The translations under genes and the position numbers were made by a program. From Struthio camelus (taxonomy: Eukaryota; Chordata; Aves; Struthioniformes; Struthionidae), in assembly GCF_040807025.1 (NCBI RefSeq), contig NC_090981.1, positions 70,255,645 to 70,319,644 of the forward strand: 64,000 bases of DNA, written 5' to 3'. The number at the start of each line of letters is the position of its first letter. The first letter of the stretch is position 1. Under the pieces are notes generated by a model. The model was not told the origin of the DNA. It saw only the letters and a list, made by a program, of their open reading frames with translations, and made no database searches. Shown piece after piece: positions 1 through 64,000 of the stretch.

Positions 1-171
1 CCTCTGTCAGTTATCGCGTGTCAGGAGCGGCCAGGAGAATCCAAATGCCAGCGGAAAGGTTCTCTGCCCGGTCCCGAAGAGGAGCCTTCGGCCGTAGGAA
101 GGTTGGCAGCGTCCTTACCGTGACCCGTGAGCCACGCTTCGTGGACCAGCAAAGGAGAGGGGGGAGTAGCG

Positions 172-514
172 CCTGGTAGCCCAGTCGCTATGGCATCGCT
201 GGCGCTAGCAGGCCCGCGAGGTCTGTGTGAAGCCTCACCTGCCTGTCTGGAGCTTTATTTTGGTCTGTTTACCCGGAGTAACCGGCGAGGCCTAAAATGA
301 GAATTTAGGATGGCTAGATGGGTTACCTGTGACCCGACCTGTCCTCGCCTTGCTTTGCTGCCTAGCAGCAAGCAATAACGGGAACTTGGGACCCCAGAAT
401 AAAAACTGTTGCAGTGCTTAAGGGAGGACCTGCGTTTGCCCAGGTTAGGGAACCGTAATGAAAGCTTGGGGGGGGGGGGCGGGAGGGGGGAGAGGAAGCT
501 CCAAAACAGGAACC
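172..514. other. Unique sequence with G12 tract
   Basis: No gene recognised. G12 at 468-479 followed by CGGGAGGGGGGAGAGG could form a G-quadruplex on the + strand. The run length differs between the two flank A copies (G11 at 53381-53391), as expected for slippage. This interval, together with module b, is missing from the flank B copy at 48091. Confidence 0.5.
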
Positions 515-785
515 TCCCGGTGACCTTGGTGGTTTGATTCATTTGCAGAATAGTGTTCCGAGGGCCAGCAACCTGAGGAGGAGCCGCTCGACCCGTTTTG
601 TTGATTTCGGTGATGCTGTTTTAAGGAAGCACGTAAGTACAGAAGAGCTCTGGGAGGGTTTTCAAACAAGACGGGGAAGAGCGTGGGAAAGCTAGGTGCC
701 GTGAGTACGGAAGTTGTTAAGGGCTGAGAGAATTTGGGGGGTTAAGCGTGCGCACGTGACGGTCTGAAAGGGGCTGATGCACAAG
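515..785 (+). repeat. Module b of flank A
   Basis: Aligns by eye with 45865-46140 in flank B, at a different position relative to modules a and c. It contains the acceptor-donor bracketed segment at 549-632. Repeated at 53427-53697 in the second copy. Confidence 0.55.
549..632 (+). other. Candidate internal exon, 84 bp
   Basis: Preceded by TTTGATTCATTTGCAG (AG at 547-548) and followed by GTAAGTACAG (GT at 633-634), both good matches to vertebrate splice sites. Between them are exactly 28 codons open in one frame only: NSVPRASNLRRSRS, then TRFVDFGDAVLRKH. The other two frames contain stops. I do not recognise the peptide. The flank B relative at about 45900-46000 has lost the donor and the frame. 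The same segment is at 53461-53544. It may be a remnant or cassette exon of a gene carried by the ancestral unit, or chance. Confidence 0.35.
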
Positions 786-819
786 CAGTAGTAAAAGGGC
801 GTGACGGAGTGCAAGGTTC

Positions 820-1000
820 CTCCCCGGTGTGGGCCCGTGCGTGCGCCCTCGCTCTCGCGGACGCAGGCGCTCTGGAGGCGCAGGGATTCGGGCAAGCAGG
901 CCCACAGGCGGACTTGGGGAAAACGGTGTGCAGAGCGCTCGGCGGGTGAGCGGGGCTGGAGCGGGTCGAGGGCTGTCCCGGGCGGGCTGCCTGGGTCCAT
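820..1000 (+). repeat. Module c (exon-like) of flank A
   Basis: Begins GGGCCCGTGCGTGCG and runs through CTCTGGAGGCGCAGG to a donor-like site at 944/945. It has a diverged copy at 48092 and a more diverged one at about 3684-3770 (GGTTCCTCCCC, CCCTCGCTCG, CCTGGAGGTG). In this copy the site reads CGG/GTGAGC; in the 53856 copy it reads CAG/GTGAGC, and in the 48268 copy CAG/GTGAGT. A splice donor ancestral to the family is plausible; no reading frame is conserved across the copies. Confidence 0.55.
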
Positions 1001-1490
1001 CCGGTTCTGCTCCCTGTCCCTCTGTCCAGCTCTCCATCTTTCTCTTTCTTTCCCCATAGCTCTGTCCGGTGCCCCATCCCTTTGTTTAACTACTCGTTGC
1101 TCTGCCCAGCTCCCCATCCCTCTTGTACTCTTCCCGTCCCTCTGTCAATACCTGCTTCCCTCTGTCTGCTTCTCCATCCCTCTGACTGGCTCCCTATCGC
1201 TCTGTCCAGCTCTTCGTCGTCCTCTTTCTCTCCCGATCCCACTACCTGCCTGCTGTCCCTCTGCCTGGCTCCCCATCCCTCCACCACCCCCCCCAACTGC
1301 TCTGTCTATCTGCCTCTTCGTACCTCTCTTTGCCCCTTCAGCCCTCCATCCACCTCTCCAGTCTTCTCTGTTTCCATCCCTCTGTTCAGCTCCTCATCCA
1401 TCTATTTGCCGCCTCCTTATCCCTCTTTTCCCCTGTACCATCCCATCTCTCTGTCCGACTTCCCCTCTCTCTTTTGGGGGGTTTAGTACC
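1001..1490 (+). repeat. CT-rich minisatellite, ~20-bp degenerate unit
   Basis: Almost pure pyrimidine on the + strand. Units are close to CCCTCTGTCCAGCTCCCCAT with frequent expansions and substitutions. The frames across it encode leucine, proline and serine-rich repeats with no conserved domain. The near-identical second copy lies at about 53912-54402 and a diverged, longer relative at about 48320-49140. A purine-rich complementary strand of this length could form triplex DNA or act as a long polypyrimidine tract if transcribed. Confidence 0.85.
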
Positions 1491-2520
1491 TTTTTTGGCA
1501 GACAATCGCGTGTCCCTTTAGGCCCCAGGAAGCAGAAAGTTCTGACCTGACAGCAAAGTATTTGGTCTTTTTAATGCTCTTGCGGCTGAAGGTGACTCCT
1601 AATGAAAAGCAATGAGAATTCTGAGGATTCACTGGAAACGTAAAAGACAGTATCTGCCCTTTTTAAAAGGCTGTGTGCTTCCGCTAATAATACCTGTAGT
1701 AATCAAGCCACTAGATTTTTCTGACAATAAGAGCCTTTAAGCTGCGATCGCTACTCGAAAAGTCCAGATATTTTAGAAACTGAACGAGCCTTCTGAGCTT
1801 GCTGACTGCAGTACCTCGAAAGATGATCAGAGTGCTGATGTTTTCATGCTTTAGTGTGGTAGAGATGCTCTGTGCAAACATCCCTTGTGTTTAATCTTCA
1901 AAACTGCGCAGACTGTCACGGAGCTCTCTTTTGACTATCTACTTTGCGTAACAAACAGAAAGGCAGGAGGTTGACAGTGCTAAATGAGTAAGGTCATTGC
2001 TTGTTTAGGGGTTGCAAATTTTATGGAATTTTGTCCTTTTAAATCTCATCTAGAATATGCTTGCAAAAAATCCCTGGGAAGAAAACAAGGAGTATAAGCA
2101 GCTTTTGAATATTATTAGCAATACTTACACGTTCTGGATGGGTTCTTAGGGTCCCCCATGGTCTTCTGCCCTCCCCATTACCCCCAAATTTACCCATTTT
2201 GCAGTGTTTTGGCACTTATTTTGCTCTTTCTTGTCCCGAAGCAGGTCAGGGTTTGGTGTGGACAGAGGGGGGAAGGAGCCAGCTGTGGGTAAATGGGCCC
2301 TGGATGGCATCGCGGGGACACGGCGAATCCTGGCACAGCCCATCTTCAGCACGGGGAGAGGCCGGAGTGCTGCCGTGATGAGTGCTGAGAAAGGTACCTC
2401 TCTTTGGATTATGTGCACCCCAGAGCCCACCTTCTGGCCTTTCATTCTCCCCCGATCCCTCCTGTCAAGTATTTGTGCTCTGCGGATGCCTGAGTTTGGC
2501 TTTTTGTGACTTGTAGGTTC
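1491..2520. other. Unique sequence, no gene recognised
   Basis: AT-richer, low-CpG sequence between the CT-rich minisatellite and a T/C-rich tract. Short open frames on both strands show no domain. Identical at 54403-55432. Confidence 0.5.
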
Positions 2521-2850
2521 CTCCGCTGAGGTTCTTTTTGCCCCTGAGGTCCTCCCTTTCACCATCTTGTCCCCACAGAACCCTGAATTGTTTCTTCTCC
2601 CTCGCCCAGCCCACAACATCCCTTCCTTTTCCTTTTCTTTTTTGCTGCCCCTCGATCCTTCCTTTTGCAATTTTGCACCACCAGTTCACTCTGTTAAGCT
2701 CTTCTCTCTTTTGGGCTTTTTGCACCCCCCACCCCCCACCCCCTTTGTAAAGCTTTTTTTGTGCCGCTTACAAGCTTCTGGCTTTTTTTCCCCTGAGAAG
2801 CCTTCCTTCTGGCTTTGTGTGTCAGCACCCTCCCCTTTTTGAATAAAGCA
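2520..2850 (+). other. T/C-rich tract with C-rich run and AATAAA
   Basis: Pyrimidine-rich stretch with an acceptor-like CTTGTCCCCACAG ending at about 2578. It contains a C6-A-C6-A-C5 run at 2725-2743, whose complement has three long G-runs and may form a G-quadruplex. It ends in AATAAA at 2842-2847, a candidate poly(A) signal for a rightward transcript. Repeated at 55432-55762. Confidence 0.4.
2842..2847 (+). terminator. Candidate poly(A) signal AATAAA
   Basis: Canonical hexamer following the T/C-rich tract, with T-rich sequence TCTCTTTATG about 25 bp downstream. Second copy at 55754-55759. No transcript is known to end here. Confidence 0.3.
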
Positions 2851-3683
2851 GAGATTAAAGGCAAACTCGGTATCTCTTTATGCAGCTGCAACCCTTTGGA
2901 GGGGAAGCAAATACGTTATTGTGGTTTGTAGTATTTCTGGGCTAACTCTGGGGAAATCCTCATCACAGTTTGGATTTTTTGTTGTTGTTTCTATAAGTTC
3001 GTTGCTTTGAAAGTTTGAAACTAGTATTCGTTTGGCTTACTGCCTTACTGTCATAACTGAGCGTAAAGCAGAGATTGTGTTGCCATTGCATATGACCTCC
3101 CTCATATGGTGCTTGCGTTCATATACGTGTGTTCTCCCCAGGAGTACTCTTGCCTTTTCCTTTCCTTTAGTAAACAAACGCCTTTCTGAGCCAATACCGA
3201 GCAACACGGTGGATGTGCTTCTAGCGCTAACGTCGCGTCGCAGGAGGCAGCTGAGAGCAGTCGATAAGCCGGTGCTCTAGACATGCAAAGGCAGGAAGAA
3301 GCGGACTAGCTATTGAGCTTCCCTCGAGAGCAGAGGAAGAGGAGAAGAAACCCAGGGGGCGGTCATACGCCCGCTGACGATTCCGGAGGCTTTGCCTTGC
3401 AATGCGTTTCTCCTGGTAGGCGGCAGCACTCATTGCCCGTGGCGGGTAAGGGCCGGAACCACCTTGCGCTGAGGGCTCAGCAGAACCAGAGAGGCGAGGG
3501 TGTCCCTGGGGTGGCTGCGGGTGCCTGGATTTCTCCGGCCCACCTCAAGGCATGCGTTGCGGGGAGAAAAGGGTGCGGGCTTTCAGGGGCCTGGCAGTGC
3601 TCTGCTCCGTGCGGGCACAGGGCAGGGTCTGCCCTGAACACATGTTTGCCTCTCCCTGTCTTTGTTTTAATTCCTGCCTTTAG
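2851..3683. other. Unique sequence, no gene recognised
   Basis: Moderately AT-rich, becoming GC-richer after 3230. Short open frames on both strands have no identifiable domain. It ends in a polypyrimidine stretch TTTGTTTTAATTCCTGCC leading to the TAG acceptor at 3681-3683. Repeated at 55763-56595. Confidence 0.5.
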
Positions 3684-3844
3684 GGCTGAGGTTCCTCCCC
3701 AGAGCAGACTTGTACGTGTGCCCTCGCTCGTGTAGATGCAGATGGCCTGGAGGTGTGGGGAGGCAGGCTGTCCCGCGAGAAGGACTTTTGCGCGGCGTCC
3801 CGGGGAGGATAGCTGCGATGTACCTCGTGCACCCAAGGGTGTTG
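3684..3844 (+). other. Exon-like segment, third relative of module c
   Basis: Bracketed by a strong acceptor (polypyrimidine then CTTTAG at 3678-3683) and a strong donor TTG/GTAAGC (GT at 3845-3846), giving a 161-bp segment. Its 5' half (GAGGTTCCTCCCC, CCCTCGCTCG, CCTGGAGGTG) resembles 808-885 of the same flank. Its 3' end resembles 44390-44411. No frame is conserved between relatives, so it would more likely be a non-coding exon. Copy at 56596-56756. Confidence 0.35.
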
Positions 3845-3845
3845 G

Positions 3846-4084
3846 TAAGCGACAAGATAACAAGTGGCTGTTTCCTGGTCACTCCCCTCACTAGAGAAAA
3901 ATCGATTTACAGATTGGCTTTCACATGGAGAGAGAAACAGTACACCTTTCCTCAGGTCTGGTTGGGGTTTCACAGTGTGCCTGCACTAACACGTGGTCGT
4001 TGTCAGAGACGGTTTAGACGGGTTGCCTGCAGAGAGGTAGGAAAGGCATTACCTTTCGTGGACAGTGCTGTGGTGGGCAGAGCT
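3846..4084. other. Unique sequence, nothing identified
   Basis: Intron-like or intergenic sequence between the exon-like segment and the LTR-like module, with no motif recognised. Repeated at 56758-56996. Confidence 0.4.
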
Positions 4085-4285
4085 ACGGACGAAGAGGTGT
4101 GAGAGCGAGGTGCCTGAGCCTTAAAACTGACTGGAAGGGACAGGATTCAAGGCCGGTTGGTGCACAGCACACAGCGCAACGCCAGGCTCATTATAAAGGT
4201 ACTGTAATTGGGGAAACGGCCCGCTGACAGAAGAAGAAAGGTTAAAGCTCTGTGTGAAATAAAGGGTCCTTCCCATCAGTGCTGA
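4085..4285 (+). mobile_element. LTR-like module with TATA box and AATAAA
   Basis: Contains TATAAA at 4192-4197 and AATAAA at 4258-4263, 60 bp apart, the arrangement of a short retroviral R region. It aligns with 46530-46725, which sits just upstream of a retroviral pol fragment. Primer-binding site, terminal TG/CA and target-site duplications were not found, so this is a remnant at best. Copy at 56997-57197, with TATAAA at 57104-57109 and AATAAA at 57170-57175. Confidence 0.4.
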
Positions 4286-4439
4286 GGAAGAGGGTCGCGT
4301 TTCTTAGAGCAGCATATCCGTCGTTTTTCTGGTAGCAGCAGAGCACCGCAGTGGGAGGTTCTGGAAGAGTCAGGAGCAGAACTGGCAGGAGGCTCTTTTC
4401 CCTGTCCGGATGGAAAAACGGCTGTAAGCACGCTTGCCA
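4286..4439. other. Short transition to GC-rich edge
   Basis: No feature identified apart from rising GC content toward the CpG-island-like segment at 4440. Confidence 0.4.
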
Positions 4440-4748
4440 GAAACCGAGGAGGCCGAGGACGAGGCCCGGCTGGGGCCCTTGCCTTGGGCCCTGACTGCGG
4501 GCACCCGGCGCACCCTGCCACCCGAGGCCTGCTCGCCCCAGGCGCGACTGCCACCGCCACCACCCCTCGGCGCTGCTGCGCCCCGGTGCTGCACCGCCGC
4601 CGAGACACGGGGTGCTCGTGAGGTCCCCGCCACCGTCTCCTCCTGCAGGACACAGGTGCCCGGGGGGAGGGTACGAAAGGGTCGGGGCGGCCCGACCGGA
4701 GGGTGCGGGGAGCGGCGGCGGCCGCTGCCGGCCTAGGCCAGCGGGGTC
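4440..4748. promoter_or_regulatory. GC-rich CpG-island-like segment left of the array
   Basis: A sharp GC and CpG increase begins near 4440, directly left of the first NRF1-like core at 4749. It contains GCGGCGGCGGCCGCTGCC near 4702 and an acceptor-like CTCCTCCTGCAG ending at about 4649. Open frames on both strands here are proline, arginine and alanine rich and look like by-products of composition. The segment may be the left part of the CpG island whose right part lies at 43884-44420, now separated by the array. An identical copy is at 57352-57660. Promoter activity is inferred only. Confidence 0.45.
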
Positions 4749-5115
4749 GCGCATGCGCACTGGATCAGACCGGCTCGCGGCTGCGGCAAGCGGAGTGGCG
4801 CATGCGCATTGGGGGGCGACCCGCTTACTCCCTGCTGCCCTCAAGTGACTACGAACCGGTACTGCAGGCAGGGGATTAACGCATGCGCACTGCTCCAGAT
4901 GTGCTCCATGCTGCCCTCGGGTGATGCCACCCCAATAGTGCAGCCAGCCGACGAACGCATGCGTCCTGGACGCATCGGTTCCTTGGTGCCCCTCGAGCGA
5001 TGAAAGCCTGCCAGCCAAACAGCCGCCTCGCGCATGCGCGCCGCCCCGACACTGCTCCCTGCGGCCCTCAGCTACGAACAGCGTAGTACTGCAGGCAGCC
5101 GCAGCGCGCAGGCGC
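4749..5115 (+). repeat. Diverged left-edge units of the array
   Basis: Successive GCGCATGCGC-like cores start at 4749, 4798, 4879, 4955, 5030 and 5106, then 5202 and 5278. The spacings are 49, 81, 76, 75, 76, 96 and 76 bp. The cores keep the periodicity while the sequence between them is strongly diverged (for example ACGCATGCGC and ACGCATGCGT). The unit at 5106 reads GCGCAGGCGCACTTGCTCGG, where interior units read CAGTGGTTTCGG. Diverged flanks with a homogenised interior are typical of an old tandem array. An identical copy lies at 57661-58027. Confidence 0.85.
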
Positions 5116-8100
5116 ACTTGCTCGGCGTGGCTCGCTGGTGCCCTCGGCTGGCCAGAAATCGGTACTGCAGCCCGAAAAATCAGTACTGCAGCCGAAGCGG
5201 GGCGCAGGCGCAGTGGTTTCGGCGTGGCTCGTTGGTGCCCTCGGCTGGCCAGAAATCGGTACTGCAGGCGAAGCGGGGCGCATGCGCAGTAGTTTCGGCG
5301 TGGCTCGTGGGTGCCCTCGGCTGGCCAGAAATCGGTACTGCAGCGCGAAAAATCGGTACTGCAGGCGAAGCGGGGCGCATGCGCACTGGGTTTCGGCGTG
5401 GCTCGTTGGTGCCCTCGGCTGGCCAGAAATCGGTACTGCAGCCCGAAAAATCGGTACTGCAGGCGAAGCGGGGCGCATGCGCACTGGGTTTCGGCGTGGC
5501 TCGTGGGTGCCCTCGGCTGGCCAGAAATCGGTACTGCAGGCGAAGCGGGGCGCATGCGCAGTGGTTTCGGCGTGGCTCGTTGGTGCCCTCGGCTGGCCAG
5601 AAATTGGTACTGCAGGCGAAGCGGGGCGCAGGCGCAGTGGTTTCGGCGTGGCTCGTTGGTGCCCTCGGCTGGCCAGAAATCGGTACTGCAGGCGAAGCGG
5701 GGCGCATGCGCACTGGGTTTCGGCGTGGCTCGTTGGTGCCCTCGGCTGGCCAGAAATCGGTACTGCAGGCGAAGCGGGGCGCAGGCGCAGTGGTTTCGGC
5801 GTGGCTCGTTGGTGCCCTCGGCTGGCCAGAAATCGGTACTGCAGGCGAAGCGGGGCGCAGGCGCAGTGGTTTCGGCGTGACTCGTGGGTGCCCTCGGCTG
5901 GCCAGAAATCGGTACTGCAGGCGAAGCGGGGCGCATGCGCAGTGGTTTCGGCGTGGCTCGTGGGTGCCCTCGGCTGGCCAGAAATCGGTACTGCAGGCGA
6001 AGCGGGGCGCAGGCGCACTGGGTTTCGGCGTGGCTCGTTGGTGCCCTCGGCTGGCCAGAAATCGGTACTGCAGGCGAAGCGGGGCGCATGCGCACTGGGT
6101 TTCGGCGTGGCTCGTGGGTGCCCTCGGCTGGCCAGAAATCGGTACTGCAGCCCGAAAAAACGGTCCTGCAGGCGAAGCGGGGCGCATGCGCACTGGGTTT
6201 CGGCGTGGGTCGTTGGTGCCCTCGGCTGGCCAGAAATCGGTACTGCAGGCGAAGCGGGGCGCATGCGCAGTGGTTTCGGCGTGGCTCGTTGGTGCCCTCG
6301 GCTGGCCAGAAATCGGTACTGCAGGCGAAGCGGGGCGCAGGCGCAGTGGTTTCGGCGTGGCTCGTTGGTGCCCTCGGCTGGCCAGAAATCGGTACTGCAG
6401 GCGAAGCGGGGCGCATGCGCACTGGGTTTCGGCGTGGCTCGTTGGTGCCCTCGGCTGGCCAGAAATCGGTACTGCAGGCGAAGCGGGGCGCATGCGCAGT
6501 AGTTTCGGCGTGGCTCGTGGGTGCCCTCGGCTGGCCAGAAATCGGTACTGCAGCGCGAAAAATCGGTACTGCAGGCGAAGCGGGGCGCATGCGCACTGGG
6601 TTTCGGCGTGGCTCGTTGGTGCCCTCGGCTGGCCAGAAATCGGTCCTGCAGCGCGAAAAATCGGTACTGCAGGCGAAGCGGGGCGCATGCGCACTGGGTT
6701 TCGGCGTGGCTCGTTGGTGCCCTCGGCTGGCCAGAAATCGGTACTGCAGGCGAAGCGGGGCGCAGGCGCAGTGGTTTCGGCGTGGCTCGTTGGTGCCCTC
6801 GGCTGGCCAGAAATCGGTACTGCAGGCGAAGCGGGGCGCAGGCGCACTGGGTTTCGGCGTGGCTCGTTGGTGCCCTCGGCTGGCCAGAAATCGGTACTGC
6901 AGGCGAAGCGGGGCGCATGCGCACTGGGTTTCGGCGTGGCTCGTGGGTGCCCTCGGCTGGCCAGAAATCGGTACTGCAGCCCGAAAAAACGGTCCTGCAG
7001 GCGAAGCGGGGCGCATGCGCACTGGGTTTCGGCGTGGGTCGTTGGTGCCCTCGGCTGGCCAGAAATCGGTACTGCAGGCGAAGCGGGGCGCATGCGCAGT
7101 GGTTTCGGCGTGGCTCGTTGGTGCCCTCGGCTGGCCAGAAATCGGTACTGCAGGCGAAGCGGGGCGCAGGCGCAGTGGTTTCGGCGTGGCTCGTTGGTGC
7201 CCTCGGCTGGCCAGAAATCGGTACTGCAGGCGAAGCGGGGCGCATGCGCACTGGGTTTCGGCGTGGCTCGTTGGTGCCCTCGGCTGGCCAGAAATCGGTA
7301 CTGCAGCGCGAAAAATCGGTACTGCAGGCGAAGCGGGGCGCAGGCGCAGTGGTTTCGGCGTGGCTCGTGGGTGCCCTCGGCTGGCCAGAAATCGGTACTG
7401 CAGGCGAAGCGGGGCGCATGCGCAGTGGTTTCGGCGTGGCTCGTTGGTGCCCTCGGCTGGCCAGAAATCGGTCCTGCAGCGCGAAAAATCGGTACTGCAG
7501 GCGAAGCGGGGCGCATGCGCACTGGGTTTCGGCGTGACTCGTGGGTGCCCTCGGCTGGCCAGAAATCGGTACTACAGCCCGAAAAATCGGTACTGCAGGC
7601 GAAGCGGGGCGCAGGCGCAGTGGTTTCGGCGTGGCTCGTTGGTGCCCTCGGCTGGCCAGAAATCGGTACTGCAGCGCGAAAAATCCGTACTGCAGGCGAA
7701 GCGGGGCGCATGCGCACTGGGTTTCGGTGTGGCTCGTTGGTGCCCTCGGCTGGCGAAAAATCGGTACTGCAGGCGAAGCGGGGCGCATGCGCAGTGGTTT
7801 CGGCGTGGCTCGTTGGTGCCCTCGGCTGGCCAAAAATCGGTACTGCAGGCGAAGCGGGGTGCATGCGCAGTGGTTTCGGCGTGGCTCGTTGGTGCCCTCG
7901 GCTGGCCAGAAATCGGTCCTGCAGGCGAAGCGGGGCGCAGGCGCAGTGGTTTCGGCGTGGCTCGTTGGTGCCCTCGGCTGGCCAGAAATCGGTACTGCAG
8001 GCGAAGCGGGGCGCATGCGCAGTGGTTTCGGCGTGGCTCGTTGGTGCCCTCGGCTGGCCAGAAATCGGTACTGCAGGCGAAGCGGGGCGCAGGCGCAGTG

Positions 8101-9932
8101 GTTTCGGCGTGGCTCGTTGGTGCCCTCGGCTGGCGAGAAATCGGTACTGCAGGCGAAGCGGGGCGCATGCGCAGTAGTTTCGGCGTGGCTCGTGGGTGCC
8201 CTCGGCTGGCCAGAAATCGGTACTGCAGCCCGAAAAATCGGTACTGCAGGCGAAGCGGGGCGCATGCGCACTGGGTTTCGGCGTGGCTCGTTGGTGCCCT
8301 CGGCTGGCCAGAAATCGGTACTGCAGCCCGAAAAATCGGTACTGCAGGCGAAGCGGGGCGCATGCGCACTGGGTTTCGGCGTGGCTCGTGGGTGCCCTCG
8401 GCTGGCCAGAAATCGGTACTGCAGGCGAAGCGGGGCGCAGGCGCAGTGGTTTCGGCGTGGCTCGTTGGTGCCCTCGGCTGGCCAGAAATCGGTACTGCAG
8501 GCGAAGCGGGGCGCAGGCGCAGTGGTTTCGGCGTGGCTCGTTGGTGCCCTCGGCTGGCCAGAAATCGGTACTGCAGGCGAAGCGGGGCGCAGGCGCACTG
8601 GGTTTCGGCGTGGCTCGTTGGTGCCCTCGGCTGGCCAGAAATCGGTACTGCAGGCGAAGCGGGGCGCATGCGCACTGGGTTTCGGCGTGGCTCGTGGGTG
8701 CCCTCGGCTGGCCAGAAATCGGTACTGCAGCCCGAAAAAACGGTCCTGCAGGCGAAGCGGGGCGCATGCGCACTGGGTTTCGGCGTGGGTCGTTGGTGCC
8801 CTCGGCTGGCCAGAAATCGGTACTGCAGGCGAAGCGGGGCGCATGCGCAGTGGTTTCGGCGTGGCTCGTTGGTGCCCTCGGCTGGCCAGAAATCGGTACT
8901 GCAGGCGAAGCGGGGCGCAGGCGCAGTGGTTTCGGCGTGGCTCGTTGGTGCCCTCGGCTGGCCAGAAATCGGTACTGCAGGCGAAGCGGGGCGCATGCGC
9001 AGTGGTTTCGGCGTGGCTCGTTGGTGCCCTCGGCTGGCCAGAAATCGGTACTGCAGCGCGAAAAATCAGTACTGCAGGCGAAGCGGGGCGCATGCGCACT
9101 GGGTTTCGGCGTGACTCGTGGGTGCCCTCGGCTGGCCAGAAATCGGTACTACAGCCCGAAAAATCGGTACTGCAGGCGAAGCGGGGCGCAGGCGCAGTGG
9201 TTTCGGCGTGGCTCGTTGGTGCCCTCGGCTGGCCAGAAATCGGTACTGCAGGCGAAGCGGGGTGCATGCGCAGTGGTTTCGGCGTGGCTCGTTGGTGCCC
9301 TCGGCTGGCCAGAAATCGGTACTGCAGGCGAAGCGGGGCGCAGGCGCAGTGGTTTCGGCGTGGCTCGTGGGTGCCCTCGGCTGGCCAGAAATCGGTACTG
9401 CAGGCGAAGCGGGGCGCATGCGCAGTGGTTTCGGCGTGGCTCGTTGGTGCCCTCGGCTGGCCAGAAATCGGTACTGCAGGCGAAGCGGGGCGCAGGCGCA
9501 GTGGTTTCGGCGTGGCTCGTTGGTGCCCTCGGCTGGCCAGAAATCGGTACTGCAGGCGAAGCGGGGCGCAGGCGCAGTGGTTTCGGCGTGGCTCGTTGGT
9601 GCCCTCGGCTGGCGAAAAATCGGTACTGCAGGCGAAGCGGGGCGCATGCGCACTGGGTTTCGGCGTGGCTCGTTGGTGCCCTCGGCTGGCCAGAAATCGG
9701 TACTGCAGGCGAAGCGGGGCGCATGCGCAGTGGTTTCGGCGTGGCTCGTGGGTGCCCTCGGCTGGCCAGAAATCGGTACTGCAGGCGAAGCGGGGCGCAG
9801 GCGCAGTGGTTTCGGCGTGGCTCGTTGGTGCCCTCGGCTGGCCAGAAATCGGTACTGCAGCGCGAAAAATCGGTCCTGCAGGCGAAGCGGGGCGCATGCG
9901 CAGTGGTTTCGGCGTGGCTCGTTGGTGCCCTC

Positions 9933-10943
9933 GGCTAGCCAGAAATCGGTACTGCAGGCGAAGCGGGGCGCAGGCGCAGTGGTTTCGGCGTGGCTCGTTG
10001 GTGCCCTCGGCTGGCCAGAAATCGGTACTGCAGGCGAAGCGGGGCGCATGCGCAGTGGTTTCGGCGTGGCTCGTTGGTGCCCTCGGCTGGCCAGAAATCG
10101 GTACTGCAGGCGAAGCGGGGCGCAGGCGCAGTGGTTTCGGCGTGGCTCGTTGGTGCCCTCGGCTGGCCAGAAATCGGTCCTGCAGGCGAAGCGGGGCGCA
10201 TGCGCAGTGGTTTCGGCGTGGCTCGTTGGTGCCCTCGGCTGGCCAGAAATCGGTACTGCAGGCGAAGCGGGGCGCAGGCGCAGTGGTTTCGGCGTGGCTC
10301 GTTGGTGCCCTCGGCTGGCCAAAAATCGGTACTGCAGGCGAAGCGGGGCGCAGGCGCAGTGGTTTCGGCGTGGCTCGTTGGTGCCCTCGGCTGGCCAGAA
10401 ATCGGTACTGCAGGCGAAGCGGGGCGCAGGCGCAGTGGTTTCGGCGTGGCTCGTTGGTGCCCTCGGCTGGCCAGAAATCGGTACTGCAGGCGAAGCGGGG
10501 CGCAGGCGCAGTGGTTTCGGCGTGGCTCGTGGGTGCCCTCGGCTGGCCAGAAATCGGTACTGCAGGCGAAGCGGGGCGCAGGCGCAGTGGTTTCGGCGTG
10601 GCTCGTTGGTGCCCTCGGCTGGCGAAAAATCGGTACTGCAGGCGAAGCGGGGCGCATGCGCACTGGGTTTCGGCGTGGCTCGTTGGTGCCCTCGGCTGGC
10701 CAGAAATCGGTACTGCAGGCGAAGCGGGGCGCATGCGCAGTGGTTTCGGCGTGGCTCGTGGGTGCCCTCGGCTGGCCAGAAATCGGTACTGCAGGCGAAG
10801 CGGGGCGCAGGCGCACTGGGTTTCGGCGTGGCTCGTTGGTGCCCTCGGCTGGCCAGAAATCGGTCCTGCAGCGCGAAAAATCGGTCCTGCAGGCGAAGCG
10901 GGGCGCATGCGCAGTGGTTTCGGCGTGGCTCGTTGGTGCCCTC
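9933..10943 (+). repeat. 1011-bp higher-order segment inside the array
   Basis: A private variant, GGCTAGCC in place of GGCTGGCC, occurs at 9933 and 10944 (1011 bp apart). It recurs as pairs with exactly the same spacing at 17089/18100 and 27612/28623, plus two more at 40057 and 43055 (2998 bp apart). The pairs are offset by 7156, 10523 and 17679 bp. The array is therefore organised in higher-order blocks copied over many kilobases, not only as single units. Confidence 0.85.
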
Positions 10944-13900
10944 GGCTAGCCAGAAATCGGTACTGCAGGCGAAGCGGGGCGCAGGCGCAGTGGTTTCGGC
11001 GTGGCTCGTTGGTGCCCTCGGCTGGCCAGAAATCGGTACTGCAGGCGAAGCGGGGCGCATGCGCAGTGGTTTCGGCGTGGCTCGTTGGTGCCCTCGGCTG
11101 GCCAGAAATCGGTACTGCAGGCGAAGCGGTGCGCAGGCGCAGTGGTTTCGGCGTGGCTCGTTGGTGCCCTCGGCTGGCCAGAAATCGGTCCTGCAGGCGA
11201 AGCGGGGCGCATGCGCAGTGGTTTCGGCGTGGCTCGTTGGTGCCCTCGGCTGGCCAAAAATCGGTACTGCAGGCGAAGCGGGGCGCAGGCGCAGTGGTTT
11301 CGGCGTGGCTCGTTGGTGCCCTCGGCTGGCGAAAAATCGGTACTGCAGGCGAAGCGGTGCGCAGGCGCAGTGGTTTCGGCGTGGCTCGTGGGGGCCCTCG
11401 GCTGGCCAGAAATCGGTACTGCAGGCGAAGCGGGGCGCATGCGCAGTGGTTTCGGCGTGGCTCGTTGGTGCCCTCGGCTGGCCAGAAATCGGTACTGCAG
11501 CACGAAAAATCGGTACTGCAGGCGAAGCGGGGCGCATGCGCACTGGGTTTCGGCGTGGCTCGTTGGTGCCCTCGGCTGGCCAGAAATCGGTACTGCAGCC
11601 CGAAAAATCGGTACTGCAGGCGAAGCGGGGCGCATGCGCAGTGGTTTCGGCGTGGCTCGTTGGTGCCCTCGGCTGGCCAGAAATCGGTACTGCAGGCGAA
11701 GCGGGGCGCATGCGCAGTGGTTTCGGCGTGGCTCGTTGGTGCCCTCGGCTGGCCAGAAATTGGTACTGCAGGCGAAGCGGGGCGCAGGCGCAGTGGTTTC
11801 GGCGTGGCTCGTTGGTGCCCTCGGCTGGCGAAAAATCGGTACTGCAGGCGAAGCGGGGCGCAGGCGCAGTGGTTTCGGCGTGGCTCGTTGGTGCCCTCGG
11901 CTGGCCAGAAATCGGTACTGCAGCCCGAAAAAACGGTCCTGCAGGCGAAGCGGGGCGCATGCGCACTGGGTTTCGGCGTGGGTCGTTGGTGCCCTCGGCT
12001 GGCCAGAAATCGGTACTGCAGGCGAAGCGGGGCGCATGCGCAGTGGTTTCGGCGTGGCTCGTTGGTGCCCTCGGCTGGCCAGAAATCGGTACTGCAGGCG
12101 AAGCGGGGCGCATGCGCACTGGGTTTCGGCGTGGCTCGTTGGTGCCCTCGGCTGGCCAGAAATCGGTACTGCAGCGCGAAAAATCGGTACTGCAGGCGAA
12201 GCGGGGCGCAGGCGCAGTGGTTTCGGCGTGGCTCGTGGGTGCCCTCGGCTGGCCAGAAATCGGTACTGCAGGCGAAGCGGGGCGCATGCGCAGTGGTTTC
12301 GGCGTGGCTCGTTGGTGCCCTCGGCTGGCCAGAAATCGGTACTGCAGCGCGAAAAATCCGTACTGCAGGCGAAGCGGGGCGCATGCGCACTGGGTTTCGG
12401 TGTGGCTCGTTGGTGCCCTCGGCTGACGAAAAATCGGTACTGCAGGCGAAGCGGGGCGCATGCGCAGTGGTTTCGGCGTGGCTCGTTGGTGCCCTCGGCT
12501 GGCCAAAAATCGGTACTGCAGGCGAAGCGGGGTGCATGCGCAGTGGTTTCGGCGTGGCTCGTTGGTGCCCTCGGCTGGCCAGAAATCGGTACTGCAGGCG
12601 AAGCGGGGCGCAGGCGCAGTGGTTTCGGCGTGGCTCGTTGGTGCCCTCGGCTGGCCAGAAATCGGTACTGCAGGCGAAGCGGGGCGCATGCGCAGTGGTT
12701 TCGGCGTGGCTCGTTGGTGCCCTCGGCTGGCCAGAAATCGGTACTGCAGGCGAAGCGGGGCGCAGGCGCAGTGGTTTCGGCGTGGGTCGTTGGTGCCCTC
12801 GGCTGGCCAGAAATCGGTACTGCAGGCGAAGCGGGGCGCATGCGCAGTAGTTTCGGCGTGGCTCGTGGGTGCCCTCGGCTGGCCAGAAATCGGTACTGCA
12901 GCCCGAAAAATCGGTACTGCAGGCGAAGCGGGGCGCATGCGCACTGGGTTTCGGCGTGGCTCGTTGGTGCCCTCGGCTGGCCAGAAATCGGTACTGCAGC
13001 CCGAAAAATCGGTACTGCAGGCGAAGCGGGGCGCATGCGCACTGGGTTTCGGCGTGGCTCGTGGGTGCCCTCGGCTGGCCAGAAATCGGTACTGCAGGCG
13101 AAGCGGGGCGCATGCGCAGTGGTTTCGGCGTGGCTCGTTGGTGCCCTCGGCTGGCCAGAAATTGGTACTGCAGGCGAAGCGGGGCGCAGGCGCAGTGGTT
13201 TCGGCGTGGCTCGTTGGTGCCCTCGGCTGGCGAAAAATCGGTACTGCAGGCGAAGCGGGGCGCATGCGCAGTGGTTTCGGCGTGGCTCGTTGGTGCCCTC
13301 GGCTGGCCAGAAATCGGTACTGCAGGCGAAGCGGGGCGCATGCGCAGTGGTTTCGGCGTGGCTCGTGGGTGCCCTCGGCTGGCCAGAAATCGGTACTGCA
13401 GGCGAAGCGGGGCGCATGCGCAGTGGTTTCGGCGTGGCTCGTTGGTGCCCTCGGCTGGCCAGAAATCGGTACTGCAGGCGAAGCGGGGCGCATGCGCACT
13501 GGGTTTCGGCGTGGCTCGTTGGTGCCCTCGGCTGGCCAGAAATCGGTACTGCAGGCGAAGCGGGGCGCAGGCGCAGTGGTTTCGGCGTGGCTCGTGGGTG
13601 CCCTCGGCTGGCCAGAAATCGGTACTGCAGGCGAAGCGGGGCGCAGGCGCACTGGGTTTCGGCGTGGCTCGTTGGTGCCCTCGGCTGGCCAGAAATCGGT
13701 ACTGCAGGCGAAGCGGGGCGCATGCGCACTGGGTTTCGGCGTGGCTCGTGGGTGCCCTCGGCTGGCCAGAAATCGGTACTGCAGCCCGAAAAAACGGTCC
13801 TGCAGGCGAAGCGGGGCGCATGCGCACTGGGTTTCGGCGTGGGTCGTTGGTGCCCTCGGCTGGCCAGAAATCGGTACTGCAGGCGAAGCGGGGCGCATGC

Positions 13901-16900
13901 GCAGTGGTTTCGGCGTGGCTCGTTGGTGCCCTCGGCTGGCCAGAAATCGGTACTGCAGGCGAAGCGGGGCGCATGCGCAGTGGTTTCGGCGTGGCTCGTT
14001 GGTGCCCTCGGCTGGCCAGAAATCGGTACTGCAGGCGAAGCGGGGCGCATGCGCACTGGGTTTCGGCGTGGCTCGTTGGTGCCCTCGGCTGGCCAGAAAT
14101 CGGTACTGCAGCCCGAAAAAACGGTCCTGCAGGCGAAGCGGGGCGCATGCGCACTGGGTTTCGGCGTGGGTCGTTGGTGCCCTCGGCTGGCCAGAAATCG
14201 GTACTGCAGGCGAAGCGGGGCGCAGGCGCAGTGGTTTCGGCGTGGCTCGTTGGTGCCCTCGGCTGGCCAGAAATCGGTACTGCAGGCGAAGCGGGGCGCA
14301 GGCGCACTGGGTTTCGGCGTGGCTCGTTGGTGCCCTCGGCTGGCCAGAAATCGGTACTGCAGGCGAAGCGGGGCGCATGCGCACTGGGTTTCGGCGTGGC
14401 TCGTGGGTGCCCTCGGCTGGCCAGAAATCGGTACTGCAGCCCGAAAAAACGGTCCTGCAGGCGAAGCGGGGCGCATGCGCACTGGGTTTCGGCGTGGGTC
14501 GTTGGTGCCCTCGGCTGGCCAGAAATCGGTACTGCAGGCGAAGCGGGGCGCATGCGCAGTGGTTTCGGCGTGGCTCGTTGGTGCCCTCGGCTGGCCAGAA
14601 ATCGGTACTGCAGGCGAAGCGGGGCGCAGGCGCAGTGGTTTCGGCGTGGCTCGTTGGTGCCCTCGGCTGGCCAGAAATCGGTACTGCAGGCGAAGCGGGG
14701 CGCATGCGCACTGGGTTTCGGCGTGGCTCGTTGGTGCCCTCGGCTGGCCAGAAATCGGTACTGCAGCGCGAAAAATCGGTACTGCAGGCGAAGCGGGGCG
14801 CAGGCGCAGTGGTTTCGGCGTGGCTCGTGGGTGCCCTCGGCTGGCCAGAAATCGGTACTGCAGGCGAAGCGGGGCGCATGCGCAGTGGTTTCGGCGTGGC
14901 TCGTTGGTGCCCTCGGCTGGCCAGAAATCGGTCCTGCAGCGCGAAAAATCGGTACTGCAGGCGAAGCGGGGCGCATGCGCACTGGGTTTCGGCGTGGCTC
15001 GTTGGTGCCCTCGGCTGGCCAGAAATCGGTACTGCAGCCCGAAAAATCGGTACTGCAGGCGAAGCGGGGCGCATGCGCACTGGGTTTCGGCGTGGCTCGT
15101 GGGTGCCCTCGGCTGGCCAGAAATCGGTACTGCAGGCGAAGCGGGGCGCATGCGCAGTGGTTTCGGCGTGGCTCGTTGGTGCCCTCGGCTGGCCAGAAAT
15201 CGGTACTGCAGGCGAAGCGGGGCGCAGGCGCAGTGGTTTCGGCGTGGCTCGTTGGTGCCCTCGGCTGGCCAGAAATCGGTACTGCAGGCGAAGCGGGGCG
15301 CAGGCGCACTGGGTTTCGGCGTGGCTCGTTGGTGCCCTCGGCTGGCCAGAAATCGGTACTGCAGGCGAAGCGGGGCGCATGCGCACTGGGTTTCGGCGTG
15401 GCTCGTGGGTGCCCTCGGCTGGCCAGAAATCGGTACTGCAGCCCGAAAAAACGGTCCTGCAGGCGAAGCGGGGCGCATGCGCAGTGGTTTCGGCGTGGCT
15501 CGTTGGTGCCCTCGGCTGGCCAGAAATCGGTACTGCAGGCGAAGCGGGGCGCATGCGCAGTGGTTTCGGCGTGGCTCGTTGGTGCCCTCGGCTGGCCAGA
15601 AATCGGTACTGCAGGCGAAGCGGGGCGCAGGCGCAGTGGTTTCGGCGTGGCTCGTGGGTGCCCTCGGCTGGCCAGAAATCGGTACTGCAGGCGAAGCGGG
15701 GCGCAGGCGCACTGGGTTTCGGCGTGGCTCGTTGGTGCCCTCGGCTGGCCAGAAATCGGTACTGCAGCGCGAAAAATCGGTACTGCAGGCGAAGCGGGGC
15801 GCATGCGCACTGGGTTTCGGCGTGACTCGTGGGTGCCCTCGGCTGGCCAGAAATCGGTACTACAGCCCGAAAAATCGGTACTGCAGGCGAAGCGGGGCGC
15901 AGGCGCAGTGGTTTCGGCGTGGCTCGTTGGTGCCCTCGGCTGGCCAGAAATCGGTACTGCAGCACGAAAAATCGGTACTGCAGGCGAAGCGGGGCGCATG
16001 CGCACTGGGTTTCGGCGTGGCTCGTTGGTGCCCTCGGCTGGCCAGAAATCGGTACTGCAGCCCGAAAAATCGGTACTGCAGGCGAAGCGGGGCGCATGCG
16101 CAGTGGTTTCGGCGTGGCTCGTTGGTGCCCTCGGCTGGCCAGAAATCGGTACTGCAGGCGAAGCGGGGCGCATGCGCAGTGGTTTCGGCGTGGCTCGTTG
16201 GTGCCCTCGGCTGGCCAGAAATCGGTACTGCAGCGCGAAAAATCCGTACTGCAGGCGAAGCGGGGCGCATGCGCACTGGGTTTCGGTGTGGCTCGTTGGT
16301 GCCCTCGGCTGGCGAAAAATCGGTACTGCAGGCGAAGCGGGGCGCATGCGCAGTGGTTTCGGCGTGGCTCGTTGGTGCCCTCGGCTGGCCAGAAATCGGT
16401 ACTGCAGGCGAAGCGGGGTGCATGCGCAGTGGTTTCGGCGTGGCTCGTTGGTGCCCTCGGCTGGCCAGAAATCGGTACTGCAGGCGAAGCGGGGCGCAGG
16501 CGCAGTGGTTTCGGCGTGGCTCGTGGGTGCCCTCGGCTGGCCAGAAATCGGTACTGCAGGCGAAGCGGGGCGCATGCGCAGTGGTTTCGGCGTGGCTCGT
16601 TGGTGCCCTCGGCTGGCCAGAAATCGGTACTGCAGGCGAAGCGGGGCGCAGGCGCAGTGGTTTCGGCGTGGCTCGTTGGTGCCCTCGGCTGGCCAGAAAT
16701 CGGTACTGCAGGCGAAGCGGGGCGCAGGCGCAGTGGTTTCGGCGTGGCTCGTTGGTGCCCTCGGCTGGCGAAAAATCGGTACTGCAGGCGAAGCGGGGCG
16801 CATGCGCACTGGGTTTCGGCGTGGCTCGTTGGTGCCCTCGGCTGGCCAGAAATCGGTACTGCAGGCGAAGCGGGGCGCATGCGCAGTGGTTTCGGCGTGG

Positions 16901-17088
16901 CTCGTGGGTGCCCTCGGCTGGCCAGAAATCGGTACTGCAGGCGAAGCGGGGCGCAGGCGCAGTGGTTTCGGCGTGGCTCGTTGGTGCCCTCGGCTGGCCA
17001 GAAATCGGTACTGCAGCGCGAAAAATCGGTCCTGCAGGCGAAGCGGGGCGCATGCGCAGTGGTTTCGGCGTGGCTCGTTGGTGCCCTC

Positions 17089-18099
17089 GGCTAGCCAGAA
17101 ATCGGTACTGCAGGCGAAGCGGGGCGCAGGCGCAGTGGTTTCGGCGTGGCTCGTTGGTGCCCTCGGCTGGCCAGAAATCGGTACTGCAGGCGAAGCGGGG
17201 CGCATGCGCAGTGGTTTCGGCGTGGCTCGTTGGTGCCCTCGGCTGGCCAGAAATCGGTACTGCAGGCGAAGCGGGGCGCAGGCGCAGTGGTTTCGGCGTG
17301 GCTCGTTGGTGCCCTCGGCTGGCCAGAAATCGGTCCTGCAGGCGAAGCGGGGCGCATGCGCAGTGGTTTCGGCGTGGCTCGTTGGTGCCCTCGGCTGGCC
17401 AGAAATCGGTACTGCAGGCGAAGCGGGGCGCAGGCGCAGTGGTTTCGGCGTGGCTCGTTGGTGCCCTCGGCTGGCGAAAAATCGGTACTGCAGGCGAAGC
17501 GGGGCGCAGGCGCAGTGGTTTCGGCGTGGCTCGTTGGTGCCCTCGGCTGGCCAGAAATCGGTACTGCAGGCGAAGCGGGGCGCAGGCGCAGTGGTTTCGG
17601 CGTGGCTCGTTGGTGCCCTCGGCTGGCCAGAAATCGGTACTGCAGGCGAAGCGGGGCGCAGGCGCAGTGGTTTCGGCGTGGCTCGTGGGTGCCCTCGGCT
17701 GGCCAGAAATCGGTACTGCAGGCGAAGCGGGGCGCAGGCGCAGTGGTTTCGGCGTGGCTCGTTGGTGCCCTCGGCTGGCGAAAAATCGGTACTGCAGGCG
17801 AAGCGGGGCGCATGCGCACTGGGTTTCGGCGTGGCTCGTTGGTGCCCTCGGCTGGCCAGAAATCGGTACTGCAGGCGAAGCGGGGCGCATGCGCAGTGGT
17901 TTCGGCGTGGCTCGTGGGTGCCCTCGGCTGGCCAGAAATCGGTACTGCAGGCGAAGCGGGGCGCAGGCGCACTGGGTTTCGGCGTGGCTCGTTGGTGCCC
18001 TCGGCTGGCCAGAAATCGGTCCTGCAGCGCGAAAAATCGGTCCTGCAGGCGAAGCGGGGCGCATGCGCAGTGGTTTCGGCGTGGCTCGTTGGTGCCCTC
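17089..18099 (+). repeat. 1011-bp higher-order segment, second instance
   Basis: Bounded by the GGCTAGCC variant at 17089 and 18100. It lies 7156 bp downstream of the pair at 9933/10944. The following variant landmark GGCTGACGAA lies 902 bp after 18100 (at 19002), against 1477 bp after 10944 (at 12421), so blocks of units have been lost or gained between instances. Confidence 0.8.
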
Positions 18100-21000
18100 G
18101 GCTAGCCAGAAATCGGTACTGCAGGCGAAGCGGGGCGCAGGCGCAGTGGTTTCGGCGTGGCTCGTTGGTGCCCTCGGCTGGCCAGAAATCGGTACTGCAG
18201 GCGAAGCGGGGCGCATGCGCAGTGGTTTCGGCGTGGCTCGTTGGTGCCCTCGGCTGGCCAGAAATCGGTACTGCAGGCGAAGCGGTGCGCAGGCGCAGTG
18301 GTTTCGGCGTGGCTCGTTGGTGCCCTCGGCTGGCCAGAAATCGGTACTGCAGCCCGAAAAAACGGTCCTGCAGGCGAAGCGGGGCGCATGCGCACTGGGT
18401 TTCGGCGTGGGTCGTTGGTGCCCTCGGCTGGCCAGAAATCGGTACTGCAGGCGAAGCGGGGCGCATGCGCAGTGGTTTCGGCGTGGCTCGTTGGTGCCCT
18501 CGGCTGGCCAGAAATCGGTACTGCAGGCGAAGCGGGGCGCAGGCGCAGTGGTTTCGGCGTGGCTCGTTGGTGCCCTCGGCTGGCGAAAAATCGGTACTGC
18601 AGGCGAAGCGGGGCGCATGCGCAGTGGTTTCGGCGTGGCTCGTTGGTGCCCTCGGCTGGCCAGAAATCGGTACTGCAGGCGAAGCGGGGCGCATGCGCAC
18701 TGGGTTTCGGCGTGGCTCGTTGGTGCCCTCGGCTGGCCAGAAATCGGTACTGCAGCGCGAAAAATCGGTACTGCAGGCGAAGCGGGGCGCAGGCGCAGTG
18801 GTTTCGGCGTGGCTCGTGGGTGCCCTCGGCTGGCCAGAAATCGGTACTGCAGGCGAAGCGGGGCGCATGCGCAGTGGTTTCGGCGTGGCTCGTTGGTGCC
18901 CTCGGCTGGCCAGAAATCGGTACTGCAGCGCGAAAAATCCGTACTGCAGGCGAAGCGGGGCGCATGCAGACTGGGTTTCGGTGTGGCTCGTTGGTGCCCT
19001 CGGCTGACGAAAAATCGGTACTGCAGGCGAAGCGGGGCGCATGCGCAGTGGTTTCGGCGTGGCTCGTTGGTGCCCTCGGCTGGCCAAAAATCGGTACTGC
19101 AGGCGAAGCGGGGTGCATGCGCAGTGGTTTCGGCGTGGCTCGTTGGTGCCCTCGGCTGGCCAGAAATCGGTACTGCAGGCGAAGCGGGGCGCAGGCGCAG
19201 TGGTTTCGGCGTGGCTCGTTGGTGCCCTCGGCTGGCCAGAAATCGGTACTGCAGGCGAAGCGGGGCGCATGCGCAGTGGTTTCGGCGTGGCTCGTTGGTG
19301 CCCTCGGCTGGCCAGAAATCGGTACTGCAGGCGAAGCGGGGCGCAGGCGCAGTGGTTTCGGCGTGGGTCGTTGGTGCCCTCGGCTGGCCAGAAATCGGTA
19401 CTGCAGGCGAAGCGGGGCGCATGCGCAGTAGTTTCGGCGTGGCTCGTGGGTGCCCTCGGCTGGCCAGAAATCGGTACTGCAGCCCGAAAAATCGGTACTG
19501 CAGGCGAAGCGGGGCGCATGCGCACTGGGTTTCGGCGTGGCTCGTTGGTGCCCTCGGCTGGCCAGAAATCGGTACTGCAGCCCGAAAAATCGGTACTGCA
19601 GGCGAAGCGGGGCGCATGCGCACTGGGTTTCGGCGTGGCTCGTGGGTGCCCTCGGCTGGCCAGAAATCGGTACTGCAGGCGAAGCGGGGCGCATGCGCAG
19701 TGGTTTCGGCGTGGCTCGTTGGTGCCCTCGGCTGGCCAGAAATTGGTACTGCAGGCGAAGCGGGGCGCAGGCGCAGTGGTTTCGGCGTGGCTCGTTGGTG
19801 CCCTCGGCTGGCGAAAAATCGGTACTGCAGGCGAAGCGGGGCGCATGCGCAGTGGTTTCGGCGTGGCTCGTTGGTGCCCTCGGCTGGCCAGAAATCGGTA
19901 CTGCAGGCGAAGCGGGGCGCATGCGCAGTGGTTTCGGCGTGGCTCGTGGGTGCCCTCGGCTGGCCAGAAATCGGTACTGCAGGCGAAGCGGGGCGCATGC
20001 GCAGTGGTTTCGGCGTGGCTCGTTGGTGCCCTCGGCTGGCCAGAAATCGGTACTGCAGGCGAAGCGGGGCGCATGCGCACTGGGTTTCGGCGTGGCTCGT
20101 TGGTGCCCTCGGCTGGCCAGAAATCGGTACTGCAGGCGAAGCGGGGCGCAGGCGCAGTGGTTTCGGCGTGGCTCGTGGGTGCCCTCGGCTGGCCAGAAAT
20201 CGGTACTGCAGGCGAAGCGGGGCGCAGGCGCACTGGGTTTCGGCGTGGCTCGTTGGTGCCCTCGGCTGGCCAGAAATCGGTACTGCAGGCGAAGCGGGGC
20301 GCATGCGCACTGGGTTTCGGCGTGGCTCGTGGGTGCCCTCGGCTGGCCAGAAATCGGTACTGCAGCCCGAAAAAACGGTCCTGCAGGCGAAGCGGGGCGC
20401 ATGCGCACTGGGTTTCGGCGTGGGTCGTTGGTGCCCTCGGCTGGCCAGAAATCGGTACTGCAGGCGAAGCGGGGCGCATGCGCAGTGGTTTCGGCGTGGC
20501 TCGTTGGTGCCCTCGGCTGGCCAGAAATCGGTACTGCAGGCGAAGCGGGGCGCATGCGCAGTGGTTTCGGCGTGGCTCGTTGGTGCCCTCGGCTGGCCAG
20601 AAATCGGTACTGCAGGCGAAGCGGGGCGCATGCGCACTGGGTTTCGGCGTGGCTCGTTGGTGCCCTCGGCTGGCCAGAAATCGGTACTGCAGCCCGAAAA
20701 ATCGGTACTGCAGGCGAAGCGGGGCGCATGCGCACTGGGTTTCGGCGTGGGTCGTTGGTGCCCTCGGCTGGCCAGAAATCGGTACTGCAGGCGAAGCGGG
20801 GCGCAGGCGCAGTGGTTTCGGCGTGGCTCGTTGGTGCCCTCGGCTGGCCAGAAATCGGTACTGCAGGCGAAGCGGGGCGCAGGCGCACTGGGTTTCGGCG
20901 TGGCTCGTTGGTGCCCTCGGCTGGCCAGAAATCGGTACTGCAGGCGAAGCGGGGCGCAGGCGCACTGGGTTTCGGCGTGGCTCGTTGGTGCCCTCGGCTG

Positions 21001-22844
21001 GCCAGAAATCGGTACTGCAGCCCGAAAAATCGGTACTGCAGGCGAAGCGGGGCGCATGCACACTGGGTTTCGGCGTGGGTCGTTGGTGCCCTCGGCTGGC
21101 CAGAAATCGGTACTGCAGGCGAAGCGGGGCGCAGGCGCAGTGGTTTCGGCGTGGCTCGTTGGTGCCCTCGGCTGGCCAGAAATCGGTACTGCAGGCGAAG
21201 CGGGGCGCATGCGCACTGGGTTTCGGCGTGGCTCGTGGGTGCCCTCGGCTGGCCAGAAATCGGTACTGCAGCCCGAAAAAACGGTCCTGCAGGCGAAGCG
21301 GGGCGCATGCGCACTGGGTTTCGGCGTGGGTCGTTGGTGCCCTCGGCTGGCCAGAAATCGGTACTGCAGGCGAAGCGGGGCGCATGCGCAGTGGTTTCGG
21401 CGTGGCTCGTTGGTGCCCTCGGCTGGCCAGAAATCGGTACTGCAGGCGAAGCGGGGCGCAGGCGCAGTGGTTTCGGCGTGGCTCGTTGGTGCCCTCGGCT
21501 GGCCAGAAATCGGTACTGCAGGCGAAGCGGGGCGCATGCGCACTGGGTTTCGGCGTGGCTCGTTGGTGCCCTCGGCTGGCCAGAAATCGGTACTGCAGCG
21601 CGAAAAATCGGTACTGCAGGCGAAGCGGGGCGCAGGCGCAGTGGTTTCGGCGTGGCTCGTGGGTGCCCTCGGCTGGCCAGAAATCGGTACTGCAGGCGAA
21701 GCGGGGCGCATGCGCAGTGGTTTCGGCGTGGCTCGTTGGTGCCCTCGGCTGGCCAGAAATCGGTCCTGCAGCGCGAAAAATCGGTACTGCAGGCGAAGCG
21801 GGGCGCATGCGCACTGGGTTTCGGCGTGGCTCGTTGGTGCCCTCGGCTGGCCAGAAATCGGTACTGCAGCCCGAAAAATCGGTACTGCAGGCGAAGCGGG
21901 GCGCATGCGCACTGGGTTTCGGCGTGGCTCGTGGGTGCCCTCGGCTGGCCAGAAATCGGTACTGCAGGCGAAGCGGGGCGCATGCGCAGTGGTTTCGGCG
22001 TGGCTCGTTGGTGCCCTCGGCTGGCCAGAAATCGGTACTGCAGGCGAAGCGGGGCGCAGGCGCAGTGGTTTCGGCGTGGCTCGTTGGTGCCCTCGGCTGG
22101 CCAGAAATCGGTACTGCAGGCGAAGCGGGGCGCAGGCGCACTGGGTTTCGGCGTGGCTCGTTGGTGCCCTCGGCTGGCCAGAAATCGGTACTGCAGGCGA
22201 AGCGGGGCGCATGCGCACTGGGTTTCGGCGTGGCTCGTGGGTGCCCTCGGCTGGCCAGAAATCGGTACTGCAGCCCGAAAAAACGGTCCTGCAGGCGAAG
22301 CGGGGCGCATGCGCAGTGGTTTCGGCGTGGCTCGTTGGTGCCCTCGGCTGGCCAGAAATCGGTACTGCAGGCGAAGCGGGGCGCATGCGCAGTGGTTTCG
22401 GCGTGGCTCGTTGGTGCCCTCGGCTGGCCAGAAATCGGTACTGCAGGCGAAGCGGGGCGCAGGCGCAGTGGTTTCGGCGTGGCTCGTGGGTGCCCTCGGC
22501 TGGCCAGAAATCGGTACTGCAGGCGAAGCGGGGCGCATGCGCACTGGGTTTCGGCGTGGCTCGTTGGTGCCCTCGGCTGGCCAGAAATCGGTACTGCAGC
22601 GCGAAAAATCGGTACTGCAGGCGAAGCGGGGCGCATGCGCACTGGGTTTCGGCGTGACTCGTGGGTGCCCTCGGCTGGCCAGAAATCGGTACTACAGCCC
22701 GAAAAATCGGTACTGCAGGCGAAGCGGGGCGCAGGCGCAGTGGTTTCGGCGTGGCTCGTTGGTGCCCTCGGCTGGCCAGAAATCGGTACTGCAGCACGAA
22801 AAATCGGTACTGCAGGCGAAGCGGGGCGCATGCGCACTGGTTTT

Positions 22845-23362
22845 CGGCGTGGCTCGTTGGTGCCCTCGGCTGGCCAGAAATCGGTACTGCAGGCGAAGCG
22901 GGGCGCATGCGCACTGGGTTTCGGCGTGGCTCGTGGGTGCCCTCGGCTGGCGAGAAATCGGTACTGCAGGCGAAGCGGGGCGCATGCGCACTGGGTTTCG
23001 GCGTGGCTCGTTGGTGCCCTCGGCTGGCCAGAAATCGGTACTGCAGGTGAAGCGGGGCGCAGGCGCAGTGGTTTCGGCGTGGCTCGTGGGTGCCCTCGGC
23101 TGGCCAGAAATCGGTACTGCAGGCGAAGCGGGGCGCAGGCGCAGTGGTTTCGGCGTGGCTCGTTGGTGCCCTCGGCTGGCCAGAAATCGGTACTGCAGGC
23201 GAAGCGGGGCGCAGGCGGAGTGGTTTCGGCGTGGTTCGTGGGTGCCCTCGGCTGGCCAGAAATCGGTCCTGCAGGCGAAGCGGGGCGCATGCGCAGTGGT
23301 TTCGGCGTGGCTCGTTGGTGCCCTCGGCTGGCCAGAAATCGGTACTGCAGGCGAAGCGGGGC
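22845..23362 (+). repeat. Block shared with the start of the second array
   Basis: Rare variants GGCTGGCGAGAAATC (22945), CTGCAGGTGAAGCGG (23041) and GCAGGCGGAGTGG (23211) are found at the same spacing at 58309, 58405 and 58575, a constant offset of 35364 bp. In the second array this block begins about 200 bp after the array start, whereas here it lies about 17.6 kb into the array. That difference is close to the 17.5-17.7 kb higher-order offset seen elsewhere, which suggests unequal exchange between higher-order copies. Confidence 0.8.
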
Positions 23363-26300
23363 GCAGGCGCAGTGGTTTCGGCGTGGCTCGTTGGTGCCCT
23401 CGGCTGGCCAGAAATCGGTACTGCAGGCGAAGCGGGGCGCAGGCGCAGTGGTTTCGGCGTGACTCGTTGGTGCCCTCGGCTGGCCAGAAATCGGTACTGC
23501 AGGCGAAGCGGGGCGCATGCGCAGTGGTTTCGGCGTGGCTCGTGGGTGCCCTCGGCTGGCCAGAAATCGGTACTGCAGGCGAAGCGGGGCGCAGGCGCAC
23601 TGGGTTTCGGCGTGGCTCGTTGGTGCCCTCGGCTGGCCAGAAATCGGTACTGCAGGCGAAGCGGGGCGCATGCGCACTGGGTTTCGGCGTGGCTCGTGGG
23701 TGCCCTCGGCTGGCCAGAAATCGGTACTGCAGCCCGAAAAAACGGTCCTGCAGGCGAAGCGGGGCGCATGCGCACTGGGTTTCGGCGTGGGTCGTTGGTG
23801 CCCTCGGCTGGCCAGAAATCGGTACTGCAGGCGAAGCGGGGCGCATGCGCAGTGGTTTCGGCGTGGCTCGTTGGTGCCCTCGGCTGGCCAGAAATCGGTA
23901 CTGCAGGCGAAGCGGGGCGCAGGCGCAGTGGTTTCGGCGTGGCTCGTTGGTGCCCTCGGCTGGCCAGAAATCGGTACTGCAGGCGAAGCGGGGCGCATGC
24001 GCACTGGGTTTCGGCGTGGCTCGTTGGTGCCCTCGGCTGGCCAGAAATCGGTACTGCAGGCGAAGCGGGGCGCATGCGCAGTAGTTTCGGCGTGGCTCGT
24101 GGGTGCCCTCGGCTGGCCAGAAATCGGTACTGCAGCGCGAAAAATCGGTACTGCAGGCGAAGCGGGGCGCATGCGCACTGGGTTTCGGCGTGGCTCGTTG
24201 GTGCCCTCGGCTGGCCAGAAATCGGTCCTGCAGCGCGAAAAATCGGTACTGCAGGCGAAGCGGGGCGCATGCGCACTGGGTTTCGGCGTGGCTCGTTGGT
24301 GCCCTCGGCTGGCCAGAAATCGGTACTGCAGGCGAAGCGGGGCGCAGGCGCAGTGGTTTCGGCGTGGCTCGTTGGTGCCCTCGGCTGGCCAGAAATCGGT
24401 ACTGCAGGCGAAGCGGGGCGCAGGCGCACTGGGTTTCGGCGTGGCTCGTTGGTGCCCTCGGCTGGCCAGAAATCGGTACTGCAGGCGAAGCGGGGCGCAT
24501 GCGCACTGGGTTTCGGCGTGGCTCGTGGGTGCCCTCGGCTGGCCAGAAATCGGTACTGCAGCCCGAAAAAACGGTCCTGCAGGCGAAGCGGGGCGCATGC
24601 GCACTGGGTTTCGGCGTGGGTCGTTGGTGCCCTCGGCTGGCCAGAAATCGGTACTGCAGGCGAAGCGGGGCGCATGCGCAGTGGTTTCGGCGTGGCTCGT
24701 TGGTGCCCTCGGCTGGCCAGAAATCGGTACTGCAGGCGAAGCGGGGCGCAGGCGCAGTGGTTTCGGCGTGGCTCGTGGGTGCCCTCGGCTGGCCAGAAAT
24801 CGGTACTGCAGCGCGAAAAATCGGTACTGCAGGCGAAGCGGGGCGCAGGCGCAGTGGTTTCGGCGTGGCTCGTGGGTGCCCTCGGCTGGCCAGAAATCGG
24901 TACTGCAGGCGAAGCGGGGCGCATGCGCAGTGGTTTCGGCGTGGCTCGTTGGTGCCCTCGGCTGGCCAGAAATCGGTCCTGCAGCGCGAAAAATCGGTAC
25001 TGCAGGCGAAGCGGGGCGCATGCGCACTGGGTTTCGGCGTGACTCGTGGGTGCCCTCGGCTGGCCAGAAATCGGTACTACAGCCCGAAAAATCGGTACTG
25101 CAGGCGAAGCGGGGCGCAGGCGCAGTGGTTTCGGCGTGGCTCGTTGGTGCCCTCGGCTGGCCAGAAATCGGTACTGCAGCGCGAAAAATCCGTACTGCAG
25201 GCGAAGCGGGGCGCATGCGCACTGGGTTTCGGTGTGGCTCGTTGGTGCCCTCGGCTGGCGAAAAATCGGTACTGCAGGCGAAGCGGGGCGCATGCGCAGT
25301 GGTTTCGGCGTGGCTCGTTGGTGCCCTCGGCTGGCCAAAAATCGGTACTGCAGGCGAAGCGGGGTGCATGCGCAGTGGTTTCGGCGTGGCTCGTTGGTGC
25401 CCTCGGCTGGCCAGAAATCGGTACTGCAGGCGAAGCGGGGCGCAGGCGCAGTGGTTTCGGCGTGGCTCGTTGGTGCCCTCGGCTGGCCAGAAATCGGTAC
25501 TGCAGGCGAAGCGGGGCGCATGCGCAGTGGTTTCGGCGTGGCTCGTTGGTGCCCTCGGCTGGCCAGAAATCGGTACTGCAGGCGAAGCGGGGCGCAGGCG
25601 CAGTGGTTTCGGCGTGGCTCGTTGGTGCCCTCGGCTGGCGAGAAATCGGTACTGCAGGCGAAGCGGGGCGCATGCGCAGTAGTTTCGGCGTGGCTCGTGG
25701 GTGCCCTCGGCTGGCCAGAAATCGGTACTGCAGCGCGAAAAATCGGTACTGCAGGCGAAGCGGGGCGCATGCGCACTGGGTTTCGGCGTGGCTCGTTGGT
25801 GCCCTCGGCTGGCCAGAAATCGGTACTGCAGCCCGAAAAATCGGTACTGCAGGCGAAGCGGGGCGCATGCGCACTGGGTTTCGGCGTGGCTCGTGGGTGC
25901 CCTCGGCTGGCCAGAAATCGGTACTGCAGGCGAAGCGGGGCGCAGGCGCAGTGGTTTCGGCGTGGCTCGTTGGTGCCCTCGGCTGGCCAGAAATCGGTAC
26001 TGCAGGCGAAGCGGGGCGCAGGCGCAGTGGTTTCGGCGTGGCTCGTTGGTGCCCTCGGCTGGCCAGAAATCGGTACTGCAGGCGAAGCGGGGCGCAGGCG
26101 CACTGGGTTTCGGCGTGGCTCGTTGGTGCCCTCGGCTGGCCAGAAATCGGTACTGCAGGCGAAGCGGGGCGCATGCGCACTGGGTTTCGGCGTGGCTCGT
26201 GGGTGCCCTCGGCTGGCCAGAAATCGGTACTGCAGCCCGAAAAAACGGTCCTGCAGGCGAAGCGGGGCGCATGCGCACTGGGTTTCGGCGTGGGTCGTTG

Positions 26301-27611
26301 GTGCCCTCGGCTGGCCAGAAATCGGTACTGCAGGCGAAGCGGGGCGCATGCGCAGTGGTTTCGGCGTGGCTCGTTGGTGCCCTCGGCTGGCCAGAAATCG
26401 GTACTGCAGGCGAAGCGGGGCGCAGGCGCAGTGGTTTCGGCGTGGCTCGTTGGTGCCCTCGGCTGGCCAGAAATCGGTACTGCAGGCGAAGCGGGGCGCA
26501 TGCGCAGTGGTTTCGGCGTGGCTCGTTGGTGCCCTCGGCTGGCCAGAAATCGGTACTGCAGCGCGAAAAATCGGTACTGCAGGCGAAGCGGGGCGCATGC
26601 GCACTGGGTTTCGGCGTGACTCGTGGGTGCCCTCGGCTGGCCAGAAATCGGTACTACAGCCCGAAAAATCGGTACTGCAGGCGAAGCGGGGCGCAGGCGC
26701 AGTGGTTTCGGCGTGGCTCGTTGGTGCCCTCGGCTGGCCAGAAATCGGTACTGCAGCGCGAAAAATCCGTACTGCAGGCGAAGCGGGGCGCATGCGCACT
26801 GGGTTTCGGTGTGGCTCGTTGGTGCCCTCGGCTGGCGAAAAATCGGTACTGCAGGCGAAGCGGGGCGCATGCGCAGTGGTTTCGGCGTGGCTCGTTGGTG
26901 CCCTCGGCTGGCCAGAAATCGGTACTGCAGGCGAAGCGGGGTGCATGCGCAGTGGTTTCGGCGTGGCTCGTTGGTGCCCTCGGCTGGCCAGAAATCGGTA
27001 CTGCAGGCGAAGCGGGGCGCAGGCGCAGTGGTTTCGGCGTGGCTCGTGGGTGCCCTCGGCTGGCCAGAAATCGGTACTGCAGGCGAAGCGGGGCGCATGC
27101 GCAGTGGTTTCGGCGTGGCTCGTTGGTGCCCTCGGCTGGCCAGAAATCGGTACTGCAGGCGAAGCGGGGCGCAGGCGCAGTGGTTTCGGCGTGGCTCGTT
27201 GGTGCCCTCGGCTGGCCAGAAATCGGTACTGCAGGCGAAGCGGGGCGCAGGCGCAGTGGTTTCGGCGTGGCTCGTTGGTGCCCTCGGCTGGCGAAAAATC
27301 GGTACTGCAGGCGAAGCGGGGCGCATGCGCACTGGGTTTCGGCGTGGCTCGTTGGTGCCCTCGGCTGGCCAGAAATCGGTACTGCAGGCGAAGCGGGGCG
27401 CATGCGCAGTGGTTTCGGCGTGGCTCGTTGGTGCCCTCGGCTGGCCAGAAATCGGTACTGCAGGCGAAGCGGGGCGCAGGCGCAGTGGTTTCGGCGTGGC
27501 TCGTTGGTGCCCTCGGCTGGCCAGAAATCGGTACTGCAGCGCGAAAAATCGGTCCTGCAGGCGAAGCGGGGCGCATGCGCAGTGGTTTCGGCGTGGCTCG
27601 TTGGTGCCCTC

Positions 27612-28622
27612 GGCTAGCCAGAAATCGGTACTGCAGGCGAAGCGGGGCGCAGGCGCAGTGGTTTCGGCGTGGCTCGTTGGTGCCCTCGGCTGGCCAGAAA
27701 TCGGTACTGCAGGCGAAGCGGGGCGCATGCGCAGTGGTTTCGGCGTGGCTCGTTGGTGCCCTCGGCTGGCCAGAAATCGGTACTGCAGGCGAAGCGGGGC
27801 GCAGGCGCAGTGGTTTCGGCGTGGCTCGTTGGTGCCCTCGGCTGGCCAGAAATCGGTCCTGCAGGCGAAGCGGGGCGCATGCGCAGTGGTTTCGGCGTGG
27901 CTCGTTGGTGCCCTCGGCTGGCCAGAAATCGGTACTGCAGGCGAAGCGGGGCGCAGGCGCAGTGGTTTCGGCGTGGCTCGTTGGTGCCCTCGGCTGGCCA
28001 AAAATCGGTACTGCAGGCGAAGCGGGGCGCAGGCGCAGTGGTTTCGGCGTGGCTCGTTGGTGCCCTCGGCTGGCCAGAAATCGGTACTGCAGGCGAAGCG
28101 GGGCGCAGGCGCAGTGGTTTCGGCGTGGCTCGTTGGTGCCCTCGGCTGGCCAGAAATCGGTACTGCAGGCGAAGCGGGGCGCAGGCGCAGTGGTTTCGGC
28201 GTGGCTCGTGGGTGCCCTCGGCTGGCCAGAAATCGGTACTGCAGGCGAAGCGGGGCGCAGGCGCAGTGGTTTCGGCGTGGCTCGTTGGTGCCCTCGGCTG
28301 GCGAAAAATCGGTACTGCAGGCGAAGCGGGGCGCATGCGCACTGGGTTTCGGCGTGGCTCGTTGGTGCCCTCGGCTGGCCAGAAATCGGTACTGCAGGCG
28401 AAGCGGGGCGCATGCGCAGTGGTTTCGGCGTGGCTCGTGGGTGCCCTCGGCTGGCCAGAAATCGGTACTGCAGGCGAAGCGGGGCGCAGGCGCACTGGGT
28501 TTCGGCGTGGCTCGTTGGTGCCCTCGGCTGGCCAGAAATCGGTCCTGCAGCGCGAAAAATCGGTCCTGCAGGCGAAGCGGGGCGCATGCGCAGTGGTTTC
28601 GGCGTGGCTCGTTGGTGCCCTC
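27612..28622 (+). repeat. 1011-bp higher-order segment, third instance
   Basis: Bounded by GGCTAGCC at 27612 and 28623, offset 17679 bp from the first pair. It lies within a longer duplicated stretch. The landmark ACTACAGCCCG at 9148 recurs at 26653 (offset 17505). The 174-bp difference between the two offsets equals two whole units (98 + 76 bp) present near 26745-26930 and missing from the block near 9.2 kb. Confidence 0.8.
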
Positions 28623-31600
28623 GGCTAGCCAGAAATCGGTACTGCAGGCGAAGCGGGGCGCAGGCGCAGTGGTTTCGGCGTGGCTCGTTGGTGCCCTCGG
28701 CTGGCCAGAAATCGGTACTGCAGGCGAAGCGGGGCGCATGCGCAGTGGTTTCGGCGTGGCTCGTTGGTGCCCTCGGCTGGCCAGAAATCGGTACTGCAGG
28801 CGAAGCGGTGCGCAGGCGCAGTGGTTTCGGCGTGGCTCGTTGGTGCCCTCGGCTGGCCAGAAATCGGTCCTGCAGGCGAAGCGGGGCGCATGCGCAGTGG
28901 TTTCGGCGTGGCTCGTTGGTGCCCTCGGCTGGCCAAAAATCGGTACTGCAGGCGAAGCGGGGCGCAGGCGCAGTGGTTTCGGCGTGGCTCGTTGGTGCCC
29001 TCGGCTGGCGAAAAATCGGTACTGCAGGCGAAGCGGTGCGCAGGCGCAGTGGTTTCGGCGTGGCTCGTGGGGGCCCTCGGCTGGCCAGAAATCGGTACTG
29101 CAGGCGAAGCGGGGCGCATGCGCAGTGGTTTCGGCGTGGCTCGTTGGTGCCCTCGGCTGGCCAGAAATCGGTACTGCAGCACGAAAAATCGGTACTGCAG
29201 GCGAAGCGGGGCGCATGCGCACTGGGTTTCGGCGTGGCTCGTTGGTGCCCTCGGCTGGCCAGAAATCGGTACTGCAGCCCGAAAAATCGGTACTGCAGGC
29301 GAAGCGGGGCGCATGCGCAGTGGTTTCGGCGTGGCTCGTTGGTGCCCTCGGCTGGCCAGAAATCGGTACTGCAGGCGAAGCGGGGCGCATGCGCAGTGGT
29401 TTCGGCGTGGCTCGTTGGTGCCCTCGGCTGGCCAGAAATTGGTACTGCAGGCGAAGCGGGGCGCAGGCGCAGTGGTTTCGGCGTGGCTCGTTGGTGCCCT
29501 CGGCTGGCGAAAAATCGGTACTGCAGGCGAAGCGGGGCGCAGGCGCAGTGGTTTCGGCGTGGCTCGTTGGTGCCCTCGGCTGGCCAGAAATCGGTACTGC
29601 AGCCCGAAAAAACGGTCCTGCAGGCGAAGCGGGGCGCATGCGCACTGGGTTTCGGCGTGGGTCGTTGGTGCCCTCGGCTGGCCAGAAATCGGTACTGCAG
29701 GCGAAGCGGGGCGCATGCGCAGTGGTTTCGGCGTGGCTCGTTGGTGCCCTCGGCTGGCCAGAAATCGGTACTGCAGGCGAAGCGGGGCGCAGGCGCAGTG
29801 GTTTCGGCGTGGCTCGTTGGTGCCCTCGGCTGGCGAAAAATCGGTACTGCAGGCGAAGCGGGGCGCATGCGCAGTGGTTTCGGCGTGGCTCGTTGGTGCC
29901 CTCGGCTGGCCAGAAATCGGTACTGCAGGCGAAGCGGGGCGCATGCGCACTGGGTTTCGGCGTGGCTCGTTGGTGCCCTCGGCTGGCCAGAAATCGGTAC
30001 TGCAGCGCGAAAAATCGGTACTGCAGGCGAAGCGGGGCGCAGGCGCAGTGGTTTCGGCGTGGCTCGTGGGTGCCCTCGGCTGGCCAGAAATCGGTACTGC
30101 AGGCGAAGCGGGGCGCATGCGCAGTGGTTTCGGCGTGGCTCGTTGGTGCCCTCGGCTGGCCAGAAATCGGTACTGCAGCGCGAAAAATCCGTACTGCAGG
30201 CGAAGCGGGGCGCATGCGCACTGGGTTTCGGTGTGGCTCGTTGGTGCCCTCGGCTGACGAAAAATCGGTACTGCAGGCGAAGCGGGGCGCATGCGCAGTG
30301 GTTTCGGCGTGGCTCGTTGGTGCCCTCGGCTGGCCAAAAATCGGTACTGCAGGCGAAGCGGGGTGCATGCGCAGTGGTTTCGGCGTGGCTCGTTGGTGCC
30401 CTCGGCTGGCCAGAAATCGGTACTGCAGGCGAAGCGGGGCGCAGGCGCAGTGGTTTCGGCGTGGCTCGTTGGTGCCCTCGGCTGGCCAGAAATCGGTACT
30501 GCAGGCGAAGCGGGGCGCATGCGCAGTGGTTTCGGCGTGGCTCGTTGGTGCCCTCGGCTGGCCAGAAATCGGTACTGCAGGCGAAGCGGGGCGCAGGCGC
30601 AGTGGTTTCGGCGTGGGTCGTTGGTGCCCTCGGCTGGCCAGAAATCGGTACTGCAGGCGAAGCGGGGCGCATGCGCAGTGGTTTCGGCGTGGCTCGTGGG
30701 TGCCCTCGGCTGGCCAGAAATCGGTACTGCAGCACGAAAAATCGGTACTGCAGGCGAAGCGGGGCGCATGCGCACTGGGTTTCGGCGTGGCTCGTTGGTG
30801 CCCTCGGCTGGCCAGAAATCGGTACTGCAGCCCGAAAAATCGGTACTGCAGGCGAAGCGGGGCGCATGCGCACTGGGTTTCGGCGTGGCTCGTGGGTGCC
30901 CTCGGCTGGCCAGAAATCGGTACTGCAGGCGAAGCGGGGCGCATGCGCAGTGGTTTCGGCGTGGCTCGTTGGTGCCCTCGGCTGGCCAGAAATTGGTACT
31001 GCAGGCGAAGCGGGGCGCAGGCGCAGTGGTTTCGGCGTGGCTCGTTGGTGCCCTCGGCTGGCGAAAAATCGGTACTGCAGGCGAAGCGGGGCGCATGCGC
31101 AGTGGTTTCGGCGTGGCTCGTTGGTGCCCTCGGCTGGCCAGAAATCGGTACTGCAGGCGAAGCGGGGCGCATGCGCAGTGGTTTCGGCGTGGCTCGTGGG
31201 TGCCCTCGGCTGGCCAGAAATCGGTACTGCAGGCGAAGCGGGGCGCATGCGCAGTGGTTTCGGCGTGGCTCGTTGGTGCCCTCGGCTGGCCAGAAATCGG
31301 TACTGCAGGCGAAGCGGGGCGCATGCGCACTGGGTTTCGGCGTGGCTCGTTGGTGCCCTCGGCTGGCCAGAAATCGGTACTGCAGGCGAAGCGGGGCGCA
31401 GGCGCAGTGGTTTCGGCGTGGCTCGTGGGTGCCCTCGGCTGGCCAGAAATCGGTACTGCAGGCGAAGCGGGGCGCAGGCGCACTGGGTTTCGGCGTGGCT
31501 CGTTGGTGCCCTCGGCTGGCCAGAAATCGGTACTGCAGGCGAAGCGGGGCGCATGCGCACTGGGTTTCGGCGTGGCTCGTGGGTGCCCTCGGCTGGCCAG

Positions 31601-34600
31601 AAATCGGTACTGCAGCCCGAAAAAACGGTCCTGCAGGCGAAGCGGGGCGCATGCGCACTGGGTTTCGGCGTGGGTCGTTGGTGCCCTCGGCTGGCCAGAA
31701 ATCGGTACTGCAGGCGAAGCGGGGCGCATGCGCAGTGGTTTCGGCGTGGCTCGTTGGTGCCCTCGGCTGGCCAGAAATCGGTACTGCAGGCGAAGCGGGG
31801 CGCATGCGCAGTGGTTTCGGCGTGGCTCGTTGGTGCCCTCGGCTGGCCAGAAATCGGTACTGCAGGCGAAGCGGGGCGCATGCGCACTGGGTTTCGGCGT
31901 GGCTCGTTGGTGCCCTCGGCTGGCCAGAAATCGGTACTGCAGCCCGAAAAATCGGTACTGCAGGCGAAGCGGGGCGCATGCGCACTGGGTTTCGGCGTGG
32001 GTCGTTGGTGCCCTCGGCTGGCCAGAAATCGGTACTGCAGGCGAAGCGGGGCGCAGGCGCAGTGGTTTCGGCGTGGCTCGTTGGTGCCCTCGGCTGGCCA
32101 GAAATCGGTACTGCAGGCGAAGCGGGGCGCAGGCGCACTGGGTTTCGGCGTGGCTCGTTGGTGCCCTCGGCTGGCCAGAAATCGGTACTGCAGGCGAAGC
32201 GGGGCGCAGGCGCACTGGGTTTCGGCGTGGCTCGTTGGTGCCCTCGGCTGGCCAGAAATCGGTACTGCAGCCCGAAAAATCGGTACTGCAGGCGAAGCGG
32301 GGCGCATGCGCACTGGGTTTCGGCGTGGGTCGTTGGTGCCCTCGGCTGGCCAGAAATCGGTACTGCAGGCGAAGCGGGGCGCAGGCGCAGTGGTTTCGGC
32401 GTGGCTCGTTGGTGCCCTCGGCTGGCCAGAAATCGGTACTGCAGGCGAAGCGGGGCGCATGCGCACTGGGTTTCGGCGTGGCTCGTGGGTGCCCTCGGCT
32501 GGCCAGAAATCGGTACTGCAGCCCGAAAAAACGGTCCTGCAGGCGAAGCGGGGCGCATGCGCACTGGGTTTCGGCGTGGGTCGTTGGTGCCCTCGGCTGG
32601 CCAGAAATCGGTACTGCAGGCGAAGCGGGGCGCATGCGCAGTGGTTTCGGCGTGGCTCGTTGGTGCCCTCGGCTGGCCAGAAATCGGTACTGCAGGCGAA
32701 GCGGGGCGCAGGCGCAGTGGTTTCGGCGTGGCTCGTTGGTGCCCTCGGCTGGCCAGAAATCGGTACTGCAGGCGAAGCGGGGCGCATGCGCACTGGGTTT
32801 CGGCGTGGCTCGTTGGTGCCCTCGGCTGGCCAGAAATCGGTACTGCAGCGCGAAAAATCGGTACTGCAGGCGAAGCGGGGCGCAGGCGCAGTGGTTTCGG
32901 CGTGGCTCGTGGGTGCCCTCGGCTGGCCAGAAATCGGTACTGCAGGCGAAGCGGGGCGCATGCGCAGTGGTTTCGGCGTGGCTCGTTGGTGCCCTCGGCT
33001 GGCCAGAAATCGGTCCTGCAGCGCGAAAAATCGGTACTGCAGGCGAAGCGGGGCGCATGCGCACTGGGTTTCGGCGTGGCTCGTTGGTGCCCTCGGCTGG
33101 CCAGAAATCGGTACTGCAGCCCGAAAAATCGGTACTGCAGGCGAAGCGGGGCGCATGCGCACTGGGTTTCGGCGTGGCTCGTGGGTGCCCTCGGCTGGCC
33201 AGAAATCGGTACTGCAGGCGAAGCGGGGCGCATGCGCAGTGGTTTCGGCGTGGCTCGTTGGTGCCCTCGGCTGGCCAGAAATCGGTACTGCAGGCGAAGC
33301 GGGGCGCAGGCGCAGTGGTTTCGGCGTGGCTCGTTGGTGCCCTCGGCTGGCCAGAAATCGGTACTGCAGGCGAAGCGGGGCGCAGGCGCACTGGGTTTCG
33401 GCGTGGCTCGTGGGTGCCCTCGGCTGGCCAGAAATCGGTACTGCAGCCCGAAAAAACGGTCCTGCAGGCGAAGCGGGGCGCATGCGCAGTGGTTTCGGCG
33501 TGGCTCGTTGGTGCCCTCGGCTGGCCAGAAATCGGTACTGCAGGCGAAGCGGGGCGCATGCGCAGTGGTTTCGGCGTGGCTCGTTGGTGCCCTCGGCTGG
33601 CCAGAAATCGGTACTGCAGGCGAAGCGGGGCGCAGGCGCAGTGGTTTCGGCGTGGCTCGTGGGTGCCCTCGGCTGGCCAGAAATCGGTACTGCAGGCGAA
33701 GCGGGGCGCAGGCGCACTGGGTTTCGGCGTGGCTCGTTGGTGCCCTCGGCTGGCCAGAAATCGGTACTGCAGCGCGAAAAATCGGTACTGCAGGCGAAGC
33801 GGGGCGCATGCGCACTGGGTTTCGGCGTGACTCGTGGGTGCCCTCGGCTGGCCAGAAATCGGTACTACAGCCCGAAAAATCGGTACTGCAGGCGAAGCGG
33901 GGCGCAGGCGCAGTGGTTTCGGCGTGGCTCGTTGGTGCCCTCGGCTGGCCAGAAATCGGTACTGCAGCACGAAAAATCGGTACTGCAGGCGAAGCGGGGC
34001 GCATGCGCACTGGGTTTCGGCGTGGCTCGTTGGTGCCCTCGGCTGGCCAGAAATCGGTACTGCAGGCGAAGCGGGGCGCATGCGCAGTGGTTTCGGCGTG
34101 GCTCGTTGGTGCCCTCGGCTGGCCAGAAATTGGTACTGCAGGCGAAGCGGGGCGCATGCGCAGTGGTTTCGGCGTGGCTCGTTGGTGCCCTCGGCTGGCG
34201 AAAAATCGGTACTGCAGGCGAAGCGGGGCGCAGGCGCAGTGGTTTCGGCGTGGCTCGTTGGTGCCCTCGGCTGGCCAGAAATCGGTACTGCAGCCCGAAA
34301 AAACGGTCCTGCAGGCGAAGCGGGGCGCATGCGCACTGGGTTTCGGCGTGGGTCGTTGGTGCCCTCGGCTGGCCAGAAATCGGTACTGCAGGCGAAGCGG
34401 GGCGCATGCGCAGTGGTTTCGGCGTGGCTCGTTGGTGCCCTCGGCTGGCCAGAAATCGGTACTGCAGGCGAAGCGGGGCGCAGGCGCACTGGGTTTCGGC
34501 GTGGCTCGTTGGTGCCCTCGGCTGGCCAGAAATCGGTACTGCAGGCGAAGCGGGGCGCAGGCGCAGTGGTTTCGGCGTGGCTCGTTGGTGCCCTCGGCTG

Positions 34601-37600
34601 GCCAGAAATCGGTACTGCAGGCGAAGCGGGGCGCAGGCGCAGTGGTTTCGGCGTGGCTCGTTGGTGCCCTCGGCTGGCCAGAAATCGGTACTGCAGCGCG
34701 AAAAATCGGTACTGCAGGCGAAGCGGGGCGCAGGCGCAGTGGTTTCGGCGTGGCTCGTGGGTGCCCTCGGCTGGCCAGAAATCGGTACTGCAGGCGAAGC
34801 GGGGCGCAGGCGCAGTGGTTTCGGCGTGGCTCGTTGGTGCCCTCGGCTGGCCAGAAATCGGTACTGCAGCGCGAAAAATCCGTACTGCAGGCGAAGCGGG
34901 GCGCATGCGCACTGGGTTTCGGTGTGGCTCGTTGGTGCCCTCGGCTGACGAAAAATCGGTACTGCAGGCGAAGCGGGGCGCATGCGCAGTGGTTTCGGCG
35001 TGGCTCGTTGGTGCCCTCGGCTGGCCAAAAATCGGTACTGCAGGCGAAGCGGGGTGCATGCGCAGTGGTTTCGGCGTGGCTCGTTGGTGCCCTCGGCTGG
35101 CCAGAAATCGGTACTGCAGGCGAAGCGGGGCGCAGGCGCAGTGGTTTCGGCGTGGCTCGTTGGTGCCCTCGGCTGGCCAGAAATCGGTACTGCAGGCGAA
35201 GCGGGGCGCATGCGCAGTGGTTTCGGCGTGGCTCGTTGGTGCCCTCGGCTGGCCAGAAATCGGTACTGCAGGCGAAGCGGGGCGCAGGCGCAGTGGTTTC
35301 GGCGTGGCTCGTTGGTGCCCTCGGCTGGCCAGAAATCGGTACTGCAGGCGAAGCGGGGCGCATGCGCAGTAGTTTCGGCGTGGCTCGTGGGTGCCCTCGG
35401 CTGGCCAGAAATCGGTACTGCAGCGCGAAAAATCGGTACTGCAGGCGAAGCGGGGCGCATGCGCACTGGGTTTCGGCGTGGCTCGTTGGTGCCCTCGGCT
35501 GGCCAGAAATCGGTACTGCAGCCCGAAAAATCGGTACTGCAGGCGAAGCGGGGCGCATGCGCACTGGGTTTCGGCGTGGCTCGTGGGTGCCCTCGGCTGG
35601 CCAGAAATCGGTACTGCAGGCGAAGCGGGGCGCATGCGCAGTGGTTTCGGCGTGGCTCGTTGGTGCCCTCGGCTGGCCAGAAATTGGTACTGCAGGCGAA
35701 GCGGGGCGCAGGCGCAGTGGTTTCGGCGTGGCTCGTTGGTGCCCTCGGCTGGCCAGAAATCGGTACTGCAGGCGAAGCGGGGCGCAGGCGCACTGGGTTT
35801 CGGCGTGACTCGTGGGTGCCCTCGGCTGGCCAGAAATCGGTACTGCAGGCGAAGCGGGGCGCATGCGCACTGGGTTTCGGCGTGGCTCGTTGGTGCCCTC
35901 GGCTGGCCAGAAATCGGTACTGCAGGCGAAGCGGGGCGCAGGCGCAGTGGTTTCGGCGTGGCTCGTTGGTGCCCTCGGCTGGCCAGAAATCGGTACTGCA
36001 GGCGAAGCGGGGCGCAGGCGCAGTGGTTTCGGCGTGACTCGTTGGTGCCCTCGGCTGGCCAGAAATCGGTACTGCAGGCGAAGCGGGGCGCATGCGCAGT
36101 GGTTTCGGCGTGGCTCGTGGGTGCCCTCGGCTGGCCAGAAATCGGTACTGCAGGCGAAGCGGGGCGCAGGCGCACTGGGTTTCGGCGTGGGTCGTTGGTG
36201 CCCTCGGCTGGCCAGAAATCGGTACTGCAGGCGAAGCGGGGCGCATGCGCACTGGGTTTCGGCGTGGCTCGTGGGTGCCCTCGGCTGGCCAGAAATCGGT
36301 ACTGCAGCCCGAAAAATCGGTCCTGCAGGCGAAGCGGGGCGCATGCGCACTGGGTTTCGGCGTGGGTCGTTGGTGCCCTCGGCTGGCCAGAAATCGGTAC
36401 TGCAGGCGAAGCGGGGCGCATGCGCACTGGGTTTCGGCGTGGCTCGTTGGTGCCCTCGGCTGGCCAGAAATCGGTACTGCAGGCGAAGCGGGGCGCATGC
36501 GCAGTAGTTTCGGCGTGGCTCGTGGGTGCCCTCGGCTGGCCAGAAATCGGTACTGCAGCGCGAAAAATCGGTACTGCAGGCGAAGCGGGGCGCATGCGCA
36601 CTGGGTTTTGGCGTGGCTCGTTGGTGCCCTCGGCTGGCCAGAAATCGGTACTGCAGCCCGAAAAATCGGTCCTGCAGGCGAAGCGGGGCGCAGGCGCACT
36701 GGGTTTCGGCGTGGGTCGTTGGTGCCCTCGGCTGGCCAGAAATCGGTACTGCAGGCGAAGCGGGGCGCAGGCGCAGTGGTTTCGGCGTGGCTCGTTGGTG
36801 CCCTCGGCTGGCCAGAAATCGGTACTGCAGGCGAAGCGGGGCGCAGGCGCAGTGGTTTCGGCGTGGCTCGTTGGTGCCCTCGGCTGGCCAGAAATCGGTA
36901 CTGCAGGCGAAGCGGGGCGCATGCGCACTGGGTTTCGGCGTGGCTCGTTGGTGCCCTCGGCTGGCCAGAAATCGGTACTGCAGCGCGAAAAATCGGTACT
37001 GCAGGCGAAGCGGGGCGCAGGCGCAGTGGTTTCGGCGTGGCTCGTGGGTGCCCTCGGCTGGCCAGAAATCGGTACTGCAGGCGAAGCGGGGCGCATGCGC
37101 AGTGGTTTCGGCGTGGCTCGTTGGTGCCCTCGGCTGGCCAGAAATCGGTCCTGCAGCGCGAAAAATCGGTACTGCAGGCGAAGCGGGGCGCATGCGCACT
37201 GGGTTTCGGCGTGACTCGTGGGTGCCCTCGGCTGGCCAGAAATCGGTACTACAGCCCGAAAAATCGGTACTGCAGGCGAAGCGGGGCGCAGGCGCAGTGG
37301 TTTCGGCGTGGCTCGTTGGTGCCCTCGGCTGGCCAGAAATCGGTCCTGCAGCGCGAAAAATCGGTACTGCAGGCGAAGCGGGGCGCATGCGCACTGGGTT
37401 TCGGCGTGACTCGTGGGTGCCCTCGGCTGGCCAGAAATCGGTACTACAGCCCGAAAAATCGGTACTGCAGGCGAAGCGGGGCGCATGCGCACTGGGTTTC
37501 GGTGTGGCTCGTTGGTGCCCTCGGCTGGCGAAAAATCGGTACTGCAGGCGAAGCGGGGCGCATGCGCAGTGGTTTCGGCGTGGCTCGTGGGTGCCCTCGG

Positions 37601-40600
37601 CTGGCCAGAAATCGGTACTACAGCCCGAAAAATCGGTACTGCAGGCGAAGCGGGGCGCAGGCGCAGTGGTTTCGGCGTGGCTCGTTGGTGCCCTCGGCTG
37701 GCCAGAAATCGGTACTGCAGCGCGAAAAATCCGTACTGCAGGCGAAGCGGGGCGCATGCGCACTGGGTTTCGGTGTGGCTCGTTGGTGCCCTCGGCTGGC
37801 GAAAAATCGGTACTGCAGGCGAAGCGGGGCGCATGCGCAGTGGTTTCGGCGTGGCTCGTTGGTGCCCTCGGCTGGCCAAAAATCGGTACTGCAGGCGAAG
37901 CGGGGCGCATGCGCACTGGGTTTCGGCGTGGCTCGTTGGTGCCCTCGGCTGGCCAGAAATCGGTACTGCAGGCGAAGCGGGGCGCAGGCGCAGTGGTTTC
38001 GGCGTGGCTCGTTGGTGCCCTCGGCTGGCCAGAAATCGGTACTGCAGGCGAAGCGGGGCGCATGCGCAGTGGTTTCGGCGTGGCTCGTTGGTGCCCTCGG
38101 CTGGCCAGAAATCGGTACTGCAGGCGAAGCGGGGCGCAGGCGCAGTGGTTTCGGCGTGGCTCGTTGGTGCCCTCGGCTGGCCAGAAATCGGTACTGCAGG
38201 CGAAGCGGGGCGCATGCGCAGTAGTTTCGGCGTGGCTCGTGGGTGCCCTCGGCTGGCCAGAAATCGGTACTGCAGCCCGAAAAATCGGTACTGCAGGCGA
38301 AGCGGGGCGCATGCGCACTGGGTTTCGGCGTGGCTCGTTGGTGCCCTCGGCTGGCCAGAAATCGGTACTGCAGCCCGAAAAATCGGTACTGCAGGCGAAG
38401 CGGGGCGCATGCGCACTGGGTTTCGGCGTGGCTCGTGGGTGCCCTCGGCTGGCCAGAAATCGGTACTGCAGGCGAAGCGGGGCGCAGGCGCAGTGGTTTC
38501 GGCGTGGCTCGTTGGTGCCCTCGGCTGGCCAGAAATCGGTACTGCAGGCGAAGCGGGGCGCAGGCGCAGTGGTTTCGGCGTGGCTCGTTGGTGCCCTCGG
38601 CTGGCCAGAAATCGGTACTGCAGGCGAAGCGGGGCGCAGGCGCACTGGGTTTCGGCGTGGCTCGTTGGTGCCCTCGGCTGGCCAGAAATCGGTACTGCAG
38701 GCGAAGCGGGGCGCATGCGCACTGGGTTTCGGCGTGGCTCGTGGGTGCCCTCGGCTGGCCAGAAATCGGTACTGCAGCCCGAAAAAACGGTCCTGCAGGC
38801 GAAGCGGGGCGCATGCGCACTGGGTTTCGGCGTGGGTCGTTGGTGCCCTCGGCTGGCCAGAAATCGGTACTGCAGGCGAAGCGGGGCGCATGCGCAGTGG
38901 TTTCGGCGTGGCTCGTTGGTGCCCTCGGCTGGCCAGAAATCGGTACTGCAGGCGAAGCGGGGCGCAGGCGCAGTGGTTTCGGCGTGGCTCGTTGGTGCCC
39001 TCGGCTGGCCAGAAATCGGTACTGCAGGCGAAGCGGGGCGCATGCGCACTGGGTTTCGGCGTGGCTCGTTGGTGCCCTCGGCTGGCCAGAAATCGGTACT
39101 GCAGCGCGAAAAATCGGTACTGCAGGCGAAGCGGGGCGCAGGCGCAGTGGTTTCGGCGTGGCTCGTTGGTGCCCTCGGCTGGCCAGAAATCGGTACTGCA
39201 GCGCGAAAAATCCGTACTGCAGGCGAAGCGGGGCGCATGCGCACTGGGTTTCGGTGTGGCTCGTTGGTGCCCTCGGCTGGCGAAAAATCGGTACTGCAGG
39301 CGAAGCGGGGCGCATGCGCAGTGGTTTCGGCGTGGCTCGTTGGTGCCCTCGGCTGGCCAGAAATCGGTACTGCAGGCGAATCGGGGTGCATGCGCAGTGG
39401 TTTCGGCGTGGCTCGTTGGTGCCCTCGGCTGGCCAGAAATCGGTACTGCAGGCGAAGCGGGGCGCAGGCGCAGTGGTTTCGGCGTGGCTCGTGGGTGCCC
39501 TCGGCTGGCCAGAAATCGGTACTGCAGGCGAAGCGGGGCGCATGCGCAGTGGTTTCGGCGTGGCTCGTGGGTGCCCTCGGCTGGCCAGAAATCGGTACTG
39601 CAGGCGAAGCGGGGCGCAGGCGCAGTGGTTTCGGCGTGGCTCGTTGGTGCCCTCGGCTGGCCAGAAATCGGTACTGCAGGCGAAGCGGGGCGCAGGCGCA
39701 GTGGTTTCGGCGTGGCTCGTTGGTGCCCTCGGCTGGCGAAAAATCGGTACTGCAGGCGAAGCGGGGCGCATGCGCACTGGGTTTCGGCGTGGCTCGTTGG
39801 TGCCCTCGGCTGGCCAGAAATCGGTACTGCAGGCGAAGCGGGGCGCATGCGCAGTGGTTTCGGCGTGGCTCGTGGGTGCCCTCGGCTGGCCAGAAATCGG
39901 TACTGCAGGCGAAGCGGGGCGCAGGCGCAGTGGTTTCGGCGTGGCTCGTTGGTGCCCTCGGCTGGCCAGAAATCGGTACTGCAGCGCGAAAAATCGGTCC
40001 TGCAGGCGAAGCGGGGCGCATGCGCAGTGGTTTCGGCGTGGCTCGTTGGTGCCCTCGGCTAGCCAGAAATCGGTACTGCAGGCGAAGCGGGGCGCAGGCG
40101 CAGTGGTTTCGGCGTGGCTCGTTGGTGCCCTCGGCTGGCCAGAAATCGGTACTGCAGGCGAAGCGGGGCGCATGCGCAGTGGTTTCGGCGTGGCTCGTTG
40201 GTGCCCTCGGCTGGCCAGAAATCGGTACTGCAGGCGAAGCGGGGCGCAGGCGCAGTGGTTTCGGCGTGGCTCGTTGGTGCCCTCGGCTGGCCAGAAATCG
40301 GTACTGCAGGCGAAGCGGGGCGCATGCGCAGTGGTTTCGGCGTGGCTCGTGGGGGCCCTCGGCTGGCCAGAAATCGGTACTGCAGGCGAAGCGGGGCGCA
40401 GGCGCAGTGGTTTCGGCGTGGCTCGTTGGTGCCCTCGGCTGGCCAAAAATCGGTACTGCAGGCGAAGCGGGGCGCAGGCGCAGTGGTTTCGGCGTGGCTC
40501 GTTGGTGCCCTCGGCTGGCCAGAAATCGGTACTGCAGGCGAAGCGGGGCGCAGGCGCAGTGGTTTCGGCGTGGCTCGTGGGTGCCCTCGGCTGGCCAGAA

Positions 40601-43600
40601 ATCGGTACTGCAGGCGAAGCGGGGCGCAGGCGCAGTGGTTTCGGCGTGGCTCGTTGGTGCCCTCGGCTGGCGAAAAATCGGTACTGCAGGCGAAGCGGGG
40701 CGCATGCGCACTGGGTTTCGGCGTGGCTCGTTGGTGCCCTCGGCTGGCCAGAAATCGGTACTGCAGGCGAAGCGGGGCGCATGCGCAGTGGTTTCGGCGT
40801 GGCTCGTGGGTGCCCTCGGCTGGCCAGAAATCGGTACTGCAGGCGAAGCGGGGCGCAGGCGCACTGGGTTTCGGCGTGGCTCGTTGGTGCCCTCGGCTGG
40901 CCAGAAATCGGTACTGCAGCGCGAAAAATCGGTCCTGCAGGCGAAGCGGGGCGCATGCGCAGTGGTTTCGGCGTGGCTCGTTGGTGCCCTCGGCTGGCCA
41001 GAAATCGGTACTGCAGGCGAAGCGGGGCGCATGCGCAGTGGTTTCGGCGTGGCTCGTTGGTGCCCTCGGCTGGCCAGAAATCGGTACTGCAGGCGAAGCG
41101 GGGCGCAGGCGCAGTGGTTTCGGCGTGGCTCGTTGGTGCCCTCGGCTGGCCAGAAATCGGTCCTGCAGGCGAAGCGGGGCGCATGCGCAGTGGTTTCGGC
41201 GTGGCTCGTTGGTGCCCTCGGCTGGCCAAAAATCGGTACTGCAGGCGAAGCGGGGCGCAGGCGCAGTGGTTTCGGCGTGGCTCGTTGGTGCCCTCGGCTG
41301 GCCAGAAATCGGTACTGCAGGCGAAGCGGGGCGCAGGCGCAGTGGTTTCGGCGTGGCTCGTTGGTGCCCTCGGCTGGCCAGAAATCGGTACTGCAGGCGA
41401 AGCGGGGCGCAGGCGCAGTGGTTTCGGCGTGGCTCGTGGGTGCCCTCGGCTGGCCAGAAATCGGTACTGCAGGCGAAGCGGGGCGCAGGCGCAGTGGTTT
41501 CGGCGTGGCTCGTTGGTGCCCTCGGCTGGCCAGAAATCGGTACTGCAGGCGAAGCGGGGCGCAGGCGCAGTGGTTTCGGCGTGGCTCGTGGGTGCCCTCG
41601 GCTGGCCAGAAATCGGTACTGCAGGCGAAGCGGGGCGCATGCGCACTGGGTTTCGGCGTGGCTCGTTGGTGCCCTCGGCTGGCCAGAAATCGGTACTGCA
41701 GCGCGAAAAATCGGTACTGCAGGCGAAGCGGGGCGCAGGCGCAGTGGTTTCGGCGTGGCTCGTGGGTGCCCTCGGCTGGCCAGAAATCGGTACTGCAGGC
41801 GAAGCGGGGCGCATGCGCAGTGGTTTCGGCGTGGCTCGTTGGTGCCCTCGGCTGGCCAGAAATCGGTCCTGCAGCGCGAAAAATCGGTCCTGCAGGCGAA
41901 GCGGGGCGCATGCGCACTGGGTTTCGGCGTGACTCGTGGGTGCCCTCGGCTGGCCAGAAATCGGTACTACAGCCCGAAAAATCGGTACTGCAGGCGAAGC
42001 GGGGCGCAGGCGCAGTGGTTTCGGCGTGGCTCGTTGGTGCCCTCGGCTGGCCAGAAATCGGTACTGCAGGCGAAGCGGGGCGCAGGCGCAGTGGTTTCGG
42101 CGTGGCTCGTTGGTGCCCTCGGCTGGCCAGAAATCGGTACTGCAGGCGAAGCGGGGCGCATGCGCAGTGGTTTCGGCGTGGCTCGTTGGTGCCCTCGGCT
42201 GGCCAGAAATCGGTACTGCAGGCGAAGCGGGGCGCAGGCGCAGTGGTTTCGGCGTGGCTCGTTGGTGCCCTCGGCTGGCCAGAAATCGGTACTGCAGGCG
42301 AAGCGGGGCGCAGGCGCAGTGGTTTCGGCGTGGCTCGTTGGTGCCCTCGGCTGGCGAAAAATCGGTACTGCAGGCGAAGCGGGGCGCATGCGCAGTGGTT
42401 TCGGCGTGGCTCGTTGGTGCCCTCGGCTGGCCAGAAATCGGTACTGCAGGCGAAGCGGGGCGCATGCGCAGTGGTTTCGGCGTGGCTCGTGGGTGCCCTC
42501 GGCTGGCCAGAAATCGGTACTGCAGGCGAAGCGGGGCGCAGGCGCAGTGGTTTCGGCGTGGCTCGTTGGTGCCCTCGGCTGGCCAGAAATCGGTCCTGCA
42601 GGCGAAGCGGGGCGCATGCGCAGTGGTTTCGGCGTGGCTCGTGGGGGCCCTCGGCTGGCCAGAAATCGGTACTGCAGGCGAAGCGGGGCGCATGCGCAGT
42701 GGTTTCGGCGTGGCTCGTTGGTGCCCTCGGCTGGCCAAAAATCGGTACTGCAGGCGAAGCGGGGCGCAGGCGCAGTGGTTTCGGCGTGGCTCGTTGGTGC
42801 CCTCGGCTGGCCAGAAATCGGTACTGCAGGCGAAGCGGGGCGCAGGCGCAGTGGTTTCGGCGTGGCTCGTGGGTGCCCTCGGCTGGCCAGAAATCGGTAC
42901 TGCAGGCGAAGCGGGGCGCAGGCGCACTGGGTTTCGGCGTGGCTCGTTGGTGCCCTCGGCTGGCCAGAAATCGGTACTGCAGCGCGAAAAATCGGTCCTG
43001 CAGGCGAAGCGGGGCGCATGCGCAGTGGTTTCGGCGTGGCTCGTTGGTGCCCTCGGCTAGCCAGAAATCGGTACTGCAGGCGAAGCGGGGCGCATGCGCA
43101 GTGGTTTCGGCGTGGCTCGTTGGTGCCCTCGGCTGGCCAGAAATCGGTACTGCAGGCGAAGCGGGGCGCATGCGCAGTGGTTTCGGCGTGGCTCGTTGGT
43201 GCCCTCGGCTGGCCAGAAATCGGTCCTGCAGGCGAAGCGGGGCGCATGCGCAGTGGTTTCGGCGTGGCTCGTTGGTGCCCTCGGCTGGCCAGAAATCGGT
43301 ACTGCAGGCGAAGCGGGGCGCATGCGCAGTGGTTTCGGCGTGGCTCGTTGGTGCCCTCGGCTGGCCAGAAATCGGTACTGCAGGCGAAGCGGGGCGCATG
43401 CGCAGTGGTTTCGGCGTGGCTCGTTGGTGCCCTCGGCTGGCCAAAAATCGGTACTGCAGGCGAAGCGGGGCGCAGGCGCAGTGGTTTCGGCGTGGCTCGT
43501 TGGTGCCCTCGGCTGGCCAGAAATCGGTACTGCAGGCGAAGCGGGGTGCATGCGCAGTGGTTTCGGCGTGGCTCGTTGGTGCCCTCGGCTGGCCAGAAAT

Positions 43601-43795
43601 CGGTACTGCAGGCGAAGCGGGGCGCATGCGCAGTGGTTTCGGCGTGGCTCGTTGGTGCCCTCGGCTGGCCAGAAATCGGTACTGCAGGCGAAGCGGGGCG
43701 CAGGCGCAGTGGTTTCGGCGTGGCTCGTTGGTGCCCTCGGCTGGCCAGAAATCGGTACTGCAGGCGAAGCGGGGCGCAGGCGCAGTGGTTTCGGC

Positions 43796-43893
43796 GTGGC
43801 GAAGCGGGGCGCAGGTGCACTTGCTCGTCGGCGCTCGTTGGTGCCCTCGGCTGGCGAAAAGTGGGTACTGCAGGCGAAGCGGGGCGCATGCGC
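43796..43893 (+). repeat. Diverged right-edge units of the array
   Basis: The last regular unit breaks at about 43799, where GCGTGGC is joined directly to GAAGCGGGGCGCAGG. The next unit reads GCAGGTGCACTTGCTCGTCG and ends CTGGCGAAAAGTGGGTACTGCAG. The final NRF1-like core of the array is at 43884-43893. The ACTTGCTCG segment also occurs in the left-edge unit at 5106, so both ends keep a sequence the homogenised interior has lost. Confidence 0.8.
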
Positions 43894-44077
43894 GGTGCTC
43901 GAGAGCCGGGCCCCCCGCGCTCCCGCGCCCCGTTCGCGATCGGCGCATGCGCGGAGGGCGGCGCATGCGCGGCGGCGGGCAGCAGCATGGCGGCGCGCGG
44001 GGACGGAGTTTTCGCTGGGGCGGCGGCGGGTGCGGGCCGAGGCCGCCCGGAGTCGGAGATCTGGGGGCCCCGGTGAG
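43884..44077 (+). promoter_or_regulatory. CpG-island promoter with three NRF1-like sites
   Basis: Immediately right of the array, palindromic NRF1-like cores GCGCATGCGC lie at 43884-43893, 43943-43952 and 43961-43970. They are followed by GCAGCATGGCGGCGCG, where CATGGCGGC at 43986 resembles the YY1 element that overlaps the start codon of many housekeeping genes. No TATA box is visible. This arrangement (NRF1 sites, a YY1-like ATGGCGGC, very high CpG density) is typical of TATA-less vertebrate promoters firing rightward. It is the best candidate transcription start in the unit. Confidence 0.6.
43987..44077 (+). other. Candidate first exon with ATG start
   Basis: ATG at 43987 lies in an ATGGCGGC context and opens a 29-codon frame (starting MAARGDGVF, rich in A, G and R, ending SEIWGPR) that stops at TGA 44074-44076. 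Two overlapping splice-donor matches sit at its end: CCCCG/GTGAGG with GT at 44073, and GAG/GTGAGC with GT at 44078. Use of the first would remove the stop and leave 28 codons plus two bases. Use of the stronger second donor would keep the stop. I do not recognise the peptide. It could be a genuine first coding exon whose later exons are lost or unrecognised, or simply CpG-island sequence. Confidence 0.3.
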
Positions 44078-44079
44078 GT

Positions 44080-44430
44080 GAGCGCGTCCCCTCGGGCGGC
44101 CGCGGGCGTCGGGCGGTTTCTGCCCGCGGGGGCCGTCGCTGCGTGGAGGCGGAGGTGCGGGGCGAGATTTGGGGAGGGGGCTCGTGCCTGGCGCCGCGCC
44201 GCGCCGGCAGCGCGGCCCAGGGTCTGCCGGGAGCGCGGGTTTGACCGTCCGTTTGCCGTGTGTCGCCCTCAGGGCCCCGGTTCCTCCCTGGCGCGGCCGG
44301 GGCGGGCGCTCGCCCCTGCGGAGGCGGCCGGGAGGAGCGGCGAGGCTGGCGGGCCCCGGAGCGGCGCTGGGCGGACGGCTCCCGTCGCGGCAGGCCTGCC
44401 CGAGGGTGCTGGTAAGTCGCAAGGAAGCTT
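44080..44430 (+). other. GC-rich segment ending in a strong splice donor
   Basis: Very GC-rich, continuing the CpG island. It ends at CGAGGGTGCTG/GTAAGTCGCAAG, with GT at 44412-44413, a near-consensus donor. The same arrangement, CCAAGGGTGTTG/GTAAGCGACAAG, ends the exon-like segment at 3684-3844, suggesting the two donors share ancestry. After 44430 GC content falls sharply. A first exon reaching from about 44000 to 44411 is possible, but no reading frame supports coding. Confidence 0.35.
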
Positions 44431-45864
44431 AAAGCTACCGGACCAAACCGACTTAAGGTCACTTTGAGCCAGGTGCAGTTAGCGCAGCGCCGAGAACGTT
44501 TACTTGAGAGTTGTAGCTAGGGAAACGAGAAGGTGGACAGGGGAAAAATACGCCCAGGCGCCCTGAGGCCTCCCCCAGTCGCAGGCACAGACTGTGGGCC
44601 CCAGCCAACCCGGGTACCAACTGACTGTAACCCCTGCTGAGCCTCGCTGAGCCCCGCGCCCTCCTGCACAGCTGCCCCACAGCTGTGGGGTTCCCCAGTC
44701 CAGTGTGTGTCGATGGGTCCTCCGTTGCCTCTTACATCTCCCCAGGCACGCGTATGCTGCACAGGAGTGTGGGTGTCTCCAGCAGTGGCACAGCAGCCTG
44801 ATGCCTCTTGTCTGGAAGGTGGGGTCCTTCACAGCTCTTCTGGGCTCTTGGTGAGTTCCCTGCTGCCTCTTCTGGCATTCTGTACAAGCTCGTAGATCCT
44901 TCCTCCTCTTCCAGTGGCTTCTCCTGCAAAGCTGACAGCCACATGCAGCACTGCTGTGCACTCAGTACGCATCTGGGGTGGCACCCCTGCCGTTGAGGGC
45001 CCTGCAGATTCCCACCCTTCCTGCTTCCAGCTCCCCCAAAAGCCAAGAAACCACCCACAGATCCTGTCCTAACACCCCTACAGACCCCAAAATGCCTCCA
45101 AACCCTGCCACAACATTGTCACTGACTCCAGACTTTCCCCCTCCAAGCCCCATACAGTCCTAAAACCACTCCTAGACCCTGTCCCCACAGCAGCGAGGTG
45201 TCCTAATTAGAGGGTGTGATCTGTGTCCCCCTTGACTCAGTCCTGCTTTGGAGAAAAGAGAATTTGCAGCACTTCTTGGTGAAGAATGTTGGCAGGTGGG
45301 TGCACAGATGACAAACCGATTTTTCTCTCTCTTTTTCTGAGCCACCTCTCGGGACCCTCTGTGCCTGCAAGAGGACTTTCTAAATGCGGCTGGTCTAGGA
45401 TAATTGTGCTCTGTGCAATGCTTAAGGAGAACATTAACATACAATTGCAGGCTAAGGAATAACCTAAACAAATAAAAGGCTCAGGAAAAGCCTAAGGGAA
45501 CGCTGAAGGGCTATGGGAAGCCCCCAACCATACTGTAGAAAAAAGTGTGGGTCTTAGGCACGTCCTCAGAGAAGGAGAGATGTGTTACTCCAATCCATGG
45601 GACAATGGGTGCTATTAATTACCACCTGTAATTACCAAAAGTTCTGTAAAAGCAGAAGGGGCTAGAGATGATGCATAGCAGATTATGGACTATACGTAAA
45701 GTTGAAACAAACAACAACCCCCTCTTAAAATAGAAACAGGTTAGTCCTAGGCAGTAGATGAATGTAGCTTTGAGTAATGTGAAGAGCAGGGGTTATGTCA
45801 ATCACCCTGAAAGCCCTGGAGAAGTGGTGCAAAAAATCTATACCCTTGTGGCCTCATCAGTCTT
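44430..45864. other. Unique sequence, no gene recognised
   Basis: The first half (to about 45200) is C-rich and contains short proline-rich open frames without conserved motifs. The second half is AT-richer. Nothing recognisable as a gene, RNA or complete mobile element was found. AATAAA occurs at about 45469, a possible poly(A) signal. Some of the AT-rich part may be decayed retroviral sequence, given the similarity to flank A that begins at about 45865 and the pol fragment at 46771. Confidence 0.5.
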
Positions 45865-46140
45865 TTGGGTTTGTTTGGCAGGGTAGTCCACTGAAGGAGA
45901 ACGTTTTGAAGAGAAGCAGCTAGACCTAGTGATCCAGTTGTTCACCTTTGGTCATTGCCTCTAAGGCAAGCATCCACGTATAGGAGGAATAATCTAGGAG
46001 ATGTATCAAAAAGGTAACAGGTTTGAAACAGAGGCAGGCAAATTAAGTGCTGTCATTCTTCCATGTAGTTAAAGACTGAGAGAATTGTTGGTTAAGCATG
46101 TGTATACAAGGGTTTGAGAAAGGATATTGAATGGTACAAT
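45865..46140 (+). repeat. Diverged copy of flank A module b
   Basis: Aligns by eye with 515-785. Shared landmarks in order are CAGCTAGACC against CCGCTCGACC, TCTAAGGCAAGCA against TTTAAGGAAGCA, GAGAGAATT in both, and GGTTAAGCATGTG against GGTTAAGCGTGCG. The flank A version keeps an acceptor-donor bracket around a stop-free 28-codon segment. Here the donor GTAAGT is GTATAG and in-frame stops are present, so this copy is decayed. Confidence 0.55.
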
Positions 46141-46529
46141 AACACTGAACCAGACTAAGGTTTCATGGAAGATGGCATAGGTGTGTATTAGGTGATGTGC
46201 CTGCCTGTCTAATAACCTAGCCCTAGTTGCTGTATGTTTTGTTACCAAACTGTTTACCTGTAACGTATGATGCCGAGGGCTGTTATAACTGCTGTCTCCA
46301 TCTCCCCAAAAGGGAAACCCCATTCCTCCTGTTGAGGAAGGATCCCTAGGAATAGTGATCAGGATAACAGATCACCAACATATAACAGAAGGTCTGCACG
46401 TGTTACAAAAAGTATGCTGCATACATATTTCTTTGCATGTGACTTTATGTATCTATGAAGCATCATATTTTAAGAGCTACAAGACAGCAACTTATTATCA
46501 TAGGGGAATGATAGTCAAGTGACCAGAGT
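46141..46529. other. AT-rich sequence, nothing identified
   Basis: AT-rich interval between two modules shared with flank A. It may be part of a decayed LTR element, since both neighbours resemble flank A modules and retroviral pol sequence follows, but I see no direct evidence inside it. Confidence 0.4.
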
Positions 46530-46725
46530 TCCCGAAGAGGAAGTGAGAGTGAGAGAGAAGTATCTGAATTGTAAAATTAAGAGGTGAATTTCAGGAAGGC
46601 TCAATTGGTGCAACCCCAGGTTCCTGATATGGCAATGGTATTTGGGGAAACAGGAATATAGTAGCTAGAAAAAAGGTTAAAGCCTTATGAAATTAAGACT
46701 CTTTCTTGTCAGTTCCAACTTTAGG
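46530..46725 (+). mobile_element. LTR-like module (flank B copy)
   Basis: Aligns by eye with 4085-4285. Shared landmarks in order are TTGGTGCA, CCAGG, ATTTGGGGAAAC against AATTGGGGAAAC, AAGGTTAAAGC, and a TCCTTCCC/TCTTTCTT stretch followed by ATCAGT/GTCAGT. It lies about 50 bp upstream of a retroviral pol fragment, so it could be part of the same element. Neither terminal inverted dinucleotides nor target-site duplications could be shown. Confidence 0.4.
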
Positions 46726-46770
46726 GCAATTTTAGGAGGATTTAATTTCCTCCGGCAGTGTTAATATAAC

Positions 46771-47283
46771 TTGCGTGGTATCGGCAGACCACGGTGGGAA
46801 TTACGGGAAAGGAGTCAGGAATGGAGCTGGAACAAGGAACATGATGCTGCTTTCACTCAACTGAAAGAAGCGGCTGTAAAATCTCCTGCCCTCAAATTCC
46901 CAGGACAAGGCAAGCCTTTTTCAGTAAGGATTCCCACATCTACTGATTCCATGGGAGCAGCGCTGCTGCAAAAGAGCAGTAGAGGGAAAGTGGGTGCCAG
47001 TGGCATCATCCTTACATCCCCTTTGAGGCCCGAACAGAAACTCTCTGGCTGTGAGAAAGACTGTTTAGAAGCAATCTGGGCTGTAACTGTCTTTGAGACT
47101 TTTACCTTTTATCAGCCCAGATGCAGCCCAATCTGCTCAATTCCCTCTAAACTAGCTCATGTCAGGGAAATAAATAGGCAGCAGAGTATCCTCTGTCTAA
47201 GTGGGACAGTGGGCACTGATCTTAACAAGGGGGGAGTTACAGTGCAAGTGTACCAAGAAGCGGATCATCTTCTGTGCATCTGA
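46771..47283 (+). pseudogene. Endogenous retroviral pol remnant (RT connection/RNase H region)
   Basis: An open stretch of 170 codons ends at a stop at 47281. Its first 110 or so residues have the signature of the segment joining reverse transcriptase to RNase H in retroviral and gypsy-like Pol: a tryptophan, then AFTQLKEA, then PAL, then KPFSVR, then GAALLQ, then PEQKLSGCEKDCLEAIWAV. The catalytic reverse transcriptase motif, integrase and protease are absent, and similarity fades after about 47150. The piece is too short to act and the upstream pol sequence is missing. In an intact virus the region belongs to the replication polyprotein; here it is an old genomic fossil. The family cannot be fixed from this piece. 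Confidence 0.65.
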
Positions 47284-47861
47284 ATTGAATGAGGGGTAGA
47301 GCGTGGTTGTGCCAAAAATGTGGACACAGAAGGCTTCTGAAAGATTAAGCTCTAGGAGCTACTTAGTCTAACTTCCCTTTCACAGCAACCCAAGTGTCTT
47401 CATGGCTTCCAAAAGGGGAGTTGGGGGAAGCGGTATTTGTGGCTTGCCTGTGCTCGTTTGCTTTGCTTGTGTGTATATTAGATCTGCTTTTGTGCATATA
47501 AACGGGTTTGTCTTATGATTTTCTGCAGAGCTCTGATTTTTTTTTTTTTTTTGCTTTGCTTTATACTTTCGGAGGATGATGGATTTTACCGTGCCTCCAT
47601 CAACAAGCGCTGGCTGACAAAGTTATAACGTCCCAGCGGAGACTCTTAGGCAAGACGGAGGAGTTCAGACACGCAGCCTGCCAGAAGAACGTCACCTGGG
47701 AGGGGTTGCTAGCCTTGAGCTATAGGCGCTGATGCATATGGCTCATTCTGGCAGACACGGAGGGGTTTTCTTTGGTGGCAGAAATTGTAGCTTGACTGTA
47801 CACCCTATAGCGGCAGTATTTTTGTGTTTATAAATTGTGTTAATCTTAGGTATTCAGAACA
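47284..47861. other. Unique sequence with 16-bp T-run
   Basis: No gene recognised. A T16 run at 47537-47552 is the only simple repeat. It could be the reverse-complement poly(A) tail of a minus-strand retroposed sequence, but no element body was recognised beside it. Confidence 0.4.
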
Positions 47862-48091
47862 TCGGGGATCGACTACATGCTGCCATGAAGAACTACAGGC
47901 TACCGCGCTCAGACCTTTGTAAGTTACAGCGTGTCAAGAGCGGCCAGGAGAATCCAAATGCCAGTGGAAAGATTCTCTGCGTGGTCCTGCTGAAGAACTT
48001 CGGCTGTAGGAAGGTTGGCTGCATCCTCACTGGACTTGTGAGTAATAAGCCACAATTCATGGACCAGCCAAGGAGAGAGGGGAATAGTGGG
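47862..48091 (+). repeat. Diverged copy of flank A module a
   Basis: Matches 52862-53083 (and 1-171 of the first copy). Shared landmarks include TGCTGCC, TGAAGAACTAC, TCAGACCT, AGCGGCCAGGAGAATCCAAA, GTAGGAAGGTTGG and a final GGGGAATAG against GGGGAGTAG. Here it is joined directly to module c at TGGGCCCGTG, whereas flank A has about 650 bp more (171-820) at this point. Confidence 0.85.
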
Positions 48092-49140
48092 CCCGTGGGT
48101 GCACCCTCGCTCTTGCAGACACAGACACTCTGGAGGTATAGGGATACAGGCAAGCAGGCCCACAAGTGGCCTCCACGTGCCTTTCGGTGTGGCTGCGGGT
48201 CCTCCACACAGCAGTGCCCAAGTGGACTTTGGGCCCAGCGGTACACAGAGAGCTCTGCAGCTCAGCAGGTGAGTGGAACTGGAGCGTGTTGAGGGCTGTT
48301 CCGGGCTGTCTGGATCCATCTGGTTCCATTCGCTGTCCCTCTGTCCAGCGCTCCATCTTTTTCTTTCTTTCCCCGTAGCTCTGTCCGATACCCCGTCCCT
48401 TTGTTTAGCTACTCAGTGCCCTGCCCAGTTCCCCATCCCTCTGGTACTCTTTGCATCCCTCTGTCAATATCTTCCTCCCTCCGACTGGCTCCCTATCGCT
48501 CTATCCAGCTCTCCATCATCCTTTTCCCCTCTCTGTCCCACTACCTGCCCGCTGTTCCTCTGTCCAGCTCCCCATCCCTCTGCTGCTCTTGTCTGTCTCT
48601 TTGTACCTTTCCAGCCTTCTCTCCCCCTCTCCAGCCTTCTCTTTCTATTTCTGTCCCTCTGTTCAGCTCCCCATCCATCTATTTGTCTCCCTATCCCTCT
48701 TTTCCCCTGCTCTATCTCATCTCTCTGTCTGACTTCCCCTCCCTCTTTTTTTTCTCTCCACCTTTCTGGTTGGCTCTTCGTCCTTCTCACTCTCTTCCCA
48801 TTGCTCTGACTGGCTCCCTTTCCCTCTCTTCCAGTCCCCGTTCCTCTGTCTGGTTCTCCACCCTTCTCTTTTGCTTCCCGTCCCTCTGTCTGCTTCCCCT
48901 TCCCTCCTTTCCTCTCTTTATTCTTCTGTCCACTTCTACATCCCTCTTTTTCTCTCTTCTGCTCCCTGGTCCTCTCTTCAGCCCTCCACCTGTCTGGCCC
49001 TCTGTCCTCTTTTTCTCTTCCTTTGTCCAGGGCCCTGACCCTGGGGCTAGGTCTCTATCCTTCTCTTTCTTTTTCCATCTGTCAGCCAAGCTCTCTATCC
49101 CTCTTTCCTTCTGTTCTGCTCCCTGTCCCTCTGTCCAGCT
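48092..49140 (+). repeat. Diverged copy of module c with longer CT-rich minisatellite
   Basis: Aligns with 820-1480: GGGCCCGTG, CCCTCGCTC, CTCTGGAGG, GCAAGCAGGCCCACA, a CAG/GTGAG donor-like site (GT at 48269), then the pyrimidine-rich minisatellite. Repeat units are near 20 bp with consensus CCCTCTGTCCAGCTCCCCAT, heavily mutated. The tract runs to about 49140, around 390 bp further than the flank A copy relative to their last alignable point. Long leucine, proline and serine-rich open frames across it are composition artefacts. Confidence 0.8.
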
Positions 49141-50610
49141 GAAGGTTCATCATTCCTTTGTGTTTTGTCTGGTGTGGAAGGTGTCAAGAGGCAATTGGTG
49201 CTCGGCAGAGACGATCAGTAGCAACCAGAGGGTCCCATCAATCTGCCTGGTTCAGGTCATGTCAGATACCCCTGCAGTGACTCTGTGCAGAGGCATGGGG
49301 CTGCGGATGTGCAGTGGGGGAGCACTAATGGGCCAAAGATGCTGTGGGGGGATGTGGTAGACATTAGCATGTGGTAGAGATTAGCAGAGGCTCTGAGTAT
49401 TCGGGTGTTAGGACAGGTGCAGGTAGGGCAGGGTGTGCTAGGGCAGTCTGGAGCTGCTGTTGTCCGTCTTACACGTCAGCGCAGTCTGCAGTTACTGTGT
49501 CTTGTCTGCCTGTGCGCAGACAGGGCTGCTGCGCGGTGCAGTTGGAGTCGTGATTGTGTCGCTGGCATTGAGCCCTGTTTTCTGACTTTATGCAAACTGT
49601 TGTCTTCCCTACATCAGCCTTACTCTGCTCCTCTTCCAGGAGCCTGTGCTCAGCTCTGCTTTCCAACACGCTGTCACGTCACAGGGATTTCCAGCACGGT
49701 CTGTCTAACTTGGGCCACATGCTAGGCAGCCTGAACGAGTGAAGCAAAATCCTTCTTCTGTCATTGTCCAGGCCAGAGTCAGTTTCCCATCAGCTCAGTC
49801 TCCAGAGTTTGGAGTTTTTGGAGGCCTTAGTTTTTATCCTGCCTTGGCTGGACAGTGCTTTCTGAGAGTGTCCGTCAGCGGCACAGTTTCCCTGAGGAGG
49901 ACCATCTACCGAAGGCTGGAGGTGGCCGAGTGCCTGAGCGAGCCTGACTGTATGTGAGGGCTGCCGTGACATCCTTGCGATAAAACGGAGCCTGAGAGAG
50001 TGACTGGAGCAGTGTAGAGGGTCAGTCATAATTGTGGGAACAGTTACGGGCCTTGGACAAGGGAGTAGTTCTAGGAGGGCTGCGCAGTTGCCTGGCCTCT
50101 CAGTAACTGTTCTGGCTTCTTTGCAGGTGCTGAAGCATAGTCTGGCAGTCGAAGGAGCGGTGTCACAGCTGGGAGCTCTGCGGAGATCTGTGGTTGGCCA
50201 TGAAGGTCGAGCTCTGACTTGCAGCGTGGACGCAGCTAAGTCTTGGGGCTGCACTGTGTGTGTGCAGGGCTGGGAGGTGGAAGGTGGTTGTCCCCTAGGT
50301 GGTTGCTGGAGTCACTGGCTGTGGATGTTTGCCCATGGAGCTGAGGGGACCAAAAATATTAATTGTCTGTAATGGAGTTGAATAAGCGCTTGCAATGTTT
50401 CAGGTAGGTTCAGTGGAAGTGCAGCTTACTGCAGTCCTGTGGAGCGATTCTTGCATGTGCTCACATTTGAATGGTGGCTAAGACCAAGCTTATAAACAGC
50501 AACTGTAACGTGATTCTGATGCATATCTTCCTGTTCTGCTGTACTTCTAAATGAAGGGGAAACTTCTTAAGCTGTGGGCAAAACTTGCAAGCTCATGTGT
50601 ACTTTGGTGT
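49141..50610. other. Unique sequence, no gene recognised
   Basis: Mixed-composition sequence. An acceptor-like TTCTGGCTTCTTTGCAG ends at 50127, followed by open sequence, but no partner donor or conserved frame was recognised. No known domain was seen in any short open frame. Confidence 0.45.
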
Positions 50611-50910
50611 GTCTTGCTTAAAGCTGAGGGTTTGGAGTTTTTCACTTGAGGTTTATTGTTTAGTTTGTTGTTGAGGGTCTGTCACTCAGGGGCTATGGTT
50701 TATTACTTTATTTTGTGGGGCTGTCTTTATCAGTCAGGGTTTACAGTTTGCTGACTTAGCGATCAGGGCGCAGGATTTAAAATCCAACCTCATCCGTAAA
50801 TTTTAAAGCAACCACTTGGGTTCCAAGATTTGCAATTTGTCACATAGGGTTCAGGGCTTACGCCTTACTGATAAATGACAAGGGCTGAATCCTTAGATAA
50901 TAAACTGTAA
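50611..50910 (+). repeat. Possible ancient degenerate minisatellite
   Basis: Words close to GAGGGTTTGGAGTTTTTCACT recur in decayed form: GAGGTTTATTGTTTAGTTTG, GAGGGTCTGTCACT, CAGGGTTTACAGTTTGCTGAC, and ATAGGGTTCAGGGCTTACG. Spacing is irregular, around 20-35 bp. It is not a telomeric TTAGGG array. The pattern may be a relic of tandem duplication or chance in a biased sequence. Confidence 0.25.
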
Positions 50911-52019
50911 GCCCCGAAGCCTAAGCAGCAGGGTGCAAACCCTTCTCTGGGGTTCCTAACCTTCCCCTGTTCCCAGCGTTCAGCTTTGTGCACTGACCTG
51001 AGGTCTGGATTTGATAAGGCGCAGGCCCATCGCACTGAGAGTGGTGATGTGACAGGTGAGGTGAGAGCTGTGAAAGTGTCTTGCAGGGCTCTAGTCTGGG
51101 GTAGGGCAGTAGTGCAGACAGGCAGGATCAGAGATCAAAGATCTTCTCACCTGTCAGAGCTGAATCCTATCCCTGAAGGAAAAAGTAGAGGGGATAGGCT
51201 GTCAGCTACTCAGACGCCTGCCGCGTCAAGGGCAGCAGCAGGAGCTGACCCTTCCCCAAAGGACCGACGAACGCTGGTGCGGAGATGACTCTTCAGGTGT
51301 CACAGGGTAAGGGGAAGCATGCTGGCACTGAGCTCCATGGCAAACTCCCTCCCAGGTGTTGCTTCTGCGCAGTAAAACAATAAACAGTTGCTTTACTCTT
51401 TGCACTCGTGTCTGTGGTTCCTGCCGTCGCTTTGCCTGAAGATGATGCCCAGGGGAGGAGGTTACACATTGTGTCTGGGATTGGGAGCTGGTCCCCACAT
51501 CCTTTGTTCTTGGGGGTCCCTGCGGTTCCCAGGGACCCCAGTGCTGTTCACAGGGCTCGGGGTAACTTCCCTTGCATTGCCTCGACCCTTGGGGCTCTTG
51601 GTGGAGTTTCCCATTATCCTGGGGGCAGCCAGGGCTCCGCAGGGCAGTGTGAGGGCCCCAGACTGCTCCCAGATTTGCTTTCAGCACTCTGCAACGTCTC
51701 TCATGTGTCGGTGGCGGGGGCCTGTGCGCCTGGGGCTGGGAGACACTTTCCCTGGGGACAGGGGGAGCCTGCAGGCACCGTCCCGTCAGCCGCGCTGAGC
51801 CCTGTGACATGTCCTGCTGCCCCTTCGGTGTGCACTGAGACCCTGCACTCGTACTTTGCTTTGCCCCACAGCCCTGCGTTTGCCCTCCGACGCCCTCAGG
51901 ACCCCTCCGTTCACGTTCTGAGGTGCCCCCGATCCCTCTGTGTGCCCCGGGGCCCAGTGCTGGTTTTGCAGCACGCCACAAAGTTCTCTGCTGAGCTTTC
52001 TCCCCTGCCCAGGAGCTGT
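50911..52019. other. Unique sequence with candidate poly(A) signal
   Basis: AATAAA at 51379-51384 is followed by a GT-rich stretch (CTCGTGTCTGTGGTTCC), which is a plausible transcript or LTR 3' end. From about 51450 the sequence becomes GC-rich. Open frames on both strands, including a 251-codon minus-strand frame at 51226-51981, have no recognisable domain and are rich in P, G, S and Q, as expected from composition. Confidence 0.4.
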
Positions 52020-52282
52020 CCGGGTGCCTTCTGGCGCCTCCGGGCCCCGCAGAGTCCCTCCGTCTGCGCTGTCGTCGCCCGGTAACTTCCTTTTTTCCAC
52101 TGTTCCTTTACGGCGGGGCTGGGAGTGGTGTCGGGAGGGCGGAGGGGTCCCAGGGGAGCCCTGCGGAGGGTCGCGGCGGTGCCGGGGATCGCGGGGCCGG
52201 GGGGCTCCGGGCTCCACGGCGGCTGCCGGGGACGGGACGGGATCGCCGCTGGGTCCAACCTCACGGAGCGCTGCTGCCCGCG
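52020..52282. promoter_or_regulatory. CpG-island upstream part
   Basis: High CpG and GC content leading into the ZNF143/ETS/YY1 minisatellite. No TATA box is seen. Taken with the adjoining motif repeats it is best read as part of a CpG-island promoter; the direction is uncertain. Confidence 0.45.
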
Positions 52283-52680
52283 GCATCCTGGGAGATGTAG
52301 TCTTCCGGCGCCGGGCGGCCATGCTGGTTTGGGAGTGCGGCATGCCGGGAGCAGTAGTCTTCCGGCACCGGGCTGCCGGGCGGCCAGGCTGTCTGCGGGG
52401 CGCGGCATGCCGGGAGCAGTAGTCTTCCGGCGCCGGGCTTCCGGGCGGCCATTTTAGTCTGCAGAGCATTCTGGGAGATGTATTCTTCCGGTACCGAGCT
52501 TCCGGGCGGCCATGTTGTTTTGGGGGCGCGGCATGCCGGGAGCAGTAGTCTTCCGGCGCCGGGCTGCCGGGCGGCCATTTTCATCTGCGGAGCATTCTGG
52601 GAGATGTAGTGTCCCAGCACCGAGCTTCCGGGCGGCCATTTTAATCTGTTAGGCATGCCGGGAGGCGTTGGCTTCCCTTG
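52283..52680. repeat. Seven-unit ZNF143/ETS/YY1-motif minisatellite
   Basis: Unit starts are at 52283, 52340, 52405, 52466, 52531, 52592 and 52653 (spacings 57, 65, 61, 65, 61, 61). Most units carry, in order, GCATTCTGGGAGATGTAGT or GCATGCCGGGAGCAGTAGT, then TCTTCCGG, then a GGGCGGCCATTTT-type element. On the other strand these read ACTACATCTCCCAGAATGC (an excellent match to the ZNF143/THAP11 element), CCGGAAG (ETS/GABP) and AAAATGGCCGC (YY1-like). The last unit is diverged after the first element. Two unit subtypes alternate in part. All three factors are established regulators of housekeeping promoters; binding here is inferred. Confidence 0.8.
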
Positions 52681-52913
52681 CTGGGTTTCTGGGAGATCAT
52701 GTTGTGCCTGTCGAGGTGGCAGGAGGTGCAGCTGTCAACAGGGTTCCCACCCGCTGGCCACGTCGTGCTCTGTGGCAGCCAGGAGCTGCCGTTCCAGGTG
52801 CCTGTGCCTCCTCAGCACTGCAGCAGTGGGCCAGTGTGTCTGTTCCTTACTTGTCATGTCATGGGGGAAGGACTATATGCTGCCGTGAAGAACTACGGGC
52901 TGCTGCCCTCAGA
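52681..52913. other. Unique sequence before the second flank A
   Basis: Links the promoter-motif minisatellite to flank A. From 52862 on it is already homologous to the flank B module a at 47862. The equivalent sequence of the first copy would lie left of the window start. Confidence 0.5.
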
Positions 52914-53460
52914 CCTCTGTCAGTTATCGCGTGTCAGGAGCGGCCAGGAGAATCCAAATGCCAGCGGAAAGGTTCTCTGCCCGGTCCCGAAGAGGAGCCT
53001 TCGGCCGTAGGAAGGTTGGCAGCGTCCTTACCGTGACCCGTGAGCCACGCTTCGTGGACCAGCAAAGGAGAGGGGGGAGTAGCGCCTGGTAGCCCAGTCG
53101 CTATGGCATCGCTGGCGCTAGCAGGCCCGCGAGGTCTGTGTGAAGCCTCACCTGCCTGTCTGGAGCTTTATTTTGGTCTGTTTACCCGGAGTAACCGGCG
53201 AGGCCTAAAATGAGAATTTAGGATGGCTAGATGGGTTACCTGTGACCCGACCTGTCCTCGCCTTGCTTTGCTGCCTAGCAGCAAGCAATAACGGGAACTT
53301 GGGACCCCAGAATAAAAACTGTTGCAGTGCTTAAGGGAGGACCTGCGTTTGCCCAGGTTAGGGAACCGTAATGAAAGCTTGGGGGGGGGGGCGGGAGGGG
53401 GGAGAGGAAGCTCCAAAACAGGAACCTCCCGGTGACCTTGGTGGTTTGATTCATTTGCAG

Positions 53461-53544
53461 AATAGTGTTCCGAGGGCCAGCAACCTGAGGAGGAGCCGCT
53501 CGACCCGTTTTGTTGATTTCGGTGATGCTGTTTTAAGGAAGCAC
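53461..53544 (+). other. Candidate internal exon, second copy
   Basis: Identical to 549-632, with the same acceptor TTTGCAG and donor GTAAGTACAG. The single-base difference in the upstream G-run (11 against 12 G) changes the frame of any reading that comes in through the upstream intron-like sequence, but not the exon itself. Confidence 0.35.
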
Positions 53545-56500
53545 GTAAGTACAGAAGAGCTCTGGGAGGGTTTTCAAACAAGACGGGGAAGAGCGTGGGA
53601 AAGCTAGGTGCCGTGAGTACGGAAGTTGTTAAGGGCTGAGAGAATTTGGGGGGTTAAGCGTGCGCACGTGACGGTCTGAAAGGGGCTGATGCACAAGCAG
53701 TAGTAAAAGGGCGTGACGGAGTGCAAGGTTCCTCCCCGGTGTGGGCCCGTGCGTGCGCCCTCGCTCTCGCGGACGCAGGCGCTCTGGAGGCGCAGGGATT
53801 CGGGCAAGCAGGCCCACAGGCGGACTTGGGGAAAACGGTGTGCAGAGCGCTCGGCAGGTGAGCGGGGCTGGAGCGGGTCGAGGGCTGTCCCGGGCGGGCT
53901 GCCTGGGTCCATCCGGTTCTGCTCCCTGTCCCTCTGTCCAGCTCTCCATCTTTCTCTTTCTTTCCCCATAGCTCTGTCCGGTGCCCCATCCCTTTGTTTA
54001 ACTACTCGTTGCTCTGCCCAGCTCCCCATCCCTCTTGTACTCTTCCCGTCCCTCTGTCAATACCTGCTTCCCTCTGTCTGCTTCTCCATCCCTCTGACTG
54101 GCTCCCTATCGCTCTGTCCAGCTCTTCGTCGTCCTCTTTCTCTCCCGATCCCACTACCTGCCTGCTGTCCCTCTGCCTGGCTCCCCATCCCTCCACCACC
54201 CCCCCCAACTGCTCTGTCTATCTGCCTCTTCGTACCTCTCTTTGCCCCTTCAGCCCTCCATCCACCTCTCCAGTCTTCTCTGTTTCCATCCCTCTGTTCA
54301 GCTCCTCATCCATCTATTTGCCGCCTTCTTATCCCTCTTTTCCCCTGTACCATCCCATCTCTCTGTCCGACTTCCCCTCTCTCTTTTGGGGGGTTTAGTA
54401 CCTTTTTTGGCAGACAATCGCGTGTCCCTTTAGGCCCCAGGAAGCAGAAAGTTCTGACCTGACAGCAAAGTATTTGGTCTTTTTAATGCTCTTGCGGCTG
54501 AAGGTGACTCCTAATGAAAAGCAATGAGAATTCTGAGGATTCACTGGAAACGTAAAAGACAGTATCTGCCCTTTTTAAAAGGCTGTGTGCTTCCGCTAAT
54601 AATACCTGTAGTAATCAAGCCACTAGATTTTTCTGACAATAAGAGCCTTTAAGCTGCGATCGCTACTCGAAAAGTCCAGATATTTTAGAAACTGAACGAG
54701 CCTTCTGAGCTTGCTGACTGCAGTACCTCGAAAGATGATCAGAGTGCTGATGTTTTCATGCTTTAGTGTGGTAGAGATGCTCTGTGCAAACATCCCTTGT
54801 GTTTAATCTTCAAAACTGCGCAGACTGTCACGGAGCTCTCTTTTGACTATCTACTTTGCGTAACAAACAGAAAGGCAGGAGGTTGACAGTGCTAAATGAG
54901 TAAGGTCATTGCTTGTTTAGGGGTTGCAAATTTTATGGAATTTTGTCCTTTTAAATCTCATCTAGAATATGCTTGCAAAAAATCCCTGGGAAGAAAACAA
55001 GGAGTATAAGCAGCTTTTGAATATTATTAGCAATACTTACACGTTCTGGATGGGTTCTTAGGGTCCCCCATGGTCTTCTGCCCTCCCCATTACCCCCAAA
55101 TTTACCCATTTTGCAGTGTTTTGGCACTTATTTTGCTCTTTCTTGTCCCGAAGCAGGTCAGGGTTTGGTGTGGACAGAGGGGGGAAGGAGCCAGCTGTGG
55201 GTAAATGGGCCCTGGATGGCATCGCGGGGACACGGCGAATCCTGGCACAGCCCATCTTCAGCACGGGGAGAGGCCGGAGTGCTGCCGTGATGAGTGCTGA
55301 GAAAGGTACCTCTCTTTGGATTATGTGCACCCCAGAGCCCACCTTCTGGCCTTTCATTCTCCCCCGATCCCTCCTGTCAAGTATTTGTGCTCTGCGGATG
55401 CCTGAGTTTGGCTTTTTGTGACTTGTAGGTTCCTCCGCTGAGGTTCTTTTTGCCCCTGAGGTCCTCCCTTTCACCATCTTGTCCCCACAGAACCCTGAAT
55501 TGTTTCTTCTCCCTCGCCCAGCCCACAACATCCCTTCCTTTTCCTTTTCTTTTTTGCTGCCCCTCGATCCTTCCTTTTGCAATTTTGCACCACCAGTTCA
55601 CTCTGTTAAGCTCTTCTCTCTTTTGGGCTTTTTGCACCCCCCACCCCCCACCCCCTTTGTAAAGCTTTTTTTGTGCCGCTTACAAGCTTCTGGCTTTTTT
55701 TCCCCTGAGAAGCCTTCCTTCTGGCTTTGTGTGTCAGCACCCTCCCCTTTTTGAATAAAGCAGAGATTAAAGGCAAACTCGGTATCTCTTTATGCAGCTG
55801 CAACCCTTTGGAGGGGAAGCAAATACGTTATTGTGGTTTGTAGTATTTCTGGGCTAACTCTGGGGAAATCCTCATCACAGTTTGGATTTTTTGTTGTTGT
55901 TTCTATAAGTTCGTTGCTTTGAAAGTTTGAAACTAGTATTCGTTTGGCTTACTGCCTTACTGTCATAACTGAGCGTAAAGCAGAGATTGTGTTGCCATTG
56001 CATATGACCTCCCTCATATGGTGCTTGCGTTCATATACGTGTGTTCTCCCCAGGAGTACTCTTGCCTTTTCCTTTCCTTTAGTAAACAAACGCCTTTCTG
56101 AGCCAATACCGAGCAACACGGTGGATGTGCTTCTAGCGCTAACGTCGCGTCGCAGGAGGCAGCTGAGAGCAGTCGATAAGCCGGTGCTCTAGACATGCAA
56201 AGGCAGGAAGAAGCGGACTAGCTATTGAGCTTCCCTCGAGAGCAGAGGAAGAGGAGAAGAAACCCAGGGGGCGGTCATACGCCCGCTGACGATTCCGGAG
56301 GCTTTGCCTTGCAATGCGTTTCTCCTGGTAGGCGGCAGCACTCATTGCCCGTGGCGGGTAAGGGCCGGAACCACCTTGCGCTGAGGGCTCAGCAGAACCA
56401 GAGAGGCGAGGGTGTCCCTGGGGTGGCTGCGGGTGCCTGGATTTCTCCGGCCCACCTCAAGGCATGCGTTGCGGGGAGAAAAGGGTGCGGGCTTTCAGGG

Positions 56501-57351
56501 GCCTGGCAGTGCTCTGCTCCGTGCGGGCACAGGGCAGGGTCTGCCCTGAACACATGTTTGCCTCTCCCTGTCTTTGTTTTAATTCCTGCCTTTAGGGCTG
56601 AGGTTCCTCCCCAGAGCAGACTTGTACGTGTGCCCTCGCTCGTGTAGATGCAGATGGCCTGGAGGTGTGGGGAGGCAGGCTGTCCCGCGAGAAGGACTTT
56701 TGCGCGGCGTCCCGGGGAGGATAGCTGCGATGTACCTCGTGCACCCAAGGGTGTTGGTAAGCGACAAGATAACAAGTGGCTGTTTCCTGGTCACTCCCCT
56801 CACTAGAGAAAAATCGATTTACAGATTGGCTTTCACATGGAGAGAGAAACAGTACACCTTTCCTCAGGTCTGGTTGGGGTTTCACAGTGTGCCTGCACTA
56901 ACACGTGGTCGTTGTCAGAGACGGTTTAGACGGGTTGCCTGCAGAGAGGTAGGAAAGGCATTACCTTTCGTGGACAGTGCTGTGGTGGGCAGAGCTACGG
57001 ACGAAGAGGTGTGAGAGCGAGGTGCCTGAGCCTTAAAACTGACTGGAAGGGACAGGATTCAAGGCCGGTTGGTGCACAGCACACAGCGCAACGCCAGGCT
57101 CATTATAAAGGTACTGTAATTGGGGAAACGGCCCGCTGACAGAAGAAGAAAGGTTAAAGCTCTGTGTGAAATAAAGGGTCCTTCCCATCAGTGCTGAGGA
57201 AGAGGGTCGCGTTTCTTAGAGCAGCATATCCGTCGTTTTTCTGGTAGCAGCAGAGCACCGCAGTGGGAGGTTCTGGAAGAGTCAGGAGCAGAACTGGCAG
57301 GAGGCTCTTTTCCCTGTCCGGATGGAAAAACGGCTGTAAGCACGCTTGCCA

Positions 57352-57660
57352 GAAACCGAGGAGGCCGAGGACGAGGCCCGGCTGGGGCCCTTGCCTTGGG
57401 CCCTGACTGCGGGCACCCGGCGCACCCTGCCACCCGAGGCCTGCTCGCCCCAGGCGCGACTGCCACCGCCACCACCCCTCGGCGCTGCTGCGCCCCGGTG
57501 CTGCACCGCCGCCGAGACACGGGGTGCTCGTGAGGTCCCCGCCACCGTCTCCTCCTGCAGGACACAGGTGCCCGGGGGGAGGGTACGAAAGGGTCGGGGC
57601 GGCCCGACCGGAGGGTGCGGGGAGCGGCGGCGGCCGCTGCCGGCCTAGGCCAGCGGGGTC
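57352..57660. promoter_or_regulatory. GC-rich CpG-island-like segment, second copy
   Basis: Copy of 4440-4748, directly left of the second NRF1-motif array, with the same acceptor-like CTCCTCCTGCAG and GCGGCGGCGGCCGCTGCC. Promoter activity is inferred only. Confidence 0.45.
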
Positions 57661-60600
57661 GCGCATGCGCACTGGATCAGACCGGCTCGCGGCTGCGGCA
57701 AGCGGAGTGGCGCATGCGCATTGGGGGGCGACCCGCTTACTCCCTGCTGCCCTCAAGTGACTACGAACCGGTACTGCAGGCAGGGGATTAACGCATGCGC
57801 ACTGCTCCAGATGTGCTCCATGCTGCCCTCGGGTGATGCCACCCCAATAGTGCAGCCAGCCGACGAACGCATGCGTCCTGGACGCATCGGTTCCTTGGTG
57901 CCCCTCGAGCGATGAAAGCCTGCCAGCCAAACAGCCGCCTCGCGCATGCGCGCCGCCCCGACACTGCTCCCTGCGGCCCTCAGCTACGAACAGCGTAGTA
58001 CTGCAGGCAGCCGCAGCGCGCAGGCGCACTTGCTCGGCGTGGCTCGCTGGTGCCCTCGGCTGGCCAGAAATCGGTACTGCAGCCCGAAAAATCAGTACTG
58101 CAGCCGAAGCGGGGCGCAGGCGCAGTGGTTTCGGCGTGGCTCGTTGGTGCCCTCGGCTGGCCAGAAATCGGTACTGCAGGCGAAGCGGGGCGCATGCGCA
58201 CTGGGTTTCGGCGTGGCTCGTTGGTGCCCTCGGCTGGCCAGAAATCGGTACTGCAGGCGAAGCGGGGCGCATGCGCACTGGGTTTCGGCGTGGCTCGTGG
58301 GTGCCCTCGGCTGGCGAGAAATCGGTACTGCAGGCGAAGCGGGGCGCATGCGCACTGGGTTTCGGCGTGGCTCGTTGGTGCCCTCGGCTGGCCAGAAATC
58401 GGTACTGCAGGTGAAGCGGGGCGCAGGCGCAGTGGTTTCGGCGTGGCTCGTGGGTGCCCTCGGCTGGCCAGAAATCGGTACTGCAGGCGAAGCGGGGCGC
58501 AGGCGCAGTGGTTTCGGCGTGGCTCGTTGGTGCCCTCGGCTGGCCAGAAATCGGTACTGCAGGCGAAGCGGGGCGCAGGCGGAGTGGTTTCGGCGTGGTT
58601 CGTGGGTGCCCTCGGCTGGCCAGAAATCGGTCCTGCAGGCGAAGCGGGGCGCATGCGCAGTGGTTTCGGCGTGGCTCGTTGGTGCCCTCGGCTGGCCAGA
58701 AATCGGTACTGCAGGCGAAGCGGGGCGCATGCGCAGTGGTTTCGGCGTGGCTCGTTGGTGCCCTCGGCTGGCGAAAAATCGGTACTGCAGGCGAAGCGGG
58801 GCGCATGCGCAGTGGTTTCGGCGTGGCTCGTTGGTGCCCTCGGCTGGCCAGAAATCGGTACTGCAGGCGAAGCGGGGCGCATGCGCAGTGGTTTCGGCGT
58901 GGCTCGTGGGTGCCCTCGGCTGGCCAGAAATCGGTACTGCAGGCGAAGCGGGGCGCATGCGCAGTGGTTTCGGCGTGGCTCGTTGGTGCCCTCGGCTGGC
59001 CAGAAATCGGTACTGCAGGCGAAGCGGGGCGCATGCGCACTGGGTTTCGGCGTGGCTCGTTGGTGCCCTCGGCTGGCCAGAAATCGGTACTGCAGGCGAA
59101 GCGGGGCGCAGGCGCAGTGGTTTCGGCGTGGCTCGTGGGTGCCCTCGGCTGGCCAGAAATCGGTACTGCAGGCGAAGCGGGGCGCATGCGCAGTGGTTTC
59201 GGCGTGGCTCGTTGGTGCCCTCGGCTGGCCAGAAATCGGTACTGCAGCGCGAAAAATCGGTACTGCGGGCGAAGCGGGGCGCATGCGCAGTGGTTTCGGC
59301 GTGGCTCGTTGGTGCCCTCGGCTGACCAGAAATCGGTACTGCAGCCCGAAAAATCGGTACTGCAGGCGAAGCGGGGCGCAGGCGCAGTGGTTTCGGCGTG
59401 GCTCGTTGGTGCCCTCGGCTGGCCAGAAATCGGTACTGCAAGCGAAGCGGGGCGCATGCGCACTGGGTTTCGGCGTGGCTCGTGGGTGCCCTCGGCTGGC
59501 CAGAAATCGGTACTGCAGGCGAAGCGGGGCGCATGCGCACTGGGTTTCGGCGTGGCTCGTTGGTGCCCTCGGCTGGCCAGAAATCGGTACTGCAGGTGAA
59601 GCGGGGCGCAGGCGCAGTGGTTTCGGCGTGGCTCGTTGGTGCCCTCGGCTGGCCAGAAATCGGTACTGCAGGCGAAGCGGGGCGCAGGCGCAGTGGTTTC
59701 GGCGTGGCTCGTTGGTGCCCTCGGCTGGCCAGAAATCGGTACTGCAGGCGAAGCGGGGCGCAGGCGCAGTGGTTTCGGCGTGGCTCGTGGGTGCCCTCGG
59801 CTGGCCAGAAATAGGTACTGCAGGCGAAGCGGGGCGCAGGCGCAGTGGTTTCGGCGTGGCTCGTTGGTGCCCTCGGCTGGCCAGAAATCGGTACTGCAGG
59901 CGAAGCGGGGCGCATGCGCAGTGGTTTCGGCGTGGCTCGTTGGTGCCCTCGGCTGGCCAGAAATCGGTACTGCAGGCGAAGCGGGGCGCAGGCGCAGTGG
60001 TTTCGGCGTGGCTCGTGGGTGCCCTCGGCTGGCCAGAAATCGGTACTGCAGGCGAAGCGGGGCGCATGCGCACTGGGTTTCGGCGTGACTCGTGGGTGCC
60101 CTCGGCTGGCCAGAAATCGGTACTGCAGGCGAAGCGGGGCGCAGGCGCAGTGGTTTCGGCGTGGCTCGTTGGTGCCCTCGGCTGGCCAGAAATCGGTACT
60201 GCAGGCGAAGCGGGGCGCAGGCGCAGTGGTTTCGGCGTGGCTCGTTGGTGCCCTCGGCTGGCCAGAAATCGGTACTGCAGGCGAAGCGGGGCGCAGGCGC
60301 AGTGGTTTCGGCGTGACTCGTGGGTGCCCTCGGCTGGCCAGAAATCGGTACTGCAGGCGAAGCGGGGCGCATGCGCAGTGGTTTCGGCGTGGCTCGTTGG
60401 TGCCCTCGGCTGGCCAGAAATCGGTACTGCAGGCGAAGCGGGGCGCAGGCGCAGTGGTTTCGGCGTGACCCGTGGGTGCCCTCGGCTGGCCAGAAATCGG
60501 TACTGCAGGCGAAGCGGGGCGCAGGCGCAGTGGTTTCGGCGTGGCTCGTTGGTGCCCTCGGCTGGCCAGAAATCGGTACTGCAGGCGAAGCGGGGCGCAT

Positions 60601-63600
60601 GCGCAGTGGTTTCGGCGTGGCTCGTTGGTGCCCTCGGCTGGCCAGAAATCGGTACTGCAGGCGAAGCGGGGCGCATGCGCAGTGGTTTCGGCGTGGCTCG
60701 TTGGTGCCCTCGGCTGGCCAGAAATCGGTACTGCAGGCGAAGCGGGGCGCATGCGCACTGGGTTTCGGCGTGGCTCGTTGGTGCCCTCGGCTGGCCAGAA
60801 ATCGGTACTGCAGCCCGAAAAAACGGTCCTGCAGGCGAAGCGGGGCGCATGCGCACTGGGTTTCGGCGTGGCTCGTGGGTGCCCTCGGCTGGCCAGAAAT
60901 CGGTACTGCAGGCGAAGCGGGGCGCATGCGCAGTGGTTTCGGCGTGGCTCGTTGGTGCCCTCGGCTGGCCAGAAATCGGTACTGCAGGCGAAGCGGGGCG
61001 CATGCGCAGTGGTTTCGGCGTGGCTCGTTGGTGCCCTCGGCTGGCCAGAAATCGGTACTGCAGGCGAAGCGGGGCGCATGCGCAGTGGTTTCGGCGTGGC
61101 TCGTTGGTGCCCTCGGCTGGCCAGAAATCGGTACTGCAGGCGAAGCGGGGCGCATGCGCAGTGGTTTCGGCGTGGCTCGTTGGTGCCCTCGGCTGGCCAA
61201 AAATCGGTACTGCAGCCCGAAATATCGGTACTGCAGGCGAAGCGGGGCGCATGCGCAGTGGTTTCGGCGTGGCTCGTTGGTGCCCTCGGCTGGCCAGAAA
61301 TCGGTACTGCAGGCGAAGCGGGGCGCAGGCGCAGTGGTTTCGGCGTGGCTCGTTGGTGCCCTCGGCTGGCCAGAAATCGGTACTGCAGGCGAAGCGGGGC
61401 GCAGGCGCAGTGGTTTCGGCGTGGCTCGTTGGTGCCCTCGGCTGGCCAGAAATCGGTACTGCAGGCGAAGCGGGGCGCATGCGCACTGGGTTTCGGCGTG
61501 GCTCGTTGGTGCCCTCGGCTGGCCAGAAATCGGTACTGCAGGCGAAGCGGGGCGCAGGCGCAGTGGTTTCGGCGTGGCTCGTTGGTGCCCTCGGCTGGCG
61601 AGAAATCGGTACTGCAGGCGAAGCGGGGCGCATGCGCACTGGGTTTCGGCGTGGCTCGTGGGTGCCCTCGGCTGGCCAGAAATCGGTACTGCAGGCGAAG
61701 CGGGGCGCATGCGCAGTGGTTTCGGCGTGGCTCGTTGGTGCCCTCGGCTGGCCAGAAATCGGTACTGCAGGCGAAGCGGGGCGCATGCGCAGTGGTTTCG
61801 GCGTGGCTCGTGGGGGCCCTCGGCTGGCCAGAAATCGGTACTGCAGGCGAAGCGGGGCGCATGCGCAGTGGTTTCGGCGTGGCTCGTTGGTGCCCTCGGC
61901 TGGCCAGAAATCGGTACTGCAGGCGAAGCGGGGCGCATGCGCAGTGGTTTCGGCGTGGCTCGTTGGTGCCCTCGGCTGGCCAGAAATCGGTACTGCAGGC
62001 GAAGCGGGGCGCAGGCGCAGTGGTTTCGGCGTGGCTCGTTGGTGCCCTCGGCTGGCCAGAAATCGGTACTGCAGGCGAAGCGGGGCGCATGCGCAGTGGT
62101 TTCGGCGTGGCTCGTTGGTGCCCTCGGCTGGCGAAAAATCGGTACTGCAGGCGAAGCGGTGCGCAGGCGCAGTGGTTTCGGCGTGGCTCGTGGGGGCCCT
62201 CGGCTGGCCAGAAATCGGTACTGCAGGCGAAGCGGGGCGCATGCGCAGTGGTTTCGGCGTGGCTCGTTGGTGCCCTCGGCTGGCCAGAAATCGGTACTGC
62301 AGCACGAAAAATCGGTACTGCAGGCGAAGCGGGGCGCATGCGCACTGGGTTTCGGCGTGGGTCGTTGGTGCCCTCGGCTGGCCAGAAATCGGTACTGCAG
62401 CCCGAAAAATCGGTACTGCAGGCGAAGCGGGGCGCATGCGCAGTGGTTTCGGCGTGGCTCGTTGGTGCCCTCGGCTGGCCAGAAATCGGTACTGCAGGCG
62501 AAGCGGGGCGCATGCGCAGTGGTTTCGGCGTGGCTCGTTGGTGCCCTCGGCTGGCCAGAAATTGGTACTGCAGGCGAAGCGGGGCGCATGCGCAGTGGTT
62601 TCGGCGTGGCTCGTTGGTGCCCTCGGCTGGCGAAAAATCGGTACTGCAGGCGAAGCGGGGCGCAGGCGCAGTGGTTTCGGCGTGGCTCGTTGGTGCCCTC
62701 GGCTGGCCAGAAATCGGTACTGCAGGCGAAGCGGGGCGCAGGCGCAGTGGTTTCGGCGTGGCTCGTTGGTGCCCTCGGCTGGCCAGAAATTGGTACTGCA
62801 GGCGAAGCGGGGCGCATGCGCAGTGGTTTCGGCGTGGCTCGTGGGTGCCCTCGGCTGGCCAGAAATCGGTACTGCAGCGCGAAAAATCGGTACTGCAGGC
62901 GAAGCGGGGCGCATGCGCACTGGGTTTCGGCGTGGCTCGTTGGTGCCCTCGGCTGGCCAGAAATCGGTACTGCAGCCCGAAAAATCGGTACTGCAGGCGA
63001 AGCGGGGCGCATGCGCACTGGGTTTCGGCGTGGCTCGTTGGTGCCCTCGGCTGGCCAGAAATCGGTACTGCAGGCGAAGCGGGGCGCATGCGCAGTGGTT
63101 TCGGCGTGGCTCGTTGGTGCCCTCGGCTGGCCAGAAATCGGTACTGCAGGCGAAGCGGGGCGCAGGCGCAGTGGTTTCGGCGTGGCTCGTTGGTGCCCTC
63201 GGCTGGCCAGAAATCGGTACTGCAGGCGAAGCGGGGCGCAGGCGCAGTGGTTTCGGCGTGACTCGTGGGTGCCCTCGGCTGGCCAGAAATCGGTACTGCA
63301 GGCGAAGCGGGGCGCATGCGCAGTGGTTTCGGCGTGGCTCGTTGGTGCCCTCGGCTGGCCAGAAATCGGTCCTGCAGGCGAAGCGGGGCGCAGGCGCAGT
63401 GGTTTCGGCGTGACTCGTGGGTGCCCTCGGCTGGCCAGAAATCGGTACTGCAGGCGAAGCGGGGCGCAGGCGCAGTGGTTTCGGCGTGGCTCGTTGGTGC
63501 CCTCGGCTGGCCAGAAATCGGTACTGCAGGCGAAGCGGGGCGCAGGCGCACTGGGTTTCGGCGTGGCTCGTTGGTGCCCTCGGCTGGCCAGAAATCGGTA

Positions 63601-64000
63601 CTGCAGGCGAAGCGGGGCGCATGCGCACTGGGTTTCGGCGTGGCTCGTGGGTGCCCTCGGCTGGCCAGAAATCGGTACTGCAGCCCGAAAAAACGGTCCT
63701 GCAGGCGAAGCGGGGCGCATGCGCACTGGGTTTCGGCGTGGCTCGTTGGTGCCCTCGGCTGGCCAGAAATCGGTACTGCAGGCGAAGCGGGGCGCATGCG
63801 CAGTGGTTTCGGCGTGGCTCGTTGGTGCCCTCGGCTGGCCAGAAATCGGTACTGCAGGCGAAGCGGGGCGCAGGCGCAGTGGTTTCGGCGTGGCTCGTTG
63901 GTGCCCTCGGCTGGCCAGAAATCGGTACTGCAGGCGAAGCGGGGCGCAGGCGCAGTGGTTTCGGCGTGGCTCGTTGGTGCCCTCGGCTGGCCAGAAATCG
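57661..64000 (+). repeat. NRF1-motif minisatellite array, second copy (cut by window end)
   Basis: Same 76/77/97/98 bp unit family and same orientation as the array at 4749-43893, starting with the same diverged edge units. About 6.3 kb, or nearly 80 units by length, is visible before the window ends inside a unit. From 58201 onward the order of variants differs from the start of the first array. The block at about 58209-58726 instead matches 22845-23362 of the first array at a constant offset of 35364 bp, including rare variants CTGCAGGTGAAGCGG, GCAGGCGGAGTGG and GTGGTTCGTGGG. Confidence 0.95.

Follow-up and report, generated by a model that had tools for sequence, protein, structure and literature searches.

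A 39-kb array of NRF1-type core repeats in Struthio camelus as a candidate part of a putative telomere-facing subtelomeric promoter family

The window, the whole 64,000-bp stretch of Struthio camelus DNA that was analyzed, contains a tandem array that grades into a CpG island and is embedded in a larger repeated unit (Table 1). Between the first anchor at 4853 and the last at 43859, 320 intervals of 76 bp and 154 of 77 bp give 474 units. Another 115 intervals correspond to 21-bp partial units, which make 98-bp units, and two intervals are odd (110 and 303 bp). The ~39-kb satellite of about 480 units described in the sequence-only reading is thus borne out by the counts, as is its NRF1-type core in nearly every unit. 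The exact core GCGCA[T/G]GCGC, which we take to be an NRF1-type motif on the basis of the NRF1 consensus, is found in 462 of the 476 parsed intervals longer than 60 bp; 11 others carry GTGCATGCGC and three have other changes. Across the window, GCGCATGCGC occurs 324 times and GCGCAGGCGC 222 times, while their combined count in 20 dinucleotide shuffles averaged 1.8 and never exceeded 4. Nine CpGs per unit, also claimed earlier, were counted in 502 of 548 full units of arrays 1 and 2. Folding of the unit as a hairpin was no better than that of shuffles (z +1.3), and the exact unit word had no match in IMG/VR or in the prokaryote genome set.

Table 1. Features of the window (positions are those of the 64,000-bp stretch)
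Feature	Position	Strand	Detail or basis
Macro-unit flank preceding array	1..4748	+	
Degenerate edge units	4749..5103	+	exact cores at 4749, 4798, 5030 (and 5106)
Homogeneous array of 76/77-bp NRF1-core units, including partial units of 21 bp	5104..43800	+	CpG o/e 1.10
Array end grading into CpG island	43801..44450	+	exact GCGCATGCGC at 43884, 43943, 43961
Splice-donor-like GTGAGGTGAGC	44073..44083	+	sequence
Retroelement RNase H-like remnant inside macro-unit	46765..47283	+	PF17919, E 1.7e-13
Second promoter-type minisatellite, ~61-bp units	52283..52640	+	ZNF143-, ETS-, YY1-like motifs (by consensus)
Next copy of flank 1-4748	52914..57661	+	sequence match to first flank
Array of next macro-unit copy, ended by window edge	57662..64000	+	

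Neither strand of the type 1 unit contains a stop trinucleotide and all six frames are open, a property matched by ~2% of 5000 base shuffles, and a protein-coding repeat might be considered on this basis. However, two of the three unit lengths (76, 77, and 21 bp) shift the frame at each step and the type 2 unit has one stop on one strand, which makes a coding function scarcely credible. Above curated Pfam cut-offs, ten open frames and the six frames of 43900-57662 contained the retroelement RNase H remnant only; a protein search with this fragment gave 64 candidates, none at E 0.001. Matches to CtaG_Cox11 (E 0.076) and EsV_1_7_cys (E 0.084) fell below the cut-offs and were taken as chance.

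A second array had been said to follow the first. It is indeed present, but it is not separate: it is part of the macro-unit copy that follows 52,913 bp further along. Two substitutions and a single homopolymer base separate positions 1-5160 (5.16 kb) from the copy that begins at 52914. The flank block restarts once more at C40:70320393, and further array copies lie at irregular spacing on C40 and C41, which are perhaps W/Z. With its period of ~52.9 kb, the locus consists of tandem kilobase-scale units in the manner of a macrosatellite. The D4Z4 and DXZ4 macrosatellites are likewise built of tandem units of kilobase size that include CpG-rich, promoter-like segments, whereas here the unit measures ~53 kb, includes a nested minisatellite, and has related blocks near many chromosome ends. 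The second, promoter-type minisatellite holds six ZNF143-like matches at up to four mismatches (three at 0-1, three at 4), eight copies of CTTCCGG, and five of GGCCAT, each count being equalled in none of 500 shuffles. A pattern search for a bird-type CR1 tail found none in the window, which thus offers no sign of this kind of a bird, and Rfam at gathering scores returned nothing for 43000-59000.

The promoter-like core of the island has 47 genome copies (up to three mismatches) on 26 contigs. All 47 face the closest contig end. For 46 of them the distance to it is at most 500 kb, and such terminal zones make up ~1.8% of the genome. The copies are spread over 31 ends of these contigs, which shows many ends rather than most; TTAGGG or CCCTAA arrays are found at 16 of the 31. 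The motif GGTGAGG is kept in all 21 aligned islands. Furthermore, NRF1-core repeats occur 650-1150 bp upstream of the island at each of ten other sampled ends, with a regular 76-bp period at eight of them and degenerate repeats at C6R and C25R; apart from the cores, these repeats diverge strongly in sequence. This genome-wide subtelomeric setting, out of reach of the sequence-only reading, points to a promoter role, although subtelomeric duplications are often co-oriented whatever their function, which weighs against such a reading.

The sequence-only reading was aware of no earlier description of such a satellite. A related kind has been described, however; the closest is the human subtelomeric 61-29-37 TERRA promoter repeat. 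In the human element, each 29-bp repeat contains two putative NRF1 sites, and activation on demethylation is NRF1-dependent (PMC6600276); the repeats are present at most chromosome ends, 37 of 46 (PMC12242772). Both are subtelomeric CpG-rich tandem repeats with NRF1-type motifs, identified by consensus in our case, but here a 76-bp unit forms a 39-kb array inside a 53-kb macro-unit. Transcription from the human repeats runs toward the telomere and gives RNA with UUAGGG repeats. In Struthio camelus, 47 of 47 blocks are oriented toward the nearest contig end, and any transcription from them may run the same way. A strict TERRA promoter, in which transcription begins in the island and continues into TTAGGG, would agree with this orientation, with the position near 31 contig ends, and with CpG-rich repeats bearing NRF1-type sites as in human 61-29-37. 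However, the human repeats and their start site lie beside the telomeric tract, whereas the most distal C40 island is 36.5 kb from TTAGGG and, elsewhere, 21-450 kb separate the islands from the contig end, or 3.46 Mb in one case. Other CpG-rich repeats are closer to the C40 telomere (~4 kb). A CTCF site lies near the human repeats, whereas two simple patterns gave no CTCF-like match in 4735-57662. We consider a strict TERRA promoter improbable.

Over 12 sources of units, the core is the best-kept 10-mer (0.947 vs. 0.834 for the rest), so it is probably meaningful. In 43 of 66 source pairs, the other columns agree at less than 75%, and in these pairs the core agrees at 94% and the rest at 67%; the pairs are not independent of each other, seven of the 12 sources being members of a single subfamily. 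The margins of the array are strongly diverged over ~350 bp on the left and ~170 bp on the right and retain cores, some with one or two mismatches. On the left, the units are ~62% like the consensus outside the cores, and imperfect cores are located at 4879 (one mismatch) and 4955 (two). In alignment-free 10-mer counts, the core and words overlapping it rank top at the left edge; at the right edge, the core is top by exact matches and GCGGGGCGCA at up to two mismatches. In recent units of the window type, the core is no better kept than the rest, and thus present selection on each unit receives no support. Core sites of C3 units deviate more (0.083 vs. 0.03-0.05 per site and form), and 28 of the 76 ten-base windows of type 2 units deviate less than the core.

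These observations bear on the possibility that the array is a passive by-product. Unequal exchange would have multiplied a fragment of an old NRF1-type promoter, and subtelomeric recombination would have distributed it; the CpG richness of the arrays would reflect homogenization or incidental unmethylation, and array length would have no function. The lack of excess core conservation in recent units is in line with this view, as is fast array turnover: array 1 has no block of at least 10 identical units in common with the beginning of array 2, despite nearly identical flanks. Moreover, the interval from array edge to island ranges from ~0.7 to 39 kb, C41 intervals aside. In contrast, cores persist in edge units and between subfamilies that are ~67% identical elsewhere, and the 76-bp period recurs at most sampled ends, which weighs against a by-product. 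We regard it as a serious possibility, if one with the odds against it.

The ratio of CpG to non-CpG transitions is 4.9-17.1 in the flanks (seven comparisons), but 0.4-1.6 in the island (three comparisons), with 1.03 for the 210 pairs among 21 islands. For the arrays, taken against a consensus whereas flank ratios are pairwise, it is 1.4, 0.7, and 1.8 per unit form and 1.36 at seven autosomal ends; counting distinct changes only, it is 2.5 or 1.8. Because CpG decay is high in the flanks and low in island and array, the latter two look unmethylated in the germline, although fast homogenization or GC-biased conversion could also preserve CpGs. As to the idea that the array is heavily methylated when silent, this signature suggests the opposite for the germline, namely a satellite that may stay unmethylated there beside flanks with ordinary CpG decay.

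Our preferred reading, to which we assign a probability of roughly 55%, is that the array forms the upstream portion of a family of subtelomeric CpG-island promoters that face the telomere and are probably NRF1-driven. The best reading of the window is that this upstream repeat was expanded on two chromosomes, perhaps W and Z. Toward the nearest chromosome end, the putative block would consist of the 76-bp-period NRF1-core array, the CpG island with one to three further NRF1 cores and a conserved splice-donor-like site, and flanking and chromosome-end sequence. NRF1 bound to array and island would keep both unmethylated in the germline and drive RNA polymerase II toward the telomere, probably yielding a non-coding transcript. 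Subtelomeric exchange would have carried the block to many chromosome ends, and in the window the array would have grown to 39 kb by unequal exchange. Location, orientation, core persistence across diverged subfamilies, and the CpG signature are observed; that NRF1 occupies the blocks, that they are transcribed, and that they act on chromosome ends in any way is inferred. Alternatively, thousands of sites could titrate NRF1, as the 2215 exact genome copies of a 26-base unit word (2067 + 148) might indicate. Such a decoy leaves the island, the orientation, and the autosomal arrays unexplained and appears very improbable.

A broader version of the promoter-family reading is speculative and rather unlikely as a whole: an NRF1-controlled, methylation-gated promoter system facing the telomere would run chromosome ends as the avian counterpart, ancestral or convergent, of human NRF1-dependent TERRA promoters. 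Array length would set output, and the hugely expanded versions on the putative sex chromosomes would be active in germ cells. If the blocks are transcribed, NRF1-dependent subtelomeric promoters would be no primate peculiarity, and telomere biology would gain a second system, one in which array length varies widely in nature. The blocks would also exemplify a satellite in which a transcription factor site persists between subfamilies better than the remainder of the unit does.

Among the literature matches listed, no NRF1-site satellite is described in a bird, most subscription journals lying outside coverage. Chicken PO41 is likewise an avian subtelomeric tandem repeat, with both strands transcribed, but its unit is 41 bp rather than 76-77 bp, which also sets the present array apart from the PO41/CNM satellites; the abstract describing it mentions no NRF1 site (PMC4301066). 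The HINT1W array of the chicken W holds a gene, and the accessible part of its description mentions no NRF1 minisatellite (PMC9974502). With 52 copies of a 5,648 bp amplicon (PMC9974502), it is comparable to the present locus, which is likewise amplified in tandem, here on a putative sex chromosome of a bird.

The sequence-only reading described a tandem array with an NRF1-type core in its units, and this description holds closely: the array has 474 full units, 320 of them 76 bp and 154 of them 77 bp long, along with 115 partial units of 21 bp. The exact core GCGCA[T/G]GCGC is kept in 462/476 parsed intervals longer than 60 bp, the CpG observed/expected ratio of the array is 1.10, and the window holds 546 cores compared with a mean of 1.8 in dinucleotide shuffles (n = 20). 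Units are highly homogeneous (591 parsed intervals, only 57 distinct forms), and blocks of them are duplicated internally (Table). The type 1 unit has zero stop codons in all six frames; the 5267-aa stop-to-stop frame that results from this is regarded as chance.

The copy at 52914 differs from window positions 1-5160 by two substitutions and one homopolymer base. Hence, the second array noted earlier is part of the following copy of a macro-unit 52,913 bp long. No block of at least 10 identical units common to the two window arrays was found; thus, turnover is quicker in the array than in the flanking DNA. The macro-unit also contains a retroelement fragment (Table).

We interpret the array as the amplified upstream portion of an NRF1-type promoter that faces the telomere, would be unmethylated in germ cells and would probably drive a non-coding transcript. 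NRF1 binding to the array and the adjacent CpG island, and transcription, are predicted. The main rival explanation, compatible with the data, is that an old promoter fragment was amplified passively. Among 54 units from 12 sources (ten sampled contig ends; the window edge, contributing one unit; and the window array, contributing three), cut at the GTACTGCA block and not at the core before alignment, the best-kept 10-mer is the NRF1 core (0.947 vs. 0.834 for the rest), closely followed by TGCTGCCCTC (0.942) and the anchor block. In the 43/66 source pairs whose other columns agree at less than 75%, the core agrees at 94% and the rest at 67%, the pairs not being independent as seven of the 12 sources are one subfamily. 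The left edge units of the window are in line with this (0.94 vs. 0.62), and an alignment-free count favors the core at the left edge and, by exact matches only, at the right edge. Against this conservation weigh recent units, in which the core has no clear advantage over the other positions (C40, the window's contig, and C7) or is kept worse (C3). In the 40 type 2 unit forms, the core deviates at 7/400 sites vs. 125/2640 elsewhere, but 28/76 ten-base windows deviate less.

For the ten other contig ends, the samples were taken 650-1150 bp upstream of the island, and every one of them contains core-bearing repeats, with a regular ~76-bp period at eight and degenerate repeats at two (C6R, C25R). 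In BLAST searches with the window unit, 7/10 ends align at 69-85%, most of them at 70-75% and one 22-bp stretch reaching 91%; nothing matched at E 0.001 in C2R, C3R or C24R. Several upstream units have one or two core changes, e.g., CCGCATGCGC in 4/6 C3R units and GTGCATGCGC in 2/6 C1L units. The sole island copy distant from a contig end, on C6, has degenerate upstream units and is perhaps an old chromosome end or an assembly join.

The left-edge pattern of the window has 25 genome matches in all (Table). Left edge and island or next block are separated by ~11.6, 6.5, 38.9 (window), 6.7, 6.7, 2.8 and 6.0 kb on C40 and by 0.7-17.7 kb on C41, intervals that are coordinate arithmetic, with those of C41 and most of the first on C40 not read. 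C40 and C41 have the longest copy series and a common island variant that otherwise occurs once, on C7; series and variant fit a W/Z pair.

Coordinates of features in the window and elsewhere in the genome
Feature	Location	Copies or content
Internal block duplications	window 9770-43800	e.g., 34 identical units, offset 17,679 bp
Stop-to-stop frame	window 28625-44428, minus strand	5267 aa
Retroelement RNase H-like open fragment	window 46765-47283	
Second minisatellite, 61-bp units	window 52283-52640	6; ZNF143-, ETS-, YY1-like motifs
61-bp minisatellite, same motifs	C40:70363318-70363835, near distal end	8.5
Left-edge pattern, exact	C40, C41	7, 9
Left-edge pattern, 2 mismatches	C3, C7, C8, C14, C22	3, 3, 1, 1, 1
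Distant island copy	C6:46843511	3.46 Mb from contig end
CpG-rich 23/41/61-bp repeats	L023, L016 (C40:70380000-70392303)	~4 kb from TTAGGG tract
17-bp satellite	C40:70380000-70392303, telomere side	63 perfect copies, then TTAGGG
Repeated exon-like pieces	L023 ~3000-3500	acceptor- and donor-like signals

Between block copies, the rate of CpG transitions in the flanks is 4.9-17.1 times that of non-CpG transitions (seven comparisons, of which six set C40 against other chromosomes and one is internal to C40). The corresponding island ratio is 0.4-1.6 in three comparisons (one C3 and two C7 copies) and 1.03 across the 210 pairs that 21 islands form, a value that takes in upstream DNA of poor alignability. 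Array ratios are 1.4 (C40), 0.7 (C7) and 1.8 (C3) per unit form, 1.36 at seven autosomal ends, and 2.5 or 1.8 counting distinct changes only; measured against a consensus, they are not equivalent to the pairwise flank ratios. On the plainest reading of these substitution patterns, array and island would be unmethylated and flanks methylated in the germ line. Fast homogenization or GC-biased conversion could contribute to the low CpG decay in array and island.

Each of the 21 aligned islands contains a donor-like GGTGAGG and at least one exact GCGCATGCGC, the latter partly by construction since the search pattern itself held one such core. The array directly adjoins the island in the window; on C3 and in one C7 copy, a GC-rich stretch of ~0.65 kb and a pyrimidine tract lie between them. 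With the ZNF143-, ETS- and YY1-like motifs of the second minisatellite (3/6 ZNF143-like matches have four mismatches), the block combines several housekeeping-promoter-like motifs.

Among known systems, human 61-29-37 TERRA promoters come closest. These repeats are placed at 37/46 chromosome ends (PMC12242772); their 29-bp repeat has two putative NRF1 sites, and their activity upon demethylation depends on NRF1 (PMC6600276). The ostrich islands differ from these promoters in lying farther from the telomere, and on C40 there are other CpG-rich repeats nearer to it; these are the better candidates for strict TERRA promoters. The exon-like sequence in L023 recurs, by eye, at the end of contig C11.
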